This document shows, one piece after another, positions 1-64,000 of a DNA stretch of 64,000 nucleotides. The DNA comes from Adenophora triphylla var. japonica. Lineage: Eukaryota > Streptophyta > Magnoliopsida > Asterales > Campanulaceae. The DNA lies in assembly GCA_022495995.1 (NCBI GenBank), contig JAFEMH010005390.1, positions 100,825-164,824 of the forward strand. Reading direction: 5' to 3'. The notes beneath the pieces are model-generated. The model saw only the letters and a list, made by a program, of their open reading frames with translations. It was not told the origin of the DNA and searched no databases. Within the stretch, counting starts at the first letter, position 1. Each line of letters starts with the position of its first letter. Position numbers and translations under genes: made by a program.

Positions 1-2
1 TG

Positions 3-608
3 ATCATTGTTGATAGTGGGAGCAGTGAAAACCTAGTGGCTCGTGGTTTGGTAGAGAAATTGAAGCTCAAGGTACGCAAGCATCCTACTCCTTATTCTGT
101 GGGGTGGATTAACAACGTTGGCACCATTAAGGTACATGAGCAATGCCTTATTCCTCTTTCTATTGGTAGCTATAAGGATGATGTTTTATGTGATATAGTA
201 GATATGTCTGCATGCCATTTACTGTTGGGTAGACCTTGGCAATATGATCTTGGTGTTGTGTATAATGGCCGGGAGAATTTTATTCGTTTTGCGAAAGATG
301 GGGTGCGTTTTCATTTACATGCTTTGAAAAGTGGTTCTAGTGGTAAACCAAAGATGAAACCTATTGTCTCTTTGTGTACTGCCAATGAGTTTGTTGAGGA
401 TATTATGGATGCTCCTTTTGTGTTTGCGGTGGTACAAAAGGGAGTATTGGGACAGGTTAGTTTGGTCCCTACATCTTTGCAGTCTTTGTTAGATGAGTTT
501 CGTGATGTTATGCCTGACGAGCTTCCTGCAGGATTACATCCCTTGCGTAATATACAACATAACATTGACTTGGTGCCAGGTGCTTCTTTACCTAATCTCC
601 CACATTAG
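3..608 (+). pseudogene. Retroviral-type aspartic protease and start of RT (element D)
   Basis: The frame opens at the left edge with the active-site motif IVDSGSSENLV. It continues through the flap region to the second hallmark, LLLGRPWQYD, near residue 70 of the visible part. The protease cleaves the Gag-Pol polyprotein. The C-terminal third (ELPAGLHPLRNIQHNIDLVPG) is the linker leading into RT. A TAG at 606-608 interrupts the linker where related elements have tyrosine, so RT continues in the same frame from 612 after one nonsense mutation. The 5' end of the ORF is outside the window. Confidence 0.85.
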
Positions 609-611
609 AGG

Positions 612-1409
612 ATGAGTCCCGCAGAACATGAGATTTTGCATGAACAGGTGGAAGATTTATTGAAGAAGGGTTATATACAGGAGAGTATGAGCCCATGTGC
701 AGTCCCGGCTCTCCTTGTTTTTAAGAAGGATGGTACTTGGCGGATGTGCGTGGATAGTAGAGCAATTAACAAAATCACTGTTAAGTACAGGTTTTCGATT
801 CCTCGTTTGGATGACATGCTGGATATGCTGAGGGGTTCCAAGGTGTTCTCCAAGATTGATTTGAAGAGTGGCTATCATAAAGTTCGTGTTAGACTGGGGG
901 ACGAGTGGAAGACTGGCTTCAAGACCAAAGAAGGCTTATATGAGTGGTTGGTGATGCCATTCGGGTTGTCAAATGCTCCTAGTACTTTTATGAGATTGAT
1001 GCATCAAGTGTTGAAACCTTACAATGGTAAATTTTTGGTGGTTTACTTTGATGATATTTTGATATATAGCAGGTCGGAGGAGGAGCATATTGAGCATCTG
1101 CGGGCGGTCCTACAAACCTTGAGGGACAATGAATTGTATGTGAATCTCAAAAAGTGCAGTTTTATGCTTGATCATTTGTTGTTCTTGGGCTATATTTTTT
1201 CTGCAGATGGTATTCGGGTGGACGAGGATAAGGTTCGTGCTATTCGTGATTGGCCTACACCAACGAAAGTCAGTGAGGTTCGTAGTTTTCATGGCCTTGC
1301 CACTTTCTATCATCGTTTTATATGGAATATTAGCACTATTATGGCTCCAATTACGAAATGTATGAAGAAAGGGAAGTTTCTTTGGAATGATGAGGCGACA
1401 GATTTGTTC
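612..1409 (+). pseudogene. Reverse transcriptase (element D)
   Basis: RT copies the element RNA into DNA in the cytoplasmic particle. Visible in order are the primer-grip/finger region ([17 protein letters not shown]), the catalytic aspartate block ([15 protein letters not shown]), the [15 protein letters not shown] motif and the catalytic box [11 protein letters not shown]. The thumb motifs follow, with [17 protein letters not shown] at the end. The expected RNase H domain is absent: after [12 protein letters not shown] the sequence jumps into integrase in another frame. The catalytic residues are intact, so this is mostly sound RT in a deleted element. Confidence 0.9.
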
Positions 1410-1884
1410 AGAAGTGTATGGTTTGTCAGATCAACAAGGGACAGTCTCAAAATACGGGCTTGTATACCCCTCTGCCTATTCCGGATGGACCTTGGGAGGA
1501 TATTTCCATGGATTTTGTGCTTGGGTTTTCGAGGACGCAATGTGCCAATGACTCTGTTTTTGTGGTGGTAGATCGTTTCTCGAAGATGCCTCATTTTATC
1601 CCTTGTCGAAAAACTCATGATGCTTCTCACATCGCGGGTTTGTTCTTTAAGAAGGTTGTCCATCTACATGGGGTCCTGAAGTCTATTACATCCGACCGTG
1701 ATACTAAGTTCCTTAGTCATTTTTGGTGTACTTTGTGGCGTATTTTTCAGACAGACTTGCAGTTTAGCAGTTCTTTTCATCCGCAGACAGATGGCCAGAC
1801 GGAGGTGGTAAATAGGACCATGGGTTCTATGATTCGTTGTTTATGTGGTGAGTATCCGAAGAAGTGGGATTTGGCCCTATTAAC
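1410..1884 (+). pseudogene. Integrase core, first part (element D)
   Basis: After the internal deletion the frame reads the last zinc-finger residues (CMVCQINKG), then [13 protein letters not shown] with the first catalytic Asp, [26 protein letters not shown] with the second Asp, and [17 protein letters not shown] with the catalytic Glu region. It stops at KKWDLALLT, exactly where copia element C is inserted, and resumes at 23217. The junction near 1409-1412 shifts frame relative to RT, so no functional Pol can be made. Integrase inserts element cDNA into the chromosome. Confidence 0.88.
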
Positions 1885-2293
1885 TGTTGTGAATATTGGC
1901 CCTCTACACCCAAACAAACCACAAGAATAATAATCGCACACAAACAAAGCACAAGAAATCAGAAAACACAGAAAATACACAAGAAATTGTTAACCCAGTT
2001 GACCAATTTGATTGGCTACGTCTGGGGGCACTACCAAGCTAGGATCTTGCACTATGTATGTAGAATTTTGTGTTACAATGAGTCTAGGGGCGGAATACAA
2101 CTTAAATATATATTAGGGGAACAAACCTAACCCTAGATGGACAAGGGAACCCGAAAATAAGTCAAAAAAGAGTCCAGATTTTCTTCCACCCGACACATGG
2201 GCGGTCGCCCAAGTGCCCATGGGCGGTCGCCTAAGCCAAGAATTCCTCCGAACCAAAACCTCTGTACACATGCGCGGTCGCCCATGACCCCCT
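1885..2293 (-). repeat. Element C 3' LTR, part 1 of 2
   Basis: It matches 22649-23056 of the 5' LTR with few differences, including the CG-palindrome cluster (2203-2285). It breaks at the CCCCT target of element A (2289-2293) and resumes at 18442. The end at 1885 adjoins the integrase of element D. Confidence 0.93.
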
Positions 2294-3898
2294 TGTGAAT
2301 GTGTGCCCAAATTCTTTTGTTTATTGGAATTCACGCGAGTTTGAAGACATCCGAGTTATTTGAAAAACGGAGTCGCCACGCCATTTTGATTACCTCAAAA
2401 CTTTGAAAAAAAGGTTTTATGGGTTCGGAGGTTAAGTTACCCCTTGGGAAGAACGTTTGGCGTTCACCCAAAGTGCCTTGCCGGAGCAAGTCTCCCTAGA
2501 TTTCATTAATCGTGTTTGCTTGCGTGCTTTCTTTGTGTGCATGTGTTTGAAAATAAGGGGGGGAATGTCCCAAGTTGTCTTCCGGACGTACAAACCATTT
2601 GTTGGTTGTCGCTCGGGATTCCTTGGAATTTATGTATTTGGGATTATGATCCCGTCCTCATCTTATGACTTATGATCATCGCATTTTAAACCTCGGGACC
2701 CTCGGGACTTGCGTGATCGAGAGAATGACTCTCTTTTGGGTCAAAGATGAGGTTCTTTAGGAAGGAATGTCCTTAGCCCATCAATCCTACGCTTTAAGAC
2801 GGTCGAGCTCGTATAGAGGCTTCATACTCATTCTTAAGCGATAATCGGAGATATAGGGTTCAAGGTTATCCTTTTCCTAAAGAAATCATGAACCTTTAAT
2901 GGAAGGAACGATGCAAAGATGAGAACTTTTACACCGGTCCATTCCAAGGTTGGGGAAAGGGGAAATGCATGATAAAAAAATGACTCTTTAATGAAAAGAT
3001 GACATTTTGGTTTTAGCAAATGATGCTTTTTGATTTAAAGAAATGATCTTTATGCAAATGATGCATAAAGATTTGATTTTTATGCAAATGATGCATTGAA
3101 AAAAGGGGGTTTTGATGCAAAGGATGCATTTTTATTGAAAAAGATTTGATCTTTGTATGCAAATGATGCATAAAGATAACATTTTTATTGGAAAATAGGG
3201 ATTTTAGGTGCAAAGGATGCACCTTTATGAAAAAGACTACATTTTTATGACAAATGAGGTCTTAATGCATGCAAAGGGGAAAGGGGGTGATAAAGATATG
3301 ATCTTTATGAATAAATGCCAAGTCCCAAGCAAGATATATGAATGCAATGAGCAAGTATATCAATTAAAATGCAAGGTTAGGGCGTGCGAGGTTACCAATC
3401 GTTTCCTTCGCTTCTTCGGACGGAGCTAGGAGGAGAGGTTCTTCTTGGGTCTTCAAGGAGGAGGGAGATGGCTTCTTGAGCTTCTTCTTCGCCTTCTTGA
3501 GCCTTCAAGGGTTTTTCTTCACGTCTGGACTGCTATGGAGTGTGTGTGTGTGTGATTGTTTGTGTTGTTCTTGAAATGGGTAGAGGAAGGCTCTATTTAT
3601 AGGCAGTCTGGATAAGGCTAATGAAGCCGTGCGGCTGCAGGCCCTTTGCAAATGAGGCCGTGCGGTCTTATCCACAATGACTCAGCATTCTAGAACCATG
3701 CAAGGTTGCATTATTCTAGAATCTTCTCCCTAATTAAAAAAACGTGTTTTCTTAATTAGGAAGGCTCCTTACACCCTAATTTAAATTTGGACTGTTCCAG
3801 ACATTTCTAACACTAGGAAAGTCAGGGAATTACCGGAAAACTTACCGAAATGTCGGGAAAATTAACCGGAAGGCATGAGCCAGATTTGGGTACTTACA
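2294..3898 (-). repeat. Element A 3' LTR (1605 bp)
   Basis: It is a direct repeat of 16834-18441, TGTGAATG to ACTTACA. It contains many short A/T-rich repeats around 'aaatgatgca' (about 3020-3200), a (GT)n run near 3540, a TATA box on the minus strand (3594-3601) and two CG palindromes just upstream. An open frame at 2457-2675 is repeated in the other LTR and is not taken as a gene. Confidence 0.93.
3594..3667 (-). promoter_or_regulatory. Element A LTR promoter: TATA box and two palindromes
   Basis: On the minus strand TATAAATA (3601-3594) is preceded upstream by AGCCGTGCGGCT (3625-3636) and GCCGTGCGG (3657-3665). The same motif occurs ahead of both antisense genes of this element. The arms are complementary around a central TG. 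Being in the 3' LTR, this copy would act as the template for the promoter of the next cycle. Confidence 0.75.
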
Positions 3899-4490
3899 GA
3901 AGCCCCTCGGCAACGTCACTTGCAAGGCGAGTGGGGTTGTCGATAGAAAAGGATCCGATCTGGCGAATGCCGAGACGGATTGGGTGACCAAGGTGGTCGA
4001 GTGGCTGGACCTTTTGGAAGGCTACCTACGTATCCCGGAGGAATCAAGCCAGGCCGTAGTTCGGAATTAGGATCCGCTGGGAAGGAAGAAGAGAAACCTG
4101 GTCTCTTGCCGGGAAAAGAAGAGAAAATGACCTAGGAGGTCAAGCAATTGATCCTACCGGGGACATGCTAGGAGTGACCCGGGTGGTCGAATTTTTGAGC
4201 TTTTATGAGGGGGCGCTTTATCACTGAGGAGTGACAAAGAAACAGGGTGACCAAAGTGGTCGAATGGCTGAACCTTTTATAAAAGGCTACCTACGTATCC
4301 CGGAGGAATCAAGCCTTGATCGTAGTTCAAGCATCACTAGATAGTTAGGAACGATGTCTAGGATCCTTGAGATTTTGACAATTCGGAGGCTGTCACCTGA
4401 TGAAGCTAGAGCTTATGGCGCTATCTCTTTATGACGGAGATAGAGGTAACTTAAGTTGGGAAACTTGAGCGGACGTCACTATTCGCGGAT
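3899..4490 (-). other. Polypurine tract and 3' spacer of element A
   Basis: Directly inside the 3' LTR the minus strand reads CGAGGGGCTTC (3899-3909), the likely plus-strand primer; element B2 has nearly the same sequence there. The rest is non-coding, with two copies of a roughly 80-bp unit containing 'ggctacctacgtatcccgga' (about 3985-4065 and 4240-4330). Confidence 0.6.
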
Positions 4491-4990
4491 AGTGGTAGCA
4501 CAAGTTGGGCATACGTCACTATTCGCGGATAGTGGTAGCACAATTTGAAATGACTTGGGCATTCGTCACTATTCGCGGATAGTGGTAGCACAAGTTGGAA
4601 TGACTTGGGCATACTTCACTATTCGCGGATAGAGGTAGCACAATTTGGAATGACTTGGGCATACTTCACTATTCGCGGATAGAGGTAGCTTAAGTTGGAA
4701 TGACTTGGGCATACTTCACTATTCGCGGATAGAGGTAGCACAATTTGAAATGACTTGGGCATACGTCACTATTCGCGGATAGTGGTAGCACAAGTTGGAA
4801 TGACTTGGGCATACTTCACTATTCGCGGATAGAGGTAGCACAAGTTGGAATGACTTGGGCATACTTCACTATTCGCGGATAGGGGTAGCACAAGTTGGAA
4901 TGACTTGGGCATACTTCACTATTCGCGGATAGAGGTAGCACAAGTTGAAATGACTTGGGCATACTTCACTATTCGCGGATAGAGGTAGCA
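4491..4990. repeat. 50-bp tandem array in the 3' part of element A
   Basis: The word 'attcgcggat' recurs at 4491, 4521 and then every 50 bases from 4571 to 4971, giving 11 copies. Units differ by a few bases (agtgg/agagg/aggg, cacaatttg/cacaagttg). Tandem arrays between the last gene and the 3' LTR are a known trait of Tat/Ogre elements and a source of satellite DNA. Confidence 0.95.
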
Positions 4991-5202
4991 CAAGTTTAGA
5001 GTTCTGACAATTCGGAGGTTGTCACCTAGTGTTATCCCGTTATAACGGAGTTAACGGAGGCGACCGGGAATAAAGCTTGATTGCTAAAGAGATAAGGGAT
5101 ATTTTCTGAAAAGATGTTATCTTGGTTAAAAGATAACGGAAATTGCATGCCCAAGTGGAAGGTCCAGGGGCAGGATTGTAATTTACGCTCAGAGCGAATG
5201 AA

Positions 5203-5275
5203 GCCGCCGGCATGAGATGGAGAAAAGAAGCCGTACGGCTAGAAGCCTGTTTTTTCCAGATTATTTAAAATCAGG
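5203..5275 (+). promoter_or_regulatory. Promoter of antisense gene 1 (element A): palindromes plus TATA-like box
   Basis: Arms GCCG/CGGC around one base (5203-5211) are followed by the perfect palindrome AGCCGTACGGCT (5229-5240), then the TATA-like 'ttatttaaaat' (about 5262-5272). The first ATG of the gene is at 5372. The same palindrome sits upstream of TATA in the LTR of this element. Confidence 0.65.
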
Positions 5276-5371
5276 TTTTGAACGGGCATTGGGCACTTGT
5301 TGCCGCCCAAGAACGCAGAGAGAGAGAGAATTTCGAAATTCTTCAACCCTTTTGCTTCCCTTTGATTTGAA

Positions 5372-7937
5372 ATGGATCCGGAGGGCAATCCCATACCAAG
5401 GCAAGCAAGGAGAAACATCTCGGCGGCCGCGAGAAGGAGGAGGAAGGAGCTCGTGAGGACGGAGAGGAAGTATGACTTCCTTACGCCTCCATCGGAGCTT
5501 TATCCGGGGAGAAGGGAGCACAAATCAATGAACCCGCGATCAGTTGGGGTAAGCATTCTCATTTTGCTCAAATCCGATGATTTTGCTTGATTTTTGAATG
5601 ATTTAGGGCTTGACCCGAATTCTAGGATTTTGAATGATTTTTTTGAATGATTTTGAGATGCATGAACAACCTATGAGGCTAAGAATATGCATGTGCAATT
5701 TTTTTTGACAGAAATTATGAGAATGACTCACTTTTTTTTCTCGCAAAATGAAATAAGAATTTTTTCAAAATATGAGACGGAGTTCTTGCCTTGTGCTAGA
5801 ACTAGGTCAAAATTCTGATTTTCAATGAGAAAACATGATTTTGGAAGATGAAAATGATTCATGCATGCCATTTTTTGAAAAATAATGCTTATGTGCGAAA
5901 AATTATGATTTTGTGCTTTAGGAAAGCAATGACGCGTTTCAAGTGATGAAAGACACGTTTTTTATGCAAAAGTTATGCTAGAAAAACTTTTATGAATGCT
6001 TTTCTTTTGAAAATATGTGCACTTTTGAATATATGCATGCTTTTGAAATGATATGAAGGGCGACGCTTCTTTTGATGTGCTTGTCTACGAGGAGAACAAG
6101 TCTAGAGGACCGTCGGAGATAGCGGTCAAGCTTTGGCGAGAGGATGCCGGATTTTGAGAAGGATGGGGTGAATCCCAAGCGGTGGTGAGGGCTACCGGCC
6201 CTGGATGCATTTGTAGAGGCTATCGGCGGGGTGTCCACATCACCTCGAAGAAGCAAGGGCTTAGTCCGAGGCCCTTTCGAGTTACGGTGGGGCGGTACTC
6301 ATAGCTTTCACCCAGTGAGCCGGAGAGGCGCGGTGACTCACTGCCCGATTTTGCGCTATTACGGGCTTACGGTTCACCGGGAGGCCCGTGACTTGGAGGG
6401 ACCACATCACGGCGGAGGAGTTCCGAGGCTTTGGTAGGGTTTGAGCTGATTCCCAGTGGGGATGGAGACACGGAATGTCGAGGTGGCGGTTCGGACTAGC
6501 ATACGAGAATTTTCTTGCTAATGATGTGGCCCTTGGTAGCTAGAAGCATTCATATGGTTGATGCTATCGATCACCATCTTTGCCAGTGCAGGACGATAGC
6601 TATGACTTGCCTCCTCGACTCTCTGGAGGATGTTGATGGGATAGGGACGGTCTCTTGGGGAGAGGCCGGATTGGCGGAGTTGTACTTCTCGTTGGACATG
6701 TACGGTCGGAACAAAGGCTGCTTCGATGGGGCTTTTCTTTTGCCCTTGAGGTAGTCTCCTTTTTTTCTTTTCTTTTCTCTTTTCTGTCTTGAGACTTTTA
6801 TAAGAGAGAAAATGACCTTTTGATTTTTGAACATGCGAGGCTGGTTTTGCGAGGTGATCGGGTTCTTCCACTTGGAACCCGGCCAGTGATGTCACCATCT
6901 TCCTGCTATGGTTATTTGGAGGAGATGCGAGAGATAAATTCACGGGAAGACCCGGATTACCTTCGATTACAAAATGGTGAGGCCGGTCATCAACGGGGAT
7001 GGGCACGATGGAGTGGACTTCTACCCTGGGGCGGTATCCGAGAGATCTTCTTTGGGAGATGCTATAGAGGTGACGAGGCGAGAGGAGGTGGCTTACGGGC
7101 GACATGTGATGTCATCTACTTGGGGGACCGCTTCTCGAGACGGCATGGTCATGTTCCCCACTAGATGCCATTACTCCTTCGACCCTCCGGCACGGATGCT
7201 GCGGCCCGAGGCGGCGGTGGATGAGATTGAGAGGTACCGAGCGGGCGTAGGCTGCAGAGGAGTATTTTGACATGGACACCCCCTACTGTGTTTGTGGAGC
7301 GGCGCTGAGGACGCCACGAAGCTAGTGAAGGCTGGCGGTCACTCGGGGATATGGGGAGGATGAGCCTCTTGACCCGCCGATCCCTCCTGCGCATCTGTCC
7401 TACGTGGTCCATGGAGTGCCGAGGAGGATGAGGATACTGTCCACGATGCTAGGGAGCCCCGGTACACCTTGCCGCTGATAGCACGTAAGTGTACTCTTAG
7501 GGTCTTATTCCCTTTTTAGCTTTCGGATTTTACGCTTTTGCAATTTTACGAGATTTTACGAGATTTTTCTCTTCTCTTTTTTTTTTTTTTTCGGGTTCCG
7601 GCTCGCACTTACGATAGGTGGTCGGGCGAGAATAGGGGCTGGAAGGACATGTGCCGGTCTCTTCGAGGAAGGCGCTGCGCTTGAAGGCGGCGGATGCGCG
7701 GGAGCACAGGCGCAAGAGACGGCACGTCGGGGGCACGGCGTCTACCTCGTCGGCCTCGGAGTACTCTTCCGGTGCCATGCCTCGGGGGCGGGGACCCAAC
7801 GCCGACATTCGGAGCGGTGGGCCGAGTACGGGCACGATAATGTCCATTTGTCGACTTGAGCGACCGGGAGGACTTGATGAGGGAGGCTAGCATTTATGGT
7901 GAGCGGCGATGAGGAGGAAGAAGAATCGGAGGCCTAA
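5372..7937 (+). pseudogene. Antisense gene 1: plant mobile domain (PMD) protein carried by element A
   Basis: It lies opposite to gag-pol, between integrase and 3' LTR. Exon 1 (5372-5548) encodes a basic N-terminus (AAARRRRKELVRTERKYDF) ending at a GT donor, TTGGG|GTAAGC. A roughly 500-bp intron follows; the next exon starts near 6058. The PMD (PF10536-like) shows as FELRWGGTHSFHPVS (about 6270-6310) and DVDGIGTVSWGEAGLAELYF (about 6630-6690). Further donors are at about 6751 and 7484, each followed by T-rich intron-like sequence. The product ends in an acidic tail, EEEEESEA, at TAA 7935-7937. Several frames are broken, so this copy may be inactive. B2 has the same gene with the same intron positions. 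PMD proteins such as MAIL1/MAIN affect transposon silencing in plants; the role here is inference. Confidence 0.72.
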
Positions 7938-8286
7938 GAGGTCTCTAGAATAGATTTGGAACAAAAACAAACAATGAACAATTTTTATGCACACTTTGTT
8001 TATTTTTTGCTTTATTTGGGCGCCGATGGGGCGAAAACATTGTATTTATGTTTTATTTACTTTTCTAATTTATGCTTTCTCAATTTGCATATTATCTGAG
8101 CCTTGGGGCAACTTTTTTGCTTGTAATTGGGGCTGAAACTGGGCCAAAATGATTTATAATGATGTATGAATGCTTGGATGGCTTCTGGATATGTTTTTGT
8201 ACAGGTTTTGGTTGAAAAAGTGGGGTGAAAACTCCCTTGGGCAGCAACTTTGGTTCTTTCGAAATTTCTGCGAGAGAGCTAATGTA
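7938..8286. other. Spacer between antisense genes 1 and 2 (element A)
   Basis: A/T-rich sequence with no supported coding region; probably the 3' UTR and terminator of gene 1 followed by the upstream region of gene 2. Confidence 0.5.
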
Positions 8287-8363
8287 GCCGTGCGGCATGG
8301 CCTTGAGGGCAAATGTAGCCGTGCGGCTAACGATTCTGCGAGCCGGTTATTTTACGAATAAAA
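8287..8363 (+). promoter_or_regulatory. Promoter of antisense gene 2 (element A): palindromes plus TATA-like box
   Basis: GCCGTGCGGC (8287-8296) and AGCCGTGCGGCT (8317-8328) are followed by the A/T-rich 'gaataaaagc' (8356-8365). The motif, spacing and order match the LTR promoter and gene 1 of the same element. Confidence 0.65.
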
Positions 8364-8462
8364 GCAAGGCTTGGCCATTTCATTTCATTTTCACTCTAGA
8401 CTTGTCCCAATTGTTCCCGAGCATATTTTGGACCTAAAAGCACCATCTTTGATCACTTTGGG

Positions 8463-10005
8463 ATGGAGAAGCTCGTTAGATTGCAAAGGGGGAAACGAGA
8501 CCATTTTCTATCCGGTCTTCAATCTTGGGCGAGATATAACTTCCAAAATCACAAGGGGCTGCTTGATTCTTCCTTCAAGATCAAGTCTTTATGGCATTTG
8601 AGGGATCTCCCGCCCGATTGGGATACTGTTGAGAGCCGCGGCAAAGTTCTGCAGGACGTCAGGAGACATGTTTCTTGCTTTTCTTACAACGAAATCGTCC
8701 CAACGCACGAAGACTTGAGCCTTGATTGGGAGTCCCGAGGCGAGGCTATATCTATTCCGCTGATCGGAGACGTGCCGGTGACGGTAAAGCTTGCATCTTT
8801 TGCGAGATTCCTTTGGGAGAGGTGAGAGGATGATGGTAGCCCGGATAGGATTGATCTTTACGATATCCCGGGCGGAGTTTGGGTCTCCGAGATATGGCTG
8901 CGACCACGGTGGCTATGGATGCTTTCATTCTCTGCGTATTCTCTATTTTGTTCCTTTCTTGAGTCCGTGGGGATGCGTCATAGTGGTCTCTTGGACATGG
9001 TCGAGGCTGCGGGTGGGAAGGATATTGTCCGTGGTTTTGGGAGAGACATTTCATGGGATTGATAGGATGGCTCGGGAGACCGTTTCATGAGGTCCAGGAG
9101 TCAGGCTATGTTGACTCTGTGGCTGCGGGGAGAGGCTCGGGGCTTTGCACGGGGCTTTGCCGACTCGGTGCCCTTGGGTGATTTCTCGGAGAGGTGCACC
9201 TAGGCGGCGAACGGGGTAGGCGGGAGGCGATGATGGCTAGGCTATCCACTTCGGACATCCGTTGGTGGATACCACATTGGAGGTTGCGGAACCAGAGGAT
9301 ATTTCGGGAGTCTTATGCTTTGTGAGGGTTCCGAGTTACCAGTGGTCGTCCTTCTACATACCTGCTTGGTATCCCGGGCGGTTTGGGGCTTTACGGGAGC
9401 CATTGAGTGATTGGGAGGACATCCGGACCATGGAGGTGGTGTCATTGGATATGAGAGATCCGGCCCGGCTTCTCTTTCTTCTCGAGGGCTTGGACACATC
9501 TTGCTTTCCCACCCGGGGCTATCTTCGGGAGCGGGAAGAGCACCATCTTGACCCTTTGTCTACTTGGGTAGTACGAGAGGGAGATGGGAACGACTCGAGC
9601 TATCTTGGAGGATAGACGTCGAGCTTTATTGGGAGGCGGCGTGACTCGAGTAGGACTACGAGGGAGGCGAGGCTAAGGCGAGTTGCCATAACCAATCGGG
9701 TGACTTGGTCGGGGATATGGAGGCTCGGTACAAGAGATTGTCCGAGGTTGCTCCTTTGGCCCGAGGCTCGAGAGGGAGGAGGTGCGGACTCGTGCTCGGA
9801 TAGAGAGCGCTCATTGACACGGGGTTGGTAGAGGCTCCGGTGAGGATACCGGAGGTCGGGATGAGGGATACCGAGCATTATTGAGAAGAAAAGGAAGAAG
9901 ACTCGACGAGGCCGAGGAAAAGGGAAGAAGGCGAAGAAGACTCGGCGAATGATGACCGACAAGTCTTTTCTCGAGATCCTCTTATTGCCATTTTGCAAAC
10001 ACATT
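8463..10005 (+). pseudogene. Antisense gene 2: PMD/DUF7745-like protein carried by element A
   Basis: The ATG at 8463 opens a frame reading GLQSWARYNFQNHKGLL and LRDLPPDWDTVESRG, then VRRHVSCFSYNEIVPTHEDL. That last block has the pattern 'F..NE.VPT.EDF' found in a family of plant proteins related to PMD (recalled as DUF7745). Then come a hydrophobic stretch with a VVLGETFHGIDRMA-type motif (about 9030-9075) and QWSSFYIPAWYPGRFG (about 9340-9390). The tail is charged and Arg/Glu-rich. Frames shift several times, so exact exons are uncertain. The same blocks occur in order in B2 at 59607-61142, showing that the gene belongs to the element and is not a random capture in one copy. Confidence 0.62.
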
Positions 10006-10619
10006 AGTTTATTTAGGCATTTTATTGTATTTTAGATCTTTTTAGCGAGGTTAGCGAGTTAAGAGGTAGACCGTGCTTGAACTCATCAAGAAGTTTTTAA
10101 CTTGTAATGAACAAGAAATATTATTTTAGAAATTAATCAAGACACATTTCATGGAAATTCAAATGTCTTTATTGATTGGGACCCGCTTTATGGAAAACCC
10201 GAAATGCCCTTTACTATTTAGGACACACTTCATGGAAGCTTAATCGTCCTTTTTATTATTTAGGACACATTTCATGGAAACTTAATCGTCCTTTTTATTG
10301 CTTAGACCGAACCATATATGGTGCCTACGTTCCCCTTTTACAAGAAAGGCTAAGGGGCTCGGGTCTTCGTAGTTCATTACGGTGAACTAATAATTTTTCA
10401 TGTGCGGCCACTGTCTTTTGCCTAGACCGCCCTTTTTGGGGTTTTCGGCCTAGTTGGGCATTACTCTTTTGCACTTTTTTTCTTTTTTTTTTTTATATGT
10501 GCGGCCCATTTGTCTTTTGCCTAGGCTTGCCCTTTTTGGGGTCTTCGACCTAGTGGGCATTACTCTTTTTGCACTCTTTTTTTTTCTTCTTTTTTTATTA
10601 TTTTTTTTATATTTTTTTT
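10006..10619. repeat. Spacer between antisense gene 2 and integrase of element A
   Basis: It contains about four copies of a roughly 45-bp unit with 'acacatttcatggaaa' (10140-10310). A duplicated block around 'tttgcctag..gccctttttgggg' follows (about 10400-10580), with long T runs. The start resembles the B family ('gtagaccgtgcttgaactcatcaagaa' in both), so this spacer is an old shared part. No gene is seen. Confidence 0.7.
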
Positions 10620-11921
10620 TATCGAGACATAGTATCTTCGGAGTTTATCACCATTGGCCCGGTGGACAAAGGGATTGCCATCCAAGTGCGCAAGCTTCAT
10701 TGCTCCTCACGACGGTATTTTACGCACCACATAAGGGCCGATCCGGACGGGTTCCCATTTTCCCGGGGTTGTCTGCGGTAGGGGCTTTACTTTCGGCACT
10801 AAGTCGCCCTCTTTGATGTCTACGGCCTTGACCTTTTTATCAAACGCTCGGCCATTCGCCTTTGGTAGGCTCGGGTGTGTTCCATGGCTTTTAGCCTTCT
10901 CTCGTCAAGCGGGGCTAACTCATCATGCCGGCTGCATGCAACCATTCCACTTCATTGACACTTTGTTTTCCAGGAGGACCCTTAATGACGGGATTTCCAA
11001 CTCCACCGGTAACACTTGCTTCCATCCCGTAAGTTAGGGCAAAAGGAGTTTCTCCTGTGGTGCATTACGACAGACGTTACGTAGCCCCCGAGTGCTAGGT
11101 GCGGCTTTTCGGGCCAATCACGACCACGGGTGGCCATCTTCCGGATGATCCGCTCGAGTGTCTTATTAGCGGCTTCCATGGCTCCATTGGTTTGAGGTGC
11201 ATGCGGGGACGACTTGTGGCGAGTAACTTTGAATTCGACGGCGAGTCTATCGCGATCTCCTTGAAGTGTGACCCATTATCGAAATGATCTCGTTGGGCAC
11301 CCCATATCTGCACATTATGTTTTCTTTGATGAAGCTGGGCCACTTTTGGAAGTGAGGACCTTGTAGGACTTGGCCTCTACCCACTTGGTGAAGTAGTCGA
11401 TGGCTACCAAAACGAACTCGTGCCCATTGCTTCTGCCGGGGATATTTTCCCTATCACGTCAATGCCCCAAGTTGCAAACGGCCAAGGAGTCGTCATGCGG
11501 TACGGAGTCATGAGGTGGGAGATGGTTGAGGTTGGCAAACCGGCGGCATTTGTCGCGAGTTCGGACGTCTTGAACGCGGTCTGTTTCCATGGAGATCCGG
11601 TAGTAACCCATTCGAGGATCACTTGCATCGGGGCTCGCATTCATGTGAGGACCGCGAGGACCATTGTGGACTTCGGTCATCAACTCTACGGCTCTTTCTT
11701 GAGTGACACATAAGAGGAGTGGTCCTTGATACCGCTTCTTGTATAGGTTGCCTCCTAGAATGACATGCGAGAAGCCAACCTTTTCGGGGCTTGCAAGCTT
11801 TTGGCTCGACTCCTTCTTTTGGTCTACCTTCTTCGTCTACGAAAGGCGACTCTCCGTCTTTGAGAAATTGGTAAATCTGATTATACCAAGGTTCCTTTAT
11901 AGGCTCGGGTCCCAGGTCCAT
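10620..11921 (-). pseudogene. Integrase (element A)
   Basis: Read on the minus strand, broken frames carry the zinc-finger region, then TPWPFATWGIDVIGKISPAEA with the first catalytic Asp (about 11480-11420). The block with the catalytic Glu, AMEAANKTLERIIRKMATRG, follows near 11190, then the C-terminal GKWEPV-type DNA-binding tail near 10750. At least three frameshifts are present. Unlike B1 and B2, this copy keeps the normal spacing after the catalytic Glu. Confidence 0.85.
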
Positions 11922-11947
11922 TTCACAACGAAAGTGGGGCTTCTCTT

Positions 11948-12400
11948 CTACCCACTCTGAAGGGCTTTATGGCTTTTCCCTCGGGGATCTCTACCAATGA
12001 GGCTAGAGTAGCTAGAGCATCTGCGAATCTGTTCTTTTCCCTCGGCGAGTAGTGGAAAGTCACTTCTCGGAAGCTGTCCGATCCAACTCCTCCATATGGG
12101 CATGATACCGTTGCGGATTAGGGTCTGATCTTCCACTTGTTGGAGACTTGGTTGATGATCGAGTGAGTCTCAGTAAACTTGAGCTCCTTGACATTTCTTT
12201 CTAAGGCGGCCTCCAAACCGGCAATGCGGGCTTCATACTCGGCGGCATTGTTCGTGGCGGGAAAGTTCAACTTGAGGGCTATGGGGGTATGCTCATCTTT
12301 CGGATCGACCAATAGCATTCCTACACCATTTCCTCTTTTGTTAGCGGCTCAGTCAAAGAACAAGCTGCCATCTATTTTCGGGCTCAGCTGCAAAGATCCC
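11948..12400 (-). pseudogene. Second, archaeal-type RNase H (aRH) of element A
   Basis: The minus strand reads MLLVDPKDEHTPIALKL, then FPATNNAAEYEARIAGLEAA, an RNase H fold with the NNAAEYEA motif that carries an active-site Glu. A duplicated RNase H of this kind is a defining trait of the Tat lineage. The upstream part is frameshifted. It removes RNA from the RNA-DNA hybrid during reverse transcription. Confidence 0.82.
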
Positions 12401-12489
12401 TTCATCTGGAAATTGGGGTTCGGGCCCTCTGTCTTCATTCTTTGGGGAAGTTCGCCGGGTGATTTGACAATGCTTGACCCTTGATGGCC

Positions 12490-12900
12490 TTTTCGGTCAC
12501 ATAGTTGATGTCATATTACGCCAAGAAGAAGGACCACTTCGCTAGACGCATCGATAGGGAAGGCTTGTCAAAGATGTACTTGATGGGGTCCATTTTCGAG
12601 ACCAAGTTCACGGGGTGGGCTTGCATATAATGCTTGACTTGCCGACTACCCGGACCAGTCCTGCACAAGTCTTTTCACACGGCGAGTAATTGAGCTCACT
12701 CCCTTGTAGCTTCCAGTGACAAAGTAAATGGCATTTTCTACCCGAGAGTCTTTCTTCTCTTGAGCAAGCATAGCCCCAACTGCCGTGTACGTGACGGTGA
12801 GATAGAGCAGAAGAGGCTTCTGTCTATGTGGGGGCATAGTACGGGGGATGTACTAAGTATGCCTTGATCTGGTCAAAGGCATCTTGGCATTCTTCGGTCC
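12490..12900 (-). pseudogene. RNase H adjoining RT (element A)
   Basis: The readable part is PLLLYLTVTYTAVGAMLAQE followed by an IYFVTGSYKG-like stretch, the usual retroelement RNase H that follows RT. The usual LYLAVS...LVQE pattern is close, but frameshifts precede and follow it. The RT thumb and connection region (about 12900-13150) is recognisable only in fragments. Confidence 0.75.
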
Positions 12901-13147
12901 ATTACGTGTCCACATTCTTCTTCATGAGCTTGAAGATGGGCTCGCACATAGTAGTCATTGATTGTGAAAGCGGCTAATGTCTTGCAATTTACCCATGAAG
13001 CTTTTGACTTACATGCAGGTTTGAGGTGGCCTCATATCCATGATAGCTTTGATCTTTCGGGGTCAACTTCTATACCTCGCTCCGTGACCATGTACCCGAG
13101 CACTTTTCCCCTTGTCACTCCGAAGGTGCATTTGGCGGGGTTTAGTC

Positions 13148-14282
13148 TCATGGAATGCTTTGTCTCGGCCTCTCAAAGAATTTTCGTAGGTCAACAAAGT
13201 GCTGCCCACCTTCTCCTTTGGAGTGGATTATCATGTCGTCTACGTAGACCTCAATCTCCTTGTGGATCATGTCATGAAAAAGTGCGGTCGCTGCCCTTTG
13301 GTAAGTAGCCCCGACATTCTTGAGCCCGAATGGCATTACTGTATAACAGTAGGTTCCCCACGGTGTGGTAAAGGCTGTCTTTTCTTGGTCTTCCTCGGCC
13401 ATCTTGATCTGGTTGTAGCCTGCAAAACCATCAACGAAGGATTTGACTTCGTAGTTGGCGATGGAGTCCACCGGGATGTCTATGTTTGGCAGAAGGGTAG
13501 TCGTCTTTGGGGCTGGCCTTGTTCAGATCTCGGAAATCCACACAGCAGCGCACCTTCCCATTGGCCTTGGTTACGGTCACGATGTTGGACAACCATGTCG
13601 GGTATTCAATAACTCTGATGAATCCTACCCGCAGTAGCTTCTCAATTTCTTCTTTGACCTGTAGAGACCATTCCGGCTTGATCTTTCTCAGTTTCTGCTT
13701 TACTGGCTTGGCATCTGGTGCTAGAGGGATTCTGTGTTCTACTATCGAACTGTCTAGCCCCGGCATATCTTTGTATGACCATGCAAACACGTCGACGTAT
13801 TCTCTGAGCAGCTCGATTAGTCTGTCCCTTTCAACCCCCTGGAAGAAGCTTCCAATCTGTGTCTCTTTAGGTTCCTCAATAGTACCCAAGTTCACACTTA
13901 TCAAAATCTCCTCGGCAGCTTGGGCCCGGTTTTCCTCTTTTTCTGAAACCTGCTTAAAGATTTCTTTAATGTATTGTTCGTTTAGTGTGTTTGCATCTTG
14001 TTCAAATGATTCATTATTAACTGTTGTTAAGTTTTGAGTTAATTTATCATTTGTTAAGTTGGCAATAAGAGGATAATCAGAAAGATTTGTCATTTCATTC
14101 AAGATAAGGGGAAAGATGACATCGATTACATTTTCATAATCCTCAGGCGTGAGGCCTTCGGATGACTCTGAGGACTGGAATTCGAAGATTCCTGACTCAA
14201 CTGAAAAGACAACATAGACTCTGGACCCTACACTACTTATTGACTCGAGGGGAACTTGACAAGGGTTGGACCGGGATCTCAC
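13148..14282 (-). pseudogene. Reverse transcriptase (element A)
   Basis: Upstream linker VDVFAWSYKDMPGLDSSIVE is followed by the finger region (EKLLRVGFIRVIEYPTWLSN) and VDFRDLNKASPKDDYP. After a frameshift near 13440-13470 come FVDGFAGYNQIKM, VMPFGLKNVGATYQRA and the catalytic box EVYVDDMIIHS (about 13225). About 130 residues before the linker (SESSEGLTPEDYENVIDVIF and after) match nothing I recognise in Tat elements. The ORF overlaps the stop of the preceding ORF by a few bases and has no ATG there, so it was probably part of one polyprotein. Confidence 0.88.
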
Positions 14283-15139
14283 TCCTTCTTGCTGTTGCCC
14301 TGGGGAGTAGCAGTCTTGCCAGCGTTGTTCAGAAAGTTGGAGACTCTGAACTGATCAAAAGCTTGCCGGAAATCATTAACAGGCCGGTACTGTGGAAAGA
14401 TGGTGAGAGGAACTAAAGTAACTTGTTGCAATCTTTCAGCTAGCTCTTCCGTAGCGACTGGACTCATTGACTGAAGGGTCTGGCTCATCTTATCAATGCA
14501 CTGCTGATAACTCATTTTCTCTTTACTGATCTTGGACACCACGACCTTGTCAGTGTAGCCAATAGAAGGGTTGGCCTGGATAATGCTGATGAAGTCTTCT
14601 TCAGAGGGGGTCTTAATTCTTCCTTGACTGGCTACGTATTCAATAGGCTTTCTGTGTTCTGCTTCTAGATCTGCTAGCTTCTCATTGAACTTTACGATGG
14701 CCACAAATTCAGCACTTTCTGCTTCAAGAGGATCACTGTACACGGGGGTATCAGGCTGGACTGTGCTTGGGGTGACGGGTTCCTTGACAGGTTCCTTGGC
14801 ATAACTGACATAGTAGTCGAACTTGCCTGAAGGCTCTCCTAAAGTTCCTACGCTCTTGTCCCCAGCTTCATATCTTTCCTTAAGCTTCTGCTGTGTGGAC
14901 TTTCTCTTCTTCTTCTTCCTTGAAGGAGCGTCCTCATTGATCCATTCTTGATACTCATACTCGAGGCAGTCTTCGCAATCACATACATCATACCAGATGT
15001 GAGGCTTGGGTTGAACTGGGATAGCCCCTCCCATTGCTTGGTCATTACCGTGGTGGATTACCATGTTGGCCATTTTGACACTGAAAAGCTGACAAAACTG
15101 AGGATTCTGGCGAACTGTCTGAGGATTCTGCGCTAACAA
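14279..15139 (-). CDS. Unrecognised intact ORF in the gag-protease position of element A
   Basis: This is an open frame of about 287 codons just upstream of RT, where gag and protease belong. It has no retrotransposon-gag core, no CCHC knuckle and no D(S/T/N)G protease motif. Visible features are a cysteine cluster (DVCDCEDCLEY, near residue 55), a basic KKKKRK block that could be a nuclear-localisation signal, a Pro/Glu-rich linker (EPVKEPVTPSTV), and a charged helical C-terminal half with SYQQCIDKMSQTLQSM. It is unbroken although its neighbours are frameshifted. The first codon in the frame is TTG, so the true start is unclear. It may be a diverged gag C-terminus or acquired sequence. I do not assign a function. 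Confidence 0.5.
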   Translation of the reverse strand: MLAQNPQTVRQNPQFCQLFSVKMANMVIHHGNDQAMGGAIPVQPKPHIWYDVCDCEDCLEYEYQEWINEDAPSRKKKKRKSTQQKLKERYEAGDKSVGTLGEPSGKFDYYVSYAKEPVKEPVTPSTVQPDTPVYSDPLEAESAEFVAIVKFNEKLADLEAEHRKPIEYVASQGRIKTPSEEDFISIIQANPSIGYTDKVVVSKISKEKMSYQQCIDKMSQTLQSMSPVATEELAERLQQVTLVPLTIFPQYRPVNDFRQAFDQFRVSNFLNNAGKTATPQGNSKKE

Positions 15140-16813
15140 GTCGCTGACCCGGTGTTCTCACCCACTTCTTTCTCGCTGCGGGAAAGGGATAGGAAAGGTT
15201 TAGACTCGGGGTAGGTGTTTAGGCTGAAGGCTCAGGCAATATGCAAATTAGAATCTTCAAGTTTACTTAAAACAGTGTCTTTTATTAATATCTATTTGGT
15301 TGGAAAAGGGGTTCTGCCCTTCTTTTTTCACAACTACTCTAGATCCTGGATCAGTGGGTTCCGTCACTACGTCTATAAGCCCCTCGTATTCCACCTGTAT
15401 TTCGACCTCCCAGGGTGGACAGCCCCGGGCGAGGGTCCTATAGGGCACGCGGATCCCACCGACCGAGAGTAAAGAACGCTCCTATCGGGTCTAGCGGGTC
15501 ATAGGACCTTTCAACGCACGAGCGATGCGGATTATAGTCAAGGCAATACCGGGAAAGTCTCGTCTCTCTGCCTTGACGGATCTTTGACAGAGTTTCGCTT
15601 GAGCGAATGACGGTTTTTGACTTTCGGTAATGTCCGAGAATATAATAGGCATGGGTCGGGCGGCAAAAGCCGGATGACACAGTGTCACATTGAACTTCGT
15701 TGCATACGCAGTGCGCGAGTCGGAATCGAAGTCAATGCTGGTCAAGATCTTGCCAATTTTTCCTTGTCGGAATTTTGGCAGAGCTTCGCTTGAGCGAAAG
15801 ATCTTTTATTTTGGCAAAGACTTGGTCTTGACTCTTACGCATTTCATGCAGGTCAAGGTCAATAGTCAATGTCGGAGTTGAGATCTCGCCAATTTTTCCT
15901 TGTGATTCAATGAATTTCGCTTGGCGAAAATCTTGGTTTCAGATTATGAGCTAAGGCTTGACCTTTACGTGGGTATGCAACTGGGCTATATGACACGGAC
16001 TAGACCAAAAACCAACCAAAAGTCACGGATTTTTGAAACGTGTGACACGGACTGTGCATTGGTCGACACTGGCTGCCATGGGGAGGTTGGGATGATTCCG
16101 TGCGCGCCCGGGAGCATCGTAAGGCTGTCCGTGACTGCAGCTGGAACCACCCTCGGGTTTGAAGGACGTGCGTGCAAAAGTGTACAGGATATATCAGGTG
16201 CGCGTAGTGTGCGGTCTCCTAAAAATGTTCCTTTTTGAGTTAAAACAGAGATTTTCATAAATGTGTTTTAAAGGAATGATTTTCGGGACGGGGGAAAATG
16301 CAACACATAAGCACGTAAATTTTCTGGGAGCCCCAGTCAGTCATGGAGCTGAATAGCCCCAAGCTGCTAGGACTGCCAGATTAACCATGATTTTTCCTGG
16401 TGGAATTGCCACTGAGGTCGTATGGTCAGAATCCTATGAGGATTAGCCGTACGACTGCATGGATCAATTTTCCAGGTTCCACTCCTTTTGCTATTTTTCG
16501 GGTTATTTCCCGTTTCAAAGTATGCACAGATTCCAAGATGCAAATGATGCAATGCATGGTAAAAGAAAGCAAGCACGATTAATGAAATCGGCGATGGGAG
16601 TCTAACCCGCTCAAAGGGAAAAGCTTTTTGTATTTTTTTTTTTCAAAATTTTTTTTTTTTTCAAAAAAGGATACTGGTACGTGGGATTGTTAAACCACCT
16701 TGTTATCCCAAGCCCCGGGTTAGGGAGCGATACAGGAAGGGTAAGTGGGGTCCACCTATATACCAAGTATCGACTTTTGTTTTGAAAATAAAGCTTTTCT
16801 CCTTTGGGATGAT
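15140..16813 (-). other. Long 5' leader of element A with repeated hairpin palindromes
   Basis: No gene is seen between the primer site and the first ORF. The palindrome TTCGCTTGAGCGAA occurs at 15594-15607 and 15785-15798, and with one base lost at 15916-15928, inside a roughly 150-bp repeated unit ('gatcttgccaatttttccttg'). A block near 15400-15430 ('acctcccagggtggacagcc') has a counterpart in the leader of B1. T/A runs near 16630-16670 adjoin the LTR. Confidence 0.65.
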
Positions 16814-16830
16814 CCCCAGCGGAGTCGCCA
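16814..16830 (-). other. Primer binding site, element A (tRNA-Arg)
   Basis: Three bases inside the 5' LTR the minus strand reads TGGCGACTCCGCTGGGG, complementary to a tRNA 3' end ...CCCCAGCGGAGTCGCCA. From memory this fits a plant tRNA-Arg and is the site used by Tat/Ogre elements. Confidence 0.82.
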
Positions 16831-16833
16831 AAC

Positions 16834-18441
16834 TGTGAATGTGTGCCCAAATTCTTTTGTTTATTGGAATTCACGCGAGTTTGAAGACATCCGAGTTATT
16901 TGAAAAACGGAGTCGCCACGCCATTTTGATTACCTCAAAACTTTGAAAAAAAGGTTTTATGGGTTCGGAGGTTAAGTTACCCCTTGGGAAGAACGTTTGG
17001 CGTTCACCCAAAGTGCCTTGCCGGAGCAAGTCTCCCTAGATTTCATTAATCGTGTTTGCTTGCGTGCTTTCTTTGTGTGCATGTGTTTGAAAATAAGGGG
17101 GGGAATGTCCCAAGTTGTCTTCCGGACGTACAAACCATTTGTTGGTTGTCGCTCGGGATTCCTTGGAATTTATGTATTTGGGATTATGATCCCGTCCTCA
17201 TCTTATGACTTATGATCATCGCATTTTAAACCTCGGGACCCTCGGGACTTGCGTGATCGAGAGAATGACTCTCTTTTGGGTCAAAGATGAGGTTCTTTAG
17301 GAAGGAATGTCCTTAGCCCATCAATCCTACGCTTTAAGACGGTCGAGCTCGTATAGAGGCTTCATACTCATTCTTAAGCGATAATCGGAGATATAGGGTT
17401 CAAGGTTATCATTTTCCTAAAGAAATCATGAACCTTTAATGGAAGGAACGATGCAAAGATGAGAACTTTTACACCGGTCCATTCCAAGGTTGGGGAAAGG
17501 GGGAAATGCATGATAAAAAAATGACTCTTTAATGAAAAGATGACATTTTGGTTTTAGCAAATGATGCTTTTTGATTTAAAGAAATGATCTTTATGCAAAT
17601 GATGCATAAAGATTTGATTTTTATGCAAATGATGCATTGAAAAAGGGGTTTTGATGCAAAGGATGCATTTTTATTGAAAAAGATTTGATCTTTGTATGCA
17701 AATGATGCATAAAGATAACATTTTTATTGGAAAATAGGGATTTTAGGTGCAAAGGATGCACCTTTATGAAAAAGACTACATTTTTATGACAAATGAGGTC
17801 TTAATGCATGCAAAGGGGAAAGGGGGTGATAAAGATATGATCTTTATGAATAAATGCCAAGTCCCAAGCAAGATATATGAATGCAATGAGCAAGTATATC
17901 AATTAAAATGCAAGGTTAGGGCGTGCGAGGTTACCAATCGTTTCCTTCGCTTCTTCGGACGGAGCTAGGAGGAGAGGTTCTTCTTGGGTCTTCAAGGAGG
18001 AGGGAGATGGCTTCTTGAGCTTCTTCTTCGCCTTCTTGAGCCTTCAAGGGTTTTTCTTCACGTCTGGACTGCTATGGAGTGTGTGTGTGTGATTGTTTGT
18101 GTTGTTCTTGAAATGGGTAGAGGAAGGCTCTATTTATAGGCAGTCTGGATAAGGCTAATGAAGCCGTGCGGCTGCAGGCCCTTTGCAAATGAGGCCGTGC
18201 GGTCTTATCCACAATGACTCAGCATTCTAGAACCATGCAAGGTGGCATTATTCTAGAAGCTTCTCCCTAATTAAGAAAAACGTGTTTTCTTAATTAGGAA
18301 GGCTCCTTACAGCCCTAATTTAAATTTGGACTGTTCCAGGACATTTCCGGAACACTAGGAAAGTCCGGGGAATTACCGGAAAACTTACCGAAATGTCGGG
18401 AAAATTAACCGGAAGGCATGAGCCAGATTTGGGTACTTACA
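16834..18441 (-). repeat. Element A 5' LTR (1608 bp)
   Basis: It is a direct repeat of 2294-3898. The differences I see are about ten to fifteen substitutions and short indels, for example in the A-run near 17640 and the stretch near 18340. That suggests roughly 99 percent identity and recent insertion. The TATA box and palindromes are at 18131-18202. Confidence 0.93.
18131..18202 (-). promoter_or_regulatory. Element A 5' LTR promoter: TATA box and two palindromes
   Basis: TATAAATA on the minus strand (18138-18131) has AGCCGTGCGGCT (18162-18173) and GCCGTGCGG (18194-18202) immediately upstream. This LTR copy drives genomic RNA. Confidence 0.75.
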
Positions 18442-18605
18442 CCCCTGCGCGGCCGCCCACAGCAAAGATCAACAAACGGTGAACCTACTGTATAACTGGG
18501 CGGTCGCCCATCATCACCCCGGCGGTCGCCCATGACGACAGAGCCCTCGACGAATTTTCTCCCTTTTGCTCCGAAGTCTAACCCGGTTGGTCTTCTATCC
18601 CAACA
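18442..18605 (-). repeat. Element C 3' LTR, part 2 of 2, with adjacent purine tract
   Basis: The CCCCT duplication (18442-18446) begins this part, and CCCAACA at 18605 ends it. Three CG palindromes are in it. Next to it the minus strand reads AGGTGGGAGAT (18616-18606), the purine tract used for plus-strand priming in copia elements. Confidence 0.92.
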
Positions 18606-18715
18606 ATCTCCCACCTAGAGATCAACCATACATATAAGCCCCGTATCCGTTCTTCAACTCATCCTTGGTGTCCTCCTAGTGCTCACCTCGATCATGGTAG
18701 TGCTATTCTCCTCTC

Positions 18716-20203
18716 CTATTCTCCAAGCCCAATTGAAGCTTTGCACAGCTTCAATTTCTCAAGATTCACGACCTTTGTCAACATGTCAGCCGGATTCTCC
18801 GATCCCAATATCTTCTCTAGCCCCAAGATCTTCTCCTCCAAGAGATGTCTGATGTAGTGAAACCTCAGTTCAATGTGCTTCGTCCTCGAATGAAACGCCG
18901 GATTTCTAGCCAAATGTATTGCACTCTGACTGTCGCTGTAGAGAACGTTACCACTTCGCGTCTTTCCAAGTTCACCCAAGAAGTTCTGCAACCATACCAT
19001 CTCTTTACTCGCCTCTGTCACTGCCACATATTCTCGCAACGATCGCGCCACGATCTTCTGCAATTTAGAAGCCCAGGAGATTGCCGTACCACCCAATGTG
19101 AACACATAACCCGTAGTACTTCTCCTCTTATCAAGATCGCTTGATGCCAAGTCCGCATCAACATAACCCGCTAACACCACTTCCTTGCTCGAGAAACACA
19201 GAGCCTTACCAGCAGTACCCTTCAAATAACGTAGGATCCACTTAACCGCTTCCCAATGTTGCTTTCCTGGATTGCCCATAAACCGGCTGACTACTCCCAC
19301 CGCATGTGCAATGTCCGGCCTTGTACACACCATTGCATACATGAGACTCCCCACTGCTGAAGCATATGGAGTTCTCTCCATCTTGTCACGCTCCTCCTTG
19401 CCCTTAGGTGAGTCCTTCTCGGATAGCTTGAAATTCAAACCCAATGGCATCCCTGTTGGCTTCGCCTCTTCCATACAAAACCTTGCCAAGACTTTCTCAA
19501 CGTCTTTTGCTTGTGAAAGAACCAACTTGCCCGACTCCCTATCCCGGTCAATCCGCATGCCCAAGATTTTTCTGGCCTCTCCCAAATCCTTCATCTCGAA
19601 CCGTTCAGACAACTGAGTCTTCAATCTGTTTACCTCTCTACTGCTAGAGCCCGCTATTAGCATGTCGTCCACATATAACAGCAAGATAATGTATCCATTG
19701 TCCGTGTTCTTGAAGTAGCAACAATGATCCGCCTCACATCTGATAAAATCAATGTCATGCATGAACCCATCAAACTTTCTGTACCACTGCCTAGGAGCTT
19801 GTTTAAGGCCATACAAGCTCTTAGTCAATCTGCAAACTAGCTCCTCGCTACCCTTAGACAAGTAACCCTCTGGCTGTACCATATAAATCTCTTCCTCCAA
19901 GTCCCCATGAAGAAAGGCTGTCTTCACATCCATCTGTTCAAGCAACAAGTTGTCCGCCACTACTATCCCCAGAACCATTCTTATAGTGGTCATCTTCACA
20001 ACCGGAGTGAATACTTTGGTGTAGTCAATACCGTACTTTTGCTGAAACCCTTTTACAACCAGTCTTGCCTTGTAACGCTTGCTACCGTCTGCTTCCTCCT
20101 TGATCCTGTAAACCCACTTGTTGTGCAGTGCCTTCTTCCCCTTAGGTAGTTCAGTCAACTCCCAAGTTTTGTTGGCCTTCAATGAGTCCATCTCATCATC
20201 CAT
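18716..20203 (-). pseudogene. Reverse transcriptase-RNase H (element C, copia)
   Basis: This is a long open frame of 495 codons, the C-terminal part of a copia polyprotein. It reads ALHNKWVYRIKEEADGSKRY, then FLHGDLEEEIYMVQPEGY, SLYGLKQAPRQWYRKFD and the catalytic LLLYVDDMLIAGS. RNase H follows with GYVDADLASSDLDKRRSTTG and the closing NPADMLTKVV. All RT motifs are present and the frame is unbroken to its stop. It is separated from the gag-integrase part by a disrupted stretch at 20204-20336, so the polyprotein cannot be made whole. Confidence 0.92.
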
Positions 20204-20336
20204 CGCAGCTTTCCACTTATTACAAAGTGCACTACGAACAGCCTCCGCATAACATTCCGGTTCCCATTATCTCAACAAGAAATAATAATTGGATGGAGTA
20301 TACACGCGTCGGGCGATCCACGCAACTCAGCCGGAT

Positions 20337-22592
20337 CTACACAGCGAATATCCGGTTCCGGAGTACGTGGTTCATCTTCGGTGACCTCCGACCATGGTCA
20401 TCATGAACCGTTCTGCTCCCACCCGAGTTAGGAATATCCACCTCTACAATTTCCGGTTCCGAACTAGTGTCATCAGATGCCCCCTTTCTGTCCTTGTACA
20501 AAACCTGTTCATTGAATACCACATCTCGACTACGAATAATTCTATGATTTTGGTCATCCCAAAACTTGTACCCGAAGTCATCCCCGCCATACCCAATAAA
20601 TGTACACTTAACAGATTTTGCATCTAATTTAGTTCTCTCAGCAGAATCAACATGAACATAAGAAACGCAGCCAAATATGAGAAGAAAGGACAGATTTACC
20701 TGCTTGCCACTCCAAGCTTCCTCTGGAATTCCATTCCCCAATGGTACCGATGGTCCCCGATTGATCAAGAAAGCTGCCGTGTCAACTGCATATGCCCAAA
20801 ACGTCTTCGGAAGTCCACACTTCAATCTCATACTTCTAGCCCGCTCATTCAATGTTCTGTTCATCCTCTCTGCTACCACGTTGAGTTGAGGTGTCCGCTT
20901 TGGATTCTTTTCCATACGAATACCATTCGCAGTACAATATTCCCTAAACTCACCAAGCTCATACTCCCCACCATTGTCTGATCTCAAGCACTTAAGCTTA
21001 AGTCCCGTCTGATTCTCCACCAAGGCCCTCCACTTCTTGAACACCTCGAAAGCCTCATCTTTCCCCTTCAAGAAATAAACTCAGACCTTCCTTGTAGAAT
21101 CGTCAATGAAAGTCATGTAATATGACGCACCACCCGAAGACGTAGGAGATGGCCCCCACAAGTCCGTGTGAACCAATTCCAACTTTGCTTCCCTCAAACC
21201 CCTACCTGTCCTCGAGAAATTATTTCTCCCCTGTTTGCCAAACATACAATCCTCGCAGATCCCCACGTTGACTGTCTTCAAACCCGGTAGTAGTCCCTTT
21301 GAACAAAGCACCTTCATCCCCGTCTCACTCATGTGACCCAATCGACAGTGCCACAAATCCGTATCACCCTTGGCTGCTGCCACCGCGATACTATCCTTGG
21401 TGTTATTCGCCAAATACAAAGTCCCCTCCTTATTACCCCGAGCGATCTCACAATCCTCCTTGGTAATAACCCAGTTCCTGCAGCCGAATGTCACCTTGTA
21501 ACCTTCTTCGTCCAACTGCCCAACTGAAAGTAGGTTCTTTTTCAAACCCGGAATGTGCCTGACCCCGTTCAGATTTAAGACCTTCCCGTCTGATGCTCCT
21601 ATTCTGACATCCCCCTTCCCCTTGATTTCCAAAGGCTCGCCATCCGCCAGATAGACCTTACCAAAATCACCGGAAGTGTAATTCTCCATCTCTTCCTTAT
21701 GCCCGCAAGAGTGGAATGATGCCCCCGAATCCATCACCCATGATTCTAGTGCACTACTAACACTCAAAACCAGTACATCATCACCTTCGACTGTCACATT
21801 CACCTGATTGCCCTTACGATTTGGACAATCCCTCTTGAAGTGTCCCAATTCCTTACAATGATAGCATTGAACAGATCCCTTAGCAACCTTTGGTTTGTCT
21901 TTGGTCTCACCAGCTTTGCCCTTACCACTCACCACGTTCTCCCTAGATTCGGTTCTCCCTTGTTTGCTAGTACCCGGCTTCCCCTTGCTAGTAGTAGCTA
22001 AAGCCGATCCCGAAGCACTCGATGTCCCCAACTTCTTCATGCGATTTTCTTCGGCCAAAAGAAAGTCTTTAACATCATCATACTTCAATTTCTTCTTACC
22101 TGCTGAAGCGTTGATCGCTGTCACCGTTCCGCTCCAACTTGCTGGTAAAGAAGCTAGCAACAAACACGCATGAACCTCATCATCGAACTTGATCTCCACC
22201 GCTGTCAATGAGTCTATAACATCCATAAACTCATCGATGTGCTTAGCCAAGGATCCTCCCTCTTGCGTCTTGAGACTACCCATCTTACGTATCAAATCAA
22301 CCTTATTTGCAGCAGATGGAGTTTCAAATCTCTCAGTAAGATAATCCAATAGCTCCTTGGTGGTTGTCGCCTTCTTGGTAGTCTTTGCAATCCACTTTGA
22401 CAAAGTAGATCTGACCACCCCTAGGGCTTTCCGATCCATGAGTTCCCATTCTTCCTGATCTTCATCTTCCGGTTTGACACCCTTCAGAGGCTTATAGAGA
22501 TCTTTGTTGTACAAAAGATCCTCAATCTGCATCCTCCAATATCCGTAGTCAGACCCATCAAATTTCTCAACCGCCTGTTTGTCCTTGCCCAT
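20337..22592 (-). pseudogene. Gag, protease and integrase (element C, copia)
   Basis: The ATG at 22592 gives MGKDKQAVEKFDGSDYGYWR, the usual start of plant copia Gag. The UBN2-type gag domain follows, then the zinc knuckle CYHCKELGHFKRDC, protease SWVMDSGASFHSCGH, the pre-integrase LWHCRLGHMSETGMKVL with CEDCMFGKQ, and the integrase core HTDLWGPSPTSSGGASYYMT. One in-frame TGA near 21080, where tryptophan is expected, interrupts the core. Reading then continues in the next ORF with CLRSDNGGEYELGEFREYC and the catalytic-Glu region ERMNRTLNERARSMRL. The ORF upstream of 22592 (to 22733) runs into the LTR and is not taken as coding. Confidence 0.9.
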
Positions 22593-22634
22593 TCTTGATT
22601 GCTTGGAACAACTCCCTTGATCTTGAAACCAAAA

Positions 22635-22646
22635 GCTCTGATACCA
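22635..22646 (-). other. Primer binding site, element C (tRNA-iMet)
   Basis: Two bases inside the LTR the minus strand reads TGGTATCAGAGC, the standard plant initiator-Met primer site. Confidence 0.93.
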
Positions 22647-22648
22647 GT

Positions 22649-23216
22649 TGTTGTGAATATTGGCCCTCCACACCCAAGCAAACCACAAGAATAATAATCG
22701 CACACAAACAAAGCACAAGAAATCAGAAAACACAGAAAAGACACAAGAAATTGTTAACCCAGTTCACCAATTTGATTGGCTACGTCTGGGGGCACTACCA
22801 AGCCAGGATCTTGCACTATATATGTAGAATTTTGTGTTACAATGAGTCTAGGGGAGGAATACAACTTAAATATATATTAGGGGAACAAACCTAACCCTAG
22901 ATGGACAAGGGAACCCGAAAATACGTCAAAAAAGAGTCCAGATTTTCTTCCACCCGACACATGGGCGGTCGCCCAAGTGCCCATGGGCGGTCGCCCAAGC
23001 CAAGAATTCCTCCGAACCAAAACCTCTGTACACATGCGCGATCGCCCATGACCCCCTGCGCGGCCGCCCACAGCAAAGATCAACAAACGGTGAACCTGCT
23101 GTATAACTGGGCGGTCGCCCATCATCACCTGGGCGGTCGCCCATGACGACAGAGCCCTCGATGAATTTTCTCCCTTTTGCTCCGAAGTCTAACCCGGTTG
23201 GTCTTCTATCCCAACA
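22649..23216 (-). repeat. Element C 5' LTR (568 bp)
   Basis: TG...CA ends with TGTTG/CAACA. It is complete and serves as the reference that revealed the split 3' LTR. It holds six CG palindromes and a TATA-like stretch on the minus strand. Confidence 0.95.
22869..23142 (-). promoter_or_regulatory. Element C LTR promoter: six palindromes upstream of a TATA-like box
   Basis: GGGCGGTCGCCC occurs at 22963, 22985, 23109 and 23131. Variants GCGCGATCGCCC (23036) and GCGCGGCCGCCC (23058) bring it to six copies in about 180 bp. On the minus strand these lie upstream of TAATATATATTTA (22879-22868). Confidence 0.75.
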
Positions 23217-23876
23217 TTAACGACTGAATTTGCATTTAACAACATGACGAACCGGACGATGAAGAAGATACCTTTTGAGATTGTGTATCAACGGCCTCCT
23301 ATGCATACTCTTGACCTGATTCCTTTGCCTAGAGTTCCGGGGTATATTATTGCAGCTGAAAACATGGCGGAGATGATTGATGCGGTTCAGACGGAAGTCA
23401 AGAAGAACATTGAAGCTTCAAATGCCAAGTACAAGGAGATTGTGGATAGCGGCGTCGTTTGAAGGTATTTGCTGTTGATGACTTGGTGATGGTTAATTTG
23501 CGTACGTAACGGGTTCCTCAAGGTACATATCACAAGCTTCATCCCAAGAAGATTGGGCCTTGTCGGATATTGAAGAAGATCAATGACAATACCTATGTTG
23601 TTGATTTGCCCGAGGGATGGAATATTTCTAATACTTTTAATGTTGCGGACTTGGTTGAATTCCACCCTGATGTTCCCCTTTATTTGGATATGGATTCGGG
23701 GACGAATCCTTTTGAAGTGGAGGCGAATGATGTCGTAGGTGGGAGCAGCCAAGATGAAAGGAGGGACCTTGCAGCAAACCTGGACAGCGGCCTTGGTGAG
23801 TCGTGCGACGCAATCAGACAAGGAGCACGACTCGTGCTTACAAGCACGACTCGTTCCGAAATCCTGCATGAGTGAT
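23217..23876 (+). pseudogene. Integrase, C-terminal part (element D)
   Basis: It resumes after element C with TEFAFNNMTNRTMKKIPFEI and YQRPPMHTLDLIPLP. A frameshift near 23460 breaks the frame, and it continues as GTYHKLHPKKIGPCRILKKI then VVDLPEGWNISNTFNVADLV, the conserved chromovirus integrase tail. The last 50 residues (after TNPFEV) show no chromodomain; CRM elements carry a different CR motif there, which I cannot confirm. The ORF probably runs into the 3' LTR. Confidence 0.88.
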
Positions 23877-24300
23877 TTTGGCGTCACGCTTCGTATCACG
23901 ACTGTAGAAGGAGGGCACGACTCGTGAAGGAGGTCACGAGTCGTGACAGACGCGTTTTCAGAATCTGAATTGTTTCCTTATTCCTGTTTTGACGTTTTAT
24001 TTTTGGGCTTTTTGTCTTTTCCTTTTTCCAAGTTAATTAGGGTTATGTGGGGAGTATTTAAACTTGTTTTAGTTTCTTAAAAACATTAGTCTCTTTTATC
24101 AATTGAATTCAGTTTGCATCTTGCAAAATTCTTGGTCAATTTTATTGGCTTGCAGAAGGATTTCTTAGGAAGTTCTTGTTATCTAAGAAATTGCGATTTC
24201 TTGCAGAAGGTTTTGATTTCGGTCGGATCTTGATTACTATTCCGCTGAGTTACTTTACATCACTGACCCAATCCGCGAGCCTGCAGGTCACAGGCTTACT
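23725..24300 (+). repeat. Likely 3' LTR of element D (boundaries uncertain)
   Basis: Position after pol, the palindrome cluster, a TATA-like box and the 5'-UTR-like sequence after it all fit an LTR. No second copy is in the window, so both ends are guesses. Confidence 0.45.
23825..24063 (+). promoter_or_regulatory. Element D LTR promoter: CACGACTCGTG palindromes and TATA-like box
   Basis: GCACGACTCGTGC (23825-23837), GCACGACTCGTT (23844-23855), GCACGACTCGTG (23915-23926) and GTCACGAGTCGTGAC (23933-23947) precede TATTTAAAC (24055-24063). The same palindrome recurs in the LTRs of element F. Confidence 0.65.
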
Positions 24301-24427
24301 CTAAATCTTTTCTTTTTCTTTTTTAATCTCAAGAGACTAAGGTAAGTTTCTACTACAAATTTGATACATTCACTTCCTATAATCCATCATATGAATGCTT
24401 TATTCAATACACTTCATATATATAATA

Positions 24428-24660
24428 CTCCCTCCGACCCAAAATGTTTGTCCCATTTGACTTTTTTGTTGAATTTTGACCACAAATTTATGAGAGATTA
24501 ATCATGTTCATGAAATTCTAAAAGTTGTTGTTGATAATATTATTAATGGTGAATCAATAGGAATTTTTAGAATTTCATGAACATAATTAAATTGTCATAT
24601 ATTTGTGATCAAAGTTCAACCAAAAAGTCAAATGGGACAAACATTTTGGGAAGGAGGGAG
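24428..24660. mobile_element. Stowaway-type MITE (233 bp)
   Basis: CTCCCTCCGACCCAAAATG at the left and its complement at 24622-24660 form terminal inverted repeats of nearly 40 bases. TA target duplications flank it (24426-24427 and 24661-24662). It codes for nothing and would be mobilised by a Tc1/mariner-type transposase in trans. It ends 15 bases from the stop codon of the stress-protein gene, so it probably provides that gene's 3' UTR. Confidence 0.95.
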
Positions 24661-24675
24661 TATATGGTAAGTTTC

Positions 24676-26564
24676 TCAGGACTCTGCTTTGGGCTTGAAG
24701 CAGCAGGCAAATGTGTCATTTATTTGATCCTGCACTTGCCCAAATTTTGGACTTGTAACATTGGCACGTGGAGAAGGAGTTGTAGGAGACTCTATTTTAA
24801 ACTCCTCTTCTCTCACTTCCTTTCCTTCACATATGATCTTAACATCGCAGAACTCAGGTGCGTTCTTCAGTATTTCATCAACTGTTCCGCTCCCTCTCTT
24901 GCTCCTCATTTTCCTGTTGAACCACACCAATATAACCTATTACTTTGAGAATATAATGATGCATGATGTTTCAAAGAAAGCAATTGAACAAGTTGTACCT
25001 TAGAGTGGATTTGGAGGTACCTAAAACCAACTTTCTTATGTTGAGGATAGGAATGAGGTTCAATATTGCTTTCCCTTCCATGTCACTTTCAATCAGTATG
25101 GTTTCAACTCTAACCTGCGCTCCGGTTTTAAATATCATTACGGTGAACTGATGAATCGTGCATGCGTGTGTGTCTACATGTGTGCGTGCGCAAGTACCTT
25201 TGAAGCAGAGCAGAGATGAAGGAAGTTCCCAAGGAAATCTCTCCTCTTGATTCTTTCTTGGATCATGAAGGTCTCCTTCTGTTCTGGGTTTGCTTGACTT
25301 ATTGGAAGTTTTCCTACTGTATCATTACAAGTGACATACTATCAGTTATTGATTCTCTGCTCTCCCCACACATGCAGATACACAATGAATCTTCACTTTT
25401 TCTATTACAAGGCTAAACATTTAGCAACAAGAAATTATATCCGCACTATGTAATTAGGAATTAGTTGATGGGGTATCACGTATCGGCAATTGAAAGAAAA
25501 ATTGCCTAATATATAAAAGTGTCCGCCCACTGAATTATTAGTATGAGACATTTTTGAAGATAATCCAAATACAAATTCGAACGAAATAGGCCCAAAACGG
25601 ATAATATCATACAAAAATGTGGAGTGGTGGAGGTTGTATGTAGTAACACCAAAAAGTAGCCATCCAAAGTGACTTCCACTCTAAAGGTGGTCCTGACCAA
25701 AGCTTTAGACTTTTAGAGTTAGGCAATGACTTTAATGACTTTTGGTGGTTGACAAACTCAAAAACAACCCAAAAACGAATTTAGGACATGTACAAAACTG
25801 CAAATTTGTTACGGTGTGACAGCAATTGGTTCATCTTATGGTCAGCAAAAATTAAATGAACGGAAGAGGTATGCCTTTAAATTCCCATCTAATCTAAAAC
25901 TGCAACCATTTTAAAATAAATAAAAAATATAGTAAATCTAACGTTGCAACAGTTTAATATCGGCCGAAATATACATGCTAAAGTGAATCCGTAGGCAAGG
26001 ACTTCTAACTTTTTCGTGGGGATCAAAGATAAAGATAGAAACAAAAAAAGAACCTCTCCGGCAAAAGTCAACAAGCTGAGTTCATATATCTTTTGTGTGT
26101 GAGTGAGTGAGTGAGAGAGAGAGAGAGAGAGAGAGCTTACAAGGGGTAGCGATGTAACGCAATTCAGGGAAGACATGGATAAGATAAACAACTGTGTTAG
26201 AAGTCGGATCATTGGAATATAGAGCACGATCAATAACATTCTTGAGTGTCCAAACAAGTGCATCCATACTAATTTCCTTGTTCATTTTCGTGACAACAAC
26301 ATAAATAACATGATTTTCACCGTTTGGACCGATTTCAAACGAGAATTGGCTGCTCTCATAATCTTCTTTTATAGGCGACATTCGCGTATGATTCTTAATC
26401 TCAAACAAGTCCCTCGAGTGCTCCTCCTCCTCCTCTATCTCTACCTCGATCTCACAACCACGACTAGTATGACAGGTGGTTGTATAAAATCCGGATGCCG
26501 TGATAAACTCTTCATCAGGTGGTGAGGGCCAGTCTTCCATGTGTTTGGCAACCGGAGAAGCCAT
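24676..26564 (-). CDS. Universal-stress-protein-like (USP domain) host gene, four exons
   Basis: The exons I place on the minus strand are 26564-26141, 25316-25198, 25114-24999 and 24913-24676, all with GT/AG borders, giving 298 codons plus stop. The N-terminal ~85 residues are acidic and unstructured (EVEIEEEEEHSRDLFEI). The USP fold starts at VIYVVVTKMNKEISMDAL and passes through YLIHVFPELRYIATPLGKLP and VRVETILIESDMEGKAILNL to RKLVLGTSKSTLR, near the usual nucleotide-loop region. The basic SKRGSGTVDEIL stretch and a C-terminal extension follow. Similar domains occur alone or at the N-terminus of plant U-box kinases; no kinase or U-box is seen here. It is the only intact host gene in the window. 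Intron 1 contains a (GA)n run at 26105-26135. Confidence 0.88.
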
Positions 26565-26953
26565 ACTTTCCTGGCGAAGTTACAAAGGAAAAGAGTGCCA
26601 AGTTGAATGGTTTTGTGTATATATATATATTGTCTGGTTATGTCTGGTTAGTGCACTTTGATAAAAAGGCTAGACGAGAGAGAAGAGTATTTAAATGTGT
26701 TAGAAAAATATTGGCATTATGTGCCCCTCATTTCCTCCGAGAATATTCAAAGAAAACGAATGGTAGCCCAGTAGACAAAATGTCAACAATTGTAATTTTT
26801 ATTTTATAAATGAATGTCACTATATTTCTTATTTTTTTTCTTTACTATATACGTCGTTCCTCTTCATTTTTTAAAAATTGTTGTCCCTTGATAAATTAAA
26901 TATTATCCAAAGCACACTATTCGAAAGGTGTCATTCATAAGTTTATAAGTTTA
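26565..26953. other. Upstream region of the stress-protein gene
   Basis: Non-coding and A/T-rich, with a short (TA)n run near 26620-26630. It would hold the promoter of the gene at 26564; no element is sharp enough to call. Confidence 0.4.
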
Positions 26954-27413
26954 TGTTGGGTTTGGTGTCATTTAAGTTAAGAATTCATAAATTAGGAGAT
27001 TAATCAAGCAAATTCGAAATTCCTGACTGACACAGGCAAGGGGAGCGACCGCACGATATGGGGCGCGCAATCCCGCCAAGTTTTTGCCAAGAGCGAGCGA
27101 TCGCGCCCTTATTGGGGCGTTCGCACGGGTGCCGTTTTGAGAAAAGGGGCGATCTCGCCCTCAGTCCGGAAAGGCCTGTCAGTGGCAGATTTTTTGGCTC
27201 AAGGTTGAAAACCCTTTAGGGTTAGAAGTAGGCAATATAAATAGAGCGTACCTCCAATCATGTTTGTAGTTGCGTTTGTTCTTCTTTTTCTCTAGATCTA
27301 GGGTTTGCACAGACATGAATTCTTTGCCAAGAATTCGTGCATTTGATTAGAGATTTTAATCGATTGATTTTCAGAAGATAATAATATTCTCTCCTTCTGT
27401 TCGTATACACTTT
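26954..27413 (+). repeat. Element E 5' LTR (3' end missing)
   Basis: It starts TGTTGGG and matches 30590-31010 over 'gattaatcaagcaaattcgaaatt', the palindrome region and 'aatataaatagagc'. The match is lost near 27413, before the end reached by the 3' LTR. Confidence 0.78.
27045..27243 (+). promoter_or_regulatory. Element E LTR promoter: GCGATCGC-type palindromes and TATA box
   Basis: GCGATCGC (27097-27104) and GGGCGATCTCGCCC (27147-27160), plus degenerate versions near 27045-27070 and 27115-27125, precede TATAAATA (27236-27243). The 3' LTR has the same layout (about 30705-30782, TATA at 30840). Confidence 0.65.
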
Positions 27414-27433
27414 TTCTCTTTCCTACATCACTT

Positions 27434-27513
27434 TCCTTAATTCTCGTACATGACCCATTTTGAGACATTTCAGGCGGGACGGAGGGAGTATATTTTATAC
27501 TCCTTCCTTTCCG
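27434..27513. mobile_element. Stowaway MITE fragments
   Basis: 'gacggagggagta' (27478-27490) is a right-hand Stowaway end preceded by typical subterminal sequence ('gacccattttgagacattt'). A few bases on, 'tactccttcctttccg' looks like the start of another. Both are truncated. Confidence 0.6.
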
Positions 27514-29119
27514 TGCAATAGGTTCAATTCCCCCTGGAATCTTATATGTGGATATATATACCATGAGTTTCAGGATCCTTTGGAGTCCCCCGGGGCACAG
27601 CCGAACGGTTACAAAAGCAGCATTGCTGGACTTGCAACCTCAGCGTGGGGAGTTCGAATCTTGGCAGGAGCAGCCAATTAATTGGTGATGTAAGAGTAAT
27701 GTAAATGCCATGTAGGATGGCTCCCTTGGGGCCAGGAGTATAAGGGGTGCTGTCACTCTGACTACCTTGGGCATATCCCGCGATTTACCTCCGCCAGTCA
27801 CTGAGGGGTCGGTAGCTGGTGATCCAGGATTAGTCCGGCGAAGCTGGAAACCTGGTAATAAAATAAAATTATGTCTGAGGCTTTGTGTGGAGATTAAGAA
27901 AAAATATAAATGGCGAAACTGGAACCTGGGTATCAAAAAAAAAATTATGTTTGAGGCTTTGTGTGGAGATTAAGAAAAAATATAAATGGTGCAAGTGTTA
28001 TAATTATAAAAAGTGAAGTAAGAGAGATTATGAGTAGGAAAATAAGTAAGTTAATTATTGTTGTGAATATAAACGTAAAGTAAAGAAGAGAATGAGTGAA
28101 AAAAATAATAAATAGTTTTTTGTCATTTGAAAAATAAAAATCTTATATAAAACACTTAAAATGGCAAAATATAAATATTTTAGGATGTTAATTTTTTTAT
28201 TTAAAAAAAAAAAACTATAGCATTGGTGGTAAAAAAAAAAAAAATTGTAAGTAATGACTATGGATTGGGAAGGGTGGGGTCAGGAGTGTGAGATTGGGTA
28301 TTTGTATATGAGTGGAGGGAGGCTGCGAATGTTTGTAAGCCATCGGTCTGCGAATTTATTCTGAGACTGATGGCTTGCAAACATTCGCAGCCTCCCTCCA
28401 CTCATATACAAATACCCAATCTCACACTCCTGACCCCACCCTTTCCAATCCATAGTCATTACTTACAATTTTTATTTTTTTTACCACCAATGCTATAGTT
28501 TTTTTTTTAAATAAAAAAATTAACATCCTAAAATATTTATATTTTGCCATTTTAAGTGTTTTATATAAGATTTTTATTTTTCAAATGACAAAAAACTATT
28601 TATTATTTTTTTCACTCATTCTCTTCTTTACTTTACGTTTATATTCACAACAATAATTAACTTACTTATTTTCCTACCCATAATCTCTCTTACTTCACTT
28701 TTTATAATTATAACACTTGCACCATTTATATTTTTTCTTAATCTCCACACAAAGCCTCAAACATAATTTTTTTTTTGATTACCAGGTTCCCAGCTTCGGT
28801 GGACTAATCCTGAACCACCAGCTACCGACTCCTCAGTGACTGGCGGAGGTAAATCACGGGATATGCCCGAGGTAGTCAGAGTGACAGCACCCCTTATACT
28901 CCTGGCCCCAAGGGAGCCATCCTACATGGCATTTACATCACTCTTACATCACCAATTAATTGGCTGCTCCTGCCAAGATTCGAACTCCCCACGCTGAGGT
29001 TGCAAGTCCAAAGAATGCCGCTAGAACCGCTCGCCCTGTGCCTGGGACTCCAAAGGATCCTGAAACTCATGGTATATATATCCACATATAAGATTCCAGG
29101 GGGAATTGAACCTATTGCA
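27514..29119. repeat. Large near-perfect inverted repeat (foldback), arms about 0.8 kb
   Basis: The left arm 27514-28349 is the reverse complement of 28364-29119, with a 14-base loop (28350-28363). Arms differ by scattered substitutions. The left arm also has a roughly 70-bp tandem duplication ('ttgtgtggagattaagaaaaaatataaatgg' twice, about 27860-27990) that is absent on the right, which explains the length difference. Each arm contains 'gagttcgaatcttggcagg', like a tRNA-type B box, and further in an A-rich stretch, so a SINE-like unit may be inside. No ORF of note. Confidence 0.9.
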
Positions 29120-30524
29120 AGTGGGTCTTCAAAAAAAAGGAAGATATGTCACCATCAGAGGGGTAAAGTATAAAGATCGTGTAGTTGCAAGGGGTTTCAC
29201 ACAGCGGGAGGGCGTTGACTACAATGATATATTCTCACCAGTGGTTAGACACACTTCTATCACAGTGCTATTAGCAATGGTGGTACATCAGGATTTGGAG
29301 CTCGAGCAGCTAGATGTGAAAACAACTTTTCTATATGGAGAGTTGGAGGAGGAGATTTATATGACACAACCAGATAAGTTTCAGGTTTCGAGAAAAAATA
29401 CCATGTGTGTAGGTTTAAAAAGTCATTGCATGGTATCAAACAATCGCCTAGGCGGTGGTACAAGCGGTTTGACAGCTATATGACAGAGATTGGCGAGGAA
29501 CGCGTATGACTATTGTGTGTATCACAATAAGTTAGTGGATGGTTCGATCATCTACCTGGTTCTTTATGTTGACGATATGTTGATATCGGCTGTCAAGAAG
29601 TCAGATTTTAAGAAGTTGAAGGGTCTACTGTCTGCAGGGTTCGAGATGAAGGATTTGGGTACGGCAAAGAAAATTCTGGGTATGGATATCTATAGAGATA
29701 AAAGCAAACGAAAACTGTTCTTATCTCAGAAAGGTTACATCAAGAAAGTTTTATAGATGTTTGACATGTCTACAGCAAAGCCTTTAAATTCTCCAAGTGC
29801 AGCGAATGCACGTCTGTTTATTGCTTTTTGCACATAAGTCGAATGAGGAGAAATAGTACATGGCTCAAGTACCCTATGATAGTGCAGTTGGTAGTTTGAT
29901 GTATGTTATGGTTTGCACTAGGCCAGATCTTGCTCATGATGTTAGTGTTGTTAGTAGGTTCATGGAGAATCCTGATAAGGAACATTGCCAAGCAGTGAAG
30001 AGGATCTTCAGGTACCTTAGGGGTAGATCAGATGTTAGGATCATTTATAGAGGCGGTACATAATGTGCAGTTGAGGGTTTTTGTGATTCAGACTACTCTA
30101 GGATGTTGACACGAGTAAAACTATGACCGGGTATGTGTTAACTCTTGGTGGGTCGATTGTTAGTTGGAAGACTACTCTAAAATCTATAATGACGTTGTCT
30201 ACTACAGAGACGGATTACATGGCATTGACAGAAGATGCTAAAGAGGGGATATGGCTAAGGGATTCGATCAGCGACCTTGGGTTATATCAGGATCAAGCTA
30301 TAACATTTTGTGACAGTTTGAGTGCAATTTGTTTGATCAAGGATCAAGTTCATCACAAGAGGACCAATCACATAGATGTGAGGTGTCATTTTCTGAGGAG
30401 TGAGAAGCGGATCAAGGTGAAGAAAGTGGGTTCTGAGGACAATCCTGCTGACATATTCACGAATTCCGTTCCAACTAGCAAGTTGCAACATTTTTTGGAC
30501 ATGCTGAATGTTCGCAGCTATTAG
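29120..30524 (+). pseudogene. Reverse transcriptase-RNase H remnant (element E, copia)
   Basis: It reads from WVFKKK into GFTQREGVDYNDIFSPVVRH and LEQLDVKTTFLYGELEEEIY. After a break, LVLYVDDMLISA carries the catalytic Asp pair and FEMKDLGTAKKILGMDIYRD follows. RNase H shows as DSAVGSLMYVMVCTRPDLAH and TGYVLTLGGSIVSWK, ending DNPADIFTNSV. Stops or frameshifts fall near 29483, 29756, 29860 and 30063. Everything N-terminal to the RT fingers is missing. Confidence 0.88.
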
Positions 30525-30589
30525 ATAGCATTTGAGGCAGAGGGGGAGTTCCAGTTATGATTTAGAGTTTAGATGTCAATGTGGAGATT

Positions 30590-31098
30590 TGTTGCCATCT
30601 AAGTTGGAGACGCCTAAATTAGGGGATTAATCAAGCAAATTCGAAATTCTGACACAGCCGAGGGAAGTGACTGCGCGATATGGGGCGCGTGACCTCGCCA
30701 AGTTTCTGCCAAGAGCGAGCGGTCGCGCCCTTATTGGGACGATCGCGCGGGTGCCATTTTGTGGAAAGGGGTGATCGCGCCCTCAGTCCGGAAAGGCTTG
30801 TCAGCGATGGATTTTTGGCTCAAGGTTAGGAGTAGGCAATATAAATAGAGCCTACCCCCAACCATATTTGTAGTTGATTTTGCTTATTTGTTTTTCTAGA
30901 TATAGGATTTGGACACACATGAATTCTTTGCCAATAATTCGTGTATTATATTAGAGATTGTAATCGGTTGATTTCCAAAAGATAATAATATTATCTCACT
31001 CTGCCCATGTACGTATACAAGTTGGTGAATCACATATATCTGTGTGTTGTGTGATTGTTGTTTGTTTTATATCTTTTGCATAGACTCTATTCTAACAA
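30590..31098 (+). repeat. Element E 3' LTR
   Basis: It starts TGTTGCCATC after a purine-rich stretch and ends near TTCTAACA. It contains the palindrome region and the TATA box at 30840-30847. Confidence 0.72.
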
Positions 31099-31289
31099 TC
31101 TTAATTTTAAAAAGATTTTTTTAATTACTATAATATTGAATATATCTCATTTATCATACTCACATATTGAAATTGTTAGATTCACTTGCAAATCAAATCC
31201 ACTTATTTTACTCACAACATTTATTCACAATATTTTAAATATATATATATAGTCCATTCTTAATTTTCTTACTCAATAGTAATGATGTA

Positions 31290-31840
31290 TTCGGAAATAG
31301 GTATCAATTCCTGTAAATAAGCAATTCAATATAATACATAGCATCCACGCAAACAACATAATAAGAAAATGTAATCAAAGCAATAAAACAAAAAAGAGAA
31401 TAGTTTACCCATTTTATCAATTGATTGGCTACATATGTATGGGGCACTGATAAATCAGGATCTTGCATTATAATATGTCAACTATTAGATAAGACAAGTT
31501 TGAGGGCAGAACGTTGCTTATGCAGGCACCCCAGAATAGTTATAAATTCTAGACAATAAGGAAATCTCAAAATCATATTTTTGGCTCATCCCAGTCGATC
31601 ACGACCGTGCTAATTATAAGGCACGACCATGCTAAGTAAAAAATCAAAAAAAAAACATCTTCAGCGACGCGATCGTGTCCTTTATCAATAACGATTGTGT
31701 CAGCAGAAAATAAAATCAAAGCCCTGGAAACCACCAAAACCTTTTCACACTTGCCGTGTCAACCCGTTTTGATTTCTTTTTGATATTTTTCTCCTTATTA
31801 ATTATCATATTATCTTGGTTGGAATCTATCCCAATATGAT
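31290..31840 (-). repeat. Degenerate solo LTR related to element C (G)
   Basis: 'ttgattggctac', 'ggggcact', 'atcaggatcttgca' (31420-31470) and 'gaatctatcccaata' near 31826 follow the LTR of C in the same order. The middle carries CACGACCGTG (31600-31609) and GACGCGATCGTGTC (31666-31679), a different palindrome from C. The left boundary is uncertain and no internal domain is attached. Confidence 0.62.
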
Positions 31841-32706
31841 ATACATTGAGCAGGAACGAAGATACTAAATAGTGTATTCTCACCGTTTGTTCCCTTTGCC
31901 CTTTTATTTCGCTTTTATTGGTCGATCAAGTATTGAATTTTCACAAAATATTATTTATGAAAATTTAGTTATTTTAATGAAAATTTAAAAATTATCATTA
32001 ATAAGTTCTTAAAAATATATAATGATTTATGCCTTCTAATATATTTATATGGTATCTGAACGTGCTCATTTACACATTCAAATCGACATAAAAATACTTG
32101 ATGCTAAAAGTTTAACAAATCAAACAATGCTTTAATCGGTAAATTACTCTGTATCGATGCTTCAACTTCAACAATATCTTGATTTTCTTGTTTAATTTGA
32201 AAATTGCAAAAATAGCAAATTGCATGTCAACATCTTAATGGATAAAAAGAAATTATGCCAAAAATAAATTGGTGTTCAATAAAATGAAATATGAGAGTTA
32301 TATGCTCTATATTTAATTGTTTATTGCTCGATATTGTGAAAATGTGCATTTTGCAAATACATGTTAATATTGCAAGTGGAAAGGAAAAAGTGTCCCAATC
32401 TGGGGGTCACTAATATCAACCCATCATTTATTTGGAATTGTGAAATGTTGAACATTGAAAAATTATGTGTCATTATCATATGATTGGAATAAACAGTATA
32501 GCTTCATTTTACAATCTACATGTGTTTCACTTATCTCCTCATCTTTGAGCATAATCTGTCAAATAAAATGGAAAAGATTATACTGGATTTGCAAATGACT
32601 ACCTCTCCTATCATGTAGGTACCAAAATGAAATGTTGGGAATACGCCCAGCCACCATCTCCCTCGTGAAGATTCAACCATTCCCCTCGTGAGATTCAACG
32701 AGATAC
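31841..32706. other. A/T-rich sequence without recognised features
   Basis: No ORF of weight, no repeat and no element end that I can support. It runs up to the 28-bp repeat in which element F sits. Confidence 0.5.
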
Positions 32707-32735
32707 CGCTGCACGCCGAAAGGCTAGGCGATGTC

Positions 32736-35007
32736 TGTGACGACCCCAACCCTAGGCACTTATTTTAAATATTAAATTATATGCTTTTAATATTCATGTT
32801 AGCTTTATGTGTTCAATTATGTCTTTAAAATTCTAAAATAAGATAAATTGGGTGAAAAGTAAATTTAGGATCTTAATAAGAATTTATTGGACATTAAATA
32901 AAGAACTAGGGGAAATAATAATAAATGAGAATATGGTAAATAGTGTAGGGAGGTTAAATGAGTAGGATGTATTAATGGGATAAGGAATTAATTTTATTTT
33001 ATTAAGTTAAAGTGAAAGCCTTGCTAATTTCCTTGGGGGGCCATTTTGTAGAGTCCTTCCTCCTTGTGCCAAGTGTTCCCTCACCATCACCTCTCTTACT
33101 ACCCCTCCCTTCTCCCTCCTTCTCCTTCATTCTCACTTCTTCATCCTAGAGAAACTAAGAAGACCTCCATTGAAGCCTTGCCCAAGCTTTGAAGTCAATA
33201 CATTCTTCATCAAAATCCAAGTCTAGGAGCACATTTGAAGATTGATCATCTTGGGAAACTCATCTAACTAGAAAGATTCACATTTCCTTCTAAAATCCAA
33301 GTAAGTTGTTATGACTTCTCTTCTCATGAATGCTCATGAATATTTCTTGTGGTTCTTGTTCTTACGTTGGTGATTTCTTGCTTGGGAAACCTATTGGGAG
33401 TTGAATGTGTTGAAAATGGAATTTTTGAAGTTAGGGTTCATGGAAGATTTTTTGTAAAAAGGGTTTGAAATGGAGTTAAATGAGTAGAGTAAAGTTACTA
33501 AAGTTGGAAATGCCCTTTTGGTTCATAACATAGAATACACTTGGTTGGAATTTTGGTATTTTGGGAGATTGTTGTTTGTTGCTGCTGTTTTTCCATTTCT
33601 GGGCCGAGGGCACGAGTCGTGACCTCAGGCACGAGTCGTGCCATGTGAAGGTCACGAGTCGTCCCTTGGGTAAAGGGAAGTCGTGACCAGTCAGGGGACG
33701 CCAGGTTCAGAAGGGGAAATTTGGGGACGAGTCGTGCCCTGGGGCACGAGTCGTGCCCTGGTCAGATTTTCTCACCTCAACTTTATAGCTATTCAAACCT
33801 AATCAAACTCGAACCTAAATGAAATCTTTTTAACCTAGATTAAAGTAGAATACTTTGGCTTCACAATGACGTTCTAAGTGATCAAAATGGAATAGTGGAA
33901 GTACCTTAAATATTGCTTGGAAAACGTTAGATAAACTAGTTTAGTAACTAAACAATTATGATCCCAACTTGGTAGATTCCCCTTAGACCTTTCAAGAGGC
34001 TATGTATTATTGTATAATGACTTTGTAGGATGGATTTATGCTACTTCCTTGCCTTACATTGAGTTCATATACATTGTTTCTATTGCATAGTGTATTGAAT
34101 AAATGTTGCACTATGATATTGGTTGGACATGAGTATAGTTTACCATGTTGATATGTTGTTATCCCTTTTTGTGGATTTTATTCAAGTATCTATTATGTGC
34201 TTGATTATGTGTGAGTTTAGTGACGTTGGGGGTATAACGGAATCACGATCAATTATGGAAGTGTGACCTAATGTGATCGGATTATGTTATATTCGTGGAC
34301 CGTCCCCTCCTGTGGCCACAGGTTGGGGTTATAGCGTCTGTATTGAGCCAAAAGCCTTACAGAGTTGCTACTGTCTTATTTGGTTCCCTGAAAAACGGGT
34401 CTTATAAGACGTGAGTATTGCTTAAGCAGCTCACTGTATAATTGGAGTATTATTATACCCAATGTTGTACGACCTTTTGTTCGAGACGGGAAAAGGTAAA
34501 CCAAGGTAATGGAATGTGTTTATAGCTTTCCCAATGTGTTATGTGCGACTTGTTATATGTTGCATTTATTTGGCATATTGCTGCATCCATAATAGCTTGC
34601 TGAGATTTATTCTCACCCCTCTCCCTTTACTGTTTTAGATCCCGAGACAGGAGGACCGCCCAAGTAAGGACGGAAAGGAGTTTGGCTGTGAGCATTTTGG
34701 GATATTGTCGGGGTACGTTAGGTTGGCGTAGAAATTATTTTGTCATAATTCCTTTTGGGAGTTTGTAATTATAAACTTTATTTTCTACGTTAAAAACCAA
34801 TATCTTTTGTAACTAAACAGTTGATTGTTTTCAAAGTTAGTTATCTCCTCCTCCGATGTGGAGTTGAGTGGAGTTCTTTTGAAATGTTATATTATTAATG
34901 CTTATGTTTGAAAGTCAAAGTAAAGTTTTAAAAGTTTAGTGTTTTTGGGTTAGTTTGGGGACGCACCAACTCGGGACACGTGTAGGTTCCGGGTCGGGGT
35001 CCCCACA
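32736..35007 (+). repeat. Element F 5' LTR (2272 bp)
   Basis: Direct repeat of 39561-41833. Differences between the two are few, and several fall at CTG/CAG words (see findings). It holds the CACGAGTCGTG cluster at 33610-33757. Confidence 0.96.
33610..33757 (+). promoter_or_regulatory. CACGAGTCGTG palindrome cluster in element F LTR
   Basis: Five copies: GCACGAGTCGTGAC (33610), GGCACGAGTCGTGCC (33628), GTCACGAGTCGTC (33651), GGACGAGTCGTGCC (33725) and GGCACGAGTCGTGCC (33743). The 3' LTR repeats them at about 40437-40584. No convincing TATA box follows within 150 bases, so promoter assignment is weaker than for the other elements. Confidence 0.5.
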
Positions 35008-35009
35008 GT

Positions 35010-35021
35010 TGGTATCAGAGC
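35010..35021 (+). other. Primer binding site, element F (tRNA-iMet)
   Basis: TGGTATCAGAGC two bases after the LTR end. Confidence 0.95.
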
Positions 35022-35105
35022 TCGGTTAGAATTCTTGGGTAGAGTCTAGCTGAGTGAGAGTGTGTGGTAACTGACGTCGAGTGTTTAATGCAGGAGTTTG
35101 TTGTA

Positions 35106-36590
35106 ATGGCGGGAAATGAAGGTGATCCGAATCTGGGTTTGGGTGGTGTTGGTAATCCGAACGCCGAGATGATGGACATGTTCCGAGGGTTCCTTCAAGA
35201 TATGGCAACTCGGAATCGGAATTTGAATCAGAATCTAGGCAGACAAGGGCAACATGGTTTGGAGAAGTTCGTGAAGATGTCTCCTCCTAGCTTCAACGGA
35301 GATCCGGATCCGGTGAAGGCTGAGAGGTGGCTTGAGGCTATGAACAAGATTTTCGCAGCTATGGAGAGTACGGATGCGGAGAAAGTGAGATGCGCCGTTT
35401 TCAAATTGGAAGGACCAGCGGAGCATTGGTGGCAAGTGGTAAAGGATGGTTGGGACCGAGATTTGACACCGCAGACGTGGGAGAACTTCACGCTCAAGTT
35501 CCGAGATCACTTTGTGCCGATGGTTACTAGGGACAAGAAAGAAGGCGAGTTCCTGAAGCTGGAGCAAGGGACCATGACGATAGCGCAGTATTCGGCAAAG
35601 TTCACAGAGTTGGCCCGATATTGTCCCCATTTGGTGCCAGATGAGAGGTGAGTTTACCGGTTTGTGAAAGGTTTAAGAGTTGAGTTTCGGAAGCAGTTGT
35701 TGACGCATAACTTCGCCAATTTCCAAGCAGCAGTGAATATGGCGTACCGGATTGAGAACGACATAGAGGAGCATCGTGGTAAGAATGAAGGAGGAAACAG
35801 AATGTATTTCGTGGGTCAAGGATCGGGACAGAATAGAGTGCAGCCGAGGACTTTCACCCCGGGAGCGAATCGAGGAGGTCATGTGGCGGCTCCGGCAAAT
35901 CGTGCGACTTCCGGTCAGTTTGGGACAACATGTGGGTTTTGCAAGAGGATAGGGCATTCCGAAGACAAATGTTGGAGCAAACAAGGCAAGTGTTTGGAGT
36001 GTGGATCGCCGGGCCATTTCAGGAGGAATTGTCCCAAGTTACAGAATAAGCAAGCGACGGGTACCGGATTCGGGGGTCAAGGTAGTGGTGTGAAGAGAGA
36101 TGTTGATGGGAAACCTAAGGATAAAGTCCAAGGTCGTGTGTTTGCTTTGGGTCGAGGAGAGGTCGATCCTAATGCCGTCATTAGAGGTATAGTTCCTGTC
36201 TCAGGAGTTAAGGCCCGCATTCTTATAGATCCCGGGTCTTCCCATTCATTTGTGGCGTCTCATTTTGCATTCTCATTGCATATCTTGCCTGAATCTATGC
36301 CTTATGTGTTAGAGGTCTCTACTCCTATGGGAGAGAGCCTTGAATCTTCTTTGATATATCGTGGATGTGATGTGACTATATGTGGGCATGTATTGCCGGT
36401 GGATTTGGTCGAGTTACCAATCCGTGATTTTGATGTGATCCTTGGTATGGATTGGTTGAGTCAGTGCCATGCTTTGGTAGACTGTCGTAGGAAGCGAGTC
36501 TCATTTGCTATGCCTGATGTGCCTACATTTATATTTGATGCCGATAAATCTATGTTCGGGTTACATGTTATTTCTCGCCTTAAAAGCTAG
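35106..36590 (+). pseudogene. Gag and protease (element F)
   Basis: The ATG at 35106 begins Gag. The retrotransposon-gag core shows as FNGDPDPVKAERWLEAMNKI and LKFRDHFVPMVTRDKKEGEF. An in-frame TGA at 35649-35651 (DER*VYRFVKGL) breaks it, and the same frame continues. Two CCHC knuckles follow (CGFCKRIGHSEDKC and CLECGSPGHFRRNC). The protease has RILIDPGSSHSFVASHF, with DPG where DSG or DTG is usual, and FDVILGMDWLSQCHALVDC. The frame ends at 36588, just where a frameshift is needed to reach RT. Gag packages RNA in cytoplasmic particles. Confidence 0.92.
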
Positions 36591-37942
36591 AAAGATGCTA
36601 TCTAAGGGGTGTACGGGTTACTTAGCTTATGTGGTAGATTCCAATAAGAAGTCTCCCGAGTTAGCTCATGTTCCGGTTGTGAATGAATTTAGTGATGTGT
36701 TCTCTAGTGAGTACTCTATGCCTCCGGATCGTGAGATAGAGTTTTGTATTGACTTAGTACCCGGTACCGCTCCTATCTCTAAAGCACCCTATAGAATGGC
36801 TCCTACGAGTTAAAAGAGTTGAAGGTCCAATTGCAAGAATTGTTAGACCGAGGTTTTATTCGCCTAGTGTGTCTCCGTGGGGAGCACCGGTCTTGTTTGT
36901 TAGGAAGAAGGATGGTACCTTACGATTGTGTATTGACTATCGTTTGTTGAACCAAGCCACCATTAAGAATAAGTATCCTCTTCCGCATATAGATGATTTG
37001 TTTGACCAACTCCAAGGTTCCGTTATCTACTCAAAGCTTGATTTGAGAAGCGGATACCATCAGTTGAAGATTAGGCCGGATGATGTTGCTAAGACAGCTT
37101 TCCGTACTAGATATGGTCATTATGAGTTTGTGGTGATGCCGTTTGGGTTGACTAATGCTCCAGCAGTGTTTATGGATATGATGAACCGTGTTTTCAAGCC
37201 TTATCTTGATAGTTTTGTGGTGGTCTTTATTGATGATATTCTTGTGTATTCTAAGTCCCGGGAAGAGCATGAGAATCATTTGAGGATTGTCTTGTCCGTT
37301 CTTCGTGAGAAGCAGTTGTATGCTAAGTTCAGTAAGTGCGAGTTTTGGCTTGAGCAGATTTCTTTCTTGGGGCATGTTGTGTCGAGTTCGGGGATTTCCG
37401 TGGATCCTGCAAAGATTGAAGCCGTGGTTAATTGGAAGCAGCCTTCGACCGTGACTGAAGTCCGTAGTTTTCTGGGTTTGGCGGGGTACTATCGGAGGTT
37501 CATTGAGGGGTTTTCTCGGATTGCTACTCCGTTGACTAGGTTGACTCGGAAAGATGTATTGTTTGTGTGGGATTCCAAGTGTGAAGCAAGTTTTGATGAA
37601 TTGAAGAAGAGGTTGACGACGGCTCCGGTTCTTACCCTTCCGAGTGGTTGCGAGAATTTTGTTATTTATAGTGATGCCTCGAAGGCGGGTTTGGGATGTG
37701 TGTTGATGCAGAATGGGAAGGTTATTGCGTATGCCTCTAGGAAGTTATCACCGGCGGAACAGAATTATCCTACTCATGATATGGAATTGGCGGCGATTGT
37801 ATTTGCGTTGCATAAGTGGAAGCATTATCTTTACGGAGCGAAATTCGAGATTTTCACCGATCATAAGAGTTTGAAGTACCTATTTACCCAAAAGGAGTTG
37901 AACAACCCAAAGAAGATGGTTAGAGTTTTTGAAGGATTTTGA
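36505..37942 (+). pseudogene. Reverse transcriptase-RNase H (element F)
   Basis: The linker VVNEFSDVFSSEYSMPPDRE is in a different frame from protease. Two more single-base losses near 36805 and 36865 separate it from the RT body, which starts at [17 protein letters not shown] then reads [32 protein letters not shown] and [15 protein letters not shown]. RNase H shows as [39 protein letters not shown] and [11 protein letters not shown]. The frame ends in a shift near 37905-37940. Catalytic residues are intact. Confidence 0.92.
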
Positions 37943-39526
37943 TTGTGTCATATCCTATCATCAGGGAAGGCCAATGTGGTGGCCGATGCGATTAGCCGAA
38001 AGGCGTATGTGACAGCCTTGAGTTCTCGGGAGTTGAAGAGTGAAGTGATAGTTGCGAATGTTCGAGCCGTTCCGATATTGTATGGTGATTTGAAGGAAGC
38101 TCAACAAGAAGATCCGGAATTGAAGAAAATTTGTGATCAAGTGCAAGATGGGAAAGCCGGGGATTTTGCTTTGAATCGAGATGGGATTTTAACTTTCCAA
38201 GGGAGAATTTGCGTTCCGTCATCGCCGGAAATCAAGAAGCGTGTTTTAGAGGATGGCCATAAGTCCAAGTTTGCGATTCATCCGGGAAGTACCAAAATGT
38301 ATCAAGACTTGAAGCGTGGATATTGGTGGAATGGAATGAAAAGGGAAATAGCGGATTATGTATCTAAGTGTTTGACGTGTCAACAGATTAAGGCAGAACA
38401 TCAAAGACCGGCGGGACTACTTCAACCATTGGATATTCCGGAGTGGAAATGGGAAGGGATTTCGATGGATTTTGTTTCGGGCTTACCTCTTACCGCGAAG
38501 AAGATGGATGCTATATGGGTTATTGTGGATCGGTTGACGAAGTCGGCTCATTTTCTTCCGGTGTCAACTAAGTTTTCGTTAGAGAAGTTAGCCCAGTTGT
38601 ATTTGAAGGAAATTGTGAGACTTCACGGGGTTCCGGTTAGTATTGTTTCCGACAGAGATCCGAGGTTTACATCTAGATTTTGGAGAGCATTGCATGAAGC
38701 ATTGGGTTCTAAGTTGTGTTTTAGTACCGCGTTTCATCCTCAAACCGACGGTCAGTCCGAGAGAACTATTCAGATACTTGAGGATATGTTACGGGCTTGT
38801 GTGATGGATTTCCAATTGTCATGGGAGGATCATCTACCTTTAGTGGAGTTTGCCTATAACAATAGTTATCAGTCTAGTATTGAGATGGCTCCGTATGAAG
38901 CGTTATATGGTAGGAAGTGTCGATCTCCGATGTGTTGGGACGAGGTTGGTGAAGCGAGACTTTGGGGGCCGGATTTGGTTCGAGATTCTACGGAGAAGAT
39001 CAAGGTGATTCGGGATAGATTGAAGACGGCTCAGAGTAGACAGAAAAGCTACGCCGACAATAGAAGGCGGGATTTATCATTTCGGGTTGGTGACTTTGTA
39101 TTCTTGAAGGTCTCTCCGAGGACGGGGATTAAAAGGTTTGGGAATAAGGGTAAGTTGGCTCCGAGATTTGTAGGACCGTTTGAGATTCTAGAGAAGATAG
39201 GGGAATTGGCTTACCGGTTAGCGTTGCCTCCGTCTTTCTCTTTGCTTCATGATGTGTTTCACGTTTCTATGCTTAGAAAGTATTGTCATGACCCCTCCCA
39301 TGTTTTGAGCCCTCCTCCCGATGATGTCCAAGCGGACATGTCGTATGTTGAAGAGCCATTAAGAGTATTAGAATTCCAAGTTAAAGAGTTGAGAACCAAG
39401 AGTATTCCGATAGTGAAAGTCCTTTGGAAGAATCACACCGTAGAGGAAGCAACGTGGGAGCTAGAGTCGGAGATGAGAGCGAAATACCCGTGGTTGTTTG
39501 AAAATCCAAGTAAGTTTCCTTTTTAA
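37910..39526 (+). pseudogene. Integrase with chromodomain (element F)
   Basis: After frameshifts near 37920-37970 a 520-codon frame is open to TAA at 39524. The HHCC zinc finger (IHPGSTKMYQDLKRGYWW ... CLTCQQ) is followed by the core: ISMDFVSGLPL, SIVSDRDPRFTSRFW and [20 protein letters not shown] carry the catalytic Asp, Asp and Glu. Then comes the GKLAPRFVGPFEILEKIG tail. The last 50 residues (LWKNHTVEEATWELESEMR) are a chromodomain, which in chromoviruses directs insertion to marked chromatin. Confidence 0.94.
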
Positions 39527-39560
39527 AATTCGGGTCGAATTTTCTTTAAGGGGGAGTGAG

Positions 39561-41833
39561 TGTGACGACCCCAACCCTAGGCACTTATTTTAAATATTAA
39601 ATTATATGCTTTTAATATTCATGTTAGCTTTATGTGTTCAATTATGTCTTTAAAATTCTAAAATAAGATAAATTGGGTGAAAAGTAAATTTAGGATCTTA
39701 ATAAGAATTTATTGGACATTAAATAAAGAACTAGGGGAAATAATAATAAATGAGAATATGGTAAATAGTGTAGGGAGGTTAAATGAGTAGGATGTATTAA
39801 TGGGATAAGGAATTAATTTTATTTTATTAAGTTAAAGTGAAAGCCTTGCTAATTTCCTTGGGGGGCCATTTTGTAGAGTCCTTCCTCCTTGTGCCAAGTG
39901 TTCCCTCACCATCACCTCTCTTACTACCCCTCCCTTCTCCCTCCTTCTCCTTCATTCTCACTTCTTCATCCTAGAGAAACTAAGAAGACCTCCATTGAAG
40001 CCTTGCCCAAGCTTTGAAGTCAATACATTCTTCATCAAAATCCAAGTCTAGGAGCACATTTGAAGATTGATCATCTTGGGAAACTCATCTAACTAGAAAG
40101 ATTCACATTTCCTTCTAAAATCCAAGTAAGTTGTTATGACTTCTCTTCTCATGAATGCTCATGAATATTTCTTGTGGTTCTTGTTCTTACGTTGGTGATT
40201 TCTTGCTTGGGAAACCTATTGGGAGTTGAATGTGTTGAAAATGGAATTTTTGAAGTTAGGGTTCATGGAAGATTTTTGTAAAAGGGTTTGAAATGGAGTT
40301 AAATGAGTAGAGTAAAGTTACTAAAGTTGGAAATGCCCTTTTGGTTCATAACATAGAATACACTTGGTTGGAATTTTGGTATTTTGGGAGATTGTTGTTT
40401 TGTTCTTTCTTTGTTTTTCCATTTTACGGGCCGAGGGCACGAGTCGTGACCTCAGGCACGAGTCGTGCCATGTGAAGGTCACGAGTCGTCCCTTGGGTAA
40501 AGGGAAGTCGTGACCGGTCGGGGACGCCGGAGTTCGAAGGGGAAATTTGGGGACGAGTCGTGCCACAGGGCACGAGTCGTGCCCTGGTCAGATTTTCTCA
40601 CCTCAACTCTATAGCTATTCAAACCTAATCAAACTCGAACCTAAATGAAATCTTTTTAACCTAGATTAAAGTAGAATACTTTGGCTTCACAATGACGTTC
40701 TAAGTGATCAAAATGGAATAGTGGAAGTACCTTAAATATTGCTTGGAAAACGTTAGATAAACTAGTTTAGTAACTAAACAATTATGATCCCAACTTGGTA
40801 GATTCCCCTTAGACCTTTCAAGAGGCTATGTATTATTGTATAATGACTTTGTAGGATGGATTTATGCTACTTCCTTGCCTTACATTGAGTTCATATACAT
40901 TGTTTCTATTGCGTAGTGTATTGAATAAATGTTGCACTATGATATTGGTTGGACATGAGTATAGTTTACCATGTTGATATGTTGTTATCCCTTTTTGTGG
41001 ATTTTATTCAAGTATCTATTATGTGCTTGATTATGTGTGAGTCAGCTGACGTTGGGGGTATAACAGAATACGATCAATTATGGAAGTGTGACCTAATGTG
41101 ATCGGATTATGTTATATCTGTGACCGTCCCCTCCTGTGGCCACAGGTTGGGGTTATAGCGTCTGTATTGAGCCAAAGCCTTACAGAGTTGCTACTTGTCT
41201 TATTTGGTTCCACTGAAAAACGGGTCTTATAAGACGTGAGTATTGCTTAAGCGGCTCACCGTATAATTGGAGTATTATTATACCCAATGTTGTACGACTC
41301 TTGTTCGAGACGGGAAAAGGTAAACCAAGGTAATGGAATGTGTTTATAGCTTTCCCAATGTGTTATGTGCGACTTGTTATATGTTGCATTTATTTGGCAT
41401 ATTGCTTTGCATCCATAATAGCTTCTTGAGATTTATTCTCACCCCTCTCCCTTTCTTGTTTTAGATCCCGAGACAGGAGGACCGCCCAAGTAAGGACGGA
41501 AAGGAGTTTGGCTGTGAGCATTTTGGGATATTGTCGGGGTACGTTAGGTTGGCGTAGAAATTATTTTGTCATAATTCCTTTAGGGAGTTTGTAATTATAA
41601 ACTTTATTTTCTACGTTAAAAACCAATATCTTTTGTAACTAAACAGTTGATTGTTTTCAAAGTTAGTTATCTCCTCCTCCGATGTGGAATTGAGTGGAGT
41701 TCTTTTGAAATGTTATATTATTAATGCTTATGTTTGAAAGTCAAAGTAAAGTTTTAAAAGTTTAGTGTTTTTGGGTTAATTTGGGGACGCACCAACTCGG
41801 GACACGTGTAGGTTCCGGGTCGGGGTCCCCACA
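39561..41833 (+). repeat. Element F 3' LTR (2273 bp)
   Basis: It is preceded by the purine tract AAGGGGGAG (39549-39557) and followed by the ATGTC duplication. Confidence 0.96.
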
Positions 41834-41905
41834 ATGTCGCTGCAAGCCGAAAGGCTAGGCGATGTCGCTGCACGCCGAAAGGCTAGGCGAGAGACGCCGG
41901 TTTTG
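41834..41905. repeat. 28-bp tandem repeat hit by element F
   Basis: The unit 'gctgcacgccgaaaggctag' plus 'gcgatgtc' occurs once left of F (about 32708-32735) and twice right of it. F is therefore inside a short tandem array. Confidence 0.85.
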
Positions 41906-42420
41906 GCACCTATGCGATTTAGCAGTACGCGGTATAGCAATATGCGGTTTAGCGATACGCGGTTGAGCACAACGCGGTTTAGCAGCAACGGATGTAGCAA
42001 AAATGCGGTTTAGAAGAAAATGCGGTCTAGCGAAAATGCGTTCTAGCAGCAACGCGGTCTAGCAAAAATGCGGTTTAGCAGAAAATGCGGTCTAGCGAAA
42101 ATGCGGTCTAGCAAAAATGCGGTCTAGCAAAATGCGATTTAGCAAAAATGCGATTTAGCAAAATGCATTTTAGCTCAATGAGGTTTACCACTACGCGGTT
42201 TAGCACAATGCGGTTTAACAACAATGCGGTTTAGCAAAATGCGGTGTAGTAAAAAAAAAAAAAAAGCGGTTTAGCAAAATGCGGTTTAGCAAAATTGCGG
42301 TTTAGCAAAATTGCGGTTTAGCCAAAATGCAGGTTAGCAGAATGGGGTTTAGCACTATACGGTTAGCAAAATGTGGTTTAGCACTATGCGGTATGCAATT
42401 ATGCGGTATGCCAAGCCAAG
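41906..42420. repeat. 15-bp minisatellite 'aaaatgcggtttagc'
   Basis: More than 25 degenerate units, with variation in the spacer (acgatg, tatg) and in gcggt(t/c)tagc. The array makes spurious ORFs on the minus strand. Confidence 0.9.
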
Positions 42421-42905
42421 TCTCCACGCGAGATGAAATGGAAATGGTAAACTTGGAATATGCCAAATAATATCTCCAAGCGAGATAAAACGGAAATGAA
42501 AATAAAATGAAATTCTTGGAAAAAGCCAAGTAATATCTCTATGCGAGATTAATGAAAGCGAAACGGAAATGGAAATCGAAAATGGAGTACCTGGAAAATG
42601 TCAAGTAATATCTCTATACAAGATTAATGAAATGGAAATGGAAACGGAAAATAGAAAATGGAAAACTTGGAAAATGTCAACAGATATCTCTATGTGAGAT
42701 GAATAGAAGCGAAATGGAAACAAAAAAGGGTTTAGCGAAATATCATATTTTAAACAGAAAAGTGTCAGGCGAAATGCCATATTTAAATGGAAAATGGTTT
42801 GGCGACATGCCATATCTAAAACGGAACAATTGGCGACATGCCATATTTCTAAAATGAAAAAATTGGCAAAATGCCACATTTTAAAAGAGGAAAGCTAGGT
42901 GAAAT
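42421..42905. repeat. Degenerate repeats with 'atctc..gcgagat..aatggaaatgg'
   Basis: Units of about 60 bases (four) pass into shorter units around 'ggcgacatgccatat' (42720-42900). No coding content. Confidence 0.75.
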
Positions 42906-43009
42906 GTCACATTTTCTAAGGAGAAATAAGGTGAGATGCCTCGCAAACAACTCACACATTGAGTCAAATGAAACAAGAGAAATGGTTAAATACTTGCACA
43001 TTTTCTAGC

Positions 43010-43165
43010 AAGGTTGTCTAAAGACAAGTCTTGCTCTTTCGAAAGGGGAATAGGGGTACACACTCCACAAAGGCTGAAACAAATTTCTAGCAAGGTTGTC
43101 TAAAGACAAGTCTTGCTCTTTCGAAAGGGGAATAGGGGGTACACACTCCACAAAGGCTGAAACAA
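43010..43165. repeat. Direct duplication of about 80 bp
   Basis: 'ctagcaaggttgtctaaaga' through 'aaggctgaaacaaat' occurs twice in tandem (43010-43087 and 43087-43165) with one base difference. Confidence 0.9.
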
Positions 43166-43273
43166 ATTGGCCAACATTTTTAGCACTTGCTGAAACAAAT
43201 TAGACAAAGTGAAAAGGAAAACGCGATTTGCGAAATGCGATTTGCATAAATGTGGTTTACTCAAGCGCGGTTT

Positions 43274-44691
43274 TGTAAGTACCCCAATCTGGATCACCCC
43301 CTTTCAAACACACGGGAAACACCGCAGACTCATCAACGCAGTCTCGGAGACCTCTGGCACTCAAAACCCTCTCAAAACCCTCTCAAACCCCCAACCAAAC
43401 CAAGGGAGGAGCCTTCCTGGGATAAAAGGGGACAAAAGGACCTTTCGGGAATTTTCAGGAAATTGGGAAAGCAATATTGGTCCGTACGGACCTCTTTGTT
43501 GTCATAATTACTGAATCTCCTTAAAGTCCACAATATTCCCTCAAATCCCGGGGAAAATGATTACTCCCCTGCAGAGTTGGTCCGTACGGACCTCTTTGCA
43601 TGCAAGATGGTCCGTACGGACCTTATTGCTCAGGGGACACCATAATTGCAAATATTCCTCCATCATCACAGATTCCCTCAAATCGAGGAAAACCAAAATA
43701 CTGGATTACCAAGGAGGTCCGTACGGACCTCTTTGCACCTAATCTGGCACTATAAATAGAGGGCTCCCCCTCCTCATTTTCACACACCTCCCACTTCTCT
43801 CTTCCTCCCTAGGCCTTCTGGCTTCCCTTCTAAGTCCTTTCGAGGCATTCCCGGCCCCTTTCGGATCCTTCCGAGGCCTTCCGAGCCCCCTCGTGGTGCT
43901 CCGAAGCCTCCCCGAGCGCTCCCGAGACGCTCCCGCGCTGTCCCGAGGCACTCTCGAGGTACTCTGAGGCCCCTCGTGGTACTCCGAGGCCTTGCCTGGT
44001 CTTTCCACGGTGTCCCGGCTCTTTCCGAGTCAAACCGGCGATCCCAAACCACGCCGAAACTCTGCCCGAGTGACTCCTGCCACCACAACGCACGCCGAAC
44101 CTCTGCCCGAGTGATCCCGACGATCCCCACGCACGCCGAACCTCTGCCCGAACGCAGCCTACAACCTCAACTCACGCCGAAACTCTGTCCGCAGACAACC
44201 GGTCCCTCCCGAAGCAATCCCGATCCATACCGGAACGCTACTCCGACCTCAAACACTATTCCCCAGCGGAAGACAGACACGAACCAACATTGGTAAGGCT
44301 TCCTTCCTACACTATTTCAATATATTTCCATACATAGCATACAATGTAGACATCCGATACAGCATGCATTTTTAAAAGCACACACACACACACACAACAT
44401 TTAAAGGATATTAGGGGTATCCGAAAGACTCGTTTTACGAGGCTACTCGGGTGAGCTCTAATATTCTAATATTCTCTTCCCGGGGAGTCATCTGACCTCC
44501 GAACTCAAAATCTCATCACACAAAAAACAGTTTAAAATTATCTTTAAACTGATGCCCTTTTTCAATGTTTTGGGCTTAATAAAAACGGCGTGGCGACTCT
44601 ACAAAACAAAAACGGCGAGACACCGCTCCAACGCGAAAGATGCCAGATGCCGGGGCGCGATTGCGCTGCCTCTCGGATCCGGGTAATTTCA
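43274..44691 (+). repeat. Element B1 5' LTR (1418 bp)
   Basis: It matches the inverted LTR of B2 (51979-53460) over its length. Four GGTCCGTACGGACC copies precede the TATA box at 43751. A T/C-rich stretch follows, then a region of repeated 'ctcggaggcc/cacgccgaaactctgcccga' units (about 43850-44190). Confidence 0.92.
43479..43758 (+). promoter_or_regulatory. Element B1 LTR promoter: four perfect palindromes and TATA box
   Basis: GGTCCGTACGGACC at 43479, 43579, 43609 and 43716, then TATAAATA at 43751-43758. The last copy ends 21 bases before the TATA box. Each is followed by 'ctctttgca' or a close variant, so the repeated unit is longer than the palindrome. Confidence 0.85.
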
Positions 44692-44693
44692 GT

Positions 44694-44710
44694 TGGCGAC
44701 TCCGCTGGGG
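44694..44710 (+). other. Primer binding site, element B1 (tRNA-Arg)
   Basis: TGGCGACTCCGCTGGGG two bases after the LTR, identical to element A. Confidence 0.85.
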
Positions 44711-44711
44711 A

Positions 44712-46108
44712 ATATTTTGTTTTAAAAACTTTTAAACAAAACAAAAGATTTTTAAAACGATGATGAGGGTCAAACTTTCATTTTACCCCTTCCTTTAACT
44801 GTTGTGTGTGTGTGCACGTGCTTCGTTTTTATTTTACAAAAAAAAATAAAAATACAAAAAAAATGCATCAATATACATCTGTGCATACATTTAAAATTCT
44901 TCAAAAACTTCTGTTTTACTCAGAAAAAGAATTTTAGAGATCGCACACTACGCGCACTGCTGCCTCGGTTACACCGCACACTACTCACTGCTTCTTTGCC
45001 TCGGTTACACCGCACGCTACTCGCACTTCTTTGCCTCGGATACACTTGCACACTACAACCCTTAACCCGGAGTGGTCTCGGTTGCAGCCCGATTAGGTCT
45101 TCCTAGGCCTCTTGGGCCTTGGCAGGGATCATTCCAAACATCCCATCCTAGCCAAGCGTCAACCCTGCACGTTTGAGTCTTGAGTCACGCTCTGTCCAGA
45201 CTCGGTTGGTTTTTACCCGATCCGTGTCATACGGCTGGATACATATACCATGCCGGCCATTTTTTGAGTCAAGGCTCGGAACTCAAGATCCCTTGCGCAA
45301 GCAAAGTGATGAAAAGGTCATGCTAAAATCTTGACTGATCTTGATTTCCGGCTACACCCAGACGATGTTCCGTCCCGGATATACATCCATGCTCGCATGA
45401 CACCATGTCATCACGCCTTTGATACGTCGGCCATGACAATATGACCGGCCAACGCCTAACGTCACGAGATCCCTTGCGCAAGCAAGGCAAAGAGAAGGTC
45501 ATGCCGAACTCTTGACCTGATCTTGACTTAGTGGCCGGCTCGGTTCACTATTCACATGGCTAACGCATCAAAACGAACATGACAGGCTCGGTCCTTAGGT
45601 TCGATTTTTCTTTTAGGCCGGTGGAAACCGCTTGCACTATAGGACCCTCGCACAGGCTGTCCACCCTGGGATGTCGAAATACGGGTGCAAAACGAGGGGC
45701 TTATAGCCGCACGAGATGGTCTCCCGGCGGACCCGGGATCTAGCATAGTTGCGAAAAAGAAGAGCAATCTTTTCCAACCTACCTAGGACTCTGAGAAAAC
45801 ATGTTTTAAGTAAATTAAAACAACAAAAAAAAAAAAATCAAAAAATAAAAGAAACGGAAACCGCATGCCACGTGAGCTTTCCCCTTTTATCCCGTTAGGC
45901 CATTCCTGTGTCTAAACCTTGCCCGTCACCCCCTCCAGCGAACCGAGAGTGGTTGAGAATACCTGGAAGCCGCCTTTTCAGTATCGAGGTCACAGGGTCC
46001 GATAGCCCTTCCAGTTCAACGGTCTGCACCGTCTGCTACTCTCCCATGACGGGATCAACGAGATAACGGTGAGGAAACGGAACCCCGCCACTAAGGAACC
46101 TCCAGACA
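44712..46108 (+). other. 5' leader of element B1 with repeated palindrome
   Basis: Non-coding. CTTGCGCAAG occurs at 45292-45301 and 45473-45482 in 'gatcccttgcgcaagcaa', within a repeated unit that also contains 'ggtcatgc..ctcttgac'. 'gctgtccaccctgggatgtcg' (45656-45676) parallels the leader of element A. Short 'ctcgcactgcttctttgcct' repeats lie at 44950-45050. Confidence 0.65.
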
Positions 46109-47600
46109 ATGGAGGAGGTGCTGCGAGCCTTCGAAACCATCAAGAAGCGCCAAGAGGAACAGCAAGCCTGGATCATAGACACCTTGCGTCTTCGAGGAAC
46201 AGTCGCAGTTCCCCAACCTGATGGAACCTTTGTTCTCATAGAGGACGAAGACATACCGGCTCCCCGGTTTCTCAAAGCTATCGGCGGGTCCCGCCTCCGC
46301 CAAGCTACGAGATCCCGGCAACGCATAGCGGCTCTCGCTCAGCTCCCCTCGGGCGTCGGTCAGCGGCTCCGACATGCCCGCCTCGGCACGGTCGGTTTCC
46401 GGCTCTGCACATCAAGCTCGAGTACCAACAGCACACGTACGTGCCTGCTCCGCCGAGATCCCGATGCATCTCGGTATCCCCCGGGATTCAATCCTTTGCC
46501 TCTATACGAGCCTCGCAACCACAATCAAAAGTCCCCATTCTTACCGGGGACGGGCATCCGGCGGATACCCCGACATCTCAAGTGTGCCACCGCTAGCGCC
46601 AATTGGGGCTAACGAATCATTTCCCCGGTTCCCAAACACAACCACTTAGTGGACTGGCAATCACGCCCTCAACTTCAACACCCCGGGGTATGGGTTGGTA
46701 TACACTCAACTACCTCCCCAAGACTCCCGAATGGCGATCCCATCGGCCAATCCACCTCCATCTTCGGTTTCCGTCCCTGAAAACGGTAACCCACCTCGAA
46801 CAGTGACCCTCACATGGCTTGGCTGATCGAACAAATGAAAGACATGCAAGGCAAGCTAGCTATTTCTCGGAAGGACTCCCTCACTGCCTACCGACCCGAA
46901 CAAAGTGGTCCCTCTCCCTCCAATGTTCGGGATGCCGGAAATGGAAAAGTTTGACGGACGAGAATGCCCAAAAACCCACATCGACACCTACGTCACAGGT
47001 ATGAGAGCCAAAGGGGCAACCCCTCAACGGATGGCGGATCATTTTCGGCATTCCCTCAAATCCACGGCACTAAGGTGGTTCCTCAATGTGAAGGCGAGAA
47101 AACCGCTCCACGTGGGATCGGATCGGTGAAATCTTCTGGAGAAGTACCGCGCCAATCTTGAATGGGAAACAAACCGCCATGACCTGCAAGCCACCGAACA
47201 AAAGGATGACGAACCGGTGGGCGAGTTCTACAAAAGATGGGCCCGGAAGCTAAGCGAGATAATGGATCCACTTTCCAAAGAAGCGAGATGGACATCTTCC
47301 ATTCCTGCCTCAAACCATCTTTGAGGACCTTGATCGGCCACCATTTCTATCAGGATCTCCGTGCCATGGTCAACGCCGGGACAAAGTTTGAAAAGACCAC
47401 CGAGTCTTGAAAGGCAGCAAAGAACCACGCCTCATCTTACCGCTATCGAACAAACACAGCAACTTCAACTCCTGCTCAGACCAAAGGAAAGGAAGCGGCG
47501 GGAACAGTGCACTACATTCGAACGGAGCTCAAGTAAACCGCGATCAAGCGGCCCCAAAGAATAACAATCCCCTCGCTTCCCACGAGTTCCGGCATTTAGA
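46109..47600 (+). pseudogene. Gag (element B1)
   Basis: The ATG at 46109 starts a frame with a coiled-coil-like N-terminus (MEEVLRAFETIKKRQEEQQA). After frameshifts comes the gag core PPMFGMPEMEKFDGRECPKT, then KSTALRWFLNVKARK (about 46900-47100) and EWETNRHDLQATEQKDDEPV. Frames change at least four times. No clear CCHC knuckle is visible. Confidence 0.8.
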
Positions 47601-48061
47601 TAACTTTGGGAAATGCCTTTGGGTCAAGTATTTGAAGCTTTGGTGAAGCGAAATCTTCTCAAGCCACTCGAGAATTTCCAACCGAAGACTCTCAAACCCA
47701 ACATGGATATGAGCAAACACTTTGCGCCTTTCACAACTACCCAGGCCACACCACCGACAATTGCTTCGTACTCAGCGGGTGGTCAGGGGCTCATTGAGAG
47801 GGAAAATTGGAACGCCCTCGTGGTCCCAATACCATCGGAAATCCATTCCCGAAACGACGGGAGTAAACTCTCAATAGCCTTTGTGAAACTCCAAGCGAGA
47901 GCGGACCCACTGCAATTTCCGAGACCGTCGGCATCTTTGTCCATACGGCCCAGGAGCGTGAAACCGAAGTCAAGAGATCTCGTGGCCGGGAATTCCGACA
48001 AAGAACGCCCAAGGGCAAGCTGTCTCCCTACGATCTTTGCCCGGCCAAGGCATACAAATGG

Positions 48062-48577
48062 ATGGATCGAACGTTCCCGAGAAGGGCGGAGTCCAGCGGT
48101 AGCACGGGAAGCGGTTTAGCCTTCACAGACGATGACTTGCCAATATGTGAGAATCGGCACAACGAAGCCCTCCTCATCCTCATAAAAATAGAGATGTTCT
48201 TCCTCCCGAACGTCTTGATTGATAACGGCTCCGCAGTCAACATCATCGCTTTAAGCACACTGAAGCGACTCCACATCGGCCGTTCTCTGATAAGGCCTTC
48301 ACCTCGGGTAATCCGAGCCTACGATTCCACTGCACGACCAATCGTAGGAGTCATCAATCTGAGGATCCAATTCGACGTACAACTAGAGTCGGTAGAGTTC
48401 CAAGTCGTGGAAATCAAACCAACCTTCTCTGCTTTGTTGGGACGACCTTGGATACATCAGATGAAAGCAGTATCATCTACTCTTCACCAATGCGTGAAAT
48501 TCATCAATGCCCAACGGAGCGATCGAAGTGATCCGCGGAAGCGGTGCAATGGCAAGTGCTTGGCCGGCAAGCTATGA
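48062..48577 (+). pseudogene. Aspartic protease (element B1)
   Basis: FTDDDLPICENRHNEALLI leads into the active site NVLIDNGSAVNIIALSTLKR (DNG is normal for Tat-lineage protease). The flap region (RAYDSTARPIVGVI) and SALLGRPWIHQMKAVSSTLH follow. The frame is intact to the C-terminal hallmark, then drifts. Confidence 0.88.
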
Positions 48578-49500
48578 CCCGAAGAAGGTCCCGACATGAC
48601 CGAATACTCTTCTCCGAGATGATTCTCCTACCCTTTGTCCCGCTACGAAGTGGATCCTTACATCCACGCTCTAAGCCGCTGACGAGCTGGAAATTGAAGA
48701 ACTCATGGGTCGGGATGACAACTTTCGATATATGCGGCTGTGAAGAATGCTTGAGAGAGGATCGAGATGGGTGCCCTAATGGAGATTGATCGAGGAGTAG
48801 ACCCTTACTTCGCGAAAACCCTCTTGCAAAGCGGCTCATCACCGATCCCCGGTACAAGACAACCCTCTAGCCGACACTCTCGGATCTTATGGGGACAACC
48901 ATCACGGCTTAGTTCAATTCAACATTCCGGTGTCAGCACGGATGAACAGTGGCGCAAACTCCTCGAAGGCTTAATCGGGGAAGGAGATATATCATGCCCG
49001 CTCGAATCGGACATTGTAAACGTCGTCCAAGCAAAGATCCCGGATAAAGCGGATTCTATGAAAGTGATCAACATCGGCAAGAATCAACTCCGAATCGGCG
49101 AATGCTTCGCCCTCCTGAAGTAGCCCTCGGCGACTTCTATCATCAAAAACCCCCCAAGGACTGGTGGCAACACTAATGGAGGGACATCATCGGGGAGCGG
49201 CCAAAAACCTCCGCGATCTAGTTTGAAATCGAACCGCATGCAAGCTACTTTCCGGGACTCATGCCAAGGGAAGATTGGCCACTGAACCGGCACCACTCCC
49301 TCTAGAGCTACAGCCATCCGAGAGTAATGAGGCTGGTCCAATCCCTCGTCGCCTATAGTCTAGCTTCGAGTCTTGTTGTACGTCTATTCACATCTTTTGA
49401 GTCTTTTGACGGCTTTACGCCCGACGATTGTGAATCTTTGATCAACAATGTACGGTCTTCACGCTTTCAATAAAAGGTCCGAGCCTTCCTAAAAATCATT
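48578..49500 (+). pseudogene. Post-protease linker of element B1, where RT and RNase H should follow
   Basis: Fragments such as KVINIGKNQLRIGECFA correspond to the linker that precedes RT in Tat elements. There is no finger, palm or YxDD motif and no RNase H in any frame before integrase starts at about 49670. 49360-49670 is A/T-rich non-coding sequence. B2 has the same arrangement at 63310-64000. Confidence 0.75.
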
Positions 49501-49668
49501 TCATTACATCTTTAACAAATGATGACATTAACTAATCAAAACAGTTAAATTCATCTATACAAAAGGCAAACACATTAATTAAATAAATGCATCAAGCAAA
49601 CATTTAAGCATGTTGTCAAACGAGAGAAAAACCGGGCCCAAGGCCGAGAAGGTTTTAATCACAGCGAT

Positions 49669-51110
49669 TTGCAAGATTCTTTGAAGAGCGAAAAGAGACG
49701 CAAGTCCGACGCCCGTTTCCAAGACACACCAGATTTTCCAATACCTCAAGAATGGGAAACCACCTTCATGAACAAGGAAGACCCACACACGAGAAGGGGT
49801 CAAAACCAAGAGCGTCATGGCCCTAAAATGCCTCGCCTCTCACTTCGTCATCCTCGGGGACATGCTATACAAGAAACGCTACCGTGGGCCACTCCTTGTT
49901 GCATCGGCCAAGAAGAAGCAAACAAGTTCATGAACGAAGTCCACAATGGGGCTTGCGGTCCCCACATGAACGCCCGAGCCACGATGCAAATCATTCTCGG
50001 GATGGGCTACTCTTTGGATCTCCATGGAGCGGATTGCATCCACTTTGTCCGAAGGCTGCGACAAGTGCCAGCGGTTCTCCAACCTCAATCATCTGCCGCC
50101 CCACGATCTCTCTTGCATGACTACACCTTGGCCCTTTGCCACTTGGGGAATTGACGTCATCGGGAAAATCGCTCCGCCGAGCGGCAACGGTCACGAGTTC
50201 ATCTTAGTAGCCATCGACTACTTCACCAAATGGGTCGAAGCCAAGTCCTACAAGGTACTCACCTCCAAGAAGGTCGCGCATTTCCTCAAAGGAAAACATC
50301 ATCTGCCGATACGGCATCCCAAATGAGGTCATATCGGACAACGGCTCACACTTCGAAGGGGAATTGACGGAGGCTGGCTGGTCGAATTCAAGATCACACG
50401 CCACAAATCTTCTCCCTACCGGCCACAAACAAACGGCGCCGTGGAAGCAAAGCAAACAAAACCCTCGAACGGATCATCCGAAAAATGACCACCGAGGACG
50501 AGATTGGCCCGAGAAGCTGCACCTTGCACTTTGGGGCTACCGCACACGTGATCGGAAACGACCACGGGAGAAACCCCATTTGCCTGACATACGGAATGGA
50601 AACAGTCCTTCCCATCGAGCTGGAAATTCCCTCACTCCGAGTCTTCTTTGAAAATGACATCAACGAAGTCGAATGGCTCGAAGCCGACACGGCGAATTGG
50701 CTCTGCTAGACGAGCGACGACTAAAGGCCATGGAACACGTCCGAGCCTATCAAAGCGGGATGGCTAGAGCTTTCGACAAGAAAGTCAAATCCCGAGACAT
50801 CGGGGAAGGTGACCTTGTACTCAAAGAAAAGCCTCCCACTCGAACCAACCCAGGAAAATGGGAACCCACATGGATCGGCCCTTTCGTGGTTCAAAGATCT
50901 TCTCCGGAGGCGCCATGAAGGCGACAGACCTAGACGGCAATCCCTTCATGAATCCAGTCAACGGAAGCAAACTTGCGAGATCACTTCGCCTAAAGAAGAA
51001 CATTTGTGCATCTCTTGGCACTCTATGTAGTGTCGAACTACGCGGACTGAGCCCTCTAGTCCGGAGGAACGTAGGCAACCTTAATTGGTCCGGTCTAAAA
51101 ATACACAAAA
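49669..51110 (+). pseudogene. Integrase (element B1)
   Basis: The zinc-finger remnant (CDKCQRFSNLNHLPPHDLSC) is followed by TPWPFATWGIDVIGKI with the first Asp, ILVAIDYFTKWVEAKSYK, and an SDNGSHFEG block in another frame (50333-50360). YRPQTNGAVEA with the catalytic Glu follows at about 50420-50450. Right after this Glu, two extra bases ('aagc' for 'gc', 50449-50453) shift the frame; B2 has the same insertion. The KWEPTWIGPFVV tail is near 50860-50890. Confidence 0.85.
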
Positions 51111-51777
51111 AGTCAAAAGTTTGAATGTCAATCAAGACCTCCATCAAACTACGCACTTTTCAAGAACACGCCCCGGCGGTCACCTTGACCAAGTCAAACG
51201 ACGGCGGCAACATCAAAGGACATCCGAGGGTCACTCGGCATCAAACGGCCCGGCTCATGCGCTTCCAAGCCGGGGCTTGTCTTCGCCCTCGCGCTTCAAA
51301 ACAAAAAAAAGAGAGCTCGAGCAAGGGCTCACAAAAAAAAAGTAAAAAAAGAGAGCTCGAGCAAGGGCTCACAAAAAAAAACAATAAATAAAAGAAGCTC
51401 GGGCGAAGTTTGCAAAAAGAGGTCAAGAGCCCGCGCCAACAAGAGGCAAGGAAGGCTGCGGAAAAAGGACGGTCAAAACGACTTGTCAAGGAGCATTCAA
51501 CCTCTCGGCCAAACACAAAGCCTCGTGAAAGGGATTGCCGTCATGGCCCCAGGCCTTCGGTCCACAAATGCAACGAAAAGTTCAAGGACGGACGCCGACA
51601 AAGTGCACAACGAAGCAAAGGCAAAACAAGAGATCTTGCGTCTCGACAAAGCTTTAAAAGTAAATCACAAATCACTAACTTGGATTTACAACATTTCTTG
51701 ATGAGTTCAAGCACGGTCTACTCTCAAGTTCACAACATGCTAAAAACTGACTTAATACATTTAACTAATAATGTGTT
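51111..51777 (+). other. Conserved spacer between integrase and antisense gene 2 (element B1)
   Basis: It is similar in B2 (61143-61840): frame fragments (KTSIKLRTFQEHAPA, SNDGGNIKGHPRVT), a short tandem repeat 'agagagctcgagcaagggct' (two to three copies, 51310-51390) and a Lys-rich stretch. It may be non-coding or a decayed polyprotein tail. Confidence 0.55.
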
Positions 51778-51978
51778 TTGCAATGCAATGAATGGATACC
51801 TAGGAGGTCATTCCGCGCCATCTGCGCTTGTCCCCTCGCCATTCTTTCCTTTCTTCCCTCGTCCCCGGCGAGTCTTCTTTCTCTCCACGTGAACCAACTA
51901 TGCGTCTCTCGGTCAGAGATGCAGGGTCCTCCCGTAGAGTCAAACAATCCGGTAGCTCTCGGGGCTTCATTCGCCCGT
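51778..51978 (-). pseudogene. 3' end of antisense gene 2 (element B1), cut by B2
   Basis: The minus strand gives the charged tail RMKPRELPDCLTLREDPA ending GDKRRWRGMTS, nearly the same as B2 at 60970-61142. It is cut at 51978 by the LTR of B2. The rest of the gene would be on the far side of B2. Confidence 0.8.
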
Positions 51979-53460
51979 TGAAATTACCGGATCCGGCTCG
52001 CGCGCGAGCCCCTGGCATCTCGCATTCGTCGCCGTTCGGGAAGTCGCCGGATCCGAGAGGCGGCACAATCGCGCCCGGCATCTGGCTTATTCCGTTTTAG
52101 CGTTGCGTGTTGGAGGTGTCTCGCCGTTTTGCTTTCGCATTTTGTAGAGTCGCCACGCCGTTTTTATTAAGCCCAAAACATTGAAAAAGGGCATCAGTTT
52201 AAAGATAAATTTTAAACTGTTTTTGTGTGATGAGATTTTGAGTTCGGAGGTCAGATGACTCCTCGGGAAGAGAATTTTAGAATATTAGAGCTCACCCGAG
52301 TAGCCTCGTAAAATGAGTCTTTCGGATACCCCTAATATCCTTTAAATGTTGTGTGTGTGTGTGTGTGCTTTTAAAAATGCATCTTTGTATCGGATGTCTA
52401 CATTGTATGCTATGTATGGAAATGTATTGAAATAGTATAGGAAGGAAGCCTTACCAATGTTGGTTCGTGTCTTGTCTTCCCCGTGGGAATAGTGTTTGAG
52501 GTCGGAGTAGCGTTAGGTACGGATCGGGATTGCCCGGGAGGGACCGGTTGTACGCGGACGAGTTTCGGCGTGAGTTGAGGTTGTAGGCTGCGTTCGGGCG
52601 GAGGTTCGGCGTGCGTGGGGATCGTCGGGATCACTCGGGCGAGAGGTTCGGCGTGCGTTGTGGTGGCAGGAGTCACTCGGGCGAGTTTCGGCGTGGTTTG
52701 GGATCGTCGGTTTGACTCGGAAAGAGCGGGACACCGTGGGAAAGACCGAGCAAGGCCTCGGAGTACCACGAGGGGCCTCAGAGTACCTCGAGAGTGCCTC
52801 GGGCGGCGCGGGAGCGTCTCGGGAGCGCTCGGAGAGGCTTCGGAGCACCTCGAGGGGCTCGGAAGGCCTCGGAAGGATCCGAAGGGGCCGGAATGCCTCG
52901 AAAGGTCTTAGAAGGGGAGCCGGAAGGCTTAGGGAGGAAGAGAGAAGTGGGAGGTGTGTGAAAATGAGGAGGGGGGGCCCTCTATTTATAGTAAAAATTT
53001 CGGAGCAAAGAGGTCCGTACGGACCTTCTTGGTTATCCGAGAATTTTGGATTTCCTCGATTTGAGGAATGCGCAATGATGGAGAATATTACGGAATGATG
53101 ATGTCCCCCATGCAATAAGGTCCGTCACGGACCATCTTGCATGCAAAGAGGTCCGTACGGACCAACTCTGCGAGGAAGTCATCATTTCTTAGGGATTTGA
53201 GGGAATATTGTGGACTTTAAGGGGATTTAGTAATCATTGAAACAAAGAGGTCCGTACGGACCTTAATTGCTTTTACGATTTCTGAAAATTCCCAAAAGGT
53301 CCTTTTGTCCCTTTATCCCGAAAGGCTCCTCCCTTGGTTTGGTTGGGGGTTTGAGAGGGTTTTGAGAGGGTTTTGAGTGAGAGAGGTCTCGGAGACTGCG
53401 TGGATGAGTCTACGGTGTTTCCCGTGTGTTTGAAAGGGAGTGATCAGTTGGGGTACTTAC
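51979..53460 (-). repeat. Element B2 3' LTR (1482 bp)
   Basis: It is an inverted copy of the B1 LTR. Near its inner-coordinate end it has about 60 extra bases containing a second 'gatgccaggggc..ggatccggtaat' block, so the LTR tail is partly duplicated. The last base of the expected ACTTACA is lost at 53460. Confidence 0.9.
52983..53262 (-). promoter_or_regulatory. Element B2 LTR promoter: palindromes and TATA box
   Basis: TATAAATA on the minus strand (52990-52983). Upstream are GGTCCGTACGGACC at 53012, 53150 and 53249, and a copy with one extra C at 53119-53133. Spacing follows the B1 LTR. Confidence 0.8.
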
Positions 53461-53699
53461 GAAGCCCCTCGACGACGTCACTTATGAAAGAAGTGGGGTC
53501 GCCCAGATAAGATAAGGGTCCTAATGCGGATCGCGTCTTTGGGAGAGGAAGTGGCCAGTGAGGGTCAAAGTGAGGACGTGGTGGTGTCCTTTTGGGTGAC
53601 CGTTTAGGTGATAAGGTTTGGACCACAGTGATAGGATTCCTACGTATCCACTGGCGGGAATCAAGCACAGTCGTAGTTCGGGTGTGGGGTGAGTGTTAC

Positions 53700-54290
53700 G
53701 TGAATACGGGCGTGGTGGTGCCCTGAAGTGTCGTGTGACCGCCGAGGTTAGTGGTGAGGACGTGGTGGCGTCTGGGTGACCGCATAAAGGTCGGTGATAA
53801 GGACGTGGTGGCGTCCTGGGTGACCGCATGGAGTCGGTGATAAGGACGTGGTGGCGTCTGGGTGACCAGCATGGAAGTCGGTGATAAGGACGTGGTGGCG
53901 TCTGGGTGACCGCATAGGTCGGTGATAAGAACGTGGTGGCGTCTGGGTGACCGCATAGGTCGGTGATAGGGCGTGGTGGCGTCGGTGACGCATAGTCAAA
54001 TGTGAGAGCGTGGTGGCGTCTGGGTGACCGCAGTAGGTCGGTGATAAGGACGTGGTGGCGTCTGGGTGACACGCATAGGTCGAAATGTGAGGGCGTGGTG
54101 GCGTCTGGGTGGCCGCATAGGTCGGTGATAAGGAGCGTGGTGGCGTCTGGGTGACCGCGTAGGTCGGTGATAAGGCACGTGGTGGCGTCTGGGTGGCCGC
54201 ATAGGTCGTGATGATAAGGACGTGGTGGCGTCCCCTGGGTGACCGCATAGGTCAAATGTGAGGACGTGGTGGCGTCTGGGATGGAAATTT
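53700..54290. repeat. Tandem array 1 of element B2 (about 43-bp units)
   Basis: About 13 units of 'gataaggacgtggtggcgtc' plus 'tgggtgaccgcataggtcggt', lengths 38-46. The long minus-strand ORFs here are products of the repeat. Confidence 0.93.
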
Positions 54291-54339
54291 TACGATTTTC
54301 CTAATCGGGTGGTTTAAGGCCTTAGGAGCCGGAGATAGA

Positions 54340-54530
54340 GTGAGGACTTGAATCGTCTTCGGTGCGGTTGGTGCCACGGAGGACTTTGAATCGTCTTACG
54401 GCGGCGGTTGGTGCCACGGAGGACTTTGAATCGTCATCTGCGGCGGTTGGTGCTGGTGGCGAGGACTTTGAATCGTCTTCTGGCGGCGGTTGATGTTATG
54501 CGCGAGGACTTTGAATCGTCTTCTAGCCGC
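54340..54530. repeat. Tandem array 2 of element B2 (about 40-bp units)
   Basis: Five units with 'gaggactttgaatcgtctt' and 'gcggttggtgccac'. Confidence 0.9.
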
Positions 54531-54650
54531 ATTTGTGGAGGCGTGGCTGCCTTGTGCTTTGAGAGGCGTAGATGCCTTTGTGTTTTTGCATGTTGATGTA
54601 GAAGGTTGGACTTACGATTTGCCGAGAAGTTGCCGTTGAAGTGAGCAAGG

Positions 54651-55018
54651 ATGATGGCCGATGATTGCTTCACCATTTGGCATTTTGGGAGGCGCTTCGT
54701 GCCTTGGGACTTGTACTCGGAGGTGTTGGCTCCTTCGCGTGCTTGTTTTGCCGTTGAGTGGGCGAGGATGATGGCCGATGATTGCTTCACCATTTGGCGT
54801 TTTGGGAGGCGCTTCGTGCCTTGGGACTTGTACTCGGAGGTGTTGGCTCCTTCGCGTGCTTGTTTTGCCGTTGAGTGGGCAAGGATGATGGCCGATGATT
54901 GCTTCACCATTTGGCGTTTTGGGAGGCGCTTCGTGCCTTGGGGCTTGTACTCGGAGGTGTTGGCTCCTTCGCGTGCTTGTTTTGCCGTTGAGTGGGCAAG
55001 GATGATGGTGGTCTTTGA
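54651..55018. repeat. Tandem array 3 of element B2 (117-bp units)
   Basis: Three full units and a partial fourth starting at 54651, 54768, 54885 and 55002. 117 is divisible by three, so both strands stay open. The plus frame repeats a 39-residue unit starting MMADDCFTIW. No sign that it is translated. Confidence 0.95.
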
Positions 55019-55179
55019 GGATATGCGATCTTGCATGACTTCCACTTTGACTTGTTGGGGGGAGGAGCTCGGGCTTACTTTGATGGCCGGTGCTTGCTGC
55101 CCCGTTGAAGTGGCGAAGATTCGGGCTTACATCTTGCCGGTGCTTGAATTCTTTGGGGATGCGTGACCTTGTAGAGGGC

Positions 55180-55730
55180 TCCTTTTACGTTGGGAAGATG
55201 ACTTGGACCTCCAGTGGTTGAGTTGTCGTTGAGCGTTTGGGGCGTCTTGTGCCTTGATATTCGTCTTTGGGAGGTGTTGGCTCCTTCTTGAATTGCCGTT
55301 GAGCGGGCGGTGGTTGGATTGCCGTTGGAGTGGGCGATGGTTGAATTGCCGTTGGAGTGGGCGAGGTCCGGTCTTATGCTTGGACAAGGGGATTGAATTG
55401 CCGCTGAAGTAGGCGGAGGTCCGGTCTTACGCTTGACGGCCGGTGGTTGAATTGCCGTTGAAGTGGGCGAGGTCCGGTCTTACGCAGCGGCCGGTGGTTG
55501 AATTGCCGTTGAAGTGGCGAGGTCCGATCTTACGCTTGACGGCCGGTGGTTGGAGTATTACCGTTGAAGGGCGAGGACCGGTCTTACGCTTGGCCTAGGG
55601 GATGAGTTGCCGTTGGAGCAAGAGTGGCGAGACCGGTCTTACGCAGCGGCCGGGGATTGAGTTGCCGTTGAAGTGGGCGAGGTCCGGTCTTACGCTTGAC
55701 GGCCGGTGGTTGAATTGAAGGGTTAGGGAC
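55180..55730. repeat. Tandem array 4 of element B2 (about 50-bp units)
   Basis: About eight degenerate units with 'gaattgccgttgaagtggg', 'cgaggtccggtcttacgc' and 'ttgacggccggtgg'. Confidence 0.9.
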
Positions 55731-55825
55731 CATTACGCACTTGGATTTCTTTGGAAAAGGCCTTAGGACAGCCAGGGGCAAAGATTATAAGGGCAGGAAA
55801 GTAATTTGGCCATCCCTTGCAAAGA

Positions 55826-55913
55826 GGTCCGTACGGACCAACCTGGATGCAAAGAGGTCCGTACGGACCACTTTGGTTTTTTACAGTTCCCAGGTTTGAC
55901 CAGGCTTTAAATT
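55826..55913 (+). promoter_or_regulatory. Promoter of antisense gene 1 (element B2): two perfect palindromes plus TATA-like box
   Basis: GGTCCGTACGGACC at 55826-55839 and 55856-55869, both in 'tgcaaagaggtccgtacgg', then CTTTAAATT at 55905-55913 and ATG at 56023. The motif is identical to that in the LTR of the same element. Confidence 0.78.
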
Positions 55914-56022
55914 CCGAGGCTCCCCCTTCATTTCCCATTCCCAGTTCGTGAACCAGCGAGAGAAAAGAGAAAACTCCATTTTGTCCCAAATCTTCCATTT
56001 TTCTTAGCTTGAATTGCTTGCA

Positions 56023-59000
56023 ATGGCGGAGGGATCTCGAAGGAGTCGTCGTCAACGCAGATCGAAGGTGGTTGAGCGGCGAATGGAGCTTCAAAGGAAT
56101 TGGACTTCGTTCGTTCCATCTTCGAAGAACCAGGATGTTTTGTATCCAGAATCCGGAGGTGCATAATCGTCGCTCCATGAACGTTCTGGGAGGTAAGAAA
56201 TCTGTTCCGCTTTTGATTCCCTCGTCGAATTTTTGAATGCTAGAACTAGGTTTTAGTTTTTCGCATTTTTGAATTTTTTTGTTATTATTTTATGCCTTTT
56301 TTGTGAAATTCTTGATGAATTGTTGAAAATAGACATGTAAAAATTATGGGTATGTGTATTTTGTGCAGAAATGTGTAGATTAGCTTTTATTTGTGAAAAT
56401 AAAGTGCCTATCTAGTGAATTGCATGCTTTGGTGTTTTGTACCTAATGCTATTTATGTATGTACATTGTGAGAAAAATTATCGTGTAGTGATAATTTTTG
56501 TGAAAAAAGAAAAAAAAAAATGTGACACGTGCCGTGTTTGTGACGGGTTATATGCGAAAGTGTGTGCCGTGTTGGGACGGATTTTCTTTTGAGAATGTGC
56601 TATATAGTGTGTGCCGTGTTTTTGGGTAACTGGACTTTGTAGGGGAAAATATGCGATATGTGCGTGTTTTTGTGACGGGTTATATGTGAAAAATATGTGC
56701 AATGTGTGCGTGTTGGGACGGATTTTCTTTTGAAAATGTGTCGTGTAGGGTTTAATCCCCCTTTTTCTTTTTTTTTTTTTTTTTTTTTTTTTGAGAAAAA
56801 GATGTATACAGGTGTGTGCCGTGTTTTGTGACGGACCGCATGGGAAAAATTATATGCATGATATATGTGAAAATCATGTGCAATATGTGCCGTGTTTTGT
56901 GACGGGTTATATGTGCCTTTATATTAAGTACCGTGATTGACGTACCTTTCTTTTTGTTTACCTGCAGGATGCGGGGCTTATGGCCTGGGAAGGCCAAGAG
57001 GATGAAGACTCGGGATCGCTCGAGGCGATTGTGGAGGCTATGGCGTGGATGCCCGATATTTCCGTGGGCGGTAGGCCGAGTCCCCGGAGGCTGGTTTATG
57101 CTTCTCGGCCTAGGTGTGTTCGTTGAGAACCTCGGGCTGGAGTGTCGACACGAGGAAGAACAAGAGTGTCTTCACAGGCCTTTTCGAGTATTGGTGGGGA
57201 TACCACCCACACCTTCCACCCGAGCCGGGGCGAGGTGACGGTGACGCCCACCGACTTTGCTGCGATCACCGGCTTTCCTTCAAGGAGAGCCGGTGCGGTG
57301 GAGGGATATGATAGCAGTGACGTGTTGGCCGAGCTGCTGGGCTTTGAGCCTCGTCCTCGCAGGGCACCGGATGTGCCAGACAAATGGCAGTGGAGAATGA
57401 GGATCGACGGCGCGATGTGTGGGGCCTACATCCGAGAGTGCACCGGCCAGTGATTAGCCGGTGAGCCGGTTGGCGCGCTCACTTCTTGTGGTATGCACCG
57501 TCACGCTAATCGAGACTTTCGTTCTCGAACCACGCGACCACGCATGCCTCCCTTTGCTCATTGGAGAGCTTCGACCGATTCCGGGATAGGGTCTCGCGGC
57601 ATTGCTTGGGGGCGAGGCGAGCCTGGCCATTTGAGCTCTACTTCTCCTTGGACCGGTTTAGCCGGGGGTGGCCAGGTTACGTTGGCCCGCTTTGCTGACT
57701 TTTTGCTTTGGAGGTATGAGGTTTAGCTTGTCATGTTTGATTTAGCAACTTGTCTTTTCTCAGATTGTCTTTTGCACCTAGCCTTCTACGTTTTGTGCGA
57801 GCTGTGTGGTTTTTATGAGGTTTTCCGGTGCTTCCCGTAGGATAGGGATCCACAGAGGCATTCTTTGCGTACCCACTGCTATCTTTGGGATAGGGCTCAT
57901 CGTACGGCGAGGAAGAGGAGGAACCCAGGCGGGGGAAGCTCACCATCGCCTACGGGGATGTGCGGGGAGCGTCTGGAGAGAGATGTGTAGCGCGTGAGGA
58001 GGTTTGTCTTGTTCCCGTGGACTCGGTATGAGGGGGATGAGTTCGAGGGGCTCCAGAGTGTGTACCGACGCGGCGGAAGATGCGCTGCGAGGCTTGAGCT
58101 TTTAATGACGCCATGTGCACAGGGGAGGCGAGTGCTTACAGCGGCATGGCCGGTGGTGCTTCTGCCATGGCTCAGAGGACCCTCCGCTTTGGGATGCTTG
58201 ATTCCCGGGACATGGACGTGCTCGATTTCGAGAGATACCTTGGCGGTGTCGGCGCGGGAAGTTCATTTCACAGCCTACGGAGAGGATGTACGGGGCCTTC
58301 GGTGAGGAGGAAGGCGAGGGAGCGCCCGAATGTGCGCGCAGGAGAAGAGAGGCTGGCCGCGAGGCTCCCAGCGAGAGGGATTCCGATGCCGGGGCCAGGG
58401 ATTTCACGTACGTCGCGCGGGGAGCGAGGTCGAGGAGGAGTGTGTGCATGCCCGTTCTTTGAAGCGGAAGCTCTATTTGTGCATATAAAGTGGATCCCGA
58501 GCAGAGATCGGTGAGTGTCGACTCTTTTCCATCTTGGCATCTTTTACGCATTTTCTCTTTTTGTTGTTGAGTATAAGCGTATTTGATGAGCGTTTCCTTG
58601 GCTTCTTGTTGGTGCGGAGTCAGGGAGAGCCTACGATATGCGGCTCGCCGTTACGTGGCGATGCGCTCCTTCGCTAAGAAGATGGCGTCGAAGATGTCTG
58701 TCGGTCTTCGCGTCGTGTGCCGGCGTACGAGCCTATGCCTTCGAGCGTGCAGTGGGCGTTCCTCAGCTAGGGCGGCGGAGCCGCGGCGGGAGGGGCCTTT
58801 GAGGCGGCATAGCATGGATCTTAGGGGCGTCTTCGGGAGGCTGCGGGAGCCTTCGAGGAGCGGCCCTTTTATCCGGTTCGTACCTCCGCACGGCGCACGG
58901 GGTGAGGGTTCCTCGAGCCTTCTTTCTTTGATCCTTTCGCCGGATTTGATCCTTAGTACTTCTCGTGGGAGCCTCGGGGCGGGTGCTCGGTATTAGACGA

Positions 59001-59090
59001 TGAGGATGTGACGAGGCGAGTTATTTGGGATGCCAGACTTTTCTTTGGAGGATCTTGGCGAGGATGATGATGATGAGGATTCGAGTAGTA
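56023..59090 (+). pseudogene. Antisense gene 1: plant mobile domain (PMD) protein carried by element B2
   Basis: Exon 1 (56023-56192) starts MAEGSRRSRRQRRSKVVERR, a basic N-terminus like that of element A, and ends GGGAG|GTAAGA. Exon 2 begins at 56968 after 'tttacctgcag' and carries the PMD: FEYWWG, then HTFHPSRGEVTVTPTDFAAI (about 57190-57260) and ELYFSLDRFSR (about 57630-57665). It ends at GAG|GTATGA (57713). The exon ending at 58510 (GATCG|GTGAGT) and a last exon from about 58624 give an acidic tail EDDDDED near 59050-59080. Intron positions match element A. Several frames are broken. What the protein does is not known from this sequence. Confidence 0.72.
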
Positions 59091-59442
59091 TTCATTTGCT
59101 TTCCCTCTTTTCATATCCCTCTCTCTTTTTTTTTTTTTTTTTTTTTTTTGTTTAGCAACGAGACATTTTTGGGTACTGTAATAAAACACATGTATTTGCA
59201 TGGCAAACGGTATTTTATTTTAAGATGTAATGTCATTTATTTTTGTGATTCAGGGAATTGTCCTAGAAATTGTTGCTATTATTATTTTTATTTTTGTACA
59301 TGCCACGTGGTGAGAATGCGTTTGTGGGTAGTGTTGGTTTGCGGGAATGGCTTTGGCCGGTGTTTGGGTGTTTGGAGCAAGGTTTCTTTGAGGACGGTGG
59401 TTTTATGCTTGTTTTACGGGAAATGGGTTACGTTTGCAAGGA

Positions 59443-59515
59443 GGTCCGTACGGACATACTTAGCATGCAAAAAGAAAGTCGTACGGACCAACCTTGCTTT
59501 GGGAAGGACATAAAT
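59443..59515 (+). promoter_or_regulatory. Promoter of antisense gene 2 (element B2): decayed palindromes plus TATA-like box
   Basis: GGTCCGTACGGACA (59443-59456) and GTCGTACGGACC (59478-59489, one C lost) precede 'gacataaatgc' (59507-59517). The ATG follows at 59607. Confidence 0.65.
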
Positions 59516-59606
59516 GCTTTCCGGTGCACAGTTCTTCCTCATTTCCCCATTTGCGGCCATTTTCGAGCTTTCTTCCCCATTTTCTCTAGGAACCTCCATT
59601 TTTGCC

Positions 59607-61142
59607 ATGGATTCTTCGTATGTCCCTAGAATTTTGCCGAGGCTTTCGCGGGAGAGGCAAGCACACTTCCTTGAGCGGTTGAAAACGTGGATGCGGCGCC
59701 GTATGAGGCATCGAGAGACGGAGCTTTCGAGGTAAGGTTTCGTCTTTGCTCGGTTTGGTCTTTTAAGGGAGTTGGTTCTGATTGGGATTTGTTGCGGGCT
59801 GCCGCATGAAGTTACAGGATGTTAGGAGGCACGTGTCTTGTTTCTCCTACAATGAAATGGTGCCCACTTTTGAAGATTTTCGGGCTTTGATTGGAGGGAC
59901 CGGAGGTGGAGGCCATCTCGCTTCCTTTGGTTGGTGGTCTTCTTGTGAGCGTGAAGCTTGCGGACTTTCTTCTTGCTTCGTTGGAAGAAGTGCGGGGCAT
60001 GATCCTTGATTCGGGTCATATCGACATTTACGAGGCTGGGAGGGCGGTTCATGGTTGATGATGAGAGTGACGTCTCTTGGGATGTATTTGCCTTGTGCGT
60101 GATGGCGGCGCTTTTACAGTCGGTTCCCTTGGCATTTGTGATGAGCGCTTTGCTAGATGTGGTAGGGCAGCTGCGAGTGGAGAGGATATTGTCCCGTTGG
60201 TCTTTGGGGAGACTCTTCATGGTATCGGCCGTCAGCGCGCCAGGGATCGTTTTATGAGAGGGGAAGCCCCGCTTTGCTCACCTTGTGGGCTGCGAGAGAG
60301 ACTTCGAGGCCATGTTCGAGCTCAGCGTCGTTTAGCCCGTGGTCATTTGCTCGGCGACCTCTTTGTGTTGGATATGGATCGGTCCGCTTTGGGAGAGATG
60401 GATGGCACGGCAGTACGCATCGAGATCCATTTGGTGGGTTCCGCCTTTGGAGGATTGAGACCGGGAGGGATCTTGCGGGGAAGGGTCCTACGTTGTCGAG
60501 TTCCGGGTTTGTCTTGGTCCTCCTTCTATATTCCGTCGCTTGTTTCAGGCAGGTTTGGGATGAAGCGGGAGCCTTTGTTGGGGCAGGATGACCTTGCTGC
60601 TGCGGAGATAGCTCCTCTTTGTATGGCAGGCCCAGTGCCTTCTTGTATTGTACGAGGGTATGGAAGTATTCCGCTTTCCCTCTGTGGTACTCCTTAGACG
60701 TCGGGAGCGTTGTATTGGCGACTCGGTATCTGGCACGGTATGAAGCGGCGTGTTGGGCGAGTCCCAGGTGGTCTTGGAGAAGCGGCGTGTAAGCGATTAC
60801 GGGACCCGGTTGTCGTAGTAGCTATTGCCTTAGGAGTGCGAAACAGTCGACCCTTTGGATGTGACGGGAGACGCTTTGTTTGACTACGAGACTAGAGTTG
60901 GCCGGCGACGGGGAGAGGTCCTGCTTTTACGGAGCTCGCGAGGGAGGAGATCAGAGCAGAAGCACGGGCGAATGAAGCCACGAGAGCTGCTGGATTATTT
61001 GACTCTACGGGGAGGACCCCAGGATCTCGGGCGAGAGACGCGCGAGTTGGTTCACGTGGAGCGAAAGAAGACTCGCGGGGACGAGGGAAGAAAGGAAAGA
61101 ATGGCGAGGGACAAGCGCGGATGGCGCGGAATGACCTCCTAA
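59607..61142 (+). pseudogene. Antisense gene 2: PMD/DUF7745-like protein carried by element B2
   Basis: Exon 1 starts MDSSYVPRILPRLSRERQAH and ends TTTCGAG|GTAAGG near 59731. The next exon reads LQDVRRHVSCFSYNEMVPTF then EDFRALIGG, the same block as element A. A VFGETLHGIGRQRARDRF block (about 60205-60255) and LSWSSFYIPSLVSGRFG (about 60515-60560) follow. The charged tail ends RDKRGWRGMTS at 61142. Frames shift near 59890, 60260 and 60700. The gene is conserved between A, B1 (end only) and B2. I do not know its function. Confidence 0.65.
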
Positions 61143-61955
61143 GTATCCATTCATTGCATTGCAAACACATTATTAGTTAAATGTATTAAGGCTTGTTTTT
61201 AGCATGTTGTGAACTTGAGAGTAGACCGTGCTTGAACTCATCAAGAAATGTTGTAGTTAGTGATTTGTGATTTACTTTTAAAGCTTTGTCGAGACGCAAG
61301 ATCTCTTGTTTGCCTTTGCTTTGTTGTGCACTTTGTCGGCGTCCATCTTTGGACTTTTACATTTGCATTTGCGGGTGACGATGCAGGCCACAGCGGCAAT
61401 CCCCTTTCTTTGAGGCTTTGTGCTTGAGTGAGAGGTTGAATGCTCCACGACAGAGTCGTTTTGACGGTCTTTTCCGTAGATTCCTTGCCGCTTGTTGGCG
61501 TCGGGCTCTTGACCTCAATTTCGCAGCTTCTGCTTGAGCTTCTTTTGTTTTTTTTGTGAGCCCTTGCTCGAGCTCTTTTTTGTGAGCCCTTGCTCGAGCT
61601 CTTTTTTTTTTTTTTGAAAGCGCGTGAGGGCGAAGACAAGCCCCACAGCTTGGAAACGATCACGAGTCGGTCGTTTGATCTTTGAGTGACCCTCGGATGT
61701 CCTTTGATGTTGCCGCCGTCGTTTGACTTGGTCAAGGTGAGTGGCTGGGGCGTGTTCTTGAAAAGTGCGTAGCTTGATGGAGGTCTTGATTGACATTGAA
61801 CTTTTGACTTTTTGTGTATTTTTAGACCGGACCAATTAAGGTTGCCCTACGTTCCCCAGGACTAGAGGGCTCGGGTGCTGCGTAGTTCGACACTACATGG
61901 AGTGCCGAGATGCACGGTTGTTCTTCTTCGGGGCGAAGTATACTGCGAAGTTTGC
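61143..61955 (-). other. Conserved spacer between antisense gene 2 and integrase (element B2)
   Basis: Counterpart of 51111-51777 in B1, including the 'gagcccttgctcgagctctt' repeat (61557-61610) and Lys-rich frame fragments. Confidence 0.55.
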
Positions 61956-63312
61956 TTAGTTATTTGGATTCATGAAGGGATTGCCGTGCAGGTACGGTAG
62001 CTTCGTGGCGCCTCGGAGAAGATCTTTTGAACCACGAAAGGGCGATCCATGTGGGTTCCCATTTTCCCGATGGGTTGGTTCGAGTGGGAGGCTTTTCTTT
62101 GAGTACAAGGTCACCTTCCACGATGTCTCGGGATTTGACTTTCTTGTCGAAAGCTCTAGCCATCTTTGCTTTGATAGGCTCGGATGTGTTCCATGGCCTT
62201 TAGTCGTCGCTCGTCTAGCGAGCCAATTCGTCGTGTCGGCTTCGGGCCATTCGACTTCGTTGATGTCATTTTCTAGCGGCACTCGGAGTGAGGGAATTTC
62301 TAGCTCGATGGGAAGGGCTTCCATCCCGTACGTCGGGGCAAATGGGGTTTCTCCCGTGGGCATTACGGCCCGGATGTGCGGTAGCCCCAGTGCAAGGTGC
62401 GGCTTCTCGGGCCAATCTCGTCCTCGGGTGGTCATTTTCGGATGATCCGTTCGAGGTTTTGTTTGCTTTGCTTCCACGGCGCCGTTTGTTTGTGGCCGGT
62501 AGGGAGAAGATTTGTGGCGTGTGATCTTGAATTCAGCCCGACGATGCATCGAATTCCCCTTCGAAGTGTGAGCCGTTGTACGATATGACCTCATTTGGGA
62601 TGCCGTATCGGCGTATGATGTTTTCTTTGAGGAAATGTGCGACCTTCTTGGAGGTGAGTACCTTGTAGGACTTGGCTTCGAGCCCATTTGGTGAAGTAGT
62701 CGATGGCTACTAAAGATGAACTCGTGACCGTTCTTTGCTGGCGGAGCGATTTTCCCGATGACGTCAATTCCCAGTGGCGAAGGGCCGAGGTGTAGTCATG
62801 CGGTAGAGATCGTGGGGCGGCGAGATGATTGAGGTTGGAGAACCGTTGGCACTTGTCGCGGCTTCGGACAAAGTGGATCTGTCTGCCTCCATGGAGATCC
62901 GATGTAGTAGCCCATCCTGAGAATGATTTGCATCGGGGCTCTGGCATTCGTGTGGGGACCGCAAGCCCCATTGTGGACTTCGTTCATGAACTTGTGCTTC
63001 TTCTTAGGCGACGCGGCGTAGGAGTGGCCCGTGGTAGCGTTTCTTGTATAACATGTCCCGAGGATGACGAAGTGAGAGGCAAGGCGTTTTAGGGCCATGA
63101 TGCTCTTGGTTTTGACCCCTTACGTGTGTTGACCTTCCTTGTTCATGAAGGTGGTTTCCCGTTCTTGAGGTATTGGAAGATACTGGTTTGTCTTTGGAAG
63201 CCATGGCGTCGGACTTGCGTCTGCTTTGGCTGCTTGGACAATCTTTGCGAATCGTTAGCTGATTAAAACCTTCTCGGCGGCTTGGGCCGGGTTTTCTCTC
63301 GTTTGACGACAT
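61956..63312 (-). pseudogene. Integrase (element B2)
   Basis: On the minus strand: zinc-finger remnant SRDKCQRFSNLNH, SLVAIDYFTKWA, YRPQTNGAVEA with the catalytic Glu (about 62475-62500), then the shared two-base insertion (62461-62475). GRDWPEKPHLAL, FAPTYGMEALPIELEIPSLR and the DNA-binding tail follow. Many frameshifts. Upstream, SSNERKPGPSRREGFNQLTI (63312-63250) matches B1 at 49620-49670. Confidence 0.83.
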
Positions 63313-64000
63313 GCTTAAATGTTTGCTTGATGCATTTATTTAATTAAAATATGTGTTTGCCTTTTGTATAGATGAGATTTAAGCTTTCATTTTGATTAGT
63401 TAATGTCATCATTTGTTAAAGATCTTGATAGAAATGGTTTTTAGGAAGGTCGGACCTTTTATTGAAAGCGTGAAGAGGGCTGGTACATTTGTTGATCAAG
63501 ATTCACAATCGTCGGGCGTAAAGCCGTCGATCAAAGACACGAAAAGATGTGAATACCACGACAAGCCAAGAACTCGAAGCTAGACTATAGGCGACTGAGG
63601 GGATTGGACCGAGCTTCATTACTCCGGATGGCGGTAGCTCTAGAGGAGTGGTCTTTGGTTTAGGTGGCCAATCTTCCCTTGGCATGGAAGTCCGGAAGAA
63701 GTAGCTTGCATGCGGTTCGAGTTTCCTGAAACGCTTGAATCGCGGGAAGGTTTTAGGCTGCTCCCACGATGAAATGTCCACTCCATTAGTGTTGCCGCTT
63801 TGATCCTTGGGGTTTTTGATGATAAGAAGTAGTGAGGGCTAGCTTCTAGGAGGCGGCGCTTATTCGGCGGTCGGAGTGGATTCTTAGCTTGATGTTGATC
63901 ACTTTCATAGGAATGCGCCTCTTTATACGGGAATCTTTGCTTGGACGGCATTTATTCCCAATGTCCCCGGTCGCTTGGGCATGCTCTATATCTCCTTCCC
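63313..64000 (-). pseudogene. Post-protease linker (element B2), RT absent
   Basis: It matches B1 49000-49620 in order: linker fragments, NRMQATSSG, GKIGHLNQRP, and the A/T-rich stretch with 'atgatgacattaactaatca' (63390-63420, minus strand). No RT or RNase H between the linker and integrase. Runs off the window. Confidence 0.75.

What the first reader, a model, noticed from the sequence alone, without database searches (positions are those of the whole stretch)
5203..59489. An element-specific three-promoter regulon: LTR and two antisense genes share one palindrome
In element A the motif (A)GCCGTRCGGC(T) lies just upstream of a TATA-like box in the LTRs (3625, 3657; 18162, 18194), ahead of antisense gene 1 (5229) and ahead of antisense gene 2 (8287, 8317). 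In family B a different motif, GGTCCGTACGGACC, holds the same three places: LTR (43479-43716; 53012-53249), gene 1 (55826, 55856) and gene 2 (59443, 59478, decayed). The motif changed between families, yet all three promoters changed together. This suggests one sequence-specific factor controls genomic RNA and both antisense genes. An element-encoded regulator (gene 1 or 2) is one candidate, by analogy with VANC proteins of VANDAL transposons, which act on short family-specific motifs. A host factor is the alternative.
Basis: partly seen in the sequence, partly recalled or inferred. Interest (0 to 1): 0.93.

Follow-up and report, generated by a model that had tools for sequence, protein, structure and literature searches.

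The report
Shared family-specific promoter palindromes in retrotransposons
In what looks like a plant genome, four families of large retrotransposons each carry one short DNA palindrome both at the promoter of their genome and at the promoters of their backward-running genes, which suggests that one switch per family controls the whole element.

Summary
In four Tat-type LTR families (A, B in the window; C, D elsewhere in this genome) LTR and antisense promoters carry the same palindrome, flank-CG-NN-CG-flank. There are three flanks: A (A)GC, B GGTC, C and D TATGT. Its core starts 33-34 bp before TATAAATA in 6 of 6 LTRs measured. In 17 elements with both places typed, LTR and gene motifs agree in 16. 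The exception is a mosaic (A-type LTRs, C-type gene sites) that moved as a unit. Gene 1 is a plant mobile domain (PMD) gene in A and C, by weaker or unscanned similarity in B and D. One PMD-bearing MULE DNA transposon has the same design with another flank. Against a strict element-encoded rule, a copia LTR in the window with no extra gene seen uses the same grammar, and 7 of 10 other PMD loci scanned lack site pairs. A shared cis-regulon is well supported; that an element gene encodes its reader is plausible, not shown.

The parts
2294..3898 (-). Element A 3' LTR; TATA box TATAAATAG, sites at 3626 and 3657
   Evidence: duplicated CCCCT (sense AGGGG) at 2289-2293 and 18442-18446 read
16834..18441 (-). 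Element A 5' LTR, sites at 18163 and 18194; PBS-like tggcgactccgctgggga directly inside
3626..3666 (-). LTR promoter site pair of element A (31 bp apart, one site with 1 mismatch)
   Evidence: 34 bp from proximal core start to TATA start
18163..18203 (-). Same pair in the 5' LTR
5203..5240 (+). Antisense gene 1 promoter of A: weak site at 5203, AGCCGTACGGCT at 5229-5240, TATA-like TATTTAAA 32 bp on
5372..7936 (+). Antisense gene 1 of A (broken here, end approximate); basic first exon from 5372
   Evidence: read; no Pfam match in its window pieces; PMD in sister copy L054 (E 2.9e-14)
8287..8327 (+). Antisense gene 2 promoter of A: pair of GCCGTGCGGC 31 bp apart
8463..9956 (+). Antisense gene 2 of A (broken here, end approximate); sister copy L062 weakly resembles DUF7745
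   Evidence: E 0.029, below cut-off
43274..44691 (+). Element B1 5' LTR; PBS-like sequence follows
43479..43729 (+). Four GGTCCGTACGGACC sites in the B1 LTR, TATAAATAG after the last
51979..53462 (-). Element B2 3' LTR (ends approximate), sites 53012, 53150, 53249 and one interrupted at 53119
55826..55869 (+). Antisense gene 1 promoter of B2: pair 30 bp apart
56023..58990 (+). Antisense gene 1 of B2 (broken, end approximate); PMD-like
   Evidence: piece 57127-57450: PMD E 0.0096, below Pfam's cut-off; 39% identity over 75 aa to the A-type PMD piece
59443..59491 (+). Antisense gene 2 promoter of B2: one site with 1 mismatch, one decayed; in copy L045 both are present 31 bp apart (5980 with 1 mismatch, 6011 exact)
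59606..61140 (+). Antisense gene 2 of B2 (broken, end approximate)
   Evidence: read

Best explanation
Each of these Tat/Ogre-type families is an autoregulated unit. A dimeric sequence-specific factor reads a palindrome (flank-CG-NN-CG-flank) set just upstream of the TATA box in the LTR and ahead of the antisense genes, and so switches genomic RNA and antisense genes together. Shown: the sites, their place, their conservation and their covariation between LTR and genes. Inferred: binding by a dimer, its effect on transcription, and that the factor is element-encoded, most likely the PMD protein of antisense gene 1, whose short basic first exon differs between families. My estimate is about 0.85 for the shared cis-regulon and about 0.5 for an element-encoded factor.
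For: Sites beyond chance (genome counts with backwards controls). Four families with the same motif in LTR, gene 1 and a third place: A and B in the window; C; D. 16 of 17 typed elements concordant. Permutation of the 14 gives p about 1e-5, but copies of one family are not independent: the effective evidence is three motifs in four families. Geometry: the proximal 10-bp core starts 33-34 bp before TATAAATA in 6 of 6 LTRs, and 31-38 bp before a TATA-like box in 10 of all 15 promoters examined. Half-site columns are more conserved than the rest in 11 A-type LTRs (0.966 against 0.827) and 7 A-type gene 1 promoters (1.0 against 0.897). Site pairs: 7 in the window against 0 in each of 20 shuffles, 3 of the 7 belonging to A and B. 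PMD in gene 1: A, C; B, weaker; D, unscanned. A PMD-bearing MULE carries GAGCGATCGCTC-type pairs in both inverted ends and ahead of a second gene.
Against: No binding or expression data. A mosaic with A-type LTRs and C-type gene sites moved as a unit, so agreement in cis is not required. The copia element of the window has the same grammar with no extra gene seen. Of the 10 PMD loci L035-L044, 7 have no pair in the strict scan (L035 and L040 have degenerate ones); L038 has two pairs without a CG-NN-CG core; locus L036 has a second pair with flank AGG beside GAG-type sites at its PMD gene. C and D share a motif. The third C site has no TATA-like box or clear gene behind it. The centre NN differs between places but is conserved within a place (1.0 and 0.964), so it may be read too. 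Gene TATA-like boxes were picked from a list of loose forms.
Confidence: 0.55

Rival explanations
1. Host transcription factors with CG-NN-CG half-sites read the palindromes; each element family has tuned LTR and antisense promoters to one host factor so that they are expressed in the same cells.
For: A Ty1/copia element in the window, about 5.2 kb and with no extra gene seen, has three pairs of TGGGCGNNCGCCCA-type sites 22 bp apart upstream of a TATA-like box. C and D share a motif though their LTR starts differ. The A/C mosaic element moved. Seven of ten other PMD loci have no strict pair.
Against: The flank changed in parallel at three promoter places in several families, which a fixed host factor does not require. 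The open PMD loci L005-L018, taken as host-like, carry one such site in 14 loci; this is neutral.
Confidence: 0.3
2. The shared motif spread between promoters of one element by copying (gene conversion or template switching), without a common factor.
For: In B the LTR and gene 1 promoters align over 59 bp at 81%. The asymmetric centre has the same absolute orientation in LTR and gene sites of A and C.
Against: In A the alignments between LTR and gene promoters are at most 12 bp; LTR distance to TATA is fixed and half-sites are conserved over their neighbours; second sites keep the half-sites while the centre changes.
Confidence: 0.1
3. Ordinary GTAC sites for SBP-box (SPL) factors (candidate recalled from memory).
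For: B sites and A gene 1 sites read CCGTACGG.
Against: The centre is TG or CA in A LTRs and A gene 2, CC in the second A gene 1 site, and CA, TA, TC or GA in C and D, while CG..CG stays.
Confidence: 0.03

Closest known systems
VANC proteins of VANDAL transposons, Arabidopsis (PMC5735166; passages seen)
   Same: Element families with their own short motif in non-coding regions; motif and element family change together; sites accumulate in repeats; a motif also occurs in an unrelated element (AT9TSD1), as here in a copia LTR.
   Different: Here the carriers are mainly LTR retrotransposons, sites are palindromes at a fixed distance from the LTR TATA box, and no binding protein is shown. Homology to VANC was not looked for.
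Retand antisense TRP28 genes (PMC11963269; abstract, first part of the structure section, discussion seen)
   Same: Antisense genes between pol and the 3' LTR, tandem repeats there, and a proposed DNA-binding regulatory role.
   Different: Our gene 1 pieces match PMD and no scanned piece matched TRP28 (PF04195); the parts seen report no shared promoter motif.
Ogre elements with PMD extra ORFs (PMC6317226; passages seen)
   Same: PMD (pfam10536) in extra ORFs of 57% of Ogre elements in that survey.
   Different: The passages describe the ORFs and call their function speculative; no promoter motif in the passages seen.
MAIN/MAIL1/PP7L and the DOWN motif (PMC7156037, PMC9899485; passages seen)
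   Same: PMD proteins needed for expression of genes with a shared promoter motif.
   Different: DOWN is given as CATGCAGTTT in the MORC1 promoter, not a CG-NN-CG palindrome; direct binding is stated as unknown.

Membership tests
Tat lineage, Ogre clade | PMD-type antisense ORF between pol and 3' LTR | tested here: met
   above Pfam's cut-off in copies L054 (A) and L048 (C); below it in B; window A pieces gave no match. Antisense to RT at 13151-13522 minus (PF00078 9.3e-16)
Tat lineage, Ogre clade | additional RNase H (aRH) between RH and INT | not tested
   not searched
Tat lineage, Ogre clade | lineage-typical PBS | tested here: inconclusive
   TGGCGACTCCGCTGGGGA next to 5' LTRs of A and B1; tRNA not assigned
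Retand | TRP28 domain (PF04195) in an antisense ORF | tested here: inconclusive
   no PF04195 in the gene pieces scanned, but the broken genes were scanned piecewise; the genome search for PF04195 did not complete
VANC-type anti-silencing system | family-specific short motifs in non-coding element DNA | tested here: met
VANC-type anti-silencing system | element-encoded protein binding the motif and removing methylation | not testable with these tools
   needs binding and methylome data
VANC-type anti-silencing system | homology to VANC protein | not tested
   no VANC sequence was compared
SBP-box GTAC site | invariant GTAC core (recalled) | tested here: not met
   centres TG/CA, CC, TC/GA in A, C, D

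The most novel reading that the evidence does not exclude
PMD proteins are a class of transposon-encoded, sequence-specific promoter regulators: the basic first exon of antisense gene 1 reads family-specific half-sites around a CG-NN-CG core, the protein drives or de-silences its own LTR and antisense genes, the same design is used by PMD-bearing MULEs, and simple elements such as the copia family parasitise it. Plant MAIN/MAIL genes would then descend from such regulators.
Probability: 0.27. Interest if true: 0.92.

Novelty: new variant of a known kind. Interest (0 to 1): 0.76.

Why it matters
The role of the antisense genes of Ogre/Retand-type retrotransposons is unknown. A shared, family-specific motif at LTR and antisense promoters makes it directly testable: one can ask which protein binds which flank, and use natural families and the A/C mosaic as ready-made swaps. 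It would also give PMD proteins, which are tied to silencing in Arabidopsis, a concrete ancestral function to test.

Tried and rejected
Chance: rejected. SBP-box GTAC sites: rejected for A, C, D by the varying centre. An RNA-level role (dimerisation of genomic RNA) was considered and set aside because MULE ends carry such sites too. L038 first looked like a PMD promoter with the copia motif; its single site lies in a stretch whose open frame looks hAT-like by eye, so I dropped it. The L041 sites at 375/417 lie about 4.1 kb upstream of its PMD match, in an LTR-like stretch. L059 (B-type LTR) has C-type half-sites at 905 and 945 before a TATAAATA, which looked like a second exception; the stretch of about 1.4 kb (641-2037) interrupts B sequence and starts like another LTR (TGTGAGTACGCC), so I read it as an inserted LTR and did not count it. 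A protein search with the C-type PMD piece gave no hit at E 1e-3; no PMD relative in the PDB sequences. Literature: searches (0 papers; 20 of 37 listed; 10 of 47; 10 of 41; 12 of 1,116; 12 of 62; 0 papers) listed no paper whose title or abstract start names promoter palindromes shared by LTR and antisense genes; open PMC papers only. Structure prediction was not run: the window's genes are broken and loci from this genome are not among the sources the tool names. Rows dropped: of 16 rows with LTR and gene region typed, two were removed by hand (C1:128020 and C1:645475) because the gene-region site is a neighbouring LTR's own site; three rows have a typed gene region but untyped LTR (C1:2517145, C1:2961749, C2:2327153, the last again a neighbouring LTR site). 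In three B rows the gene-region site is at -3.5 to -3.7 kb, and which gene it serves is unknown. B positions were known only on C1 below 2.90 Mb. Of the 12 loci, three (L052, L053, L059) showed no gene 1 site in the 2.6 kb fetched.
Full report
What is in the window. The window lies in a genome of 2.48 Gb, a plant by its elements (inference). Element A is a Tat-type LTR element on the minus strand (LTRs 2294-3898 and 16834-18441), inserted in the LTR of a Ty1/copia element with a 5-bp duplication. B is present as two partial elements: B1 on the plus strand (5' LTR 43274-44691) and B2 on the minus strand (3' LTR up to about 53462, antisense genes to its right). A and B LTRs start alike (TGTAAGTACCC.AATCTGG) but are otherwise mostly dissimilar.

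The sites. An independent scan for pairs of GC-rich palindromes 18-36 bp apart finds 7 pairs in the window and none in any of 20 shuffles: one at A gene 2, one in the B1 LTR, one at B2 gene 1, and four in the copia LTRs.

More families. The LTR start occurs 12,218+12,516 times in the genome. From the places listed there I fetched 12, eleven chosen as likely 3' LTRs and one of another start type. Nine show a gene 1 site; in eight the motif equals that of the LTR, in one it does not (the LTR of L051 has only degenerate A sites). L048 and L050 define family C with ATGTCGCACGACAT in LTR and gene 1. This motif has 6,439+6,476 genome hits and none for the backwards pattern; in the L050 element the places are 3 in each LTR, 1 at gene 1 and 1 at a third place. 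Family D, found through the same motif, has another LTR start; its LTR, its PMD gene and its second gene all carry the motif (that the stretch is an LTR is inferred from its TATA box, LTR-like start and the same site pattern 20 kb away).

Covariation. From place lists alone, 70 LTR starts on C1, C2 and part of C3 were examined; 16 have a typed LTR and gene region, two of them artefacts of a neighbouring LTR; of the remaining 14, 13 agree (A 5, B 5, C 3) and one does not. With three further elements seen only (L051, L057, L058) the count is 16 of 17. These are copies of few families, so the independent evidence is the parallel change of three promoters across three motifs in four families.

The exception. 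The discordant element (C1:617564) has A-type sequence through the LTR promoter part (96.5% to L057 over positions 1-687), tandem repeats that both types share, and C-type sequence from about position 1690 on, with C-type sites at gene 1 and the third place. Its LTRs are flanked by the same 5 bases, CACTC, and their first 380 bp are identical; an A element is nested in its leader, with duplication CCTAT. It therefore moved as a unit. This fits action in trans but shows that agreement in cis is not obligatory.

Architecture. The sites have the form flank-CG-NN-CG-flank. The centre differs between places (TG, TA, CC, GA, TC) while the half-sites are mostly kept; within one place the centre is conserved too (1.0 in A LTRs, 0.964 at A gene 1). 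The proximal core starts 33-34 bp before TATAAATA in 6 of 6 LTRs; over all 15 promoters examined, 10 lie at 31-38 bp, three gene promoters at 47, 56 and 64, one decayed window promoter has only its distal site, and the third C place has no TATA-like box. In 11 A-type LTRs the half-sites are more conserved than the other columns (0.966 against 0.827; random columns reach this in 5e-5 of draws), and likewise in 7 gene 1 promoters (1.0 against 0.897; 3e-4); relatedness of the copies is not corrected for.

The genes. Gene 1 is a PMD gene: L054 (A) E 2.9e-14 and L048 (C) 9e-12, both above Pfam's cut-off; B pieces are below it at 0.0063 and 0.0096, but align to the A-type piece (39% over 75 aa). D was not scanned; its piece is 45-47% identical to A and C pieces. 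The PMD part does not clearly group C with D. The first exon of gene 1 is short and basic and differs between families. Gene 2 has only a weak DUF7745 match (E 0.029).

Beyond LTR elements. A PMD search of the genome returned 149 matches (36,013 first-look candidates, 115 scored). One PMD element, L037 with L046, is a MULE (PF10551 5.4e-11) whose inverted ends (385 bp, 86%) and a second gene carry GAGCGATCGCTC-type pairs 21-22 bp apart, with further single sites not assigned. Of the 16 PMD loci L019-L034, 10 have at least one site of that type and 7 have them on both sides of the PMD match (L028 is the locus of L037; L019 has a site with another flank). Against a strict PMD rule: of L035-L044, 7 of 10 have no strict pair (L035 and L040 have degenerate sites), L036 has a second pair with another flank, L038 has two pairs without the CG-NN-CG core, and the copia LTR has three pairs with no extra gene seen (copia by eye from its open frames and primer site, not scanned against Pfam).

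Judgement. The shared cis-regulon is well supported. That the reading factor is element-encoded is the economical reading of parallel change in several families, and PMD is the leading candidate, but host factors remain a serious rival because of the copia LTR, the shared C/D motif and the mosaic. The closest known system in mode is VANC/VANDAL (PMC5735166, passages); the published proposal of a regulatory role for antisense Retand genes (PMC11963269, parts seen) rests on another domain and names no motif in the parts seen.

Noticed in passing
window 22650-23216 and 1885-2293 with 18442-18605: Ty1/copia LTR (one copy split by element A) with three pairs of TGGGCGNNCGCCCA-type sites, 22 bp apart, upstream of a TATA-like box; no extra gene seen.
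   Followed up: partly
G000 C1:615976-648509 (L049, L061, L065-L070): Mosaic element with A-type LTRs and C-type antisense gene sites, duplication CACTC, with an A element nested in its leader.
   Followed up: yes
L037 with L046 and L047: PMD-bearing MULE with the same kind of palindrome pairs in inverted ends and ahead of an internal gene; a further pair with flank GCT lies beyond its end in L046 (145, 167).
   Followed up: partly
L059 641-2037 (LTR-on-minus orientation): LTR-like insertion starting TGTGAGTACGCC with two GTCGTGCGAC sites 40 bp apart before TATAAATA, inside a B element.
   Followed up: partly
window 16446-16455: Lone near-palindrome GCCGTACGAC in the leader of element A, between 5' LTR and gag; role unknown.
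   Followed up: no
window 4405-5096: Array of 50-bp tandem repeats between the 3' LTR and gene 1 of A; the A/C mosaic changes type at or near such an array.
   Followed up: partly
window 27627-29010: Large, nearly perfect inverted repeats, unrelated to this finding.
   Followed up: no
L036 7325 and 7347 (reverse orientation): Pair AGGCGCCCGCCT 22 bp apart downstream of a PMD match whose upstream sites are GAGCG-type: a different flank in one locus.
   Followed up: no
site spacings in A, B, C, D, copia, MULE: Many spacings (21-22, 30-31, 73, 84-85, 126) are near whole turns of DNA; B spacings of 100 and 107 fit less well. Not tested statistically.
   Followed up: no
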